64,000 nucleotides of DNA from Odiellus spinosus. Its lineage: Eukaryota > Arthropoda > Arachnida > Opiliones > Phalangiidae. Below, in pieces: positions 1 to 64,000 of this stretch. Position numbers and translations under genes: made by a program. The stretch lies in assembly GCA_963920705.1 (NCBI GenBank), contig OY987232.1, positions 18,265,942-18,329,941 of the forward strand, written 5' to 3'. Numbering within the stretch: the stretch's first letter is position 1; every line of letters starts with the position of its first letter. A model generated the notes under the pieces. The model did not search any database. It saw only the letters and a program-made list of their open reading frames with translations, and was not told the origin of the DNA.

Positions 1-216
1 GGCTGTTGCCTGGACAACCATGATCACTAGCTGCCACGAGTTTCATTCCTACGAAATAATTCATTTGCTTATTGAGAAGTAATACGCGTTAAGTTCATTT
101 TTAGATTTCTTAAACCCGAAAATATGATATTTAGTAAAAACTAAATTTATGTACTGACCTATTTCGGAACAGCCAATCAAGAGAACGAAGAGAGCCAGGA
201 AAATAACTTTGTTCAT
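1..216 (-). CDS. Defensin-like secreted peptide A (partial, cut by window edge)
   Basis: Minus-strand gene of the cysteine-rich peptide family. The signal exon codes at 216-159 (58 nt, ending in phase 1 at a GTCAGT donor; acceptor TTTCAG just above 229). The mature exon starts at 48, after the acceptor TTATTTCGTAG, and runs off the left edge after the first conserved block (H-G-C-P-G-N-S). Its visible 48 bases equal those of gene I, so A is probably a close copy of I and the array continues to the left. The signal exon is intact. The function is inferred only from the complete siblings: a secreted CS-alpha-beta defensin-type peptide. Confidence 0.8.
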
Positions 217-433
217 TGTGGATTTTAATCTGAAATAATTCCTAATTAAATAAATCAGGAAAATAAAACTAATTTAAGCCTATATTAGCTAAAGTATCCA
301 GAAATTTAGAGTAGCCAATAAGAGCTAATAGAAAACCTTCCTTTGAAAGGAGTAGCCGATGGATTAAGCTTTCCTTTCGTATAGCTAAGCTTTGATATTT
401 GAACAACGAATAATTTAAATGAAAACAACTTAC

Positions 434-580
434 TCGTTTGAACGATGTTCCAATTGAAAGAAGTTGAGTTTTAAATGAAACTAGTCCGACTTGGTCTTGT
501 AAGGATGCGAGCCGTGATTGGATATGCTCTTTAGGAGGACCCTTCTGTCTATTTATACTATTTCCCCCGGTCAAGATCAT
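434..580 (-). promoter_or_regulatory. Promoter and non-coding exon 1 of gene A
   Basis: The TATA box (TATAAATAG) is at 557-549, directly preceded by a G-rich box (GGGGGAAATAG). The conserved leader runs down to a GTAAGTTG donor, with the exon ending at 434. The same module occurs in front of all twelve copies. The transcription start is inferred about 30 bases after the TATA box. Confidence 0.7.
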
Positions 581-599
581 TCGCATCGAACTACTTTTA

Positions 600-1440
600 T
601 CGAATGAAGATTAACATTAAGTATCAATCCGATCCGAAGAACTCTTATCCGCAAATTAGTCTCGAATCGAGTAATGAACTCTGAACTGAAATTAATACCA
701 AGATTTCGCTTCTTGGAAACGGCAAATATAACTTATCTAATCAAATGAACTTCTTAGAAAAATAACCAAAAAACATGTTTTTACTTTCTTTAATTTTCGG
801 AATCGCCATCCTCAACTTCGTAATAAAGAAGTTCCAATCAATTAGTGGACATTTATTTGATGTTTAAATTATCTTCTAAAGTTTGGATTAGTTTGAATGT
901 TTAAAATAGGCCGGTTAATTAAAGGAACTCAATTCTGAAATAATATGATTGGCCCGAATTCTAACCCAACTCATCTTTCAGAATTTAAATAAAGAGCTTG
1001 TTTTATTGAAGTTAAAGGGAGAATGCAGCCATATGAAGAATGAGTTTTTTTTATCTATTTCTTCGTCCGTTCTAACCAATCAGACGTTGCGTAAACAAAA
1101 ACGTGGGTGCCGCTATGAGATTGAATTGCCTGCATGGGTATCTCAGTTGATTAGAACTTGGAACGAATATCCAGTGGCCGGGTGTTGAAGTCCACCCTTG
1201 GCCAGAGGCAAATGACGTCTTTTCGGGTGGGCGTGGCTTAATAACGTCAACAAACAGAGCTAAGATCTATTTCTTAAAGGGAGAAGGCAACCTAACAACG
1301 AATGATTTTAATTAAATATAATATACTTCATTTTTAAATAAACGGCTAAAATCTGATTAAATGCCAACAGATCTTATCTAAATAATAAAATTACGCGGAC
1401 TTCGAAATAAAAAAGTCTTCGTAAATGTAGCGAGGAAAGG
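600..1440. other. Spacer between genes A and B
   Basis: No gene is seen. The part next to A is the conserved upstream spacer found beside every cluster promoter (the 'gaatcgccatcctcaacttcg' block is near 800). From about 1035 to 1430 it is a copy of the spacer at 4730-5090 downstream of C, including a shared stretch reading tcgggtgggcgtggcttaat. The short open frame at 949-1188 lies in this repeat and is not considered a gene. Confidence 0.6.
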
Positions 1441-1557
1441 AAATAAAACGAAGAGCAAACGTTGCGCTTTGAATAGATTCGTATTTATTGAATTTTATTA
1501 CATTTTTGATTGAAAATAGAAGTAATTCGATCATATGTTCACGAAGGAATATAAGTT

Positions 1558-1933
1558 TCAATCATCCGCGCAGTGACAACGGTCTCCAATGCAGAAACCA
1601 CCAGGCAAGCCCATCTCTCTACAATGAGCATCGCATTGCAGTGGGTTGCCTGGACAACCATGATCCCCTGCCACGAGTTTCATTCCTACGAAATAATTCA
1701 TTTGTTTATTGAGAAGTAATACGCGATGAGTTCATTTTTAGATTTCTTAAACCCGAAAATATGATATTTTGTAAAAAAAAATATATATCGAAAAGGGTTA
1801 AATTCCAAAATTGAACTTTTGTTCCACCCGCTCATGAAGTAAACACGATTAGTAAAACTAAATTTATGTACTGACCTATTTCGGAACAGCCAATCAAGAG
1901 AACGAAGAGAGCCAGGAAAATAACTTTGTTCAT
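1558..1933 (-). CDS. Defensin-like secreted peptide B
   Basis: Two coding exons on the minus strand: 1933-1876 (58 nt) and 1685-1558 (128 nt, stop TGA), joined in phase 1. The product is about 61 residues: the hydrophobic signal MNKVIFLALFVLLIGCSEI, then a mature domain starting G-M-K-L-V-A-G-D-H-G-C-P. The cysteine spacing is C-x6-C-x3-C-x9-C-x4-C-x-C, with G-x-C before the fourth cysteine, the classic CS-alpha-beta defensin pattern. Net charge of the mature part is about -3 (counting K, R, D, E), unlike cationic antimicrobial defensins. A polyadenylation signal AATAAA is at 1489-1484. B is head to head with C. An antimicrobial or a toxin-like role is possible; the sequence does not decide. 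Confidence 0.85.
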
Positions 1934-2142
1934 TGTGGATTTTAATCTGAAATAATTCCTATTGAAATTAATCAGAAAAATTTAAAACTAATTTAAGCGA
2001 ATATTAGATAAGGTACGCGGAAATTTAGAGCAGCCAATAGAAAGCTTTCCTTGGAAGGAAGTAGGTACCGATGGATCAAGCTTTCCTTTCGTATATTTAA
2101 GCCTTGCTATTTGAACAACGAATTCAAATGAAAACAACTTAC

Positions 2143-2290
2143 TCGTTTGAACGATGTTCCAATTGAAAGAAGCTGTGTTTTAAATGAAACTAGTCCGACT
2201 TGGTCTTGTAGGGATGCGAGCCGTGGATGGATATGCTCTTTAGGAGGACCCTTCTGTCTATTTATACTATTTCCCCCGGTCAAGATCATT
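2143..2290 (-). promoter_or_regulatory. Promoter and non-coding exon 1 of gene B
   Basis: TATA box at 2266-2258 with the G-rich box just upstream. Exon 1 ends at 2143 at a GTAAGT donor; exon 2 starts at 1946 after TTTCAG, so the 5'UTR is split by an intron of about 200 bases. Confidence 0.7.
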
Positions 2291-2670
2291 CGCATCGAAC
2301 TACTTTTATCGAATGAAGATTAACATTAAGTATTAATCCGATCCGAAGAACTCTTATCCGCAAATTAGTCTCGAATCGAGTAATGAACTCTTAACTGAAA
2401 TTAATACCAAGATTTCGCTTCTTGGAAACTCAAAAAAATAACTTATCTAATCAAATGAACTTCTTAGAAAAATAACCAAAAAACATGTTTTCTTTCTTTC
2501 ATCTTCGGAATCGCCATCCTCAACTTCGTAAATTAGAAGTTTCCATCAATTATTAGACATTTATTTAATGTTTAAATTGTTTTCTAAAGTTTGGTTAAGT
2601 TTGAATGTATAAAATAGGCCTGTTAATTAGACGAACTCAATTCTGAAATAATCTGTGGCCCCAGTTCTTG

Positions 2671-3015
2671 ATTATCAAAGGGAAAATGAAACCTAAAGAT
2701 TCCTTATACTTTAACTAGGCCTAATTCAACAATAAAAAACAAAAACTAAACTAGAAATCAATTGAAAATTTACCGGGGAAATAGGCTTAGCTGGATTGAT
2801 GGAGATCTTCAATTTATTCGCGTTGAAGGGTCAACATTCGATTGGTCGCTGACCCTTCAACGCGAAGAAATTCAGGATCTTCACGAATCTATCTAAGCCT
2901 ATTTTCTGGATAAGTTTGAAATTTATTTCTTGGTTAAATTTATTTAGTAATTCTTTTTCTACTGGTAGATTAGGCCTAATCACTCGTTAGTTTCATTCTC
3001 CCTTTTAATAATAAA
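2671..3015. mobile_element. TTAA-type hairpin MITE in the B/C spacer
   Basis: A long imperfect inverted repeat. The left arm begins near 'caaagggaaaatgaaacctaa' and the right arm ends near 'gtttcattctcccttttaa'. The middle contains opposed copies of 'cgcgttgaagggtca' around 2810 and 2850. It belongs to the family whose cleanest copy is at 35384-35818. It lies at the centre of the head-to-head pair and may have been copied along with it. Confidence 0.6.
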
Positions 3016-3414
3016 AAGTTGGAGGTCAGGTAGCTGAAGTCGAAGTTTTTATTCGGGTTTTTCAAAACATTTGCTTTTGCGAACTTGGTTAATACTGACG
3101 ATAGTTTAAAATTCAATTATGTCCAATGATTGATGGAAACTTCTCTCTTACGAAGTTGAGGATGGCGATTACGAAAATTAAAGGAAGTAAAAATGTTTTT
3201 TAATTATTTTTCTAGGAAGTTTAATATTTGATTAGATAATTTATTTTATAAGTTTCCAAGAATCGAAATCTTGGTATTAATTTCAGTTAAGAGTTCATTA
3301 CTCGATTCGAGACTAATTTGCGGATAAGAGTTCTTCGTATCGGATTGATACTTAATGTTAATCTTCATTCGATAAAAGTAGTTCGATGCGAATGATCTTG
3401 ACCGGGGGAAACAG

Positions 3415-3527
3415 TATAAATAGACAGAAGGGTCCTCCTAAAGAGCATATCCATCCACGGCTCGCATCCTTACAAGACCAAGTCAGACTAAACTCAACTT
3501 CTTTCAATTGAAACATCGTTCAAACGA
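3415..3527 (+). promoter_or_regulatory. Promoter and non-coding exon 1 of gene C
   Basis: TATAAATAG at 3415-3423 follows the G-rich box; exon 1 ends at 3527 before GTAAGTTG. Compared with siblings a short piece of the leader ('gtttcatttaaa') is missing. Intron 1 (3528-3936) is longer than usual because it carries an extra repeat segment also found in F and G. Confidence 0.7.
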
Positions 3528-3949
3528 GTAAGTTGTTTTCATTTGAATTATTCGTTGTTCAAATATCAAGGCTTAGATATACGAAAGGAAAGCTTAATCT
3601 CTATTGGTTCCTACTTTCCAAGAAAAGCTTTCTATTGGCTAAATTTCTATCGTAGCTAATATTTATACAATGCTTAAAGGGAAACTTGGAGCAAAAATTG
3701 GAAGAGTTTTTTCAATTTATTTTCGGAAATATAAATTTGGGCCAATTAAATAATAGGTCGGCGTTTGACACCCAAGACCTTGGCCACCAAATATCGACGG
3801 CTTATTCTTTTAAATTCCGAATCTGTTTTGTTGGCACGGTGATTCCGAAAATCTTTTCCATTTTTAGCTCCATGTTTCCCTTTAAATTACTCTTAAAATT
3901 GCCCGACGCGTTGCCTCACGATTCCAAATATTTCAGATTAAAATCCAAA

Positions 3950-4284
3950 ATGAACAAAGTTATTTTCCTGGCTCTCTTCGTTCTCTTGATTGGCTGTTCC
4001 GAAATAGGTCAGTACATAAGCGGGTGGAACGAAAGTTTAAAAGTTATTTTAGAATGTAACACTTTTAGCTATATTTTTAACTAAATATCGTAAAAATGAA
4101 CTTATCGCGTAATACTCTCAATAAGCAAATGAATTATTTCGTAGGAATGAAACTGGTGGCAGGGGACCATGGTTGTCCAGGCAACCCACAGGAATGCAGA
4201 GACTATTGTGTACCACCTGGGAGTGTTGGTGTTACTGGTCGATGCGATGGAAATAATTGCATTTGCGTTCCTGTTTATCCATAA
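3950..4284 (+). CDS. Defensin-like secreted peptide C
   Basis: Coding exons 3950-4007 and 4145-4284, joined in phase 1 (donor GTCAGT, acceptor TTATTTCGTAG). An apparently longer open frame starting at 4096 only reads through the intron. The mature domain begins G-M-K-L-V-A-G-D-H-G-C-P-G-N-P and has C-x6-C-x3-C-x11-C-x4-C-x-C spacing with a G-R-C gamma-core-like motif. Net charge is about -1. The polyadenylation signal AATAAA is at 4356-4361. The exon 2 acceptor is TTTCAG, ending at 3936. Its start codon is the first ATG after that acceptor, as in every sibling. Confidence 0.87.
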
Positions 4285-4361
4285 ACCTCTGATCCAAATA
4301 CTTTTGTCCATTTTCAAAAACACGAATCAAAAATGTAACGAAAAAATATTTTTTCAATAAA

Positions 4362-5130
4362 TATGAATATATTAAAAAAAGAATCATTAGCAATTCGTTT
4401 CATTTTGTTTCCTCGCTATCGTTTACGAAGATGTTTTTGAGGTTTATAGGCAATAGCGCAGTTCCCAAAAGCGCTATTTCAAAAGCGCAGTTCCCCAAAT
4501 CATAATGTCGAAAATCATAATCTCGAATGTAAATAACCTAACCTAACCTAAAACTGCGCTTTTGAGAAACCGCTCTTATGGGAGTGCGCGCGTTTGAACT
4601 GCTTTTTTGGCAACTGCGCTTATGGCTACTCATCATTTTTGATTTCGGAGTTTCTATAACTTTTATTATTTAGATAAGAGGATGGCGATTCCGAAGATGA
4701 AAGAAAGAAAACATTTTTTTTTTTTCTTGGTTTCTTTCTAACCAATCAGATGTTGCTACGAGATTTAGTTGCCTCGGTAACTCAGTTGGTTTGAGCTTTG
4801 AACGAATACCCAGCGGTCGGAATCGTCGGATGTTGAAGTCCACCCTGGGCCTGAGGCAATTGGCATCTTTTCGGGTGGGCGTGGCTTAATAACGTCAACA
4901 AACAGAGTTAAGATGTATTACTTTAAGGGACAATGCAACCTAACAACGAGTGATATTAATTAAATATAATATACTTCATTTTTAAATAAACGGATAATAT
5001 CTGATAATAATTAAATCGATCTTTTCTAACTAATAAAGGTTATATAGAGACTCCGAAATCAAAAACATCTTTGTAAACTTATTGAGGGAAGGAAATAAAA
5101 CGAATAGCGAATGTTCCGCTTTGAATATAT
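4362..5130. other. Spacer between convergent genes C and D
   Basis: No gene is seen. It contains the short inverted-repeat element at 4449-4625, and from about 4730 on a copy of the A/B spacer. The shared spacer suggests that blocks were duplicated with their downstream flanks. Confidence 0.6.
4449..4625. mobile_element. Short foldback MITE with interstitial (CCTAA)3
   Basis: The termini are inverted copies (GGCAATAGCGCAGTT at the left; AACTGCGCTTATGGC at the right), with further internal opposed 'gcgcagtt/aactgcgc' words. The middle contains AACCTAACCTAACCTA at about 4535-4550, three units of the complement of the arthropod telomere repeat TTAGG. No open frame. Confidence 0.5.
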
Positions 5131-5231
5131 TCGTATTTATTGAAAAAATATTTTTCGGTTACATATTTGATTCGTGTTATTGAAAATCGTCAAAAGTATT
5201 AGGAGCAGAGTTTTACGAAAGGATATTCGTT

Positions 5232-5608
5232 TCAAGTATTAATGCAATAGCAATAATAACCGACGCATGTACCAGCAAGTAGGCCAACACTTATACAATA
5301 GTCATGGCATGCCTGTTCGTCGCCTGGACAACCATGCTCCCCTGCTGCCACGAGTTTCGTTCCTACGAAATCATTAATTCGCTTATTGAGAGTAATACGC
5401 GATTAAAGTTCATTTTTAGATTTATTAGACCAGAAAATATGATATTTAGAAAAAAATATATATCGAAAAGGGTTAAATTCCTAAATTGAACTTTTGTTCC
5501 ACCCGCTCATAAACTAAACACGATTAGCAAAACTAAATTTATGTACTGACCTATTTCGGAACAGCCAATCAAGAGAACGAAGAGAGACAAGAAAATAACT
5601 TTGTTCAT
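5232..5608 (-). CDS. Defensin-like secreted peptide D
   Basis: Minus-strand coding exons 5608-5551 and 5362-5232 (stop TGA), phase 1. The signal has one change from the usual form (F-L-S-L in place of F-L-A-L). The mature domain begins G-T-K-L-V-A-A-G-E-H-G-C-P, so the second residue is Thr rather than Met. Spacing is C-x6-C-x3-C-x9-C-x4-C-x-C with G-T-C. The tyrosine-rich segment V-G-Y-Y-C-Y-C is distinctive. Net charge is about -3. The polyadenylation signal is at 5141-5136. No frame break. It is head to head with E. Confidence 0.85.
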
Positions 5609-5800
5609 TGTGGATTTTAATCTGAAATAATTCCTATTGAAATTAATCAGTAATTTGAGCGTAAGAATAGCCAATAGAAAGCTTTCATTGGAAGGAAGTA
5701 GCCAATAGAAAGCGTGAGTAATCGATGGATTAAGTTTTGCTTTCGTAAATAATAAGCCTTGATATATGAACAAAGAATAATTCAAATGAAAACAACTTAC

Positions 5801-5945
5801 TCGTTAGAACGATGTTCCAATTGAAAGAAGTTGAGTTTTAAATGAAACTAGTCCGACTTGGTCTTGTAAGGATGCGAGCCGTGATTGGATATGCTCTTTA
5901 GGAGGACCCTTCTGTCTATTTATACTATTTCCCCCGGTCAAGATC
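5801..5945 (-). promoter_or_regulatory. Promoter and non-coding exon 1 of gene D
   Basis: TATA box at 5924-5916; exon 1 ends at 5801 at a GTAAGTTG donor; exon 2 starts at 5621 after TTTCAG. Confidence 0.7.
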
Positions 5946-6532
5946 ATTCGCATCGAACTACTTTTATCGAATGAAGATTAACATTAAGTATTAATCCGAT
6001 ACGAAGAACTCTTATCCGCAAATTAGTCTCGAATCGAGTAATGAATTCTTAATTGAAATTAATATCAAGATTTCGCTTCTTGGAAACTTATAAAATAAAT
6101 TATCTAATCAAAAAAATTCTTAGAAAAAAAGCTTAAATTTCCTAGAAAAATAACCAAAAACATGTTTTCTTTCTTTTATCTTCGGAATCGCCATCCTCAA
6201 CTTCGTAATAGAGAAGTTTCCATCAATTACTGGACATTTATTTAATGTTTAAATTGTTTTCTAAAGTTTGGTTAAGTTTGAATGTTTAAAATAAGAATGT
6301 TAATTAGACGAACTCAATTCCGAAATACTATGATTGGCCCGATTTTGCCGTATGCCGAATTCTAACCCAACTCATCTTTCAAAATTTAAATTAAGCGTTG
6401 AAATCTAGCCTAAAACAGTTCGTATACGAACCAGGAATACCTGGAAATATCAGGGAATTTAAATGTTGTCGATAATCAGAGAAAAATCAGGGAAACTCTG
6501 AAAAATTGTCATCAGTCGAAGAAATCATTGAT

Positions 6533-7024
6533 TATTAAAGGGAAAATGAAATAATTTTTTTATCGATTCCTTATCGTTTAAATAGGCCTAATCCAACAGT
6601 TAACACTAGAATTCAATTTAAAATAGTGTTGTTCATTTTCCAGAAAAAAATAACAGGACTAAACTGAAAATTCGGTAGCGGAAAAAAAAAAAAAAAAACA
6701 AATTCGGAAAAAATATGCCTCGGTCATTTTCCGGCATAAAAACTTACACGGGGAATAGACTATGCAAAATTTTTCGCGTTGAAGGGTCAGCGACCAATGA
6801 GCAAAGGCCCGTCGTTAAGGAGAGATCTCAGTGAGACTTCCTTTAAATTTGATTAGTCGCTAACCCAACGCGAAAATATTCATCTGATCTCCATGAATCA
6901 GCCAATTTCCCGGGTAAGTTTTAAATTGATTTCTAGGTTAATATTTGCTTGTTTAACTGGTGAATTAGGCCTATTTAAACGATAAGGAATCGTTAGGTTG
7001 CATTTTCCCTTTAATAATCAAGTT
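6533..7024. mobile_element. TTAA-type hairpin MITE in the D/E spacer
   Basis: It starts at 'attaaagggaaaatg' and ends at 'gcattttccctttaataa', giving AGGGAAAATG/CATTTTCCCT termini next to TTAA. Inner opposed blocks include 'aggcctaatcc' near 6576 and 'aggcctatttaaacgataagg' near 6967. The left half has a poly-A tract and a rearranged core. Confidence 0.55.
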
Positions 7025-7514
7025 TTGACGCTTTCATAAATTTCCATGATATTTCCTGGTATTCCTGGTTTGTATATGAACCCTGTTTTAGGCTCTTAAT
7101 CGGCATAGGGTAGAATCGGACCAATCAAATTATTTCAGAATTGAGTTCGTCTAATTAACAGGCCTATTTTATACATTCAAACTTAACCAAACTTTTGAAA
7201 ATAAATCAAACATCAAATAAATGTCCAATAATTGATTGCAACTTCTCTAATACGAAGTTGAGGATGGCGATTCCGAAGATAAAAGAAAGTAGATATGCTT
7301 TTTGGTGTTGTTTTCTAAGAAGTTTATTTGATTAGATAAGTTATATTTGCCGTTTCCAAGAAGGGAAATCTTGGTATTAATTTCAGTTAAGACTTTATTA
7401 CTCGATTCGAGCCTAATTTGCGGATAAGAGTTCTTCGGATCGGATTGATACTTAATGTTAATCTTCATTCGATAAAAGTAGTTCGATGCGAATGATCTTG
7501 ACCGGGGGAAATAG

Positions 7515-7770
7515 TATAAATAGACAGAAGGGTCCTCCTGAAGAGCATAAAGTTGTTTTATTTGAATTATTCGTTGTTCAAATATCAAGGCTTATATACG
7601 AAAGGAAAGCTTAATCCATCGGTTACTCATTTCTAAGGAAAGCTTTCCATTGGCTACTTTAAATATCTGTGTACTTGATCTAATTTTCATACAACGCTTA
7701 AATAACTCTTAATATTGCCTGATATTTTGCCATAAATTTCAATAGGAATTATTTCCGATTAAAATCCACA
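7515..7770 (+). promoter_or_regulatory. Truncated promoter and altered 5'UTR of gene E
   Basis: TATAAATAG at 7515-7523 is intact, but the leader jumps from 'gaagagcata' straight to 'aagttgtttt', losing most of exon 1 and its GT donor. The usual acceptor TTTCAG is TTTCCG (7753-7758). With both splice sites gone the leader would stay unspliced. I find no ATG between the TATA region and the normal start, so translation could still begin correctly. Confidence 0.65.
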
Positions 7771-8067
7771 ATGAACAAAGTTATTTTCCTGGCTCTCTTC
7801 GTTCTCTTGATTGGCTGTTCCGAAATAGGTCTGTACATATCGCAGTTTTACTAAATATGATATTTTCGGGTCGAAGAAATCTAAAAATGAACTAATCGCG
7901 TATTACTTCTCAATAAACAAATGAATTATTTCGTAGGAATGAAACTCGTGGCAGGGGATCATGGTTGTCCAGACGACGAACAGGCATGCAATAACTATTG
8001 TGAAAATGAATATCGTGTTAATGGTATCTGCCTTGGAGATCTTTGTAAATGCCTATTCTTACGTTGA
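7771..8067 (+). CDS. Defensin-like secreted peptide E
   Basis: Coding exons 7771-7828 and 7937-8067 (stop TGA), phase 1, both intact. The coding donor is GTCTGT instead of GTCAGT, as in its mirror copy H. The mature domain begins G-M-K-L-V-A-G-D-H-G-C-P-D-D-E; spacing is C-x6-C-x3-C-x9-C-x4-C-x-C with G-I-C. Net charge is about -4. The polyadenylation signal is at 8150-8155. It encodes the same mature peptide as H. Because the 5'UTR intron signals are damaged, its expression is less certain than that of H. Confidence 0.8.
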
Positions 8068-8261
8068 ATTCTTTCGTATATCTTTGATCCAAATACTTTT
8101 GGAAATTTACAAAAACACGAATGAAAATGTAATTTGTTTTTGGGTTTTCAATAAATATGAATATATTGAAAAAGGAATATTAGTTTCCGAAAATCTTTTT
8201 GATTTCGGAGTCGGAATGACTTTTATAATTTGTAGAATAGTGAATCATAATCAGCTATTAT

Positions 8262-8640
8262 CAGTTTACTTTAGAAGAGAATGCGATGTAACAAGTTCAA
8301 ATAGTCCTAATCCACCGGCAATAAAAGTTACGAACAAATAATGAACTAGAAATAAACTTAAAACTTACCCGGAAAGTAGGCTTAGCCGGATTCATGGAGA
8401 TCTTGAATTTCTTCTCATTGATATGTTAGCGACCCATAGAATGACATTGGAATTCTCACGGAGATCTCGCCTTAAGGACGGGTCTTTGCTCATTGGTCAA
8501 GATCTACACGAATCCAAGTAAGACTATTTCCCGGGCGAGTTTTAAATTGATTTCTAGTTTAATATTTGTTCATAATTATCTTTAACTGGAGAATGACGCC
8601 TATTTAAACGGTAAGGAATATAATTGAGTAGGCCTACTTA
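8262..8640. mobile_element. TTAA-family hairpin MITE in the E/F spacer
   Basis: An inverted-repeat element in the convergent 3' spacer (8160-9020) with the family's core: 'cctaatccaccgg', 'taggcttagccggattcatggagatc', then the opposed arm ending near 'aacggtaagga'. The mirror copy is at about 14600-14975. I see no other feature in this spacer. Confidence 0.5.
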
Positions 8641-9096
8641 TATTTCCTGATATTTCCAGGTATTCCTGGTTTGTATATAAAATGTTTTAGGCCAGATTTC
8701 AGCGCTTAATTTTAATTGTAAAGGTTGATTTATAATTCGGCATTGGGCAAAATCGGGCCAATCATTTTATTTCACAATTGGGTGGGTCGTTTATTTAAGA
8801 GGCCTATGTTATTTATATATTCAAACTATTTGATACGTTCACGCAAACTAACCAAAATTGAAAAAAATAATATAAACATCAAATAATTCTTCTTTGATAC
8901 GACATTTTTGTGATTTAGTTCATTTTTAAGTTAACTCTTATCCAAATATAAAGTTACGCGGACTCCGAAAGTAGCGATTAAAGGAAATGGAACGAAGAGC
9001 GAACGTTGCGCTTTGAATAGATTCGTATTTATTGAATTTTTATTACATTTTTGATTGAAAATAGAAGTATTTGGATCATGGATTCACGAAAGCCTA

Positions 9097-9461
9097 TTAG
9101 TTTTTAATATCCGTGCATCGGCAATAACTTTCAATGCAGGAACCAACATAATCGGGAGACTGAGCTTTACAATAGATATCGCATTCGGCTGGGTTGTTTG
9201 GACAACCATGAGTTGCTGCCACGAGTTTCATTCCTACGAAATAATTAATTTCCTTATTAAGAGTAATAAGTTCAGCTTGCTTAGACCCGAAAATATTATA
9301 TTTCGAAAAATATATATACATCAAAAAGGGATACATCCAAAAATGACTTTTCAGCCCGCGTATGAAGTAAACACGATTATTAAAACTGCAATTATGTACT
9401 GACCTATTTCGGAACAGCCAATCAAGAGAACGACGAGAGCCAGGAAAATAACTTTGTTCAT
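9097..9461 (-). CDS. Defensin-like secreted peptide F
   Basis: Minus-strand coding exons 9461-9404 and 9233-9097, phase 1. The signal reads L-V-V-L-L-I-G where most siblings have L-F-V-L-L-I-G. The mature domain begins G-M-K-L-V-A-A-T-H-G-C-P-N-N-P; spacing is C-x6-C-x3-C-x10-C-x4-C-x-C with G-S-C. Net charge is about -1. The polyadenylation signal is at 9033-9028. It is the mirror twin of G, with an identical predicted peptide. The open frame on the plus strand here is a shadow. Confidence 0.87.
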
Positions 9462-9910
9462 TGTGGATTTTAATCTGAAATGATTCGTATCGTGAGGCAA
9501 CGCGTCGGCCAATTTTAAGAGTGATTTAAAGGGAAACTTGGAGCTAAAAATGGAACAGCTTTTGAATTTTTAGACGCGTTTTGGGTCTCCTGACATAAAA
9601 AGAATACGCCGATATTTGATGGCCAAGATCTTGGGCGTCAAACCCCGGCCTATTCTTTTAATGTTTGGGCATTACAAGCGCTGTTGAAGGACGAAATAAC
9701 ACGATTGGCCCAAATTTATATTTCCGAAAATAAAATCGAAAAACTCTTCCATTTTTAGCTCCAAGTTTCCCTTTAGGCATTGTATAAATATTAGCTGCAG
9801 TACCCACAAATTTAGAGCAGCCAATATAAACCTTTCCTTGGAAAGAAGTACTAGCTAATAGAAAGCTTTCCTTGGAAATGAGTAGCCGATGGATTGCAAG
9901 TTCAACTTAC

Positions 9911-10050
9911 TCGTTTGAACGATGTTCCAATTGAAAGAAGTTGAGTTTTAAATGAAACTAGTCTGTCTTGGTCTTGTAAGGATGCGAGACGTGGATGGAT
10001 ATGCTCTTTAGGAGGACCCGTCTGTCTATTTATACTATTTCCCCCGGTCA
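9911..10050 (-). promoter_or_regulatory. Promoter and non-coding exon 1 of gene F
   Basis: TATA box at 10034-10026; exon 1 ends at 9911 (GTAAGTTG donor); exon 2 starts at 9474 after a TTTCAG-like acceptor. The intron holds an inserted repeat with opposed words around 9510-9780 that also occurs in C and G. Confidence 0.7.
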
Positions 10051-10289
10051 AGATCATTCGCATCGAACTACTTTTATCGAATGAAGATTAACATTAAGTA
10101 TTAATCCGATACGAAGAACTCTTATCCGCAAATTAGTCTCGAATCGAGTAATGAACTCTTAACTGAAATTAATACCAAGATTTCGCTTCTTGGAAACGTA
10201 AAAAATAACTTATCTAATCAAATGAACTTCTTAGAAAAATAACCAAAATCGTGTCTATTTTTTTTCATTTGGGAATCGCCATCCCCACA

Positions 10290-10560
10290 TAGAAAAGACA
10301 TATTTAATATTTCAATCATCGTTTCGGCCCCCCTTTTTAACGGAGCTTTCGATTCGCGATATTTTTGTTTTTGGTAAAAAATATGAATAATAAAATAGTT
10401 ATCAAAGTTCTCTCGAATTACGCGTAAATAATATTTAAAATTTTCTAAGAAATCGCGAGATATTTAAAGGGAAACTGCGAGAGATTAAAGTGAATAGATT
10501 CTTATATTCAGAATTTGCGTCCAAGGAAATTAAAAATTTTTTTTACCAGGTTCAAAAAAA
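10290..10560. repeat. Shared spacer repeat (copies at 10.3, 12.73 and 16.3 kb)
   Basis: A block beginning 'catatttaatatttcaatc', with a 'cggccccccttttta' core and ending near 'aggttcaaaaaaac'. It is repeated in the same direction at about 16305-16560 and inverted at 12730-13010. The first and third copies lie just upstream of F and H, the inverted one upstream of G, so it belongs to the duplicated unit. No open frame of note. Confidence 0.65.
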
Positions 10561-10712
10561 CAAATGTTTTGAACAAATGTTTCTATCAATTATTGGACAT
10601 TTATTTAATGTTTGAATTATGTTCTAAATTTGTACGCATAAAATAAGAATGTTAATTAGACGAACTCAATTCTGAAATACCGTGATTGCCCGATTTTACC
10701 CTATGCCGAATT

Positions 10713-12181
10713 CAGTGTTGGATAAAATACTGCACTTTCGGTATTTAAAATAAAATACTAAATACTCCGACGATTAAGTATTTAAAATAAAATACTTAAA
10801 AAAAGTATTTTAAAATACTAAATACTTAAAATACTGTAATGTTAAGGTCTAGTGAAAGGCATGGTCCCAGACCGACTCTTCATCCTCGTAGCACTGGAAT
10901 TCTTATTGCTACTTCAATACCATTATGGTCAGTCCTCCTAAATCTGAACGCTTCTATTTCTGAACACTTTCATTTAAAAATGTATAACTTAAATTTGGTT
11001 GGGTCTGTTTAAAGATGGAAGAGCTCATTTTGTAGATTAAGAAAGGGGTTATTCGCGGAACGCAGCTTCAACACTCTAGAAAAAGACCCGAAGAAGATAC
11101 GACACTAATTAGCCAACCGCGATAATTAGCCTAATTAATTAGACCGTTTTCAAGGGAATGTTTCCCTATACGGCCCAGGAAATAAGGTTTTAGGAACTTC
11201 GGAAAAAATCGTGGACCAACGCGCTCGATTTTGTCGTAAAGTTTGAGTTTCTCGCTACAAAATAAACTTCTTAAATTTTAAAATATATCCAAGAATTTCA
11301 AATTCAGAACTGTGCGAAATCAAACTTGGGAACACGCATTAATATATTTGAGAAACTGCAAAACTTGCCATTTGAAGGAACCATATCGAAACGAGAAATG
11401 AGTGTCACCAATGGATTTCTTGGCCGAATTTACCGAGGAAAGGCGGAATTAGCGCGCTCGAGCCAGTATTTGCGAAGTTATCGACGATTTCCTTTGAAAT
11501 AAGGATTCCTTTACGGTTTCTATATATACACAAGCAATGCCTAATTTTTAAATCGCCGATAACTTTGCAAATACTGGCTCGAGTGCGCTAATTCCGCCTC
11601 TCCTTTGGTAAATTCAGCCAAGAAATCCATTGGTGACACTCATTTCTCGATTCGAGGTACGCGAGTGGTTCCTTTTGCAAATCTGGGATTTTTATAATGT
11701 ATAGCTATAAGATTGTCAGATTTAGAAGTAGGGGGTGTTTAGAATTCGAATCGTTCGTTCAGAAGTAGAAGCGGCTATTGCCGTTTAAAACCGCATCCGC
11801 GTCAAAAGTACTCTTCATGGAATGATGAAAACTAGCGCAACGGGTGCGCGACTATACACACTTAATATTAGATAATTAATTTCGTCGCTAACAATTCCAG
11901 AGCAATCGAGATCTCGGATTTCTTAAAAAGCGTTCAGAGATAGGCGACCCTACCCTACCGGCGTTAGCCGGAATTTTTCAAGCGTGCATCTTGATGATGT
12001 TTTTTCACGGACAATTTAGTTGTACGGAGATTTTTCGATAAATAAAGTATTTCGCTAATAATATTTAGTATTTTGTTTAAAATAGTAAAAAAATGAATTT
12101 AAAATAAAATACTAAATACATTTATTTAAAAGTATTTGAAATAAAATACAAAATACTTAAAATGTATACTACCCAACACTG
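10713..12181. mobile_element. Non-autonomous hAT-like element in the palindrome spacer
   Basis: Termini CAGTGTTGG...CCAACACTG are flanked by the perfect 8-bp duplication GCCGAATT (10705-10712 and 12182-12189). An 8-bp duplication with CAG-type ends is characteristic of hAT transposons. Subterminal regions are rich in 'aaatactaaatac' words. I see no transposase. Gene D/E spacer DNA at 6355-6362 shows the empty site, with one GCCGAATT in the same context. Confidence 0.85.
11356..11690. repeat. Inverted repeat nested in the hAT-like element
   Basis: The left arm (about 11390-11490) contains 'gagtgtcaccaatggatttc' and 'gctcgagccagtatttgc'. The right arm (about 11548-11670) contains their reverse complements. 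The loop is about 60 bases. It is either a nested foldback element or part of the host element's core. Confidence 0.6.
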
Positions 12182-12304
12182 GCCGAATTCTAACCCAATT
12201 CATCTTTCAGAAATTAAATTAAGAGCTAAAATCTTGCCTAAAACAGTTCGTATACAAACCAGGAATACCTGGAAATATCAGGGAAATTTATGAAAGCGTC
12301 AAAA

Positions 12305-12668
12305 CTTGATTATTAAAGGGAAAAATTACAAACAAACATTAAACTGGAAATCAATTTAAAACTTACCGGGAAAATAGGCTTAGCTGGATTCATGAAGATC
12401 ACGAAATTCTTGGCGTTGGTGGATCAACGACCAATGAGCAAAGGCCCGTTTTTATGGCGAGATCTCCGCGAGTTTATAAATAAACATTTGATTGGTCGCT
12501 GAGGCATCAACGCGAGAAAATTCAGGATCTTCGTGAATCGAGCTATGCCAATTTCCAGATAAGTTTTAAATTTTATTTCTCGGTTGACGTTTTTTTCGTA
12601 ATTCTTTTTCTACTGGTAGATTAGGCCTAATCACGCGTTAGTTTCATTCTCCCTTTAACTTGATAATA
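12305..12668. mobile_element. TTAA-family hairpin MITE in the palindrome spacer
   Basis: It begins 'attaaagggaaaaa' and ends 'gtttcattctccctttaa'. Opposed inner blocks include 'taggcttagctggattcatg' near 12377 and 'gtagattaggcctaatcac' near 12615. No coding sequence. Confidence 0.55.
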
Positions 12669-13253
12669 AAAAGCTGAAGGTGAGGCAGCTGAACTCAATA
12701 TTTTTATTCGGGTTTTTCAAAACATTTGTTTTTTTGAACCTGGTAAAAAATTTTTAAATTTCCTTGGACGCAAATTCTGAATATAAGAATCTATTCACTT
12801 TAATCTCTCGCAGTTTCCCTTTAAATATCTCGCGATTTCTTAGAAAATTTTAAATATTATTTACGCGTAATTCGAGAGAACTTTGATAACTATTTTATTA
12901 TTCATATTTTTTACCAAAAACAAAAATATCGCGAATCGAAAGCTCCGTTAAAAAGGGGGGCCGAAACGATGATTGAAACATTAAATATGTCTTTTCTATG
13001 TGGGGATGGCGACTCCCAAATGAAAGAAAATAGACATGATTTTAGTTATTTTTCTAAGAAGTTCATTTGATTAGATAAGTTATTTTTTAAGTTTCCAAGA
13101 AGCGAAATCTTGGTATTAATTTCAGTTAAGAGTTCATTACTCGATTCGAGACTAATTTGCGGATAAGAGTTCTTCGTATCGGATTGATACTTAATGTTAA
13201 TCTTCAGATTATAAAAGTAGTTCGATGCGAATGATCTTGACCGGGGGAAATAG

Positions 13254-13377
13254 TATAAATAGACAGAAGGGTCCTCCTAAAGAGCATATCCATCGACGTC
13301 TCGCATCCTAACAAGACCAAGTCAGACTAGTTTCATTTAAAACTCAACTTCTTTCAATTGGAACATCGTTCAAACGA
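13254..13377 (+). promoter_or_regulatory. Promoter and non-coding exon 1 of gene G
   Basis: TATAAATAG at 13254-13262 after the G-rich box; exon 1 ends at 13377 before GTAAGTTG; exon 2 begins at 13763 after TTTCAG. Confidence 0.7.
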
Positions 13378-13775
13378 GTAAGTTGAAATTGCAATCCATC
13401 GGCTACTCCTTTCCAAGGAAAGCTTTCTATTAGCTAGTACTTCTTTCCAAGGAAAGGTTTATATTGGCTGCTCTAAATTTGTGGGTACTGCAGCTAATAT
13501 TTATACAATGCCTAAAGGGAAATTTGGGCCAATCGTGTTATTTCGGCCTTCAACAGCGCTTGTAATGCCCAAACATTAAAAGAATAGGCCGGGGTTTGAC
13601 GCCCAAGATCTTGGCCATCAAATATCGGCGTATTCTTTTTATGTCAGGAGACCCAAAACGCGTCTAAAAATTCAAAAGCTGTTCCATTTTTAGCTCCAAG
13701 TTTCCCTTTAAATCACTCTTAAAATTGGCCGACGCGTTGCCTCACGATACGAATTATTTCAGATTAAAATCCACA

Positions 13776-14139
13776 ATGAACAAAGTTATTTTCCTGGCTC
13801 TCGTCGTTCTCTTGATTGGCTGTTCCGAAATAGGTCAGTACATAATTGCAGTTTTAATAATCGTGTTTACTTCATACGCGGGCTGAAAAGTCATTTTTGG
13901 ATGTAACCCTTTTGATGTATATATATTTTTCGAAATATAATATTTTCGGGTCTAAGAAAGCTGAACTTATTACTCTTAATAAGGAAATTAATTATTTCGT
14001 AGGAATGAAACTCGTGGCAGCAACTCATGGTTGTCCAAACAACCCAGCCGAATGCGATATCTATTGTAAAGCTCAGTCTCCCGATTATGTTGGTTCCTGC
14101 ATTGAAAGTTATTGCCGATGCACGGATATTAAAAACTAA
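13776..14139 (+). CDS. Defensin-like secreted peptide G
   Basis: Coding exons 13776-13833 and 14003-14139, phase 1. The predicted peptide is the same as that of F, its mirror twin, including the L-V-V-L-L-I-G signal variant and the C-x6-C-x3-C-x10-C-x4-C-x-C framework. Polyadenylation signals lie at 14192-14197 and 14203-14208. The matching flanks on both sides show that this came from the inverted duplication rather than convergence. Confidence 0.87.
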
Positions 14140-14599
14140 TAGGCTTTCGTGAATCCATGATCCAAATACTTCTATTTTCAATCAAAAATGTAATAAAAAT
14201 TCAATAAATACGAATCTATTCAAAGCGCAACGTTCGCTCTTCGTTCCATTTCCTTTAATCGCTACTTTCGGAGTCCGCGTAACTTTATATTTGGATAAGA
14301 GTTAACTTAAAAATGAACTAAATCACAAAAATGTCGTATCAAAGAAGAATTATTTGATGTTTATATTATTTTTTTCAATTTTGGTTAGTTTGCGTGAACG
14401 TATCAAATAGTTTGAATATATAAATAACATAGGCCTCTTAAATAAACGACCCACCCAATTGTGAAATAAAATGATTGGCCCGATTTTGCCCAATGCCGAA
14501 TTATAAATCAACCTTTACAATTAAAATTAAGCGCTGAAATCTGGCCTAAAACATTTTATATACAAACCAGGAATACCTGGAAATATCAGGAAATATAAG

Positions 14600-14975
14600 T
14601 AGGCCTACTCAATTATATTCCTTACCGTTTAAATAGGCGTAATTCTCCAGTTAAAGATAATTATGAACAAATATTAAACTAGAAATCAATTTAAAACTCG
14701 CCCGGGAAATAGTCTTACTTGGATTCGTGTAGATCTTGACCAATGAGCAAAGACCCGTCCTTAAGGCGAGATCTCCGTGAGAATTCCAATGTCATTCTAT
14801 GGGTCGCTAACATATCAATGAGAAGAAATTCAAGATCTCCATGAATCCGGCTAAGCCTACTTTCCGGGTAAGTTTTAAGTTTATTTCTAGTTCATTATTT
14901 GTTCGTAACTTTTATTGCCGGTGGATTAGGACTATTTGAACTTGTTACATCGCATTCTCTTCTAAAGTAAACTGA
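14600..14975. mobile_element. TTAA-family hairpin MITE, mirror copy in the G/H spacer
   Basis: The inverted counterpart of the element at 8262-8640. It sits in the convergent spacer between G and H (14210-15070), which otherwise holds no feature that I can see. Confidence 0.5.
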
Positions 14976-15168
14976 TAATAGCTGATTATGATTCACTATT
15001 CTACAAATTATAAAAGTCATTCCGACTCCGAAATCAAAAAGATTTTCGGAAACTAATATTCCTTTTTCAATATATTCATATTTATTGAAAACCCAAAAAC
15101 AAATTACATTTTCATTCGTGTTTTTGTAAATTTCCAAAAGTATTTGGATCAAAGATATACGAAAGAAT

Positions 15169-15466
15169 TCAACGTAAGAATAGGCATTTACAAAGATCTC
15201 CAAGGCAGATACCATTAACACGATATTCATTTTCACAATAGTTATTGCATGCCTGTTCGTCGTCTGGACAACCATGATCCCCTGCCACGAGTTTCATTCC
15301 TACGAAATAATTCATTTGCTTATTGAGAAGTAATACGCGATTAGTTCATTTTTAGATTTCTTCGACCCGAAAATATGATATTTAGTAAAACTGCGATTAT
15401 GTACAGACCTATTTCGGAACAGCCGATCAAGAGAACGAAGAGAGCCAGGAAAATAACTTTGTTCAT
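15169..15466 (-). CDS. Defensin-like secreted peptide H
   Basis: Minus-strand coding exons 15466-15409 and 15299-15169 (stop TGA), phase 1. The mature peptide is the same as that of E (G-D-H-G-C-P-D-D-E start, G-I-C motif, net charge about -4). Unlike E, its 5'UTR exon, donor and acceptor (CTTTCAG above 15479) are intact, so H is the likelier expressed copy. The polyadenylation signal lies near 15087-15082. Confidence 0.86.
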
Positions 15467-15570
15467 TGTGGATTTTAATCTGAAAGAATTCCTATTGAAA
15501 TGTATGGCAAGATATCAGGCAATATTAAGAGTTATTATGAAAATTAGACGAAGTACCCAGATAGTTAGAG

Positions 15571-15848
15571 CAGCCAATGGAAAGCTTTCCTTGGAAAGAA
15601 GTGGCCAATGGAAAGCTTTCCTTGGAAAGAAGTGGCCAATGGAAAGCTTTCCTTGGAAAGAAGTGGCCAATGGAAAGCTTTCCTTGGAAAGAAGTGGCCA
15701 ATGGAAAGCTTTCCTTGGAAAGAAGTGGCCAATGGAAAGCTTTCCTTGGAAAGAAGTGGCCAATGGAAAGCTTTCCTTGGAAAGAAGTGGCCAATGGAAA
15801 ACTTTCCTTGGAAAGAAGTGGCCAATGGAAAACTTTCCTTAGAAATGA
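15571..15848. repeat. 31-bp minisatellite in the 5'UTR intron of gene H
   Basis: About nine copies of a 31-bp unit (core ggccaatggaaagctttcct), nearly identical, with the last ones carrying g-to-a changes. Other cluster genes have one or two copies of the same word at this place. Because 31 is not a multiple of three it leaves several frames open on both strands; those open frames are not genes. Confidence 0.9.
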
Positions 15849-15930
15849 GTAATCGATGGATTAAGCTTTCCTTTCGTATAGCTAAGCCTTGATATTTGAA
15901 CAACGAATAATTAGAGTGAAAACAACTTAC

Positions 15931-16075
15931 TCGTTTGAACGATGTTCCAATTGAATGAAGTTGAGTTTTAAAAAAAACTAGTCCGACTTGGTCTTGTAAG
16001 GATGCGAGCCGTGGATGGATATGCTCTTTAGGAGGACCCTTCTGTCTATTTATATTATTTCCCCCGGTCAAGATC
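15931..16075 (-). promoter_or_regulatory. Promoter and non-coding exon 1 of gene H
   Basis: The TATA region is at 16054-16046 (context AATATAAATAG rather than AGTATAAATAG); exon 1 ends at 15931 at a GTAAGTTG donor. Confidence 0.68.
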
Positions 16076-16590
16076 ATTCGCATCGAACTACTTTTATCGA
16101 ATGATGATTAACATTAAGTATTAATCCGATACGAAGAACTCTTATCCGCAAATTAGTCTCGAATCGAGTAATGAACTCTTAACTGAAATTAATATCAAGA
16201 TTTCGCTTCTTGGAAACTTCATAATAACTTATCTAATCAAAGTTTAAATTTCCTAGAAAAATAACCACTTTAGGAATCGCCATCCCCAACTTCGTATAAG
16301 AGAAGACATATTTAATATTTCAATCATCGTTTCGGCCCCCCTTTTTAACGGAGCTTTCGATTCGCGATATTTTTGTTTTTGGTAAAAAATATGAATAATA
16401 AAATAGTTATCAAAATTCTCTCGAATTACGCGTAAATAATATTTAAAATTTTCCAAGAAATCGCGAGATATTTAAAGGGAAACTGCGAGAGATTAAAGTG
16501 AATAGATTCTTATATTCAGAATTTGCGCCAAAAAAAAATTTCTTTTTACCAGGTTTGAAAAACTTGAATAAAAACATTGACAATAGATTC
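16076..16590. other. Spacer between genes H and I
   Basis: The conserved upstream spacer of H, followed by the third copy of the shared spacer repeat (16305-16560). H has no head-to-head partner; gene I begins its 3' end here instead. Confidence 0.55.
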
Positions 16591-16689
16591 ATGTTTATTG
16601 AAAAAATATTTTTTGGTTACATATTTGATTCGTGTTATTGAAAATGGCCAAAAGTATTTGGATCAGAGATTAGCGAAAGGATATTCGTT

Positions 16690-17055
16690 TCAAGTAGGAG
16701 TGCATACGCAAGCATCTCCATAGCAGTAACCATGACCAACAGAAAGTAAAAACTCATGCTGACAATAGTCAAAGCATTCCTGGCTGTTGCCTGGACAACC
16801 ATGATCACTAGCTGCCACGAGTTTCATTCCTACGAAATAATTCATTCGCTTATTGAGAGTAATACGCGATAAGTTCAAGTTTAGATATGATATTTAGTAA
16901 AAAAAAATATCTAAAAGGCTGAAATTCCTAAATTGAACTTTTCTTCCGCTTGCTCATAAACTACACACGATTAGTAAAACTAAATTTATGTACTGACCTA
17001 TTTCGGAACAGCCAATCAAGAGAACGAAGAGAGCCAGGAAAATAACCTTGTTCAT
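16690..17055 (-). CDS. Defensin-like secreted peptide I
   Basis: Minus-strand coding exons 17055-16998 and 16829-16690, phase 1. The mature domain begins G-M-K-L-V-A-A-S-D-H-G-C-P-G-N-S; spacing is C-x6-C-x3-C-x12-C-x4-C-x-C with G-Y-C. Net charge is about -4. The polyadenylation signal is at 16599-16594. Its 5'UTR intron has been split by a 2.6-kb transposable element at 17259-19833, which moves the promoter almost 3 kb away. It is closely related to the partial gene A. Confidence 0.84.
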
Positions 17056-17258
17056 CGTGGATTTTAATCTGAAATAATTTCTATTGAAATTAATCAGAAA
17101 AATTTAAAACTAATTTAAGCGTATATTAGATAAGGTACGCGAAAATTTAAAGCAGCCAATAGAAAGCTTTCCTTGGAAGGAAGTAGCCAATAGAAAGCGT
17201 GAGGTACCGATGGATCAAGCTTTCCTTTCGTATGTTTAAGCCTTGATATTAGAACAAC

Positions 17259-19363
17259 CAGAAGCCGATGAAACCCTCCTTTGAAGTCTACTACTCTAAT
17301 GCTCCTCTCTGTATGGGTAAAATTCCCAATTTTACGAGATCGGAGGGGTCCTACTTCATACCCCCCTGTCTACGGAAAATTGGAAATTCTCTCTCTCCAC
17401 ATACGACGACGTTTTTTTGACGAACTCCGAGGCTGTTAGAGATATTCGCTCGACGAACTCCCGCTCCAAAAATATATACCGTTAGGAGGCGTACGAATCG
17501 CGCTTTTTACCTCTGTCCTGATCGTGTGTGTGTGTGTGTGGGTGTGTGTGTGTGTCCGTCGTTCGCCGTGTTCGCAATTACGTCATCGCAAGAAAATTCT
17601 ATTTTAGTTCAAAACTCTTCTCATAGGTGGCGGTACAATTTCCAAATTCTGAAATTTTCATTTCAAATAAAATCTCTCACAGGAGGTCTCCCTCCCAGTC
17701 ACTGTCCGCGCTCGACGCTGTTAACTTTTGGGATAGCCATGCCAACGCGCTAGCGGTTATGCTATAAGTACATGGTAGAATCTGAGATAAAAACATCTTA
17801 AATCTGTGATAGGTGCTTTACGGAAGCCAGGCCGTGTAATAGTAGCGTCGCGTATAATTCTTTATATATGTATCCAATTAAAAAAAAAAATTTAAAAGCT
17901 TATTACTCGTAATTTACATTATAAAATAAAATATTACTAGTCTTAAACGATCATAATATAATATTCAAATTTAATTATATTTATTAAATTAATTTGACGT
18001 TAACTTTTTGTCACAGGTGACGCTAGATTAGTAGGAAGTAGGACTACAGCAGTATAACGAAATAAAGGCGTACGGTTTTTTTAAAAACTTTAATTATGCT
18101 TGATTTAAATTCTATAATAATTAGTTCTAGTCCTCTCTCAAAAAATCATATTTAAATTTAATTATTTTGTAAATTAACTTTCTATCTGTAAGCATGGAAT
18201 AATTAGTAGCTTATGCTGTAGGTGACACTAGTTTCCCTCGAACTCGGCTTAAAGCTTACCTTAATACCTTTCAGTCAAGGAAGGTCAAACTCATTAAGTC
18301 ATTTTCTATAATTTGTTTAATCACATCATTCTCTTTAATTCAGTCTTAGGTTTAAATTAATTAATAATAAATAATCTAGAAATTCAGTTGTGTTTATTCT
18401 TGTAAAATCCATTTCAACTACAATTTGTTTAATCATAGTTAATTGAATTCTATCATCATTACGTTTAATTTAGTCCTATAGCTTGAAAATAATTTAATTA
18501 TGGTTTTATTGTTTTACTTTTGGTTAGAATAATTTTAATTTAAGATAAACTTCAACTATTATGTATCTGTAAAATAACAGAGGCTCGAAAATTAAGGTAG
18601 GTATGGCGCGTCCGTGCTTGCACGGAGCATGGGGTCTCTTCGTAGAATATTCGACTCTTTCGAGAGAGTGAAAATAAAACTAAACATGACCATGTAGCTG
18701 AATACGTCGCTCCTATTTTTAATTGTCATTAGAATTTCACTAATTATTTTAATACGATTTTTTCGTATCATTTATGCTTAATAAAATAGTATTAGTCTTC
18801 TTCTATCATAATATCATATTTAAATTTAATTTCATTTTGGAAATAAATATGATGTAAACGTTCTACCAACAGGTGACACTAGTTTCATCGTGTAAATAGT
18901 GTAGCGGCAAAAGTAACCTTATAGCAAAAAGTGTGCCACTCCTCTTTCTTATTTTAACCCAAAAATTATAAAATAAATTTTTAACATCGTCTACCTGGTT
19001 TCATTAGTTTTCTTGTTATTTTAATACGATTTTTTCGTATCATTTATGCTTAATAAAATAGTATTAGTCTTCTGCTATCATAATATCATATTTAAATTTC
19101 ATTTTATTTTGTAAATAAATATGCTGTAACTTTCTACCAGCAGGTGACATAAGTTTCATCGTGTAGTGTAGCGGCAAAAGTAACCTTATAGCAAGAAGTG
19201 TGCCACTCCTATTTCTTATTTTATATATATATATATATTTTAAATATAAGGTAAGATTATACTTTGAGTGGGATCAGCTGTAACAGGCGTAATTCACCGC
19301 CTATCTATCGGAAACTATTTTATAGTATATATCAGACCTTGACGACTTCCGGAAACCAAAAAA

Positions 19364-19394
<31 letters not shown>

Positions 19395-19833
19395 CAGTTT
19401 TTTTTTTCAGTTTTTTTTACATGGGTTAGGTTGGGTTGGGTTAGGTTAGGTTAGGTTAGGTCCCACCAAAAAAAAAAAAAAAAAAAAAAAAAATGTAAAA
19501 ACCTACCAAATAATTATTTATTTTTTATTTTTTTTTTTTTTTGGTTTCCGGAAGTCGTCAAGGTCTGACATATACTATAAAAATAGTTTCCGGTAGATAG
19601 GAAGTGAATTACGCCTCTTACGGCTGATCCCACTCAAAGTATAATCATACCTATTATAAAATCAATTTTTAACATCGACTACCTGGTTTCATTAGTTTTC
19701 TTAATTACAATTAGACTTGGGACGAGGAGAGGTAATATTTTGGTTTCCCAACTTGTTGAAACTAATCCATACAGAGAGAGGTAGACAAGACCCGGGAGTA
19801 ATAGACTTCAAAGGAGGGTTTCATCGGCTTCTG
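17259..19833. mobile_element. 2.6-kb member of the CAGAAGCC MITE family (7-bp TSD)
   Basis: The ends CAGAAGCCGATGAAACCCTC...GAGGGTTTCATCGGCTTCTG are flanked by the perfect 7-bp duplication GAACAAC (17252-17258, 19834-19840). It is much longer than its 324-338-bp relatives. The extra interior holds a (GT)n tract at about 17524-17556, two copies of a block with 'gtgtagcggcaaaagtaacc' near 18898 and 19155, and a nested inverted-repeat element. No transposase-like open frame is seen. Confidence 0.85.
19250..19651. mobile_element. Nested inverted-repeat element with (TTAGG)n core
   Basis: Arms of about 110 bases (19250-19362 and 19542-19651) are near-perfect inverted copies starting 'attatactttgagtgggatc'. 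The loop is long poly-T, then a short run of TTAGG and TTGGG units (about 19424-19461, ending in four perfect TTAGG units), then poly-A. No coding sequence. Confidence 0.75.
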
Positions 19834-19863
19834 GAACAACGAATTCAAATGAAAACAAGTTAC

Positions 19864-19975
19864 TTGTTAGAACGATGTTCCAATTGAAAGAAGTTGAGTA
19901 ATGATGCGAGCCGTGGATGGATATGCTCTTTAGGAGGACCCTTCTGTCTATTTATACTATTTCCCCCGGTCAAGA
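19864..19975 (-). promoter_or_regulatory. Promoter and non-coding exon 1 of gene I
   Basis: TATA box at 19956-19948. The leader is shorter than in siblings (a piece around 'tcatttaaaac...gaccaagt' is absent), and the donor reads CAA|GTAACT instead of CGA|GTAAGT, so splicing may be weaker. Confidence 0.6.
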
Positions 19976-20564
19976 TCATTTCCATCGAACTACTTTTATT
20001 CTCTGAAGATTAACATTAAGTATCAATCCGATACGAAGAACTCTTATCCGCAACGTGCTCGAATCGAGTAATAAAGTCTTAACTGAAATTAATACCAAGA
20101 TTTCGCTTCTTGGAAACTTATAAAATACATTATCTAATCAAAGCTTAAATTTTCTAGAAAATAAACCAAAAAACATGTTTACTTTCTTTCATTCGGAATC
20201 GCCATCCTCAACTTCGTAATAGAGAATTTTCAATCAATTATTGGACATTTATTTGATGTTTAAATTATTTTCTAAAGTTAATTTAACTTCTTTGTTACGA
20301 AGTTGAGGATGGCGATTCCGAAGATGACAGAAAGAAAACATTTTTTTTTTTTTGGTGTTGTTTTCTAAGAATTTTTTTTGATTAGATAAGTTATTTTATA
20401 AGTTTCCAAGAAGCGAAATCTTGATATTAATTTCAGTTCAGAGTTCATTCCTCGACTCGAGACTAATTTGCGGATAAGAGTTCTTCGTATCGGATTAATA
20501 CTTAATGTTAATCTTCATTCGATAAAAGTAGTTCGATGCGAATGATCTTGACCGGGGGAAATAG

Positions 20565-20688
20565 TATAAATAGACAGAAGGGTCCTCCTAAAGAGCATAT
20601 CCATCCACGGCTCGCATCCTTACAAGACCAAGTCGGACTAGTTTCATTTAAAACTCAACTTCTTTCAATTGGAACATCGTTCAAACGA
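20565..20688 (+). promoter_or_regulatory. Promoter and non-coding exon 1 of gene J
   Basis: TATAAATAG at 20565-20573 follows the G-rich box; exon 1 ends at 20688 before GTAAGTTG; exon 2 begins at 20909 after TTTCAG. The I and J TATA boxes are only about 0.6 kb apart. Confidence 0.72.
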
Positions 20689-20921
20689 GTAAGTTGTTTT
20701 CATTTGAATTATTCTTTGTTCAAATATCAAGGCTTAGATATACGAAAGGAAAGCTTAACCCATCGGATACTCCTTCCAAATTAAGAAAAGCTTTCTGTTA
20801 GCTACTTCTTTCCAGTGAAAGCTGCTATAAATTTGTGGGTACTTTAGCAAATATACGCTTAAATTAGTTTTAAATTTTCCCAATTAACTTCAATAGGAAT
20901 TATTTCAGATTAAAATCCACA

Positions 20922-21295
20922 ATGAACAAAGTTATTTTCCTGGCTCTCTTCGTTCTCTTGATTGGCTGTTCCGAAATAGGTCAGTACATAAATTTAGTTT
21001 TACTAATCCTGTTTAGTTTACGAGCGGGTGGAACAAAAGTTTGAAAGTCATTTTAGAATATAACACTTTTCGAAATATTATCATATTTTCTGGTTTAAGA
21101 AATCTAAAAATGAACTTATCGCGTATTACTCTCAATAAGCAAATTAATTATTTCGTAGGAATGAAACTCGTGGCAGGGGATCATGGTTGTCCATACAACC
21201 CACAGGAATGCGATGACTATTGTAGTGGTAGAAATGCTCCAAATGAAGATTCTGGTTACTGCAATGGAGATGATTGCATATGCGTGCATAATTGA
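20922..21295 (+). CDS. Defensin-like secreted peptide J
   Basis: Coding exons 20922-20979 and 21159-21295, phase 1. The mature domain begins G-M-K-L-V-A-G-D-H-G-C-P-Y-N-P; spacing is C-x6-C-x3-C-x12-C-x4-C-x-C with G-Y-C. It is the most acidic member, with a net charge of about -6 and two Asp pairs. The polyadenylation signal is at 21388-21393. All splice signals are consensus-like, making J one of the cleanest models in the cluster. Confidence 0.88.
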
Positions 21296-21399
21296 AACGA
21301 ATATCCTTTCGTAAAACTCTGATCCAAACACTTTCGACCATTTTCAATAACAATAATCAAATATGTAACACAAAAAACTATTTTTTCAATAAATACGAA

Positions 21400-21850
21400 T
21401 CTATTCAAATCTATTCCCTTAATTTTTTTTTCCTCACTAAAAACATAAATATCAGGGAAACTAAATTGTCATCAGTCAGAGAAATTAATGGAAGCGCGAG
21501 TACTTGATTATTAAGGGATAATAAATTTAAAATTTACCCTGGAAATAGACTTAGCTGGATTTGGGGTGATCTTGACCAATGAGCAATGACCGGTCGTTAA
21601 GGCGAGATCTCTGTAAGACTTCCAATAACATTCGATTGTTCGCTGACCCTTGAACTCGGAGAAATTCAAGATCTCCACGAATCCAGCTAAGCCTCTTTTC
21701 CGGATAAGTTTTAAATATTTTATTTAAGTAAACTGATAATAGCTGGCTATAATTCGATATTCTACAAATTAGAAAAGTTTTTCGCACTCCGAAATCAAAA
21801 AGATTTTCGGAAAGGTAGAGAGGAATAGCAAACGTTCCGCTTTGAATAGA
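21400..21850. other. Spacer between convergent genes J and K
   Basis: It contains a degraded TTAA-family hairpin MITE (about 21490-21720) with the 'tagacttagctggattt' and 'atccagctaagcct' opposed words. No gene is seen; the open frames on the minus strand here are repeat-derived. Confidence 0.5.
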
Positions 21851-21934
21851 TTCGTATTTATTGAAAAACAAAAAAAGAAATTACATTTTGATTTGTGTTT
21901 TTGAAAATGCCCAAATGTATTAGGATAATTGTTA

Positions 21935-22266
21935 TTAGTAAGGACCTTGGTTTTGCATTGAATCAAGGCAGTGGCATATGTATCCATCGCAGTTACCATC
22001 CGCTAACGCTAGACTTTGACAATGGTCTTTGCACGCCTGCCTGTTATATGGACAACCATGACTCCTAGCTGCCACGAGTTTCATTCCTACGAAATAATTG
22101 ATTTGCTTATTGAGAAGTAATACGCGATAAACTCAATTTTAGATTATATATAAAGTGTTATATGACTTTCCGCTCGCTCATAAAGTAAACACGATTAATA
22201 AAACTGACCTATTTCGGAACAGCCAATCAAGAGAACGAAGAGAGCCAGGAAAATAACTTTGTTCAT
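21935..22266 (-). CDS. Defensin-like secreted peptide K
   Basis: Minus-strand coding exons 22266-22209 and 22086-21935 (stop TAA), phase 1. The mature domain begins G-M-K-L-V-A-A-R-S-H-G-C-P-Y-N; spacing is C-x6-C-x3-C-x9-C-x4-C-x-C with G-N-C. A tail of about ten residues (L-D-S-M-Q-N-Q-G-P-Y) follows the last cysteine, longer than in other members. Net charge is about zero, the least acidic copy. The polyadenylation signal is at 21862-21857. Confidence 0.85.
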
Positions 22267-22310
22267 TGTGGATTTTAATCTGAACCTATTGAAATTAATC
22301 AGGAAAATTT

Positions 22311-22359
22311 AAAAGTAATTTAAACGTGATTAAAAGTAATCACGCTTAAATTACTTTTA
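22311..22359. repeat. Perfect-looking hairpin in the 5'UTR intron of gene K
   Basis: 22-base arms (22311-22332 and 22338-22359) separated by five bases are reverse complements. The arm resembles the single 'tttaaaactaatttaagcgt' word at the same place in sibling genes, so it arose by a local inverted duplication. Confidence 0.8.
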
Positions 22360-22399
22360 AATACTTGAATAACGAATAATTAGAATGAAAACAACTTAC

Positions 22400-22545
22400 T
22401 CGTTTGAACGAGGTTCCAATTGAAAGAAGTTGAGTTTTAAATGAAACTAGTCCGACTTGGTCTTGTAAGGATGCGAGCCGTGATTGGATATGCTCTTTAG
22501 GGAGGACCCTTCTGTCTATTTATACTATTTCCCCCGGGTCAAGGT
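22400..22545 (-). promoter_or_regulatory. Promoter and non-coding exon 1 of gene K
   Basis: TATA box at 22524-22516; exon 1 ends at 22400 at a GTAAGTTG donor; exon 2 begins at 22279. The K and L TATA boxes are only about 0.44 kb apart, the tightest head-to-head pair. Confidence 0.7.
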
Positions 22546-22961
22546 CATTTGCATCGAACTACTTTTATCGAATGAAGATTAACATTAAGTATTAATCCGA
22601 TACGAAGAACTCTTATCCGCAAATTAGTCTCGAATCGAGTAATGAACTCTTAACTGAAATTAATACCAAGATTTCGCTTCTTGGAAATGATTGATTGAAA
22701 CTTATCTAATAAGAAGTTGAGGATGGCGATTACGAAAATGAATTTATTGGTTATTTTTCTAGGAAATTTATTTGATTAGATAATTTATTTTATAAGTTTC
22801 CAAGAAGCGAAATCTGGATATTAATTTCAGTTAAGACGTCTTCATTACTCGATTGGAGACTACGTTGCCGATAAGAGTTCTTCGTATTGGATTAATACTT
22901 AATGTTAATCTTCATTCGATAAAAGTAGTTCGATGCGAATGATCTTGACCGGGGGAAATAG

Positions 22962-23085
22962 TATAAATAGACAGAAGGGTCCTCCTGAAGAGCATATCCA
23001 TCCACGGCTCGCATCCTTAAAAGACCAAGTCGGACTAGTTTCATTTAAAACTCAACTTCTTTCAATTGGAACATCGTTCAAACGA
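22962..23085 (+). promoter_or_regulatory. Promoter and non-coding exon 1 of gene L
   Basis: TATAAATAG at 22962-22970 after the G-rich box; exon 1 ends at 23085 before GTAAGTTG; exon 2 starts at 23270 after TTTCAG. Confidence 0.72.
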
Positions 23086-23282
23086 GTAAGTTGTTTTCAT
23101 TTGAATTATTCGTTGTTCAAATATACGAAAGGAAAGCTTAATCAGGCTTAATCCATCGGCTAGCTCCTTTCGAAGGAAAGCTTTGGCTACTTTTCCAAGG
23201 AAAGTTTTCTATTAGCTATTTCTTTCCGATTAAAGCTTTCCTGGTTTATTTCAATAGGAATTATTTCAGATTAAAATCAACA

Positions 23283-23662
23283 ATGAACAAAGTTATTTTC
23301 CTGGCTCTCTTCGTTCTCTTGATTGGATGTTCCGAAATAGGTTAGTCCATAATTGCAGTTTTACTAATCGCGTTTTGTTTATGAAAAGGTTAAAATTCAT
23401 TTTAGAATTTAACACTTGTCGTTATGTTTTTATTTTTTACTCAATAACAAATTTTCGGGTTTAAGAAATCTAAAAACGAACTCATCGCGTATTACGTCTC
23501 AATAAGCAAATTAATGATTTCGTAGGAACGAAACTCGTGGCAGGGGATCATGGTTGTCCAGACAACCCACAGGAATGCTATGACTATTGTAAAAGTTTGG
23601 GACCCTTAGTTATTGGCATCTGCCAAGGAGCTTCGTGCATTTGCAATTTTCTAAACGAATAG
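23283..23662 (+). CDS. Defensin-like secreted peptide L
   Basis: Coding exons 23283-23340 and 23526-23662 (stop TAG), phase 1; the donor is GTTAGT. The mature domain begins G-T-K-L-V-A-G-D-H-G-C-P-D-N-P (Thr at position 2, as in D); spacing is C-x6-C-x3-C-x10-C-x4-C-x-C with G-I-C. Net charge is about -3. The polyadenylation signal is at 23722-23727. It is the right-hand end of the cluster; the next gene, on the opposite strand, is the dioxygenase fragment. Confidence 0.85.
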
Positions 23663-23729
23663 GCTTTCGTAAATCTATGATCGAAATACTTCTATTTTCA
23701 ATCAAAAATGTAATAAAATTCAATAAATA

Positions 23730-24060
23730 CGAATCTATTCAAAGCGTAACGTTTGCTTTTCGTTTCATTATTATTAATCGAGTTTGAAATTTTATCTCCG
23801 GGTCTAATTCGTATCCAGCATTTGAATACGATTCTGTTTATATAATTTGCGGATTTATATTAACTTAACTAATTTGGTAATTGAGGGGAAATATTTTGGG
23901 TGTAATGGGGATTACCTTAATAATATCTTAGTAATAATGTTAATTTTAATTATTATTTAGCATAATTAAATATGTTATTATATTAAAATTAATGAAATTT
24001 CTCTTTGTTACAGTACCTTCTTTGTTAAACATCCCAAAAAACGTTTTATGCTAATTGTAA
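23730..24060. other. Spacer between the peptide cluster and the 23-bp satellite
   Basis: No gene is seen. It contains a short R4-family fragment (about 23784-23860, 'ttttatctccgggtctaatt'). Confidence 0.5.
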
Positions 24061-24064
24061 GGCA

Positions 24065-24345
24065 TAATAAACGTTTGAAATTAGGCTTAATTAACGTTTG
24101 AAATTAGGCTTAATTAACGTTTGAAATTAGGCTTAATTGACGATTGAAATTAGGCTTAATTGACGATTGAAATTAGGCTTAATTGACGATTGAAATTAGG
24201 CTTAATTGACGATTGAAATTAGGCTTAATTGACGATTGAAATTAGGCTTAATTGACGATTGAAATTAGGCTTAATTGACGATTGAAATTAGGCTTAATTG
24301 ACGATTGAAATTAGGCTTAATTGACGATTGAAATTAGGCTTAACT
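24065..24345. repeat. 23-bp satellite, array 1
   Basis: About twelve units of a 23-bp repeat (gaaattaggcttaattgacg core); the first few units read 'aacgtttgaaat' and the rest 'gacgattgaaat'. It is the same family as the much larger array at 37742-39230. Confidence 0.92.
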
Positions 24346-24770
24346 TTTCTCTACGATCTCCTAGGCATAAACCGAATGCACCGTTAGAAAGTAGACATTC
24401 CGTATATTATTTTAAGAACATAAAATATTGTTTTGACACTCGAAAAAGGTGTTTCGCCACTCGATAGAATACGAGCAAAAATCCAAAAATTACCCAATCT
24501 TAAAATGACCGTAACCTTTCATTACGATCTCCTAGGCATAAACCGATTGCACCGTTAGAAAGTAGACATTCCGTATATTATTTTAAGATCATAAAATATT
24601 GTTTCGACACTCGAAAAAAGGGTTTCGTCACTCGATACAAATCGAGCAAAAGTTCAAAAATGAGCCCTATACATTAAAACACCGTAACTTTTCTCTAAGA
24701 TCTCCTTATCACACACAAATTGCTCCATTAGAAAGTAGACTTTTCTACTTTCATACTTAAGTAATTATAT
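24341..24770. repeat. Three degenerate tandem units of about 170 bp
   Basis: Units begin near 24341, 24508 and 24677 and share words such as 'gatctcctaggcataaaccg', 'gttagaaagtagac' and 'ttttgacactcgaaaaa'. The third is truncated. No open frame. Confidence 0.75.
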
Positions 24771-24807
24771 ACTTAAGTAATTAATAATTAAAATTAAAAT
24801 TACTTAC

Positions 24808-27303
24808 CTTTCCTTCATTGAAGCATTGCACGTGTAAATGTGAATAGCAGCTCCATGGCGTAATTTTGGATCACCTGCTCCACAAATTGTTTTCATGCCC
24901 TATTTATAGATTGACATTGTAATTAATTACATAATCAATTATATACAGAAGCCGATGAAACCCTCCTTTGAAGTCTATTACTCCCTGGTCTTGTCTACCC
25001 CTCTCTGTACGGGTTAGTTTCAAAAAGCGCGATTCGTACGCCTCCTAACGGTAGATATTTTCGGAGCGGGAGTTCGTCGAGCGAATATCTCTAGCAGCCT
25101 CGGAGTTCGTCAAAAAAACGTCGTCGTTTTTGGAGAGAGAGAATTTCCAATTTTCCGTAGACAGGGGGGTATGAAGTAGGACCCCTCCGATCCCGTAAAA
25201 TTGGGAATTTTACCCATACAGAGAGGAGCGCTATATGGAACATTAGAGTAGTGGACTTCAAAGGAGGGTTTCATCGGCTTCTGTTATATAATATTGCAGC
25301 AAAATGATTAATAAATTACATCAATAAAATCGACACGTTCTGTTGAACTGGGAAAAGAAAATGGATTCCATCTTATCTGAAATTAAATTGAATTATTGGT
25401 ATAATTAAAAAACAACATAGTCAAGCGCGGTCCGCCTAAATTTCGTTTCTCTCTCCCGACTCAAAAAATCGAGGAAGAGTCCAAATCACTCGAGCTAGAC
25501 AGGGGTGATGACTTTTTGCAGAAGCTGATGAAACCATCCTTTGAAGTCTATTACTCCCGGGTCTTGTCTACCCCTCTCTGTACGGGTTAGTTTCAAAATT
25601 CGCGATTCGTACGCCTCCTAACGGTAGATATTTTCGGAGCGGGAGTTCGTCGAGCGAATATCTCTAGCAGCCTCGGAGTTCGTCAAAAAAACGTCGTCGT
25701 TTGTGGAGAGAAAGTATTTCCAATTTTCCGTAGACAGGGGGGATGAAGTAGGACCCCTCCGATCTCGTAAAATTGTGAATTTTACCCATACAGAGAGGAG
25801 CGCTATACGGAACATTAGAGTAGTAGACTTCAAAGGAGGGTTTCATCGGCTTCTGCTTTTTGGTATATATTTAAGCGATTGACTATGAAATAAAACTGAT
25901 TGTATTAAGCTACGGGGCGATGTTTACTTTTATGGAATATTAAAGTAATAAACTTTTGATAAAAATTATATTTACCTGATTGGGTAGAGGCTCGTTTAAA
26001 TTCCAATCATGAGAATCGTAATCAGCTGTGATTTTAATGAATGGGTGATGAACAACGGATGGTCTAATACGATACAACCAACTAAAACGTAATTTATTAT
26101 ATTATATTATTAAAATTCATTACTCCTTTGATTTCTATGGATTCTGTTGTAAAAATAAGACATATACCTTCTTTTATTGGCTTCTCTTGGAGCAGTAAAT
26201 GCAGTACCTGAAAGTTGTTCAGCGTACAATCCATATGGACATACTTGAGGATTGTTCTGAAATTGAAGAAATTGTTTATCAAAAGTCTATATCACTTTAG
26301 TACATAAAAGTAAGCAACGTCCTGTAACTTAATACTATCAGCAAAGGTCCAATTTTACTTAAAAATAACCAAAAAAGTCATCACCCCTGTCTGGCTCTAG
26401 TAATTTGGACTCTTCCTCGATATATTGAGTCTGGATAGAGTGTTGGAATTTATTCGGGCCTTGGCTATATCGTTTTCCCTCCTTTCAACTCCGGTATGAA
26501 TTTTTCCGCAGAGTGGCGCTTCTGATTTCATTATTTACGCCGACTGCGGCCGCTAGAGTGTCTCGAATCAGAATCTGCCCGTATATTTACCCGGACCTTT
26601 GCTGATAGTATTTAAGCTAAGGGGCGTTGTTTACTTTTATCAGAGGTATATAATAACCTCCTTCGGGGGGAAGTATGAAAGCCCCTATACTACCAATGCT
26701 AAAAATCACGAACAACAAGAGCCCGCTGCTGACTATCTAGGCCACTAGCTCGCGCTGGACTTCTCAATGTCGCTACTCTAGTAAATGGTCTTTGTATAAA
26801 CAAGACGGCTCGATTTGTGTTTAGAACTTCCTGTCTCGGGAGTCAGGCTGTCTGTTAAAATGGAGTCGAAGGTTGACTTCAGCTCGTAAGTTCCGGAAGT
26901 GAGCGTAGGGAAAATTTAGTGAGGTTCAAAATGGTGTAACTATTTTTTGGGAGTAAAGCGGTGTGTCGATCCGCCGCGATTTACGCCGGGCACTCGTTGT
27001 TCGTCGATTTTGCCTACCTTTCATACTTCCCCCGAAGGGGGTTATTATATACCTCTGCTTTTATGGAATGAAGTTATAGACTTTTGAAACGTACCTGTCC
27101 TTTTGGAAGTGATTCCGGACAACGTGGATCTTCAGAAGCAAATTCATTTCCAAATCCAGTTAAATACTATAAATTTTTAAATAAAAAAACTTCAATACCT
27201 TCACCCAAAGCTTTTAAAACAATCAAATATGATTTCTATTAAATAAAACTTAATTATTTCAATTAATTTTAAACATTATTACCTTTAAGTTTTCGAAAGC
27301 CAT
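24808..27303 (-). CDS. HGD: Homogentisate 1,2-dioxygenase, N-terminal third (six exons; remainder absent)
   Basis: The enzyme opens the ring of homogentisate in tyrosine and phenylalanine breakdown. Minus-strand exons are 27303-27283, 27166-27095, 26256-26168, 26081-25976, 25376-25320 and 24899-24808, all with GT-AG borders and matching phases. They give 437 coding bases (145 residues plus 2 bases). Recognisable blocks are [12 protein letters not shown] near the N-terminus, [27 protein letters not shown], and C-G-A-G-D...[11 protein letters not shown]. The family is about 440 residues, and its iron-binding His/Glu residues lie in the missing C-terminal part. Exon 6 ends at a good GTAAGT donor, but no further exon is visible down to position 1. 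Either the next intron exceeds 24 kb and contains the peptide cluster, or the gene is broken. Introns 2, 4 and 5 carry MITEs. Confidence 0.9.
24946..25283. mobile_element. CAGAAGCC MITE (338 bp, TSD TTATATA)
   Basis: Full-length inverted-terminal-repeat element with perfect 7-bp duplications TTATATA on both sides, inside intron 5 of the dioxygenase gene. The interior carries the family's 'cgtacgcctcctaacggtag' and 'cgaacattagagtag'-type words. Confidence 0.9.
25405..25965. mobile_element. R2-family interspersed element, interrupted copy
   Basis: A 5' part with 'caagcgcggtccgcctaaatt' and 'gacaggggtgatgactttt', then the MITE at 25519-25855, then the R2 terminal part 'tattaagctacggggcgatgtttacttttatgg...acttttgat'. 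R2 copies across the window share long terminal inverted repeats around 'ataaaagtaaacaacgcccc'. It lies in intron 4 of the dioxygenase gene. Confidence 0.7.
25519..25855. mobile_element. CAGAAGCC MITE (TSD CTTTTTG)
   Basis: Perfect 7-bp flanks CTTTTTG at 25512-25518 and 25856-25862, nested in an R2 copy. Its apparent reading frame on the minus strand (K-P-S-F-E-V-Y-Y...) recurs in other MITE copies and is not a gene. Confidence 0.9.
26279..27090. mobile_element. R2-family element in dioxygenase intron 2
   Basis: The left terminus 'caaaagtctatatcac' and right terminus 'gttatagacttttg' are inverted copies. Inner words are 'gtcatcacccctgtctgg', 'gagtggcgcttctgatttca' and 'gactgcggccgctagagtg'. 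Its right end lies only a few bases from the splice donor of dioxygenase exon 2 (27095). It is interrupted by the element at 26641-27057. Confidence 0.75.
26641..27057. mobile_element. CAGAGGTA MITE (417 bp, TSD CTTTTAT)
   Basis: Termini CAGAGGTATATAATAACCTC...GAGGTTATTATATACCTCTG-type inverted repeats (right arm reads gggggttattatatacctctg) with the perfect 7-bp duplication CTTTTAT at 26634-26640 and 27058-27064. Interior unrelated to the CAGAAGCC family; single copy in the window. Confidence 0.85.
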
Positions 27304-27764
27304 GTTTTCTTTATGAAGCCTTAATAACCGTGTGAGAACTTTAACTGTCTCTAAGGAATGATTTGTAAATTTTATAAATCATGCCATTGCGTAAACGAAA
27401 TTTGATATGCAATTGGAGACGCTAACTAATCAGCGTTTGATTAAATATGAAGAAACTGAAAATAAAGATAAGATAAAATGTAAAGAGTCACAAAAACAGT
27501 CTTTTATAATTTTAAAGATGCAATCGTGGAATATATTATTTCTTATTCTATAAGAAAGACAGTATTATTTTATTTTATAAATTCGTTAATTATTTTCGTC
27601 TGAAAATTTATGCGGCTAAAGTATATTAATTTTTCTAACCTTTGATGAGATTTGACATTGGCTCCACCTAGAAATGGACCAATTTCTGAAGGTTTGCGTC
27701 CACATGCGCAGTTTACCATTAATTTATTTGGTGGCACTAGCCTAACCAAAATTAATAACCTGCG

Positions 27765-28158
27765 CAAATGGAAAATTGCGCAAATGAAAAACTGCGCAGA
27801 TGTAAAATGCGCAAATGGAAAACTGGGCAAATGGAAAACTGGGCAAATGGAAAACTGAGCAAATGGAAAACTGGGCAAATGGAAAACTGGGCAAATGGAA
27901 AACTGGGCAAATGGAAAACTGTGCAAATGGGAAACTGTGCAAATGGAAAGCTGCGCAATTTGAAAACTGGGCAAATGGGAAACTGGGAAAATGGGAAACT
28001 GGACAAGTGGAAAACTTGGCAAATGGAAAACTGCGCAAATGGAAAATTGCGCAAATGTAAAACTGGGCAAATGGAAAATTGCGCAAATGTAAAACTGGGC
28101 AAATGGAAATCTGCGCAAATGGAAAACTGGACTAATGGAAAACTGCGCAAATGTAAAT
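27765..28158. repeat. 16-bp minisatellite between HGD and TMIE genes
   Basis: About 24 imperfect units of 16 bp (ggcaaatggaaaactg core). Because 16 is not a multiple of three, long frames stay open on both strands; they show only the repeat and no start, splice or conserved signal, so I call no gene. Confidence 0.9.
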
Positions 28159-28159
28159 T

Positions 28160-29185
28160 TAACATTTGAAACCCTTTTAATATCGGCATGCTCTGATTTC
28201 ATACTTGAATATAATTAATCGCACATTTAAATTTAAATAATTCAAATAAATGTAATCCTTTTAGTGTATATGTTTTGTAAATGAAATTACTCGGCACACC
28301 CATTATTTGGTTTTTTTTTAAACAAAAAAAAAAATCTTAACCCAGTTCTCCTCAATGTACAAAATCGTGCAATCAATAAAACTTGGCAAATATGTTAGAA
28401 GCGATGATGGGCAAAACCGCTATCAAGGAGCCTCAGGAATTATTAATGAATCTACCTGGCAAATGGCCACAAGAGGGCGTAGCGCTCTAGACACGGAAAC
28501 TCCCGTGAGAATTAAGGTTCGTTCACACTGTACGATTTTTAACGAAATTTTTGCGTTTCATCTTTTGATTTACAACTAAGCCATTTAACTATTTAAAATC
28601 AAAAGTGCCACTCTTTGGAGAATTTCAAGAGTTGGGGGGGGGGGGGAAGGCAAGATATTCAAGCGCGGCCCGCTTAAATTCCGTCCCGCTCTCCCGACTC
28701 AAAAATCGTGGAAGAGTTCAAATTACTCGAGACAGACAGGGGTGATGACTTTTTTGTCTATTTTCAAGATAGTATTAAGCTACGGGTTGTTGTTTACTTT
28801 TATGGAATAAGTGATTGACTTTTGATGATAATAATTTTCACATTCATCATTTGAATCTTTTGAAATTCGAGAAGAGTTTCAAAAGCATCTAGTAGTATTT
28901 TTCACGAAACAAAAGAGTTACGGTCTGAACGCGACTTTAGGAAACTCCACCAAAGGGAGATCTATGTTATTGCCCGTAGATTACGACGATGGAGGTTTTG
29001 GAATATTACAGTATGCCTATCGGGTTAGTCAGTGCAGCGCACAACCTTTCAACGCGTTAGTCGATCGAGGTCTCACCGAGAATACAAAGTAGAATAGAAT
29101 ATTTTGTTTAGTTAATAATGATTAGCAACGATTAAGTGGTAATTGACGCGCGTATCAAGTAGTTTATTATTAAACCTTACGCAAC
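28160..29185. other. Upstream region between the divergent HGD and TMIE genes
   Basis: It holds an unexplained open frame at 28355-28579, a poly-G tract near 28633-28646 and a truncated R2 copy (28655-28827). The promoters of both genes must lie on this side, but I cannot assign elements. Confidence 0.45.
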
Positions 29186-29188
29186 ATC

Positions 29189-32100
29189 ATGTTCAAAACT
29201 TTCGACATGAGTTCAACAGTTCAATTTAAAATAACTTTTGGGTTTTGTTTACGCGTTTTAATATTTTGCGTGAGAAGTGTGAATGCTCAGGATTCATCTA
29301 CTGATAATTCTGTACGTATAGTTTGATTTAAAGGGACTATCTGCGTTTATTAAAGCCCATTTAAAGTCGTCTTATTTTGCCGCTTATACCCTCTTCAGAC
29401 GATCATAAAATAAGCCGAGTTCGGTTTACGTTAAGCCAAAATAAACCTAAGTTTAAACTGGTTTAAAAGCTTACGACCTGTTTTCAGACGAGAAACAAAA
29501 CAAACTGAAATTTAATAGCAATATGTTTCCCGCCAAAAATATGGGATTTGATTTTTTGAAAGTAAATTACCTTTGAGATTTATTTTCCAATATTTTCAAC
29601 CTTTATTTCATAATCAGTTCGTTCACAATCATTTTTTAAAAGCGGAGAAAAGATTGAGGCGGAGAAATTAAGAGCTAAGCCTAATTTGACGTAATTAGGC
29701 TTAGCTTTTCCCGCGCGCGGATGGCGTTGGTTTATTTTTTAACCTCGGTTTCGGTTTGAATCTGGGTTTTAAATTTACACCGTCTGAAACACTAACCCTG
29801 GTTTAAAAATGAACTTTGGTTTACTAAACCCAGTTTTATAGGCTCGTCTGAAAAGGGTATTAGCAGACGATGTTAACCAGAATAGTTTTATTTTAATACA
29901 TCAAAAGTTATACAAAATTGTGTATACATTTGATTTTAGCAAACACCAGTTGAATGTCTCACCAGAGACGATTTAACACCGGAAGTGACGTCTGTAGCAG
30001 CTGATTGGCTAGAAACTGAAGTTGCGGCGGGATTCAGAATATGGCAATTAATGTTCTTGGCTCTTGCGGGGCTTATTTGTTTAGGTATGACGTCGGTATA
30101 AATATTTCGTCATGAACCTTAACCATATCCATATTTTTTAGTGGTTTTCCTCTGCTGTTGTATGAAGTGTCGAATACCTCGTACGAAACAAGAAATTGAA
30201 GCAGACTTCATACGAAAAAGACTTTGCAAGAGATTTAGAACTCATTTAAACAAATTGTCATTAGAAGATGACACCAATTTCAGAGGAGGTAAATATCTAT
30301 TAAGATTTTTGTGTTTTGTTAAAAAAATAATACTATGTTCATTACAATTTTTATTCGCTAAACCAGAAGCCGATGAAACCCTCCTTTGAAGTCTACTACT
30401 CTAATGTTCGATATAGCGCTCCTCTCTGTATGGGTAAAATTCACAATTTTACGAGATCGAAGGGGTCCTACTTCATACCCCCCTGTCTAAGGAAAATTGG
30501 AAATTCTCTCTCTCCACAAACGACGACGTTTTTTGGACGAACTCCGAGGCTGCTAGAGATATTCGGTGGACGAACTCCCGCTCCGAAAATATCTACCGTT
30601 AGGAGGCGTACGAATCACGCTTTTTGAAACTAACCCATACAGAGAGGGGTAAACAAGACCAGGGAGTAATAGACTTCAAAGGAGGGTTTCATTGGCTTCT
30701 GGCTAAACTAATGCGACGGTCACACTAGCATTTCTTAATCGATTTTAAACGATTCAAATCGACAGGTCTAGTATGAACGCGGCTAGTTTTTCGTAACAAA
30801 TTCGCAAAAAAACCAGTAAATTCTGGTCTTCTAAAATTATGTTCAGGAACCGTATTTAGAATTAGGGTCTGTTATATAGCCCCTTTATATTGATTAGATT
30901 TTAAATCCATTGTTTTGCCATCTCTCGTGGTATTAGTCGATGTTATCACGTTTGTGAAAAACATAATGAAAAATTGGTACTCGAAAAAAATATATATTCT
31001 TAGCAAATTTTTAATTAATTAAATTTTCTACTTTAAATTTATTTCTACAATACGATCAATACAGACAACGATCTATTGACTATCTAAGTTCGAAGCGTTA
31101 CCTACAAATTGTAAAACATAGTTGTCATATTATTTAATTTTACACATTTGATGACGTCAAAGCATTGTCGCACTATTTCAAAAATCAGAACTAGTTGAAC
31201 TTTTCAAACCTCAGTTACCAATAGATGGCGATATATGCTCTTGTATTATCATGAACTTAGGAATTGGGTGATGACAGAAGTAGATGAAACCCTCCTTTGA
31301 AGTCTACTACTCTAATGTTCGATATAGCGCTCCTCTCTGTATGGGTAAAATTCCCAATTTTACGAGATCGGAGGGGTCCTACTTCATACCCCCCTGTCTA
31401 CGGAAAATTGGAAATTCTCTCTCTCCACAAACGACGACGTTTTTTTGACGAACTCCGAGGCTGCTAGAGATATTCGCTCGACGAACTCCCGCTCCGAAAA
31501 TATCTACCGTTAGGAGGCGTACGAATCGCGCTTTTTGAAACTAACCCATACTAGACCAGGGAGTAATAGACTTCAAAGGAGGGTTTCATCGGCTTCTGGT
31601 GATGATGAAGTGTTTGTTCTAGAAACTGATTTCGTAATATACACGTGATCTTTTAGCTTTGGAAAAGGTGAAACAACTCTGCGAAAAAGAACCCTCTCCG
31701 ACAGCGAAGAAATCAAAGAAAAAAGATAAACAAACGCTAGAAGGTGCTGAAGATCTTACTGGAAGTCAAAGTGCACTCGTTAGTCAACCTGCAAAAATGA
31801 CATTCATGGAAAAACTTCGAAAATTACTATCTCCTGCTCAACGAGAGGTAAGAAATATAATAACACTAATGTTCAAAAGCGATAAACAGTGCAAACTGAA
31901 GTAGTAATTAACGTAACAACAAGTAGCCAAGGCTTAGCAGTCTTTAAGAAAGACAGATTGAGGAAAATACTACAAAACCGTTAAAATAAAACCATGTTTT
32001 ATTTTGTTCTCTGATAAAGAGTCAAGATGCTGAAGAGGTTCCGGAAGTTGTAATGGGTGAATCAGATATTATCGTTAAAATAACAGATACTGGTTCAACT

Positions 32101-32301
32101 GATTCGTCTAATTCTCAAGAACCAATCAGTATCGTTGGCATAACTGTTGAATTGGCTAGAGATGATGATGATGACGAAGATGATGAAAAAAAGGGTGATA
32201 GCAATTCGGTGGAAACTAAATCATCAACGCAATCAGATACTGACTCTGATGTCGTTCAACCTTCAGAGGACAGTTTCCTAAAATCAAAACTTAAATATTA
32301 G
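29189..32301 (+). CDS. Tmie: TMIE family protein (transmembrane inner ear homologue)
   Basis: Exons 29189-29311, 29940-30084, 30142-30288, 31657-31847 and 32020-32301, all with GT-AG borders and consistent phases, give 888 bases and 295 residues. Residues 1-35 look like a signal peptide (ending S-V-N-A). The transmembrane helix is at about 76-97 (I-W-Q-L-M-F-L-A-L-A-G-L-I-C-L-V-V-F-L), followed by C-C-C-M-K-C-R-I-P-R-T-K-Q-E-I-E-A. This matches the vertebrate TMIE core (C-R-V-P-R-T-R-K-E-I-E-A). A lysine-rich stretch at 156-163 also recalls TMIE. In vertebrates TMIE is a subunit of the hair-cell mechanotransduction complex with TMC channels. The C-terminus is longer than in vertebrates and has an acidic run at 249-258. 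Intron 1 carries one MITE and intron 3 two. Start chosen as the ATG giving a signal peptide. Confidence 0.88.
29387..29859. mobile_element. TTA-duplicating hairpin MITE in TMIE intron 1
   Basis: Terminal inverted repeats TACCCTCTTCAGACGA...TCGTCTGAAAAGGGTA flanked by TTA on both sides (29384-29386, 29860-29862), the pattern of PIF/Harbinger-type elements. It contains the palindrome at 29673-29706 and a CGCG-rich word. No coding capacity. Confidence 0.75.
29673..29706. repeat. Palindrome with the satellite core TAAGCCTAATT
   Basis: 14-base perfect arms (AGCTAAGCCTAATT and its complement) around TGACGT. The arm contains the same TAAGCCTAATT core found in the 23-bp and 28-bp satellites. Confidence 0.9.
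30364..30701. mobile_element. CAGAAGCC MITE (TSD GCTAAAC)
   Basis: 338-bp copy in intron 3 of the TMIE gene with perfect 7-bp flanks GCTAAAC. Opposite orientation of the interior to the copy at 24946. Confidence 0.9.
30709..31267. other. TMIE intron 3, middle part
   Basis: I see nothing beyond AT-rich intron sequence between two MITEs. Confidence 0.5.
31275..31598. mobile_element. CAGAAGTA MITE (324 bp, TSD GTGATGA)
   Basis: Second copy in TMIE intron 3, perfect 7-bp flanks GTGATGA; slightly shortened at the right by loss of part of the 'acagagaggggtaga' word. Confidence 0.88.
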
Positions 32302-32700
32302 GGCATAATTATCTAATATTTTAATCTATTTAAACGAATAGGGTTAGTTTTAGAGTCGATTTTATTACAGGAGGTAGAAAAAAGAGATTTTTTTAAATAC
32401 AGGTTTACCTCATCATATTAAAATTGCCATGAATAATATTCATCTGCTAAACTGATATTACTAATATCACGCTCTGCTAGTTATAGTGCCAGTTAATATA
32501 TGTTTTAAGCCTATTAATAATTAATTAAAATACACGTTTTTATATATAAAATCGTCTGGTAACGTGTTTAAAAAATAATCATTCAAAATTGAAATATCGA
32601 CAAAAACTATGACACAAATATTAAATCAATAAAACTAACCATAAAAAGTAATTTAACAGCTTTAATTAAGCAAGATGTAATAAAAAAAATATAACGTCCA
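32302..32700. other. 3' region of the TMIE gene
   Basis: AT-rich sequence without a second gene. An AATAAA word lies near 32628, a plausible polyadenylation signal for TMIE. Confidence 0.45.
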
Positions 32701-32701
32701 A

Positions 32702-33310
32702 TAACATAAGTCTATAACTTTATTCCATAAAAGTAAACAACGCCCCGTAGCTTAAAACTATCAGCAAAGGCCCAGTTTTGTTTAATAGCCTTGTACTTAA
32801 AAATAGACAAAAAAAATCTACACCCCTGTCTGTCTCGAGTGATTTGGACTCGATATTTTTTTAGTCTGGAGATCTGTTGGTTACATTTAACCTGACCTTT
32901 ACCATAAGCCGATGAAACCCTCCTTTGAAGTCTATTACTCCCGGGTCTTGTCTACCCCTCTCTGTATGGGTTAGTCTCAAAAGGCGCGATCCGTACGCCT
33001 CCTAACGGTAGATGTTTTCGGAGCGGGAGTTCGTCCAGCGAATATCTCTAGCAGCCTTGGAGTTCGTCCAAAAAACGTCGTCGTTTGTGGAGAGAGAGAA
33101 TTTCCAATTTTCCGTAGACAGGGGGGATGAAGTAGGACCCCTTCTAACTCGTAAAATTGGGAATTTTACCCATACAGAGAGGAGCGCTATATGGAACATT
33201 AGAGTAGTAGACTTCAAAGGAGGGTTTCATCGGCTTCTGCCTTTACTGATAGTATTAAGCTAGGGGACGTTGTTTACTTTTATGAGATTAAGTTATAGAC
33301 TTATGATCAT
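32702..33310. mobile_element. R2-family element interrupted by a MITE
   Basis: The left part has 'ttccataaaagtaaacaacgcc' and 'atctacacccctgtctg'; the right part has 'tgatagtattaagctagggg' and 'gttatagactta'. The CATAAGCC MITE (32903-33239) sits in it. Confidence 0.7.
32903..33239. mobile_element. CATAAGCC MITE (TSD CCTTTAC)
   Basis: A family copy with one base changed at the left terminus (CATAAG for CAGAAG), perfect 7-bp flanks CCTTTAC, nested in an R2 element. Confidence 0.88.
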
Positions 33311-33649
33311 AATAATTAAAAAAAAAAAACCTCGGTTTTGACACGTGACAACAAAAAAGCGAGCTTTAGAAAAAGTATGCAACTGTTTGAAAACTTCAGT
33401 TACTAGGTGGAAATTGGTGAAACCGGTCTAATTTTCTCAGTTTAGACGCGGAATTAAAACTGCAGTGTTTTTCAATGTCTTCGTTCACGAATTTCTAAGG
33501 ATTTCAAACGAAAAAGACCCGATATTAAACGGTGAGTTAATCCAGATTAATATTTTCAAACCTAATTTTGAATAGGATATAATATTATTACCAATTTAAT
33601 GATGATTAAATTAAGCAACCTTGGTTTAAGGGTATAAAATTACTACAGT

Positions 33650-34165
33650 CTGTGATATTCATGAGATTAACGGATACCCGAATGTAACGGCAAACTTTTA
33701 CAATTCCTACTCATTGTTAAATTGGGAAATTGATACGAGTTATAAAGTTATTCATTCGCCGATAACGACAATTTGAAACCAAAGAGTTTCTTCGTCTATT
33801 TTAACCCAAAATTGAGATCTCGAAGCTAGAATTGTTCCTTTCGATTTAGATGAAAAAAATGGAATTATTATATTTCATTCTATATTACGGATTTCGAGAA
33901 ACGTCGTATTTTTATCTCGGCCCGTTATCCGTTCGAATAAATTGATGGATAATTCGTTTATTAAAATTTTATCTCCGGGTCTAATTCGTATCCAGCATTT
34001 GAATACGATTCTTTTTACATAATTTATGGATTTATATTAACTTTATTTATCCGAGATTAAAATATCTGAAAAAAAGCCTAGTTATCAATGGATAAGTTAT
34101 TCATTATCCGATTACGAGCTCATTATGTAAATTATATAACTCATGATAATGGATATTTTTCAGAT
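33650..34165. repeat. R4-family interspersed repeat, inverted copy
   Basis: Shares long stretches, in inverse direction, with 43370-43864, 45541-46013 and 54800-55300 ('ctaattcgtatccagcattt', 'cggcccgttatccgttcgaa'). No coding capacity; ends not defined. The region 33310-33650 upstream holds nothing I can name. Confidence 0.75.
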
Positions 34166-34636
34166 AAATTGTAAAGGAGCCAACTACACGGAAATGTGTG
34201 TCTTATCTCGTAAAAAGCGAAAGATTACAGAAAAATGTAAGTTTGCCAATATTTTTTAATCAATTTATTACATAATTGCGCAAGGCTAGTAAAAAATTAA
34301 TTTAACTAGTTTCGAATAATTCAATGGAAAAGTTATTCATTTTCCTGGGGCTCTACCAATCACGTCTGGGTCCTCCCATTGTATTTTTTTCTAGAAACGT
34401 TATCTCACCAACATAGTTCTAGTTTTAGTCTGTACAGTAGTAAAATATCACCTCACGTAGATAACCAATAAAAGATGATTCGAATCTTATGTCAGTAGGG
34501 GGGATAAAAAAATAAATTCAAGTTTGATTTTTCCGAACACGTTTTCGTCGCGACATTCCCAAATATTCAAGAGTCCAGTTTTTATTTCGTGGGGGTCAAA
34601 GTTCACGTACGTCATCTTTTTCGACTTTAATTTGGG

Positions 34637-34917
34637 CAAGGAGGATCAGAGAAGGAGAGGAAATGTGGGGCTGCGTTGAGTTAGAGAGAGAAGAGCCAAC
34701 CTCCCACTCGGGTGGAAAGGGGGGATAGGAAATTCTCGAGGTAAACTGTTGTCACGTGGTCGCTAGCTAGCGCGTCTCATAAAGGATTCGTTTTACCCAC
34801 GCGACAACATTTTACCACGAAACGTCTCTACCCCCGTTCTCCCAGAGTGGGAGTTTAGGCCGACGCAGTAGGAACCGCGCCGTCCCCACATTTCCTCTCC
34901 TTCTCTGATCCTCCTTG
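34637..34917. mobile_element. CAAGGAGGATC hairpin MITE (TSD ATTTGGG)
   Basis: 281-bp element with termini CAAGGAGGATCAGAGAAGGA...TCCTTCTCTGATCCTCCTTG and perfect 7-bp flanks ATTTGGG. The centre has a 'ggtcgctagctagcgcgtc' palindromic word. Copies at 42682-42971 and 49632-49922. Confidence 0.92.
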
Positions 34918-35383
34918 ATTTGGGCAAGTTTTTTTTATTGATCTGTATCTGTCATTAATTTATCTCAAAGATAATTAAGTTACGATAAGAAACGCTATCA
35001 GTTCGCGATTTTCACTTAAATTTGAATCGAAATCTTCTTTAGTTGATGGCTTAATTTTGATAATTATAACGCGAGTGATTAGCGAGAACTTTACTTCCGA
35101 CGAAATGTAAACGTCGGACGTAGTTCGTGGCATAATTTGATTTATTTTAAGTTTAATTTTTACTCTAATTACGATAAGAAATGGATATTATAACGGTGTT
35201 TTACGGATAAACTCGAAGATATCGCCACGGTAGAACTTACATTATTCGAGACCCGTTTTCGTCTGGCCTACAGCATGCCCACACTCTTCGGTGAGAGGTA
35301 GGATACTGGGGAAAGAGGTAATTAGAGAAAGTTCATTAGACTGGTAAATAAGCTTACCCCCAGAAAACAGAGACCCCTATTAA

Positions 35384-35818
35384 AGGGAGGATGCAACCTA
35401 ACAACAAGTGATTTTTTTTATCGATTCCTTATTGTTTAAATAGGCCTAATCCACTATTTAAAAAATTTACAAGCCAATATTAAACTAGAAATAAATTTAA
35501 AACTTACCCTGAAAATAGGCTTAGTGGGATTCATGGAGCTCCTGATTTCCTCGCGTGTAAGGTCTAGCGACCAATCGCGCGCGACGTAAGTCTCGTGGAG
35601 ATCTCGCGTGAACGACGGGCCTTCGCTCATTGGTCGCTAGACCTTACACGGACGCGATTCAGGATCTCCATGAATCCCGCTAAGCCTATTTTCAGAGTAA
35701 GTGTTAAATTTATTTCTAGTTTAATATTTGTATTGTAAACTTTTTATCGGTGGATTAGGCCTATTTAAACGATAAGGAATCGATAAAAAATCATTTGTAA
35801 TTAGATTGCATTCTCCCT
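35384..35818. mobile_element. TTAA-type hairpin MITE, cleanest copy
   Basis: 435-bp inverted-repeat element with AGGGAGgATGCAA...TTGCATTCTCCCT ends between TTAA tetranucleotides (35380-35383 and 35819-35822). TTAA duplication is typical of piggyBac- and Kolobok-type transposons. This is the reference for the hairpin copies in the peptide cluster spacers. The flanks at 34918-35380 and 35820-36380 hold only short repeat words (34990-35085 and 36250-36350, repeated at 46550-46650). Confidence 0.8.
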
Positions 35819-36720
35819 TTAATGAAAATCAATCTGGTGTGTTTTTTCTTACCCATTACTGCAATCTTAAACTATATTTAATCACTGCATTCAACCTTTA
35901 AAGCAACCAACTGATCTGCGTGAGATTTAGCTAGTTGTCTTTATTTCTATTTTTGACACTCAAGACACTCAGTTTTAGGGGGTAATGTATGTAGACCATT
36001 GTTTTCCTGACATGTAATTGGAAAAAGTATAATTTATTATATTACGTTTTTTTTTATCGTTTTACGAACCATTTGTAAGGCTGTATCATGTTTTCCGCCA
36101 ACCAGCTTCTATGAAAAATATTCTGATATAAATAATTTTAAGCGCTGGGTATTTTTTTTTTTGGATGTTAATGGGGTAGTATGAAATCATTTTGAAAAAT
36201 GTTTTATTTAAGATGGGAGTCAATGGGTAACTCAACAAAACTCAATCGAACCACAAACGCCATCAGTTCGCGGTTTTCACTTAAATTTAAATTGAAATCT
36301 TGTTTAGTTCGTGACGTAATTTTGATAATTATAACGTCTGAGATTAGGGAATCTTGTTTAAAAATAACTTAATCGAAATTTGATCATTTCCTACCTATTT
36401 CGAGTTCTAATATCACTTCGACGAACCAAATTGTGTTGCTATCCCTTTACGAAAGGAAAAGAAATAGGTTTTGTGGTTTTTACGTGGCGAGAATTCACTT
36501 CTCGTTGGATATATATTTTTTTTTACTTTGCGATATCTCAGATTTATATTTTCAGTAATCTCTCGAATAGGGCAAAACCATCCAAAGTAATATATATGTT
36601 TGAAAATATTAGCTTTCGAAAAAGCAGGAGATGCTGTAAATCTTCCAATCTCTACACTTTTAGAGATAACATAGTCAAGAACGCATTTAAAACCAGAGAC
36701 ATTACGAATTGGAGTGTATG

Positions 36721-37375
36721 ATGTTAAGCCTAATTCTATATCCAAAGGGTGTTAAGCCTAATTTGACACCCAAAGGTTGTTAAGCCTAATTTGACACCCA
36801 AAGGTTGTTAAGCCTAATTTGACACCCAAAGGTTGTTAAGCCTAATTTGACACCCAAAGGTTGTTAAGCCTAATTTGACACCCAAAGGTTGTTAAGCCTA
36901 ATTTGACACCCAAAGGTTGTTAAGCCTAATTTGACACCCAAAGGTTGTTAAGCCTAATTTGACACCCAAAGGTTGTTAAGCCTAATTTGACACCCAAAGG
37001 TTGTTAAGCCTAATTTGACACCCAAAGGTTAAGCCTAATTTGACACCCAAAGGTTGTTAAGCCTAATTTGACACCCAAAGGTTGTTAAGCCTAATTTGAC
37101 ACCCAAAGGTTGTTAAGCCTAATTTGACACCCAAAGGTTGTTAAGCCTAATTTGACACCCAAAGGTTGTTAAGCCTAATTTGACACCCAAAGGTTGTTAA
37201 GCCTAATTTGACACCCAAAGGTTGTTAAGCCTAATTTGACACCCAAAGGTTGTTAAGCCTAATTTGACACCCAAAGGTTGTTAAGCCTAATTTGACACCC
37301 AAAGGTTGTTAAGCCTAATTTGACACAAAAAGGGTGATAAGCCTAATTCGATATCCAAAGGTTTTTAAGCCTAAT
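36721..37375. repeat. 28-bp satellite
   Basis: About 23 near-identical units of 28 bp (ttaagcctaatttgacaccc core); one unit near 37025 is shortened. Edge units are diverged ('gatatccaaagg'). In reverse complement it shares AAATTAGGCTTAA with the 23-bp satellite 370 bases to the right. Confidence 0.93.
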
Positions 37376-37741
37376 CTTCATACTCACTTTCTCCCAATAA
37401 TCGAAACGTAGGATTTCCCCCCTAGCGTCTCAGATCGTTACTAATGACAAAAGAATTTAGCTTAGATAAGGAGTTTTGACGAGAGATCATTTTTGTAATT
37501 TTTAATACAAAATATGGTTATACCCTTTCTTCTTCATAAACGCAGTCCTGGTCATTTTAATCTCAACAAAGTTTTTAAAACTGCTTTGGATACCGCGAGT
37601 TGGAATTGTTGTAGTTTATAGAGCAGAGAGAGGTTATATTTGTATTTTTTCGGATTTCCGGCCATGTGTATTTAAAGGATTACTGTCATGATATCGTAAG
37701 AATTTTCCACTGAAATTTTTTCAAGTAAGAATAGTCGGAAG

Positions 37742-39230
37742 TGTTAATCGAGGTTTGAAATTAGGCTTAATCGAGGTTTGAAATTAGGCTTAATCGAGGT
37801 TTGAAATTAGGCTTAATCGAGGTTTGAAATTAGGCTTAATCGAGGTTTGAAATTAGGCTTAATCGAGGTTTGAAATTAGGCTTAATCGAGGTTTGAAATT
37901 AGGCTTAATCGAGGTTTGAAATTAGGCTTAATCGAGGTTTGAAATTAGGCTTAATCGAGGTTTGAAATTAGGCTTAATCGAGGTTTGAAATTAGGCTTAA
38001 TCGAGGTTTGAAATTGGGCTTAATCGAGGTTTGAAATTGGGCTTAATTGATGTTTGAAATTGGGCTTAATCGAGGTTTGAAATTGGGCTTAATCGAGGTT
38101 TGAAATTGGGCTTAATCGAGGTTTGAAATTGGGCTTAATCGAGGTTTGAAATTGGGCTTAATCGAGGTTTGAAATTGGGCTTAATCGAGGTTTGAAATTG
38201 GGCTTAATCGAGGTTTGAAATTGGGCTTAATCGAGGTTTGAAATTGGGCTTAATCGAGGTTTGAAATTGGGCTTAATCGATGTTTGAAATTGGGCTTAAT
38301 CGACGTTTGAAATTAGGCTTAATCGAGGTTTGAAATTAGGCTTAATCGAGGTTTGAAATTAGGCTTAATTGATGTTTGAAATTGGGCTTAATTGATGTTT
38401 GAAATTGGGCTTAATTGATGTTTGAAATTGGGCTTAATTGATGTTTGAAATTGGTCTTAATTGATGTTTGAAATTGGTCTTAATTGATGTTTGAAATTGG
38501 GCTTAATTGATGTTTGAAATTGGGCTTAATTGATGTTTGAAATTGGGCTTAATTGATGTTTGAAATTGGGCTTAATTGATGTTTGAAATTGGGCTTAATT
38601 GATGTTTGAAATTGGGCTTAATTGATGTTTGAAATTGGGCTTAATTGATGTTTGAAATTGGGCTTAATCGAGGTTTGAAATTAGGCTTAATCGAGGTTTG
38701 AAATTAGGCTTAATCGAGGTTTGAAATTAGGCTTAATCGAGGTTTGAAATTAGGCTTAATCGAGGTTTGAAATTAGGCTTAATCGAGGTTTGAAATTAGG
38801 CTTAATCGACGTTTGAAATTGGGCATAATCGACGTTTGAAATTGGGCATAATCGACGTTTGAAATTGGGCATAATCGACGTTTGAAATTGGGCATAATTG
38901 ACGTTTGAAATTGGGCATAATTGACGTTTGAAATTGGGCATAATTGACGTTTGAAATTGGGCATAATTGACGTTTGAAATTGGGCATAATTGACGTTTGA
39001 AATTGGGCATAATTGACGTTTGAAATTAGGCATAATTGACGTTTGAAATTAGGCATAATTGACGTTTGAAATTAGGCATAATTGACGTTTGAAATTAGGC
39101 TTAATTGACGTTTGAAATTAGGCTTAATCGACGTTTGAAATTAGGCTTAATCGACGTTTGAAATTAGGCTTAAATCTAGATTTAAAATTAGGCTTAATGA
39201 AGGTGTGAAATTAGGCTTAATTGACGTTTT
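37742..39230. repeat. 23-bp satellite, array 2
   Basis: About 64 units of 23 bp (gaaattaggcttaatcgagg core) in blocks of sequence subtypes: ggctt/cgagg, gggctt/cgagg, gggctt/ttgatg, then ggcat/cgacg and ggcat/ttgacg, and a return to ggctt. Same family as array 1 at 24065. Open frames on the minus strand (M-P-N-F-K-R...) are by-products of the repeat. Confidence 0.94.
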
Positions 39231-40140
39231 GTTACTCCTTTTTGCATGCACTATTTGCCGTTAGAGTACCATTATGAATGTCAGGTTTTGATATTCATAA
39301 CTTTAAATATTAAGATGGGTATCTATTGTTAATAGTTCAAGATCACGGTAGTCCTTTAATAGTTGGAAAAGCGACTAATGCTTTGGTTTCTGTTTGGCCA
39401 TGCATTTATACTCGTTGGATTATTGAGCGGGTGTGATTATTATGCGAGGAGACAAACGGCGTTTTGAATTGCAGCTGAAACCATTAATTCCAGGCCAGGA
39501 AACTTAATAGCTCTATTGGACCTAATCCGACTTATTTACGCCCTACGAAAGCCCATATCCTAGGCCCCCCAAATAAATAGAATTTTAATCCTAAACAACC
39601 GCCCTGCCCTAGTTTCAGTTTATGGAACTGTGGCTGGTTAGCACCTTTACGAAACTAAAACTATTCATATTCATATTATAATTACCGAGACCTTGCTTAA
39701 AAGTGAAACAACTGTAATTAGGCTTAAGATTGAACATTGTAAGTTCGCCCGCGTTTTCATGATCTATCAGAGATTAAATGAGGATGTGGATTATATTTTT
39801 AGTTTTATCATAGTACTAAAATACAATATTTAAAATTGTATACCACTTGGTTGAGGAGTTTTAAAGAAAATTCAACATATGGAAACGTAACTAATACGAA
39901 AGATAGGACTAACTTTATTAAGTACCAAGTACTTTCGCGAAAGAGACCGCGAGATTACGACCAGAACTGTAGACTCTACATAGCGAAATCACGTGACGAA
40001 AATGATGACGAAAATGGGCGATTATAAAATACGTATTTTAACAATCGCGGTATGTTTTTTCAGCAGTCTTTTCGAAAAGGATACTTAATCTAGATTTAAG
40101 TTAATTAAAACTCCATGACACCCTCACTTTAATTACATTT
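39231..40140. other. Region right of the 23-bp satellite
   Basis: No gene recognised. A diverged R5 fragment lies at about 39928-40070 ('gggcgattataaaatacgta'). Confidence 0.45.
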
Positions 40141-40149
40141 GTAAAATAC

Positions 40150-40345
40150 ATTATGGTCTGAGGTTCCATAGTGATGACGTAGTTGCGGGGATTTTTTATT
40201 TTAAAAATTTCGAAAATGGGCGATTATAAAATATGTATTTTTACTGTCACTGTAATTTTGTTCTATGACATATGTATATATATTTTGAATCGTTTTTTAA
40301 CGATCAACCCGAAAATATCACTCAATTTCCATTTGGAGTTCTAGA
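40150..40345. repeat. R5-family interspersed repeat, partial copy
   Basis: Marked by 'gggcgattataaaatatgta', 'tctatgacatatgtatatat' and 'gaatcgttttttaacgatca'. Other copies are near 44755-45140 (inverse), 47455-47875, 48358-48770 (inverse), 51389-51455 (fragment, inverse), 52540-52858, 55600-55812 and 57921-58285 (inverse). No coding capacity seen. Confidence 0.75.
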
Positions 40346-40683
40346 AAAACTCTAACAACCTCTCTTTAAGTGTGAGAAAAATATTTTTCTCTCTTATTAA
40401 ATATAGTTATTTAAGTAGCAAATTAATGTATGTGTTAAGTGTCTAGCCATCTCGTATATTGACCTATCCTCAGTAAATGTTGACCAGTAGTAGTTTTTTC
40501 TTCAACTGTGCTAAATTGTAATCAATAATTTCTCACGAATCTCTGGGGATGCTTTTTTTCGTGCCTTTACCTCTCGTGGTATTTGACGTGTCCATTGGGA
40601 TCTAATTTAGGTGATAAGTAAATGTACACGTATCCCTCTTATAGTTTCTAGTAAGTTTTAGTTTTACCGCAACTTAGCAATAC

Positions 40684-41021
40684 CAGAAGCCGATGAAACC
40701 CTCCATTGAAGTCTACTACTATAATGTTCCATATAGCGCGCCTCTCTGTATGGGTAAAATTCACGATTTTCCGAGATCGGAGGGGTCCTACTTCATGCCC
40801 CCCTGTCTACGGAAAATTGGAAATTCTCTCTCTCCACAAACGACGACATTTTTTTGACGAACTCCAAGGCTGCTAGAGGTATTCGCTCGACGAACTCCCG
40901 CTCCGAAAATATCTACCGTTAGGAGGCGTATGAATCGCGCTTTTTGAAACTAACCCATACAGAGAGGGGTAGACAAGACCCGGGAGTAATAGACTTCAAA
41001 GGAGGGTTTCATCGGCTTCTG
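40684..41021. mobile_element. CAGAAGCC MITE (TSD GCAATAC)
   Basis: Full-length copy with perfect 7-bp flanks GCAATAC (40677-40683, 41022-41028). Confidence 0.9.
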
Positions 41022-41213
41022 GCAATACTAACACTTTTATTAATAAGTCTTGATCTAAAGGAAATTACTCTTTCATTAGAGTTGGTATATTTTAATTTTT
41101 TAGGGTGTATTTTTATCGGTGATATTTGGGCCTTATGTTTTGTTTATTATGCTGTTTTGTAGCGGAAATCTTGAACTTTGCATAGAAATTCCGTTTGAAA
41201 TCGTACGTTTTAC

Positions 41214-41549
41214 CAGAAGCCGATGAAACCCTCCTTTGAAGTCTATTACTCCCAGGTCTTGTCTACCCCTCTCTGTATGGGTTAGTTTCAAAAATCGCGA
41301 TTCGTACGCCTCCTAACGGTAGATATTTTCGGGGCGGGAGATCGTCGAGCGAATATCTCTAGCAGCCTTGGAGTTCGTCAAAAAAACGTCGTCGTTTGTG
41401 AAGAGAGAATTTTCAATTTTGCGTAGACAGGGGGGTATGAAATAGGACCCCTCCGATCTCGTAAAATTGGGAATTTTACCCATACAGAGAGGAGCGATAT
41501 ATGGAAAATTAGAGTAGTAGACTTCAAAGGAGGGTTTCATCGGCTTCTG
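41214..41549. mobile_element. CAGAAGCC MITE (TSD GTTTTAC)
   Basis: Full-length copy, interior inverted relative to the one at 40684, with perfect 7-bp flanks GTTTTAC. Confidence 0.9.
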
Positions 41550-41609
41550 GTTTTACTTAACCTCGTAAAACATTACTTCCCGAAGTTAATTAAAACGAAT
41601 TATATTGGT

Positions 41610-42115
41610 ACACTAAAAAGCTTATATCTTCACCAGATATTTTCTTAGCGTTATGAAATTTTAATGTGCAAATAGCTCTATGTTCAATCTTCAAAATGAG
41701 CCCTTTTATTATTAATTTAACCCAGCCAAAATGAAGTTATAATTTTTTAAATAAAGTGTTGATATATGGGTGTTTATAATTAGACTAATTATGATGATTC
41801 ACTAATTAACTCATATCTTCAACAGATATTATGATAGACAGTTGAAAGTTGGATGTGCAAATAGAATGATATTCAATCTACAAAATGAGCTTTTTTATCA
41901 TTAATTTGACCCAGCCAAAATTAAATTATTAATTATTTAAATATTTGCATCAGCCTAATTAGGATGATGATATAATTCGCTAATATCTTAACCGGATCTT
42001 TTCCTAGATTATCAATGCAGTGATCTACATATAACACGAAAGTCAATCAACAAATAGAGAGCCCTTGTATCATTAATTAAAACACAATCTAAGCAAAATT
42101 AAATTATTAATTAAA
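41610..42115. repeat. Three degenerate tandem units of about 170 bp
   Basis: Three diverged units share 'atcttcaacagatatt', 'gtgcaaatag' and 'aatttgacccagccaaaatt'-type words at regular spacing. Old tandem repeat; no open frame. Confidence 0.6.
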
Positions 42116-42534
42116 AAAGTGTTCAGAAATGGGATGTTTGAAATTAGAGCCGCTGATGTAAAAACTTGATAAATTTATTATCCATTTTTATTAAATTTAG
42201 CCATAGATTCAACTATGGCTCCCGCAAATCAGATTAAAAGAGTTTGATTAATGAACTTATTAATATTAAATGCTAATTTAAAACTTCGTTAAACCTTTCC
42301 ATTCAAATTTTCTTTTAAGTGAAGTATGATTAGGTTTTTCAGGGGATTTTTAGATTTTTAGATTGGCTAAAAGTATATGAGAAGCTCTTCTAAATGAATC
42401 TCTGAATGAAATTTATTTTATTACCTCTTTACCAAGTTCCATATTATCGGAGAAGTAATTTTGAAAGCAGTACTCGGATAAAATCTTTAGCCATATCATA
42501 GACCAACAACCCCTTAAAATTGTTACGTTGAATT

Positions 42535-42671
42535 AGACCCGGAGATAAAATTTTAAGCTCCATTATTTATTCGAACGGATAACGGGCCGAGATAAAAAAT
42601 ACGACGTTTCTCGAAATCCGTAATATAGAATGAAATTCCATTTTTTTTCATCTAAATCGAAATGAACATTT
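42535..42671. repeat. R4-family fragment
   Basis: 'ttagacccggagataaaatt' to 'catctaaatcgaaa'; cut at the right by the insertion at 42682. No gene in 42120-42535. Confidence 0.65.
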
Positions 42672-42681
42672 TACGCTTAAT

Positions 42682-42971
42682 CAAGGAGGATCAGAGAAGG
42701 AGAGGAAATGTGGGGACGGCGCGGTTCCTACTGCGTCGGCCTAAACTCCCACTCTGGGAGAACGGGGGTAGAGACGTTTCGTGGTAAAATGTTGTCGCGT
42801 GGGTAAAACGAATCCTTTATGAGACGCGCTAGCTAGCGACCACGTGACAACAGTTTACCTCGAGAATTTCCTATCCCCCCTATCCCCCCTTTCCACCCGA
42901 GTGGGAGGTTGGCTCTTCTCTCTCTAACTCAACGCAGCCCCACATTTCCTCTCCTTCTCTGATCCTCCTTG
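42682..42971. mobile_element. CAAGGAGGATC hairpin MITE (TSD GCTTAAT)
   Basis: 290-bp copy with perfect 7-bp flanks GCTTAAT (42675-42681, 42972-42978); interior inverted relative to the copy at 34637. Confidence 0.92.
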
Positions 42972-42999
42972 GCTTAATGAACCTTGAAAAATTAATATG

Positions 43000-43330
43000 G
43001 TAGAATTCATAAGAAATCCATTTGGAATATTAAATTAAAGGGAACAGCTTTTAAAATTAATTTCGGAATCACCGGATGCTAAAAAAACATATTTTAAGAC
43101 ACGTTTTTCGTGTTTAAATTAATTTCTATAGTTTGGTAAAATTTGAATTTTAGTAAATATAAAATCCGACCAATCATATTATTTCTGCCTTCAACAGTGC
43201 TTGTAATGTCTTAATATTAAAAGAATAGGTCAATATTTGATGCCTAAGACCTTGAACATCAAATACCGGCCTATTCTTTTAATGTTATAATCATTACAAA
43301 AGGTGCAATAGGTTAGGCTTCGCCATGCAC
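43000..43330. repeat. Inverted-repeat element shared with cluster introns
   Basis: Contains 'aaagaataggtcaatatttgatgcc' and the opposed 'aaataccggcctattctttt', the same family found in the 5'UTR introns of C, F and G and at about 55870-56150. Confidence 0.55.
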
Positions 43331-43369
43331 ACCGAAGCACGGAGGTTGGAACACTTTTACAGGCGCTAA

Positions 43370-43864
43370 CTAATGAATAACTTAGGATATCCATAGGCTT
43401 TTTTCAGATATTTTAATCTCGGATAAATTTAAGTTAATATAAATCCACAAATTATCGTATTCAAATGCTGGATACGAATTAGACCCGGAGATAAAATTTT
43501 AATTAATAAACGAATTATCCATCAATTTATTCGAACGGATAACGGGCCGAGATAAAAATACGACGTTTCTCGAAATCCCTAATATAGAATGAAATATAAT
43601 AATTCCATTTTGTTCGTCTAAATCGAAAGGAACGGTTCTAGCTTGGAGATCTCAATTTTGGGTTAAAATAGACGAAGAAACTCTTTGGTTTCAAATTGTT
43701 CGTTATCGACGAATGAATAACTTTATAACTCGTATCAATTTCCCAACTTAACAATGAGTAGGAATCGCGTTAGTTTGCGGTTACATTCGGGTATCCGTTA
43801 ATACCTCGGATAAGAAATGGATATTTTAATATCCGATTGACATTCACGATGCTCTTATTCAATT
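43370..43864. repeat. R4-family interspersed repeat
   Basis: Full-looking copy from the 'ttttcagatattttaatctcgg' word to 'ccgattgacattcacgatgc'. No gene in 43865-44180. Confidence 0.72.
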
Positions 43865-44179
43865 AATTATGAAGTTATACGAATTCAGAGCTCTTTGGAT
43901 AAAAAGTAGGTGGTTGGTCTATGGTCATTTTAGGCCTTAGCGCACATACACGCGCGACTTTTGAATAGCGAAAATGAGACTTAATGAGGCTTCTACTTCC
44001 CAATGTGATACTTTAACCCAGACAAGCCCTAATGGCTTGTAATTTAAGCAAATCAATAAAGTCCAATTCCAGTTTTTTATCCCACCTTTTTACCCAGAGT
44101 AGAAATACAATTTATATGAGAGTTGATCAGAATCCGGAAGGAAACATTCAAAGATATATTTTTAATCATATGATTAGAC

Positions 44180-44495
44180 TCAAAAGTCCATCATATTATT
44201 CCATAAAAGTAAACAACGCCCCGTAGCTTAATACTATCAGTAAAGGTCCTGGTAAATGTACCAACAGATTCTGCAGGATTCGAGACACTCTAGCGGCCGC
44301 TAGTGTAAATAGTGAACGGAAAAAGCGCCACTCTGCGGAGAGAGAAATTCATTCCGGAGTTGAAAGGAATGAATACAATATATCCAAGCGCGGCCCGCCT
44401 AAATTCCAACCCTCTCCCGACTCAAAATATCGAGGAAGAGTCCAAATGACTCGAGCGACACAGGGGTGATGACTTTTATGTCTATTTTTAAGTAT
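44180..44495. mobile_element. R2-family element
   Basis: From 'caaaagtccatcat' through 'taaacaacgccccgtagctt', 'gacactctagcggccgctag' and 'caggggtgatgacttttatg'. The right terminal repeat is missing. Confidence 0.65.
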
Positions 44496-44754
44496 GTTTA
44501 CATGGACCGTTCCATCTCTTGTTACAATCCAATTTAAATTTCCGAAATCTAAATCTAACAGACTAAGAAAAAACTACCAACGGTTTTGAATTAGAATGAC
44601 AAGAAATACAATATTTTCCAAGATCATTAAAGTAAATTTAAGCACGTACAAGTCAAAAACAAAGTTGTTTTTCGATACCAGTTTTTTTGGGGAGAATTAT
44701 GGCCAAATTCATATTTTTTTTCTTCTTAAAGTTATACTATCACGGCTTTTTCAT

Positions 44755-45140
44755 GAACTCGAAATAAAAATTGAATCATATTTTCGAAAAGATCGTTAAA
44801 AAACGATTCAAAATATATATACATATGTCATAAAACAAAATTACAGCGACAGTAAAAATACATATTTTATAATCGCCCATTTTTGAAATTATTAATAATT
44901 TTCTTCGACAATATGAAAGATAACACTTAATTTTAAATTAAGATGTTGAATTAAAATCGTAAATTAGATTTAATAATTTATATTTAATAGAATTATCCCG
45001 CCATACGCTTAATTAAGTTAAAAAAGGCTTAATATCATAATAATATATATTTGAGCAACGTCGTTCTGCTACCCGAGTGATAAGTTCGCTTTCGCGCTGT
45101 CTTTTTCGTAGAAGTACTTAATCCAGATCAAGTCAACTAC
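44755..45140. repeat. R5-family interspersed repeat, inverse copy
   Basis: Long copy with the 'cgttaaaaaacgattcaaaa' start, 'cttcgacaatatgaaagata' middle and 'tctttttcgtagaagtactta' end. Nothing recognised at 45140-45540. Confidence 0.72.
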
Positions 45141-45540
45141 CTTAAATTTAATTATAGTTAATAAACTAGGTCGTATATCGGGAAAAAATTATATATATTT
45201 TTGATATTTTGAAGTTTCTTAAAAAAGGTATAAAATTTTGAATATGACGTATGATAAAACTAAAAATCAAATCAAATGGTGAAAGTCTCACTTTAAAACC
45301 AAGGTAAGAATCGATAAAGTGGGTGCCATTCAACCCTAGGTATTGGAAAAATTCCAGAAATAAAGGCTTAGCGTCTCGATATTTTTCTATACAAAATTTA
45401 ATTCAATTCAATAGACGTGCTAGCGTCTTATGTTATGAACCGATCGTCGTGTTGAATGCATATATATGTCATGATCTCAAAAACACCCCACATGAAGATA
45501 AAATTTAATTTATTAATAACATAATTTGGAAATACAGCTC

Positions 45541-46013
45541 GGAATCGGATAATGAATAACTTATCCATTGATAACTAGACTTTTTTTCAGATATTTTAAT
45601 CTCGGATAAATTAAGTTAATATAAATCCACAAATTATATAAACATAATCGTATTCAAATGCTGGATACGAATTAGACCCGGAGATAAAATTTTAATTAAT
45701 AAACGAATTATCCATCAATTTATTCGAACGGATAACGGGCCGAGATAAAAATACGACGTTTCTCGAAATCCGTAATATAGAATTAAATATAATAATTCCA
45801 TTATTTTCATCTAAATCGAAAGGAACAGTTCTAGCTTCGAGATCTCAATTTTGGGTTAAAATAGACGAAGAAACTCTTTGGTTTCAAATTGTTCGTTATC
45901 GGCGAATGAATAACTTTATAACTCGTATCAATTTCCCAATTTAACAATGAGTAGGAATTGCGTTAGTTTGCCGTTATATTCGGCTGGGTATCCGTTAATA
46001 CCTCGAATAAAAA
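45541..46013. repeat. R4-family interspersed repeat
   Basis: Near-complete copy, colinear with 54800-55300. The next 0.5 kb (46014-46550) is AT-rich without a feature. Confidence 0.75.
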
Positions 46014-46689
46014 AATCATGAAATTATTTGAGTAGATTTAAATACACGAATATATTTTAAAAAATATATTCGTTTTTCTTACTTGTTACATTTGTTAGAA
46101 AGTATGTAGTCATAACCCTTTAAAGTGGTCCTCTAAAGTACCAGCAGAGTCTACAGCGAATCATCTAGTTGGTTATTTCCTAAGTTTGAAACTTTTTTCT
46201 TTTTTTTTTTTTTTTTTTTCCTTTTGTTCAGAGCTGTATGGGTGAAAATTTATTGGTGGGAGCTCTCAACATTATAGGCAAGACCCTCCAATCGTCTAAA
46301 TGATGATTCCACTCTATATTACTGGGTGAAACCCTCCTGGGCCTATTTTATTTGAAACTAGTTCAATCACCTAAAGCTGTTTTGACACACACCTGGGACA
46401 CATTGTTGTATATCGGAACGAAAGATTTTTTCCTGGCTTCTTTATCATTTCCAAATCTTGTAGGAATAATGCCCAGGTATGGAAGACTGACCAATTTCAA
46501 TGGGTAACTCACCAAAAAGGGTCATTTTCCGTACATATTATTAAACGAACCTCAAACGCTATCAGTTCGCGGTTTTCACATAAATTTGAATCGAAATCTT
46601 CTGTAGTTCGTGACGTAATTTTGATAATTATAACGTCAGAGATTAGCGAATCATCATTTCAAACAAAATTGAAATCATGATTTTATTCT

Positions 46690-46905
46690 CATTGAAGAGT
46701 CATCTACTAATCAAATGTTATTGTAATTCTCATAGAGATCTCGCCTTAATGACTGAACGCCTTGATGATTGGTCACTGAGTAATCAATACGTATAAATTC
46801 AGGATCTCCATGAATCCAGTTAAGCCTAATTTCGGGGTAAGTTTTTACTTTATTTCTAGTTTAATTCTGGGTGGATTAGGCTTATTTAAACGATTATGGA
46901 TAGCC
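46690..46905. mobile_element. TTAA-family hairpin MITE, truncated copy
   Basis: The right part of the family ('cagtaagcctaattt'-like core, 'ggattaggcttatttaaacga') is present; the left arm is mostly lost. Confidence 0.45.
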
Positions 46906-47454
46906 ATAAACCAAATTCTGAATTATTCTCTTTATTCTTTGACCCCTTCCCTTGTATTCCTCCAAGGGAAAACACTTTCTTATAAAAGGTCGATCTAAAA
47001 TTGCCTGCGGAAAATTTTAAAACTTCGTGAAATGGATGAAACTCTATTAAAATCATTCCCAACTAAATTTATTTGAATTATACATTTATACGAAAAAGTT
47101 AAAGATGAAATCTATTCGTTTTTTTTTTTCATATCACGGAGCTCTACTTTTTGAAATTAGTTTTTTTTTTTTGAGGATTTGAAATGTTTCATGATAACCA
47201 ATCTCAAATGAAACTCTAGACTGATCAAATTATTATGCGGTTTTGATTAACGAAATTGATACGATCAAAAGAAGATAGATTGAGATGGCCTTATTTGTGA
47301 CGTAATTTTAAAGTCATGGTGTCACGAATTTAATTTTAAATATTCTATTTTAAACCTTTTGGGTTTGAAACATTCAAAAATATATTTTTTCCCCGATATA
47401 TGACGTAGTTTATTTCTGAAATGTTATTAACCATAATTAAATTAATATTAATTA

Positions 47455-48770
47455 AGTACTTCTACGAAAAAAACGCCGCGAAAGCGACCTTGTCACTGTA
47501 GATGCCAGAACTTACGAGAATCAACTGTAGGCTCTACAATAATTAAATCAGACGACCATAGTGATGACGCAGATTGCATTAAATTATATATATTATTATG
47601 ATATTAAGCCTTTTTAACTTAAGCGCATGGCTGGATAATTATATTAAATATAATTAATTTAATCTAATTTCCGATTTTAATTCAACATATTAATTTAAAA
47701 TTAACTCTTATCTTTCATATTGTCGAAGAAAATTATTAAAAATATCGAAAATTGTGATTATAAAATATATATTTATACTTTCGCTGTAATTGTGGTCTAT
47801 GACATATGTATATATATTTTGAATCGTTTTTTAACCATCTTTCCGAATATCCTACTCAATTTTAATTTGGAGTTTATTTAAAGCCCGTTGCAGATCACTT
47901 TTAAAACTGAAAATATAATACATAATATTATTTTAAAAATTGGTTACAGCATTACTTTACAATGAAAAGGTGTGTAAATCGAAGTAGCATGCGATTTGAA
48001 AATTCAATTTACTGTAAGATTTCGGTCTTTAAGAAATTTCCTAACATCTATTGGAACAGTTTTTTTTATTATTTTTTTTTTTTTCCATTATCGGTCCGCA
48101 AATAAATTTCAATCTAGCACGATATAGTTTACCCCCTCTAGATTATTAGATAAAGCTTTTCAGACTTTTCCCATTATTTCTACTATATACTATTGGAATC
48201 TTGATTTTTCCATCGATTTTTATCAACGGTGTTAAAAACGATTCCAATCGTTATATAATCAATCAAAAATCATCTTGGAAAAAAAAAAATATTATTAAAA
48301 GTTGAAATCAATCTTTATTTATTTAAAATACTGTCCTTTATTTCTCACGAAATGAAATTTGAGTAAAATTTTTGGAAAGATCGTTAAAAAACGATTCAAA
48401 ATATATATACATATGTCATAGAATAAAATTAAGGCGACAGTAAAAATACATATTTTATAATCGCCCATTTTCGAAATTATTAATAATTTTCTTCGACAAT
48501 ATGAAAGATAAGAGTTAATTTAAAATTAATATGTTGAATTAAAATCGAAAATTAGATTTAATAATTTATATTTAATAGAATTATCCCGCCATACGCTTAA
48601 ATAAGTTAAAAATGCTTAATATCATAATAATATATATAATTTCCCGCAATCTACGTCATCACTATGGTCGTCTGATCTATTAGAGCCTACAGTTGATTCT
48701 CCTAAGTTCTGTCATCAGTAATAAGATCTCTTTCGCGCCGTCTTTTTCGTGAAAGTACTTTAGTTGAAAA
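47455..48770. repeat. Two opposed R5-family copies
   Basis: One copy at about 47455-47875 and an inverse one at 48358-48770, together an inverted repeat with a spacer of about 0.5 kb. Both include 'ctgtaggctctac' or its complement and the 'cgccataatac/atccggccatgcgctt'-type words. No gene in 46905-47455. Confidence 0.7.
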
Positions 48771-48967
48771 CCTCGCCATAATACGTCACCAAATTATCAT
48801 AATTCAAGTTTTACTTTACGTTTTTGGCCATTACAATCTTAATTTTAAAATTGAAATGATGCTTTTCTTATCTGCCGTGAGTTAGAAGGTAGCAATCTAA
48901 ATCATTCCTCCAATATTTGCACAATTAATTTACCTTTTAATTAGTAAACAACGCCCTTGAATGTTAA

Positions 48968-51900
48968 TTAAACAAATACTTTATTTAAAATCAAGACGAA
49001 AGATACAATTGTGGTAATAATTAACATGAAAGAAGGTAATATGTTAATTGAATTGGACCGATTGGATTGCAATGACTCTATACTAGAACAATCTTCTTGG
49101 TAATAGATGATCGAAGAGCAATGCATATGAATAAGGGGATCTGATATTTTGTTCAGATGTTTCTCGTGAAAGGAACCGGCTTCTGTTCCACACTTTCGTA
49201 TAACTAATTCGTTTTTGCATTGAACAAAACTTCGATAAGTACTAAACATGCGGAGAAATGAAAAAGAATAGGGAAAATTAATGATTTAAGTGTTTTTAAA
49301 TTATGATTCTTTGGTTATTCAATGGTAGCATATTGAACTGACGTCACGCGTTATGTTAAAAAACAGCTTTCGTGAATTTTTATGATATTATCAAAAGTAT
49401 ATCAATTTATTCTATAAAAGTAAACCACACCCAGTATCATAATACTATCAGCAAAGGCCCAGTTTTAAATCGTAGTCCATCACTTAAAATTAGACAAAAA
49501 AGTCATCACCCCTGTCTGGTTCGAGTGATTTGGACTCTTCCTCGAGATTTTGAGTCTGGAAAGAGTGTTGGAATTTAGGCGAGCCTCCTTCCAACTCCGG
49601 AATGAATTTCTCCGAAGAGTGGCGCTACCGACAAGAAGGATCAGATAAGGAGAGGAAAAGTGGGAACGGCGCGGCTCCTACTGCGTCGGCCTAAACTCCC
49701 ACTCTGGGAGAACGGGGGACAGACGGGGGTAGAGATGCTTCGTGGTAAATTGTTGTCACGTGGGTAAAACGAATCCTTTATGAGACGCGCTAGCTAGCGA
49801 CCACGTGACAACAGTTTACCTCGAGAATTTCCTATCCCCCTTTCCACCCGAGTGGGAGCTTGGCTCTTCTCTTTCTAACTCAACGCAGCCCCACATTTCC
49901 TCTCCTTATCTGATCCTTCTTGCTACCGATTTCATTATTTACACGGCGACTGCGGCCGCTAGAGTGTCTCGAATCCTGTAGAATCTGATATTACATTTAA
50001 CCCGGACCTTTGCTGATAGTATTAAGCTACGGGGCGTTGTTTACTTTTATGGCATAAAGTTATAGACTTTTGGATATACTTACCAACAGGTTCGTTTAAG
50101 ACCTTTTTCTGCATCTTCTATATTATCAACGCTTTCCGATATATGAGCGAGTTTCTGGCTAACAGATGTGCAAGAATCCGTTTGTTTTGATAGGTTACTG
50201 TAACATTGGGCGTGGCGTAGAAAATCTGAAATAAAGCCAAAAGAATAAGAATAAATTAGAAGTATCTTTTAAGTAACCAATCATGAGCTCCTATTTTTTT
50301 TCATGATGACAGCGTCAAGTTCTAAAATCTGTAATTTAACCTATAGCTGGTAATGATAACTTACTGTTGTCAAAAAAACAATCATTGGCGAAGCTAATCA
50401 TTAATTTAATCTATGACACAATCAAAAATAACTTCCTAAGTTCGTTCTTTGATTAATAACAGAAGCCGATGAAACCCTCCTTTGAAGTCTACTACTCTAA
50501 TGTTCGATATAGCGCTCCTCTCTGTATGGGTAAAATTCCCAATTTTACGAGATCGGAGGGGTCCTACTTCATACCCACCTGTCTACGGAAAATTGGAAAT
50601 TCTCTCTCTCCACATACGACAACGTTTGGTTGACGAACTCCGAGGCTGCTAGAGATATTCGCTCGACGAACTCCCGCTCCGAAAATATCTACCGTTAGGA
50701 GGCGTACGAATCGCGCTTTTTGAAACTAGCCCATACAGAGAGGGGTAGACAAGACCCGGGAGTAATAGACTTCAAAGGAGGGTTTCATCGGCTTCTGTTA
50801 ATAATTTTTCCACTTTCAATCGTAGCATGATACTTTTTGACGTACACGTTTATAAATGTAAGACGTACCTTCTTGAACTTTGCCAATTACGCAAAGTTCT
50901 CCAATTAGATCTCTGGCCCCTCCTAATACGTGATTAAACACTTGTCTTTCGACTTGACCAAAACATCTCTTCATGTGACGATCAGCGCATTTAAAAGTTT
51001 CTTTAAAATTTCTAGAAAATAATTACAATATCATTTAAATGTTGTTGAATTAGAATATTTTCTGTCCAATTCTGATCAATTACATGCAAGCTGATTCTAG
51101 TTGGGCTTTTGTGGCTACGTTAGAGAGGTCATTTGCATGACCTAGTCCACTTGACTGCAGAGTATTCAAACATTTGTGTAGATTCTCAATTGAACACATC
51201 TGTCCTTGACTTCCACTGACGTAGCTCAAAGAAATATCTGAATAATGATCTGTTGAACCTGTTACCTGTTGGTGTATTCCCCATCCTGTAACTAAAACCA
51301 AATTAATTTTAATTATAATTAAAATTTAAATTCTCCCTCACAAAATTGAAGTTACGTTGATATTTATGAAATTAACGTTTAACATTCACGCTCGAACTCC
51401 AAATTGAAATTGAGTCATATTTTCGGGTTGATCGTTAAAAAAAACGATTCAAAATATATATAAAAAACATACTCCATATCCGTTTTTATCCAAAAATGGC
51501 CGCCTTATCTTCGAATATTATCCATCGCGTTATACGCGAGGATAAAAATTTAATTCAAAATTTATTTTCCGTGAAAAATAACGAATAAAAAGATGATTTA
51601 AAATCTTATCATTTTATTTCTATTCTTCGAATTAAAAGTCAATTTGAAATATTGTTTCTTATATTTTCGACTAATTCTGGAAACGCCAATGTTTCTTATC
51701 CATCGTTATACGTTTGAAAACGAGTAATTTGTAGATAGATAAAGCGGCGAAGGCTTATCTTCGGGTAAACCATTTAACAATTATACAAATATACAAATTT
51801 CAATGTTTTAGTTGCAAACAATTTATCCGAAAATAAAATATCTGAAAATATACGAATAACAGAAGATAATGGATCGATCCGATTCCGAGCTCTGACTAGA

Positions 51901-54900
51901 ATAAATTATACACTTTTGGTATGACCATAAAAACCTTTTTACTTCTTGCCATGATGAAATTAGCTCAAGACTGTTTTTGTATGAGATTTCTCGAAAAATA
52001 AGAGTATGTCTTCATATTATTATCCAATTGGTTGTGTAGCAAGTAGGCGGTATTTTTCTTCTTCTTCTTCTTCCCAGGATAGCTGAGGATTTAGTCGTAT
52101 TTTATATGGAGGAAAGTTAATTGGACGAAGAGAAAAAAAAGCTAATGTAACAATGGGAAGAAAACATAAGAAGCTTTAAAGCTTATCTATAATCCTTGCT
52201 TTTTTTTAGGCATCTTAGGGTATACAATCCTTTTGCAATGAAAATATTTTTTTTTAGATCTTTTTTAAACTGTGGTAGATAACCACGGGATTATTTTATT
52301 AAAATGCAAAACGAAACGAAAATATGCGTTTTTTTTATGTAAAGATAATAGGCTTAATTCCTTTGAACATCAATGACTAAATAATGTTCCCTATGGAGCT
52401 TTTGAGTTGCATAATTTATTGATAAAAATAATACCTTCTATGGATTACATTTTTTGTTTTAAAATAACATATTCAAAATTTTATAACTCTGGGTTGAGGC
52501 GTTAGAAGACCGCGTGAAAGGGACTTTATCACTAGGGTAGCAGAACGCGAGATTTCGACGTTGCCCAAATATATTGATATTAAGCCTTTTTAACTTAATT
52601 AAGCGCGTGGCTGGATAATTATATTAAATATAATTTATTTAATCTAATTTCCGATTTTAATTCAACATATTAATTTAAAATTAACTGTTATCTTTCATAT
52701 TGTCGAAGAAAATTATTAATAATTTCAAAAATGGGTTATTATAAAATATGTATTTTTACTGTTATGGTAATATTGTTCTATGACATATGTATATATATTT
52801 TGAATCGTTTTTTAACGATCTTTACGAAAATATAACTCAATTTTCATTTGGAGTTCATGCTTTAACTCCAATCAATTCCATTTGAAACTATTGAGAAATT
52901 CTTTTCAGTTAGACTTTAAAATATGAATTTTTTTTCATCTTTTTGAAAAAGCCATCAAAAACGTTGAATTTTTTTAAAATTTTGCTTTGAGGTAAAAATA
53001 AATGTGATCCACCGACAATAAGAAAGTTTAGTTCAAAATAAGAATTCCATTCACGTTTTTCGAGTTAATCTAGAAGGAATGTTTTCTTTGAAGTTCTTTG
53101 GCAGGAAATTCACATCCGTAGAAAAGTTATTTCGGTTTATTTATCAAATGTGATAAAATATATAAATATATATTTAATCTAATAACTAAATAAATTAATA
53201 TTATCAAAAGTATATCACTTTATTATATTAAAGTGTACAACGCCCCATAATTTAATACTATCAGCAAAGACCCAGTTTTAAATCACTTAAAAATAGACAA
53301 AAAAGTCATCACCCCTGTCTGTCTCGAGTAATTTGGACTCTTCCTCGATATTTTGAGTCGGGAGAGAGGCACGAAATTAGGCGGGCCGCGCTTGGCTATA
53401 TTTTCTTCCCTCCCAACTTCGCAATTTCTCCGCAGAGTGGCGCTTGTGGGGAATTTTAATTTTTAAAATTCCGAAAATGGCGATTATAAAATATGTATTT
53501 TTACAGTTGTCATATGTTTGACATTTCTATAAAAACTCGTCAACCCAGATGGTGTAAATTTTCAATATATATTTTTCCTATTACGAAAAAGGTAAAAAAC
53601 CATAGACCATCGATAAAAAATGCTTATATAATCCCTGGAAACGAAAAGAAAAAAAAATATTAATTGATATTTTTTTGGGGATATGTACGTCAGGCTCTCT
53701 GTAACTATTTTCTAGCTAGACCCGTCATCTAAAAATAATTTATAGATGAAGGGGACCCGAGCCGGACCACCCGTACCAAAAAGAAAAAAAATACTAGATC
53801 CGGAATATTTTTATATATTTGAAGAGCGACAGATGGCGCCGTTTAGACGTGAGTCGAAAGCCAAGCGCTACTTTGCTTCTTATTCGGACCAGTGACAGAT
53901 GAGTTTCATATCTTCATCTTCTTTTATTGGTGACTACGTGAGGTGCACGTTTACAGTATTTTTTCTCTTCGTAATCGTTTATAAAGTCTTGAAAGAAAAA
54001 AGTTGGCCAAGGAAAGCTAGAAAAGTTTGGAACCCTAGCTTTGGTGTACGATACAAAAGGAAACAAGACGGGTATATGACAATACCATGCCCATATTGTT
54101 TAGAAGTAAAGAACGCCCCGCAAAGGTTAGGATAAATGTACAGGCAGATTCTGCAGGACTCGAGACACTCTAGCGGTTGAAATCGTCGTGTAAATAGTGA
54201 GAACGGAAGCGCCACTCTGCGGAGAAATTCATGAGTTGGGTGGGAAGATATTATAGCTAATCGCGCCCCAATTTTTCGCAGACAGGGGGGATGAAGTAGG
54301 ACCCCTTCTAACTCGTAAAATTGGGAATTTTACCCATACAGACAGGAGCGCTATATCGAACATTGGAGTAGTAGACTTCAAAGGAGGGTTTCATCGGCTT
54401 CTGCTGATAGTATTAAGCTACGGGGCGTTGGAATAATGTTTGGTGACATCTCTATTTCATCCACCCACACTTTTTCAACTAAATAAACTAGAAATCTTAG
54501 AATCTCCCAGGGATTAAATCTAAAAAAACGAAGTTTCTCACTGAACGATACTGTTTTCAAATGAGCATTTTATTCCAGTGAAAGTTTTTTTTTCTTTTAC
54601 CTTCGATTTGTTCTTTCTAGACGATAATCAAGGTTTTTCTTTTAGAATTTCATTTATGGAACAACTGGCTTTTTTTTCGCGTCTTGATAAATAATAGTTT
54701 CTTTGATAAAATCAGTTGTATAAGTTAACAAAAACTATGAACTCTACTTCGGAATTGATTCTTTAGTTTTAAAATCAATTAAGGATTACCTGACAAGAGC
54801 TAGGAATCGGATAATGATAACTAGGCTTTTTTCAGATATTTTAATCTCGGATAAATTAAGTTCATATAAATCCACAAATTATATGAACAGAATCGTATTG

Positions 54901-57236
54901 AAATGCTGGATACGAATTAGACCCGGAGATAAATTTCAATTAATAAACGAATTATCCATCAATTTATACGAACGGATAACGGGCCGAGATAAAAATACGA
55001 CGTTTCTCGAAATCCGTAATATAGAATGAAATATAATAATTCCATTTTGTTCGTCTAAATCGAAAGGAACAGTTCTAGCTTCGAGATCTCAATTTTGGGT
55101 TAAAATAGACGAAGAAACTCTTTGGTTTCAAATTGTCGTTATCGGCGAATGAATAACTTTATAACTCGTATCAATTTCCCAATTTAACAATGAGTAGGAA
55201 TTGCGTTAGTTTGTCGTTACATTCGGGTATCCGTTAATACCTCGAATAAGAAATGGATATTTTAATATCCGATTGACATTCACGATGCTCTTATTCAATT
55301 AACAAAAGTTAGAGGAATTCTGAATTTAATTAAAACAAAATTAAGGTTTTAAAGTAAACTTTAAACGCTTTTTGATTGGCTATCAATCAGAAAGCAATAT
55401 TTGGTCTTGCATCGATTTTCTGTACCGGTTAATGTATTCAGAGAACGCGCTAGCATTCTATGTTATGGGACGACGATCAAATGTAATACTATTTATTTAT
55501 TAATCTAGGTAAAGTAGTATTATTATTACATTGTCTGAGAACCTGTTAATGTCTATCATCAATAATAGATAGAAGTTACCTTATTACGCACAAGAATCAA
55601 CTGTAGGCTCTAACAATAGTTAAATCATACGATCATAGTGATGACGTAGATTGCGGGGAATTTTTATTTTAAACAATTTCGAAAATGGGCGATTATAAAA
55701 TATGTATTTTTACTGTTATGGTAATTTTGTTCTATGACATATGTATATATATTTTGAATCCTTTTTTAACGATCAACCCGAAAATATGACTCAATTTTCA
55801 TTTGGAGTTCTGATTTTATCGGTAGAATTAACAGAATAATCTTCAAATTAGGATTTAATTTATAATCAAAGCCATAATTAAGTTGTTTAATCAAATATCG
55901 GCCTATTCTTTTAATGTTAAGACATTACAAAACTGTTGAAGGCTAAAATAATATGATTGGCCGGATTTTATATTTACTAAAATTCAAATTCCCCCAAACT
56001 TTAGAAATTAATTTAAACACCAAAATCAGATCTAAAAATTAAGGAAAAATTCAGGAATACGTTTTTTGTTACTGTGATTCCGAAAGTTATAAAATAAATT
56101 CAAAAGTTGTTCCATTTTTAGCTCCAAGTTTCCATTTATTAATTCCAAATATAACCATCATGTCCTTAATGAAGGAAGTCATTTCATTGGCTTAATCCTT
56201 TATGCTCTATTAATTTACGGCTGCTTTTCGTGTAAATTACGTGATGATAGAGCATTGAAAGGCAGGATTATTCTCATCAAGGGAGCTCTAGCTGGATAGG
56301 AAGTCATTTTCTGACACCCTTAACAATAAAGTTTCCTCTGTTATCCATATCACAAGTAACATGATATCAAAAGTCTATAACTTTATTCCATAAAAGTAAA
56401 CAACGCCCCGTAGCTTAATACTATCAGCAAAGGTCCCCTTACAGTTTTGTTTCATAGCCCATCACTTTAAAATAGGCAAAAAAGTCATCACCCCTGTCTG
56501 GCTCGAGTTATTTGGACTCCTCGATATTTTGAGTCGGGAGAGAGGGATGGAATTTAGGCGGGCCGCGCTTGGCAATATTGACTCCCCCCCCCCCCAACTC
56601 TCGGAATTTCTCCAAAAAGTATCCATTTAGCTCGATTTGTTTTCACAAAGAGTATAATTCATCATAATTTATGTTAATATATTCAAAAATATGAAATGAA
56701 TGAGCTCGAAATTCGGATAACTTTTATTAATTGGATAGATCTATTGAATTAAATTCAGATATTATCTGTTTGATTAAAAATATATTATTTATCAATCCAG
56801 TTAACTTATCCGAAGATAAAATAACAAAATAATATCTCTTTTTATCCAAGAATATTATCCGAAGTATAGAATTCGGATAACGAACAATTTAAAAATCAAT
56901 TTTTCTCCAAAAATAATAAAATTTAAACATTCAGAAATAATCAAACTGACAGGGTTGCCACAGTTCTTTCAGATTCAAATTCCTTGACTTTTTTGAGTCA
57001 TTTTCCAATTCCCTAACTTTTCCCTGTTTTCCCTGACCTGTGGCAACCCTGACCGAAAATAAAATATCAGAAAAAATATGAATTTATCCGAGTCTTGGCT
57101 CTAGAAATGAAACCACTCCATCTTTCAACTATTTCATAATATAAATTAAGTTATAATTATATTAAATACATTAATTAACATTACCTTTTGTGGTTGAACA
57201 GAAGGTTATGATGGTTAAAATCAAAACGGACCTCAT
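48968..57236 (-). CDS. Secreted, cysteine-rich, probably GPI-anchored protein (five exons)
   Basis: Minus-strand exons 57236-57185, 51291-51084, 51011-50869, 50225-50084 and 49241-48968, all GT-AG and in phase: 819 bases, 272 residues, stop TAA. Residues 1-17 (M-R-S-V-L-I-L-T-I-I-T-F-C-S) are a signal peptide. The mature part has 14 cysteines, three per exon in exons 2 to 4, one at the exon 4/5 junction and four in exon 5. The C-terminus is a hydrophobic tail (I-N-I-L-P-S-F-M-L-I-I-T-T-I-V-S-F-V-L-I) after a Ser/Asn-rich stretch, as in GPI-anchored proteins. I do not recognise the family; cysteine patterning loosely recalls DUF19-like or 27-kDa haemolymph-type proteins, which is only a guess. 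Introns 1, 3 and 4 are filled with repeats. Confidence 0.82.
49386..50073. mobile_element. R2-family element in intron 4 of the GPI-type gene
   Basis: Left terminus 'caaaagtatatcaattt' and right terminus 'aaagttatagacttttg'; interrupted by the MITE at 49632-49922 within its 'gtggcgctaccgatttcatt' word. It ends 11 bases from the splice donor at 50083. Confidence 0.75.
49632..49922. mobile_element. CAAGAAGGATC hairpin MITE (TSD CTACCGA)
   Basis: 291-bp copy with perfect 7-bp flanks CTACCGA, nested in R2. It has a small internal duplication ('acgggggacagacgggggta'). Confidence 0.92.
50460..50797. mobile_element. CAGAAGCC MITE (TSD TTAATAA)
   Basis: Full-length copy with perfect 7-bp flanks TTAATAA in intron 3 of the GPI-type gene. 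Confidence 0.9.
51460..52540. other. Intron 1 of the GPI-type gene, right of exon 2
   Basis: An AT-rich stretch with weak internal repeats of 'cttatc/gataa' words and a (CTT)n tract near 52057. No gene is recognised. Confidence 0.45.
52540..53450. repeat. R5 copy followed by an R2 element
   Basis: R5 at about 52540-52858; R2 at about 53203-53450 ('gtgtacaacgccccataatt', 'caaaaaagtcatcacccctg', 'ggcgggccgcgcttggctat'). Confidence 0.65.
53899..54135 (+). other. Unassigned open frame in intron 1 of the GPI-type gene
   Basis: A 78-codon frame starting M-S-F-I-S-S-S-S with a hydrophobic segment (F-T-V-F-F-L-F-V-I-V-Y-K-V-L) and a C-P-Y-C word. It runs into an R2 fragment at its end. No family recognised, no splice context found; possibly chance. 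Confidence 0.2.
54130..54440. mobile_element. R2 fragment with truncated CAGAAGCC MITE
   Basis: R2 words ('ctcgagacactctagcgg', 'gaagcgccactctgcggaga') flank a 5'-truncated MITE at about 54269-54403 that ends at GGCTTCTG. No left terminus or duplication is left. Confidence 0.65.
54800..55300. repeat. R4-family interspersed repeat
   Basis: Near-complete copy ending 'gacattcacgatgctcttatt'. Sequence at 54440-54800 holds nothing I can name. Confidence 0.75.
55600..56150. repeat. R5 fragment and cluster-intron-type inverted element
   Basis: R5 at about 55600-55812; then 'atcggcctattcttttaatg' to 'cagttccatttttagctccaagttt'-type words at 55880-56140, shared with the introns of C, F and G. Confidence 0.55.
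56368..56625. mobile_element. R2-family element, left part
   Basis: 'caaaagtctataactttatt' to 'ggcgggccgcgcttggc' and a poly-C tract; the right half is missing. Confidence 0.65.
56954..57052. mobile_element. Very short hAT-type MITE
   Basis: A 99-bp sequence with CAGGGTTGCCAC...GTGGCAACCCTG termini and 'aattccctaacttttccctg' inside, the form of a widespread invertebrate hAT-like MITE. No clear 8-bp duplication. Confidence 0.6.
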
Positions 57237-57920
57237 GTATGATTCGTGTTTATCTTTGGGCGTGTTGAAACACGTTCGGTTACTGGTTCTAAAACGTGTA
57301 TTCGAATAAGATGTCTAATGTTCCAGTCTTCTACTATCATATCTTACGTGTAGCGCGACACATATCGGGTATACTGGTCCTTTTTGGAGAGTTGCTTTCG
57401 CTAGCCTGAAAGCGAGTCAACTAACTTTCCGCGCTTGAAGATGTTTTCCTCTCTAGACAGGAGTGTTTCTAGGAGCGGCATCTCACCTCCCTATTTGAAC
57501 TTCCCATTCTCAATCTATAATAATCTCATAGCAAGGATGCGCAGAGTCGCTTTAAAGTCAACTTTTTTTTATGTCATAAACTTGTGAAGTCTAGGTTCAA
57601 TTGAATGCGAGCTCATTTGCATATTTAGTTTTGAATATATGACTTTTGAAATTATTCCACAAAACTTTTCATATATAAATTTTGGGTCTTAATTTATTTA
57701 GTAGGTTAAGGCGATAAATTATCACGGTTGTTAATTTATTCAAATCAAACTTTGCATAGAGATAATTTTTAATTAATTAAAGTTTAAAATTAATATTTTG
57801 TGTTATTATAATAACTGCAATTTCTTGAATATGAAATGATTAATATATATTGTAATTATATATTTACTTCGGTCTGTCGGTCAGGAACGTTAACAAATGA
57901 GGTTATCACTGATTTACATG
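57237..57920. other. Upstream region of the GPI-type gene
   Basis: It must contain the promoter (minus strand), but I see no clear TATA box or other element. Confidence 0.4.
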
Positions 57921-58285
57921 AATTCCAAATGGAAATTGAGTCATATTTTCGGAAAGATCGTTAAAAAACGATTCGAAATATATATACATATGTCATAGAA
58001 CAAAATTTCAACGACAGTAAAAGTACATATTTTATAAGCACCATTTATGAAATTATTAATAATTTTCTTCGACAATATGATAGATAACAGTTAATTATGA
58101 ATTAATATATTCAATTAAAATCGAAAATTAGATTAAAGAAATTATATTTAATGGAATTATCCCGCCATACGCTTAATTAAGTTAAAAAGGCTTAATATCG
58201 TAATAATATATATTTTAGCAACGTCGTGCTAATCGAGTGATAAGATCACTTTCGCGCGGTCTTTTTCGTAAAAGTACTTAATCCA
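57921..58285. repeat. R5-family interspersed repeat, inverse copy
   Basis: A long copy from 'gaattccaaatggaaattgag' to 'cgtaaaagtacttaatccag'. The following 58285-58910 is AT-rich without a feature. Confidence 0.72.
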
Positions 58286-58911
58286 GAACAAGTCAAATGA
58301 ATTTATCTTTAATTACGTTCCAATAATAAACCACATCATAAATTTTAATTAAAATTTCGACAATTTTCCTTTAAATATTACAATTTTAATTAGTTTTAAT
58401 CTTTAATAAGATCTTAAATTAAATATATTTTAGCTTAAATCATTTTTAATATTTTTTGGAATTTTTTCCAAGAATTGACAATATTTTTAAAACATTCTGA
58501 AAATTGTAAAGAAAACATATTTTTGCAGTTTTTGGAAAAACATATCCTAAGTCTCTCTTTTAAAGTTTTCTCCAAGGACCATACATTCATTCCACCTAAG
58601 TACAAAGCTTTAGAACCAAAAACTACAACATCAAAATAATATTTCCCTAGAAATAAAATCCTTTTAATAAATATTTAAAGAAATTTTTTATTCCATGAGT
58701 AAACTTGTCCGAAACAAAACCTTTCATAAAAGCGAATTTTTCATGAATTATGAATGAAATTTATTAGAAAAATTGTTAAAAACGTTTTATATTTCAAATA
58801 AACCCACCCAGAAGTGGTTCCACCTCACGGAAGAAATTAAAAGTATCATTAAGTATCTTTCAAATAGTTCTAATCGACCAGTAAAAAAAAATTACAAGCA
58901 AATATTAAGTG

Positions 58912-59370
58912 TAAATAGTGAAATCGGAAGTGCCACTCTGCGGAGAAACTCATTCCGGAGTTGGGAGGGAAGATAGCCAAGCGCGGCCCGCCTAAATTCC
59001 TTCCCTCTCTCTCTCTCTTAAGACTCTAAATATCGTGGAAGAGTTCAAATCACTTGAGTCAGACAGGGATGATGACTTTTTTGTCTATTTTAAGTCATGG
59101 GCTATGACGAAAAACTTAACATTTGCTGAGTGGCGGAGAAATTTATTCCGAAGTTGGGAGGGACGACGATATAGACAAGCGTGGCCCGCCTAAATTCCAA
59201 CACTATCTCTTCCAGACTCAAAATATCGTGGAAGAGTCCAAATCACTTGAGCCAGACAGGGGTGATGACTTTTTTGTCTATTTTTAAGTATGTTTACCCG
59301 GACCTTTGCTGTTAGTATTAAGCTACGGGGCATTGCTTAATTTTATGTAATAAAATGATAGACTTTTGGT
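58912..59370. mobile_element. Two R2-family fragments in tandem
   Basis: Each has 'gtggcggagaa/ctgcggagaaactcattcc', the Ser-type 'cgcggcccgcctaaattcc' and 'gacaggg(a/g)tgatgactttttt' words. The second ends 'tattaagctacggggcattg...atagacttttgg'. Confidence 0.65.
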
Positions 59371-59778
59371 ATAACTTATGTATTCATAATCCACTTTTGG
59401 GGTGACATCTGGTTGAGAATAACGAAAGACGATTCTTTTAAAATGATTAATCTCTTTATCGGTTGGGAAAACTTCACTTGGAAGGGGTCTCTTTACTTTG
59501 CCTTTTCTGGTTTATGTTTTTGCGCAAGTTTAACACTTTCAGATCAATACTTAGTCGCATTTATAAAAGCTGTCAAGTTAGATCCTTTGTTTTTTTTTCA
59601 GTAAAGAAAACCCCTTTTGAAAAATGGTTTATTAAGAAAAGAAATATCCTATTAAACGTATAAACGTCGCAAGATATTAAGGATGTCTCCTCTAAGTCGA
59701 CTTTAAGCGAAGAAAAATAGATCAGCTCCTAACCCTAAATGAATTACAAATCTCTAGTCATTAATCGAGTTTCTATTT
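59371..59778. other. Region before the terminal satellite
   Basis: It holds an open frame of 63 codons at 59413-59604 with no recognised family. No other feature. Confidence 0.35.
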
Positions 59779-62700
59779 ACGAAATAAATATAAATATAAT
59801 TACTATAACGAAATAAATATGATTAATATAACGAAATAAATATGATTAATATAACGAAATAAATATGCTTAATATAACGAAATAAATATGCTTAATATAA
59901 CGAAATAAATATGCTTAATATAACGAAATAAATATGATTAATATAACGAAATAAATATGATTAATATAACGAAATAAATATGATTAATATAACGAAATAA
60001 ATATGATTAATATAACGAAATAAATATGATTAATATAACGAAATAAATATGATTAATATAACGAAATAAATATGATTAATATAACGAAATAAATATGATT
60101 AATATAACGAAATAAATATGATTAATATAACGAAATAAATATGATTAATATAACGAAATAAATATGATTAATATAACGAAATAAATATGATTAATATAAC
60201 GAAATAAATATGATTAATATAACGAAATAAATATGATTAATATAACGAAATAAATATGATTAATATAACGAAATAAATATGATTAATATAACGAAATAAA
60301 TATGATTAATATAACGAAATAAATATGATTAATATAACGAAATAAATATGATTAATATAACGAAATAAATATGATTAATATAACGAAATAAATATGATTA
60401 ATATAACGAAATAAATATGATTAATATAACGAAATAAATATGATTAATATAACGAAATAAATATGATTAATATAACGAAATAAATATGATTAATATAACG
60501 AAATAAATATGATTAATATAACGAAATAAATATGATTAATATAACGAAATAAATATGATTAATATAACGAAATAAATATGATTAATATAACGAAATAAAT
60601 ATGATTAATATAACGAAATAAATATGATTAATATAACGAAATAAATATGATTAATATAACGAAATAAATATGATTAATATAACGAAATAAATATGATTAA
60701 TATAACGAAATAAATATGATTAATATAACGAAATAAATATGATTAATATAACGAAATAAATATGATTAATATAACGAAATAAATATGATTAATATAACGA
60801 AATAAATATGATTAATATAACGAAATAAATATGATTAATATAACGAAATAAATATGATTAATATAACGAAATAAATATGATTAATATAACGAAATAAATA
60901 TGATTAATATAACGAAATAAATATGAATATAACGAAATAAATATTAATATAACGAAATAAATATTAATATAACGAAATAAATATTAATATAACGAAATAA
61001 ATATTAATATAACGAAATAAATATTAATATAACGAAATAAATATTAATATAACGAAATAAATATTAATATAACGAAATAAATATTAATATAACGAAATAA
61101 ATATTAATATAACGAAATAAATATTAATATAACGAAATAAATATTAATATAACGAAATAAATATTAATATAACGAAATAAATATTAATATAACGAAATAA
61201 ATATTAATATAACGAAATAAATATTAATATAACGAAATAAATATTAATATAACGAAATAAATATTAATATAACGAAATAAATATTAATATAACGAAATAA
61301 ATATTAATATAACGAAATAAATATTAATATAACGAAATAAATATTAATATAACGAAATAAATATTAATATAACGAAATAAATATTAATATAACGAAATAA
61401 ATATTAATATAACGAAATAAATATTAATATAACGAAATAAATATTAATATAACGAAATAAATATTAATATAACGAAATAAATATTAATATAACGAAATAA
61501 ATATTAATATAACGAAATAAATATTAATATAACGAAATAAATATTAATATAACGAAATAAATATTAATATAACGAAATAAATATTAATATAACGAAATAA
61601 ATATTAATATAACGAAATAAATATTAATATAACGAAATAAATATTAATATAACGAAATAAATATTAATATAACGAAATAAATATTAATATAACGAAATAA
61701 ATATTAATATAACGAAATAAATATTAATATAACGAAATAAATATGAATATAACGAAATAAATATGAATATAACGAAATAAATATTAATATAACGAAATAA
61801 ATATTAATATAACGAAATAAATATGAATATAACGAAATAAATATGAATATAACGAAATAAATATTAATATAACGAAATAAATATGAATATAACGAAATAA
61901 ATATGAATATAACGAAATAAATATGAATATAACGAAATAAATATGATTAATATAACGAAATAAATATGATTAATATAACGAAATAAATATGATTAATATA
62001 ACGAAATAAATATGATTAATATAACGAAATAAATATGATTAATATAACGAAATAAATATGATTAATATAACGAAATAAATATGATTAATATAACGAAATA
62101 AATATGATTAATATAACGAAATAAATATGATTAATATAACGAAATAAATATGATTAATATAACGAAATAAATATGATTAATATAACGAAATAAATATGAT
62201 TAATATAACGAAATAAATATGATTAATATAACGAAATAAATATGATTAATATAACGAAATAAATATGATTATAACGAAATAAATATTAATATAACGAAAT
62301 AAATATTAATATAACGAAATAAATATTAATATAACGAAATAAATATTAATATAACGAAATAAATATTAATATAACGAAATAAATATTAATATAACGAAAT
62401 AAATATTAATATAACGAAATAAATATTAATATAACGAAATAAATATTAATATAACGAAATAAATATTAATATAACGAAATAAATATTAATATAACGAAAT
62501 AAATATTAATATAACGAAATAAATATTAATATAACGAAATAAATATTAATATAACGAAATAAATATGAATATAACGAAATAAATATGAATATAACGAAAT
62601 AAATATGAATATAACGAAATAAATATGAATATAACGAAATAAATATGAATATAACGAAATAAATATGAATATAACGAAATAAATATGATTATAACGAAAT

Positions 62701-64000
62701 AAATATGATTAATATAACGAAATAAATATGATTAATATAACGAAATAAATATGATTAATATAACGAAATAAATATGATTAATATAACGAAATAAATATGA
62801 TTAATATAACGAAATAAATATGATTAATATAACGAAATAAATATGATTAATATAACGAAATAAATATGATTAATATAACGAAATAAATATGATTAATATA
62901 ACGAAATAAATATGATTAATATAACGAAATAAATATGATTAATATAACGAAATAAATATGATTAATATAACGAAATAAATATGATTAATATAACGAAATA
63001 AATATGATTAATATAACGAAATAAATATGATTAATATAACGAAATAAATATGATTAATATAACGAAATAAATATGATTAATATAACGAAATAAATATGAT
63101 TAATATAACGAAATAAATATGATTAATATAACGAAATAAATATGATTAATATAACGAAATAAATATGATTAATATAACGAAATAAATATGATTAATATAA
63201 CGAAATAAATATGATTAATATAACGAAATAAATATGATTAATATAACGAAATAAATATGATTAATATAACGAAATAAATATGATTAATATAACGAAATAA
63301 ATATGATTAATATAACGAAATAAATATGATTAATATAACGAAATAAATATGATTAATATAACGAAATAAATATGATTAATATAACGAAATAAATATGATT
63401 AATATAACGAAATAAATATGATTAATATAACGAAATAAATATGATTAATATAACGAAATAAATATGATTAATATAACGAAATAAATATGATTAATATAAC
63501 GAAATAAATATGATTAATATAACGAAATAAATATGATTAATATAACGAAATAAATATGATTAATATAACGAAATAAATATGATTAATATAACGAAATAAA
63601 TATGATTAATATAACGAAATAAATATGATTAATACAACGAAATAAATATGATTAATACAACGAAATAAATATGATTAATACAACGAAATAAATATGATTA
63701 ATACAACGAAATAAATATGATTAATACAACGAAATAAATATGATTAATACAACGAAATAAATATGATTAATACAACGAAATAAATATGATTAATACAACG
63801 AAATAAATATGATTAATACAACGAAATAAATATGATTAATACAACGAAATAAATATGATTAATACAACGAAATAAATATGATTAATACAACGAAATAAAT
63901 ATGATTAATACAACGAAATAAATATGATTAATACAACGAAATAAATATGATTAATACAACGAAATAAATATGATTAATACAACGAAATAAATATGATTAA
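59779..64000. repeat. 23/20-bp satellite reaching the right edge
   Basis: More than 4.2 kb of a tandem repeat that switches between a 23-bp unit (ataacgaaataaatatgatt + aat) and a 20-bp unit (ataacgaaataaatattaat). Blocks: 23 bp to about 60920, 20 bp to about 61930, 23 bp to about 62268, 20 bp to about 62694, then 23 bp to the edge. From about 63633 the unit changes uniformly to 'aatacaacg'. It continues beyond the window. Confidence 0.95.

Follow-up and report, generated by a model that had tools for sequence, protein, structure and literature searches.

A cluster of twelve defensin-like peptide genes encoding acidic CS-alpha-beta peptides in the harvestman Odiellus spinosus

The GFGCP-type arthropod defensins (Pfam PF01097), found in ticks, scorpions and molluscs, have a CS-alpha-beta fold and six cysteines that begin C-x6-C-x3-C, and their genes carry a phase-1 intron ahead of one exon with the mature domain. 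In the scorpion beta-KTx and scorpine peptides, an N-terminal helical (cecropin-like) domain precedes the cysteine domain. The six-cysteine arthropod defensins are described by the pattern C-x5-16-C-x3-C-x9-10-C-x4-7-C-x1-C in the available part of PMC3234185, where the anionic defensins (Amblyomma defensin-2, Spodoptera SpliDef and Bombyx defensin), some of them antibacterial, are handled as individual peptides. For scorpion defensins, the pattern C-x4-15-C-x2-H-C-x6-9-G-x1-C-x4-9-C-x1-C has been given, and an unsplit mature exon preceded by a phase-1 intron is used as a criterion for defensins (PMC6435467). The harvestman antimicrobial peptide found in the literature is longipin (PMC5172563, in the part available); no harvestman defensin genes were found in the literature searched for them, and no paper was found naming both Phalangium opilio and defensin. 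Within a 64-kb stretch of Odiellus spinosus chromosome 8 (the window), we identified twelve closely packed copies of one gene at positions 1-23,727, about 18.2658-18.2897 Mb on the chromosome (c1 to c12; Table 1). With their coding sequence divided between two short exons, these genes easily escape gene finding that reads single frames.

Table 1. Features of the gene cluster (positions in the window)
Feature	Position	Strand	Parts
c1	1..568	-	TATA block 523-568; leader exon; signal exon 159-216; mature exon leftwards from 48, stop 92 bases outside window
c2	1489..2277	-	TATA block 2232-2277; signal exon 1876-1933; mature exon 1558-1685; AATAAA 1499, 1489
c3	3404..4356	+	TATA block 3404-3449; signal exon 3950-4007; mature exon 4145-4284; AATAAA 4356
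c4	5141..5935	-	TATA block 5890-5935; signal exon 5551-5608; mature exon 5232-5362; AATAAA 5141
c5	7504..8150	+	TATA block 7504-7549; no leader donor; leader-intron acceptor CAG -> CCG; signal exon 7771-7828; mature exon 7937-8067; AATAAA 8150
c6	9033..10045	-	TATA block 10000-10045; signal exon 9404-9461; mature exon 9097-9233; AATAAA 9044, 9033
c7	13243..14203	+	TATA block 13243-13288; signal exon 13776-13833; mature exon 14003-14139; AATAAA 14192, 14203; palindrome twin of c6
c8	15086..16065	-	TATA block 16020-16065; signal exon 15409-15466; mature exon 15169-15299; AATAAA 15086; palindrome twin of c5
c9	16599..19967	-	TATA block 19922-19967; leader donor GTAACT; 2.6-kb transposable element in leader intron; signal exon 16998-17055; mature exon 16690-16829; AATAAA 16599
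c10	20554..21388	+	TATA block 20554-20599; signal exon 20922-20979; mature exon 21159-21295; AATAAA 21388
c11	21862..22535	-	TATA block 22490-22535; signal exon 22209-22266; mature exon 21935-22086; AATAAA 21862
c12	22951..23727	+	TATA block 22951-22996; signal exon 23283-23340; mature exon 23526-23662; AATAAA 23712, 23722
Large inverted repeat	7602..15623	.	7602-10576 vs 15623-12713; 96.3% over 2,976 columns
Transposable element	17258..19834	.	CCAGAAGCCGATGAAACCC... terminal inverted repeats; between c9 leader and signal exon

Ten of the twelve genes are arranged as head-to-head pairs. As an earlier note on this DNA had claimed, a TATA block, a 58-nt signal exon and a phase-1 GT-AG intron are present in all twelve copies; the last base of the signal exon and two bases of the mature exon together make a codon, the acceptor is TTTCGTAG throughout, and the donor is GTCAGT in nine copies, GTCTGT in two and GTTAGT in one. 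The non-coding leader, which the note had described as spliced, is likewise kept in eleven copies, with the donor GTAAGTT in ten copies and GTAACT in c9. Because c5 has lost the leader donor and the matching acceptor together, the splice model is supported. The signal exon, which the same note had taken as the signal, is probably only part of it, since alignment with defensins starting GFGCP would make the signal run on for about six residues of the mature exon. Further, the note had placed the apparent start inside the intron in every copy, whereas an in-frame intronic ATG occurs in only 9 of the 12 (counting ATG and leaving out GTG and TTG): in c11 the first such ATG falls in the exon, and none is present in c4 or c12.

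The mature frame with its six cysteines is open in all twelve copies, as claimed, that of c1 being completed from the adjoining left DNA. Across the ten distinct copies, the coding frame contains no stops and the other two frames contain 13 and 35; every copy has an AATAAA no more than 150 nt from its stop codon. We consider it very improbable that the array is largely a relic, i.e. recently duplicated DNA with genes that are little used. Such a relic would fit the insertion and weaker donor in c9, the lost leader of c5 and a core dN/dS near 1, but the frame, six cysteines, start, intron-2 splice sites, TATA and polyadenylation signal are intact in 12/12, the non-coding frames are the ones that carry stops, and the N-terminal part of the mature exon has a pN of 0.071 versus a pS of 0.124.

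No NF-kappaB-like site was found within 400 bp upstream of any of the twelve promoters, and so nothing here points to immune induction. All twelve copies share a GATA site near -170, but this proves little, as such sites occur 1.45 times per 420 bp elsewhere in the window. The lack of NF-kappaB-like sites would suit peptides secreted for reproduction or signalling (by the accessory gland, gut or cuticle, or as a nuptial secretion), diversified by sexual or social conflict and not for defence. Small secreted families that change fast are typical of tissues of this kind. Nuptial gifts have, in addition, been studied in other harvestmen (PMC6131725, in the part available). The fold and the nearest paralogues are, however, those of defensins, and no direct evidence favours such a role, which we regard as unlikely.

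The extent of the array was determined by scanning the 64 kb with thresholds of ≤15 mismatches for the signal exon, ≤14 for the mature-exon start and ≤12 for the TATA block. Twelve of each were found and no further ones, the signal exons differing from that of c3 by 0-2 mismatches. The stop codon of c1 ends 92 bases to the left of the window's first base, so the left copy is indeed cut by the edge. The expectation that the array is larger and continues leftwards did not survive inspection of the DNA to the left: 19 kb, in two adjoining 10-kb pieces, held the rest of c1 and no additional copy. A whole-genome search with the signal exon located at least 14 places, namely the 12 in the cluster and two lone genes elsewhere; this count is based on the signal-exon search and a Defensin_2 search, both of which give lower bounds, and the latter also gave weak signals, none above cut-off, in 3 of 14 control genomes. 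Rfam and tRNA searches of the window found nothing. The cluster looks like a real, lineage-specific set of defence peptides that does not amount to a novel type of system.

The mature peptides are CS-alpha-beta peptides with the cysteine spacing 6-3-(9 to 12)-4-1; their disulphides would be expected as C1-C4, C2-C5 and C3-C6. The predicted model of c3, the copy that was modelled, has one helix and two strands arranged in the CS-alpha-beta order (H15-22, E30-35, E38-43; pLDDT 77.6). A Foldseek search against the PDB gave 155 matches with E≤10 and none with E≤0.001, i.e. no significant match; VIA-align gave low Z scores (best 3.8 of 298 chains), a result that is consistent with the CS-alpha-beta fold but no proof of it. 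The earlier description of the peptides as defensin-like is borne out by PDB profile matches, the predicted fold of c3 and the phase-1 intron position, which is shared with the three of the genome's own ordinary defensins that were checked for gene structure. In the profile search, which the note had proposed, nine mature exons matched defensins and scorpion CS-alpha-beta peptides (best E 3.3e-5 for micasin and 4e-5 for BmKDfsin3). Among the ten distinct copies, c2 exceeds the Defensin_2 cut-off (21.3 bits versus 20.4), and all but c2 and c11 lie below every Pfam cut-off (8/10); NCBIfam returned actinodefensin alone, under its cut-off, for 5 of the 10 peptides. A protein search of a collection including nr and UniRef with the nine mature exons alone gave three candidates, none with E≤1, and thus no relative within the reach of this search. 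After seven ordinary harvestman defensins and three other family members were added, 18 of 250 candidates were matches, all of them tick, mollusc or unnamed defensins. A peptide tree (37 rows, 39 columns; c7 and c8 omitted as twins) has long branches and 2 of 34 inner branches starred, and does not resolve the origin of the cluster.

The general arthropod pattern is fitted strictly by 8 of 12 copies, with c1, c3, c9 and c10 deviating solely in the third loop (11-12 residues). The scorpion pattern is fitted strictly by only c2 and c11, and by all twelve if H or Y and a looser third loop are allowed; because the genome's own Defensin_2 genes fit it strictly in only 3 of 7 cases, it draws no sharp border. 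An unsplit mature exon after a phase-1 intron is predicted in all twelve copies, as in the three own ordinary defensins. The junction resembles the VxA-xxGCP of the two C5 genes. In contrast to GFGCP-type defensins, the cluster has a non-coding leader exon in eleven copies, and a single copy, c2, above the Defensin_2 cut-off. Its C4-C5 loop has four residues, versus seven (5/7) or ten (2/7) in the own-genome defensins. The net charge, counted from the assumed mature start, is -2 to -7 in all twelve peptides (0 to -6 for the whole mature-exon product), versus 0 to +4 in six of the seven own-genome defensins (the seventh has -5) and +2 to +7 in 18 defensin relatives. The anionic defensins are acidic like the cluster; the cluster, unlike those individually treated peptides, consists of divergent pairs, and no comparable cluster of divergent pairs was found in the literature searched.

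The C-terminal domain of beta-KTx and scorpine (PF14866, Scorpion_toxin_alpha-beta) shares with the cluster the spacing 6-3-n-4-1 and a CxDHC-like helix, but has 8 residues in the third loop where the cluster has 9-12. Uniform signals combined with variable mature parts, as seen here, are a toxin-like pattern. The cluster is nearer in spacing to beta-KTx (6-3-8-4-1; 7lgl and 7lgv alignments) than to an ordinary defensin (6-3-9-7-1), and seven of the ten distinct copies have PF14866 as their top Pfam match, above cut-off in c11 only (34.5 bits versus 27). These likenesses would accord with peptides that hit animal targets, e.g. ion channels, in gland secretions against predators, prey or parasites, as a non-venomous parallel to the scorpion domains. 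K-channel toxins usually have a basic pore-blocking face, whereas the cluster peptides are acidic throughout. Further, because only the signal exon and 10-11 residues precede the first cysteine, there is no room for the N-terminal helical domain, which is absent in 12/12. The host order is not venomous, harvestmen not being among the venomous groups listed in PMC5983263, and we judge such animal targets quite improbable.

The TATA block and signal exon are nearly uniform across copies, and about 40% of silent and of replacement sites differ between mature cores. Core pN is 0.425 and pS 0.401, with pN>pS in 71% of 300 bootstraps; because pN/pS is not significantly greater than 1, positive selection is not demonstrated. 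We favour, with some reserve, the reading that the cluster encodes a diversified family of secreted peptides, specific to the lineage of this phalangiid harvestman, that derives from defensins and serves in defence. Each gene would be transcribed from its own TATA promoter, the leader being spliced to the signal exon in eleven copies, and the phase-1 intron would then join the signal exon to the exon with the remaining signal and the whole six-cysteine domain. An ordinary arthropod defensin may have been duplicated, lost basic residues and had its C4-C5 loop shortened from seven residues to four. The peptides would be constitutively made host-defence effectors, antimicrobial or toxin-neutralising, in which exposed loops diversify against changing targets and the promoter and secretion parts remain uniform. 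Against this reading count the missing NF-kappaB-like sites, a pN/pS near 1, a negative charge unlike that of most defensins, the eight copies under the Pfam cut-offs, the tree and the Foldseek result. More tentatively, and with considerable doubt, we suggest that a non-venomous arachnid independently made an acidic, short-loop CS-alpha-beta peptide with nearly beta-KTx cysteine spacing from a basic defensin, and that gene conversion keeps the promoter-leader-signal cassette uniform across its twelve-gene repertoire, in which each mature exon diverges independently. In this locus, a defensin of a non-venomous arachnid would have multiplied and altered its charge and loop length, which makes the locus a natural comparison for the scorpion defensin-to-toxin step.

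Part of the array may have been doubled by a recent palindrome. The inverted repeat includes a 1,491-base stretch at 100% identity (7839-9329 and 13907-15397), and the mature exons are identical within the pairs c5/c8 and c6/c7. The transposable element in c9 is flanked on both sides by AACAA, which is likely a target-site duplication.

Within the window, we found 12 signal exons, 12 mature-exon starts, and 12 TATA blocks, all of them within 1-23.7 kb and belonging to the gene copies c1 to c12, numbered from left to right. The signal exon (58 nt) lies 0-2 bases from that of c3, which we used as the reference; the precursor N terminus reads MNKVIFLALFVLLIGCSEI (c4, c6, and c7 each differ at one residue), and beyond the phase-1 intron come G(M/T)KLVA...HGCP and the six-cysteine domain. 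The frame is open in all 12 copies, with c1 completed from the DNA adjoining the window on the left (L002), and the alternative frames of the same exons contain 13 and 35 stops in the ten distinct copies. In pairwise alignments, multiples of three make up 97 of 208 gaps in the mature exon; the corresponding counts are 55 of 206 for intron 2 and 87 of 302 for the 3' UTR. This excess is a weak mark because the pairwise aligner splits gaps. The earlier note had proposed open frames for all complete copies and a phase-1 intron, a TATA block, and a signal exon for every copy, and its gene models proved right in almost all points. Overall, we conclude that the cluster is real and ordinary in kind, yet unusually clean and acidic for a defensin-like one.

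The same note held that eleven copies keep a spliced leader, and splicing predicted from the sequence agrees with this: the leader donor is GTAAGTT in ten copies, GTAACT in c9, and missing in c5. Further, c5 alone among the 12 has a broken AG at the leader-intron acceptor (CCG for CAG), and the loss of both donor and acceptor in one copy is expected if the leader is truly spliced in the others. No leader-exon ATG was found in the 10 copies scored (c5 and c9 were left out).

Ten of the 12 genes are arranged as five head-to-head pairs (c2/c3, c4/c5, c6/c7, c9/c10, and c11/c12), and c1 and c8 are unpaired. In the inverted repeat between 7602 and 15623, 1,491 bases match at 100%, and two other stretches, of 394 and 799 bases, are 99% and 97% identical, respectively; mature exons are identical within the palindrome twins c5/c8 and c6/c7. 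The 100% stretch beside less alike ones suggests that duplication or conversion took place very recently. The array had been thought to be larger than the window shows. However, the 19 kb to the left of c1 yielded no further signal exon, mature start, or TATA block (allowing up to 20, 20, and 16 mismatches, respectively), which makes c1 the end of the array.

Mean differences among the ten distinct copies (c7 and c8 were dropped as twins) were 1.6% for the TATA block, 9.9% for the 200 bp upstream, 13.7% for the leader stretch, 1.7% for the signal exon, 14% for intron 2, and 26% for the 3' UTR; pN and pS were 0.071 and 0.124 in the N-terminal part of the mature exon and 0.425 and 0.401 in the mature core. 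Across all 12 copies, the nearest neighbor was 3-9% away in the 5' part (20% for c5) and 19-34% away in the 3' part (0 for the two twin pairs). The 5' and 3' distance matrices correlated weakly (r 0.19, p 0.11); the correlation was somewhat higher between intron 2 and the 3' part (r 0.30, p 0.016). This indicates that the 5' half stays alike and that the 3' half is ancient or rapidly evolving. There is no smooth 5'-3' gradient, since the 60 bases ahead of the signal exon are more divergent (76% identity). Gene conversion may be one cause of the 5' uniformity and constraint another.

The window occupies bases 18,265,942-18,329,941 of C8, chromosome 8 of the harvestman Odiellus spinosus (GCA_963920705.1). 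In the same genome, the mitochondrial contig of 16,074 bases encodes a COX1 that, among the best 120 of 7,999 matches, shows 98% identity to Oligolophus tienmushanensis, 95-96% to clusters from Phalangiidae and Phalangioidea, 90% to a further harvestman, and 87% to Limulus. The genome searched comprised 443,074,358 bases in 286 contigs; the published assembly is given in PMC11503004 as 443,687,896 bases in 310 scaffolds, and some small pieces are thus absent. Two lone relatives of the cluster were found, at 12.16 Mb of C8 (chromosome 8) and 11.20 Mb of C17 (chromosome 15), both with a TATA, a leader-like stretch, a signal exon, and a mature exon; their signal exons differ from that of c3 by 7 and 6 bases, respectively. 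The leader donor of the former is GTAATT, and the TATA block of the latter is only loosely alike (15 mismatches in 46 bases). We note that the C8 relative (L003 4518-4811, minus strand) has an odd number of cysteines, seven.

A genome search with the Pfam family Defensin_2 gave nine places, two of them inside the cluster (c2 and c11); six of the other seven were above the cut-off, and two were typical GFGCP genes on C5 (chromosome 5). Three of these seven were inspected for gene structure, and in all three (both C5 genes and one gene on C7, chromosome 7) the phase-1 intron recurs together with a signal exon. This common intron is weak evidence of origin because such introns are described in PMC5308243 as frequent in genes for secreted proteins; the shared cysteine frame and junction are better evidence. 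The C4-C5 loop has 4 residues in all 12 cluster peptides, whereas it has 7 or 10 in the seven other defensins. Counted from two residues ahead of GCP, the cluster peptides carry charges of -2 to -7 (0 to -6 for the whole mature-exon product) and the others +4, +4, +3, +3, +1, 0, and -5, the last (L010) counting against a clean charge split. One of the two adjoining ordinary defensin genes (C5:20864276) has no ATG at its sister's start position and is probably not functional. Two near-identical defensins on C7 (0.94 and 1.63 Mb) have an unusually long, aromatic-rich C4-C5 loop of ten residues.

Secretion and a CS-alpha-beta fold are well supported at the sequence level. Given the family membership, and because acidic defensins of ticks and moths are reported to kill bacteria (PMC3234185), we infer that the peptides may act in defense. 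PMC11116330 describes a related precedent in Drosophila, where a duplicated defensin became a toxin-neutralizing peptide. The 400 bp upstream of the 12 promoters yielded no NF-kappaB-like site, which speaks against induction in an immune response; PMC6435467 describes the defensin genes of scorpions as constitutive. A toxin role would fit the cysteine spacing, which equals that of the scorpion beta-KTx toxins in four of five loops. Despite this likeness, the toxin reading is lowered because the four orders that PMC5983263 names as venomous do not include harvestmen.

Features located in the window
Feature	Position	Strand	Remarks
Large inverted repeat	7602-10576 vs 15623-12713		96.3% identity
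Transposable element, 2.6 kb	17258-19834		in leader intron of c9; bounded by terminal inverted repeat CCAGAAGCCGATGAAACCCTCCTTTGAAGTCTA
Tandem array, 23-base unit	24060-24343
Tandem array, 16-base unit	27760-28157
Exon matching TMIE	30159-30350	+	strong match, Pfam PF16038, E 1.2e-13
Tandem array, 28-base unit	36722-37375
Tandem array, 23-base unit	37744-39229
Tandem array, 23-base unit	59790-64000		12-14% G+C; continues past right edge

TMIE is known from hearing research. The terminal inverted repeat CCAGAAGCCGATGAAACCCTCCTTTGAAGTCTA has 19 matches with at most five mismatches (17258-19834 and from 24947 to 54372); eight elements, each about 0.3 kb long, lie between paired matches, as does the c9 element, and the remaining match is single. 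Several nuclear copies of pieces of mitochondrial COX1 lie at 1.1-4.4 Mb of C17.
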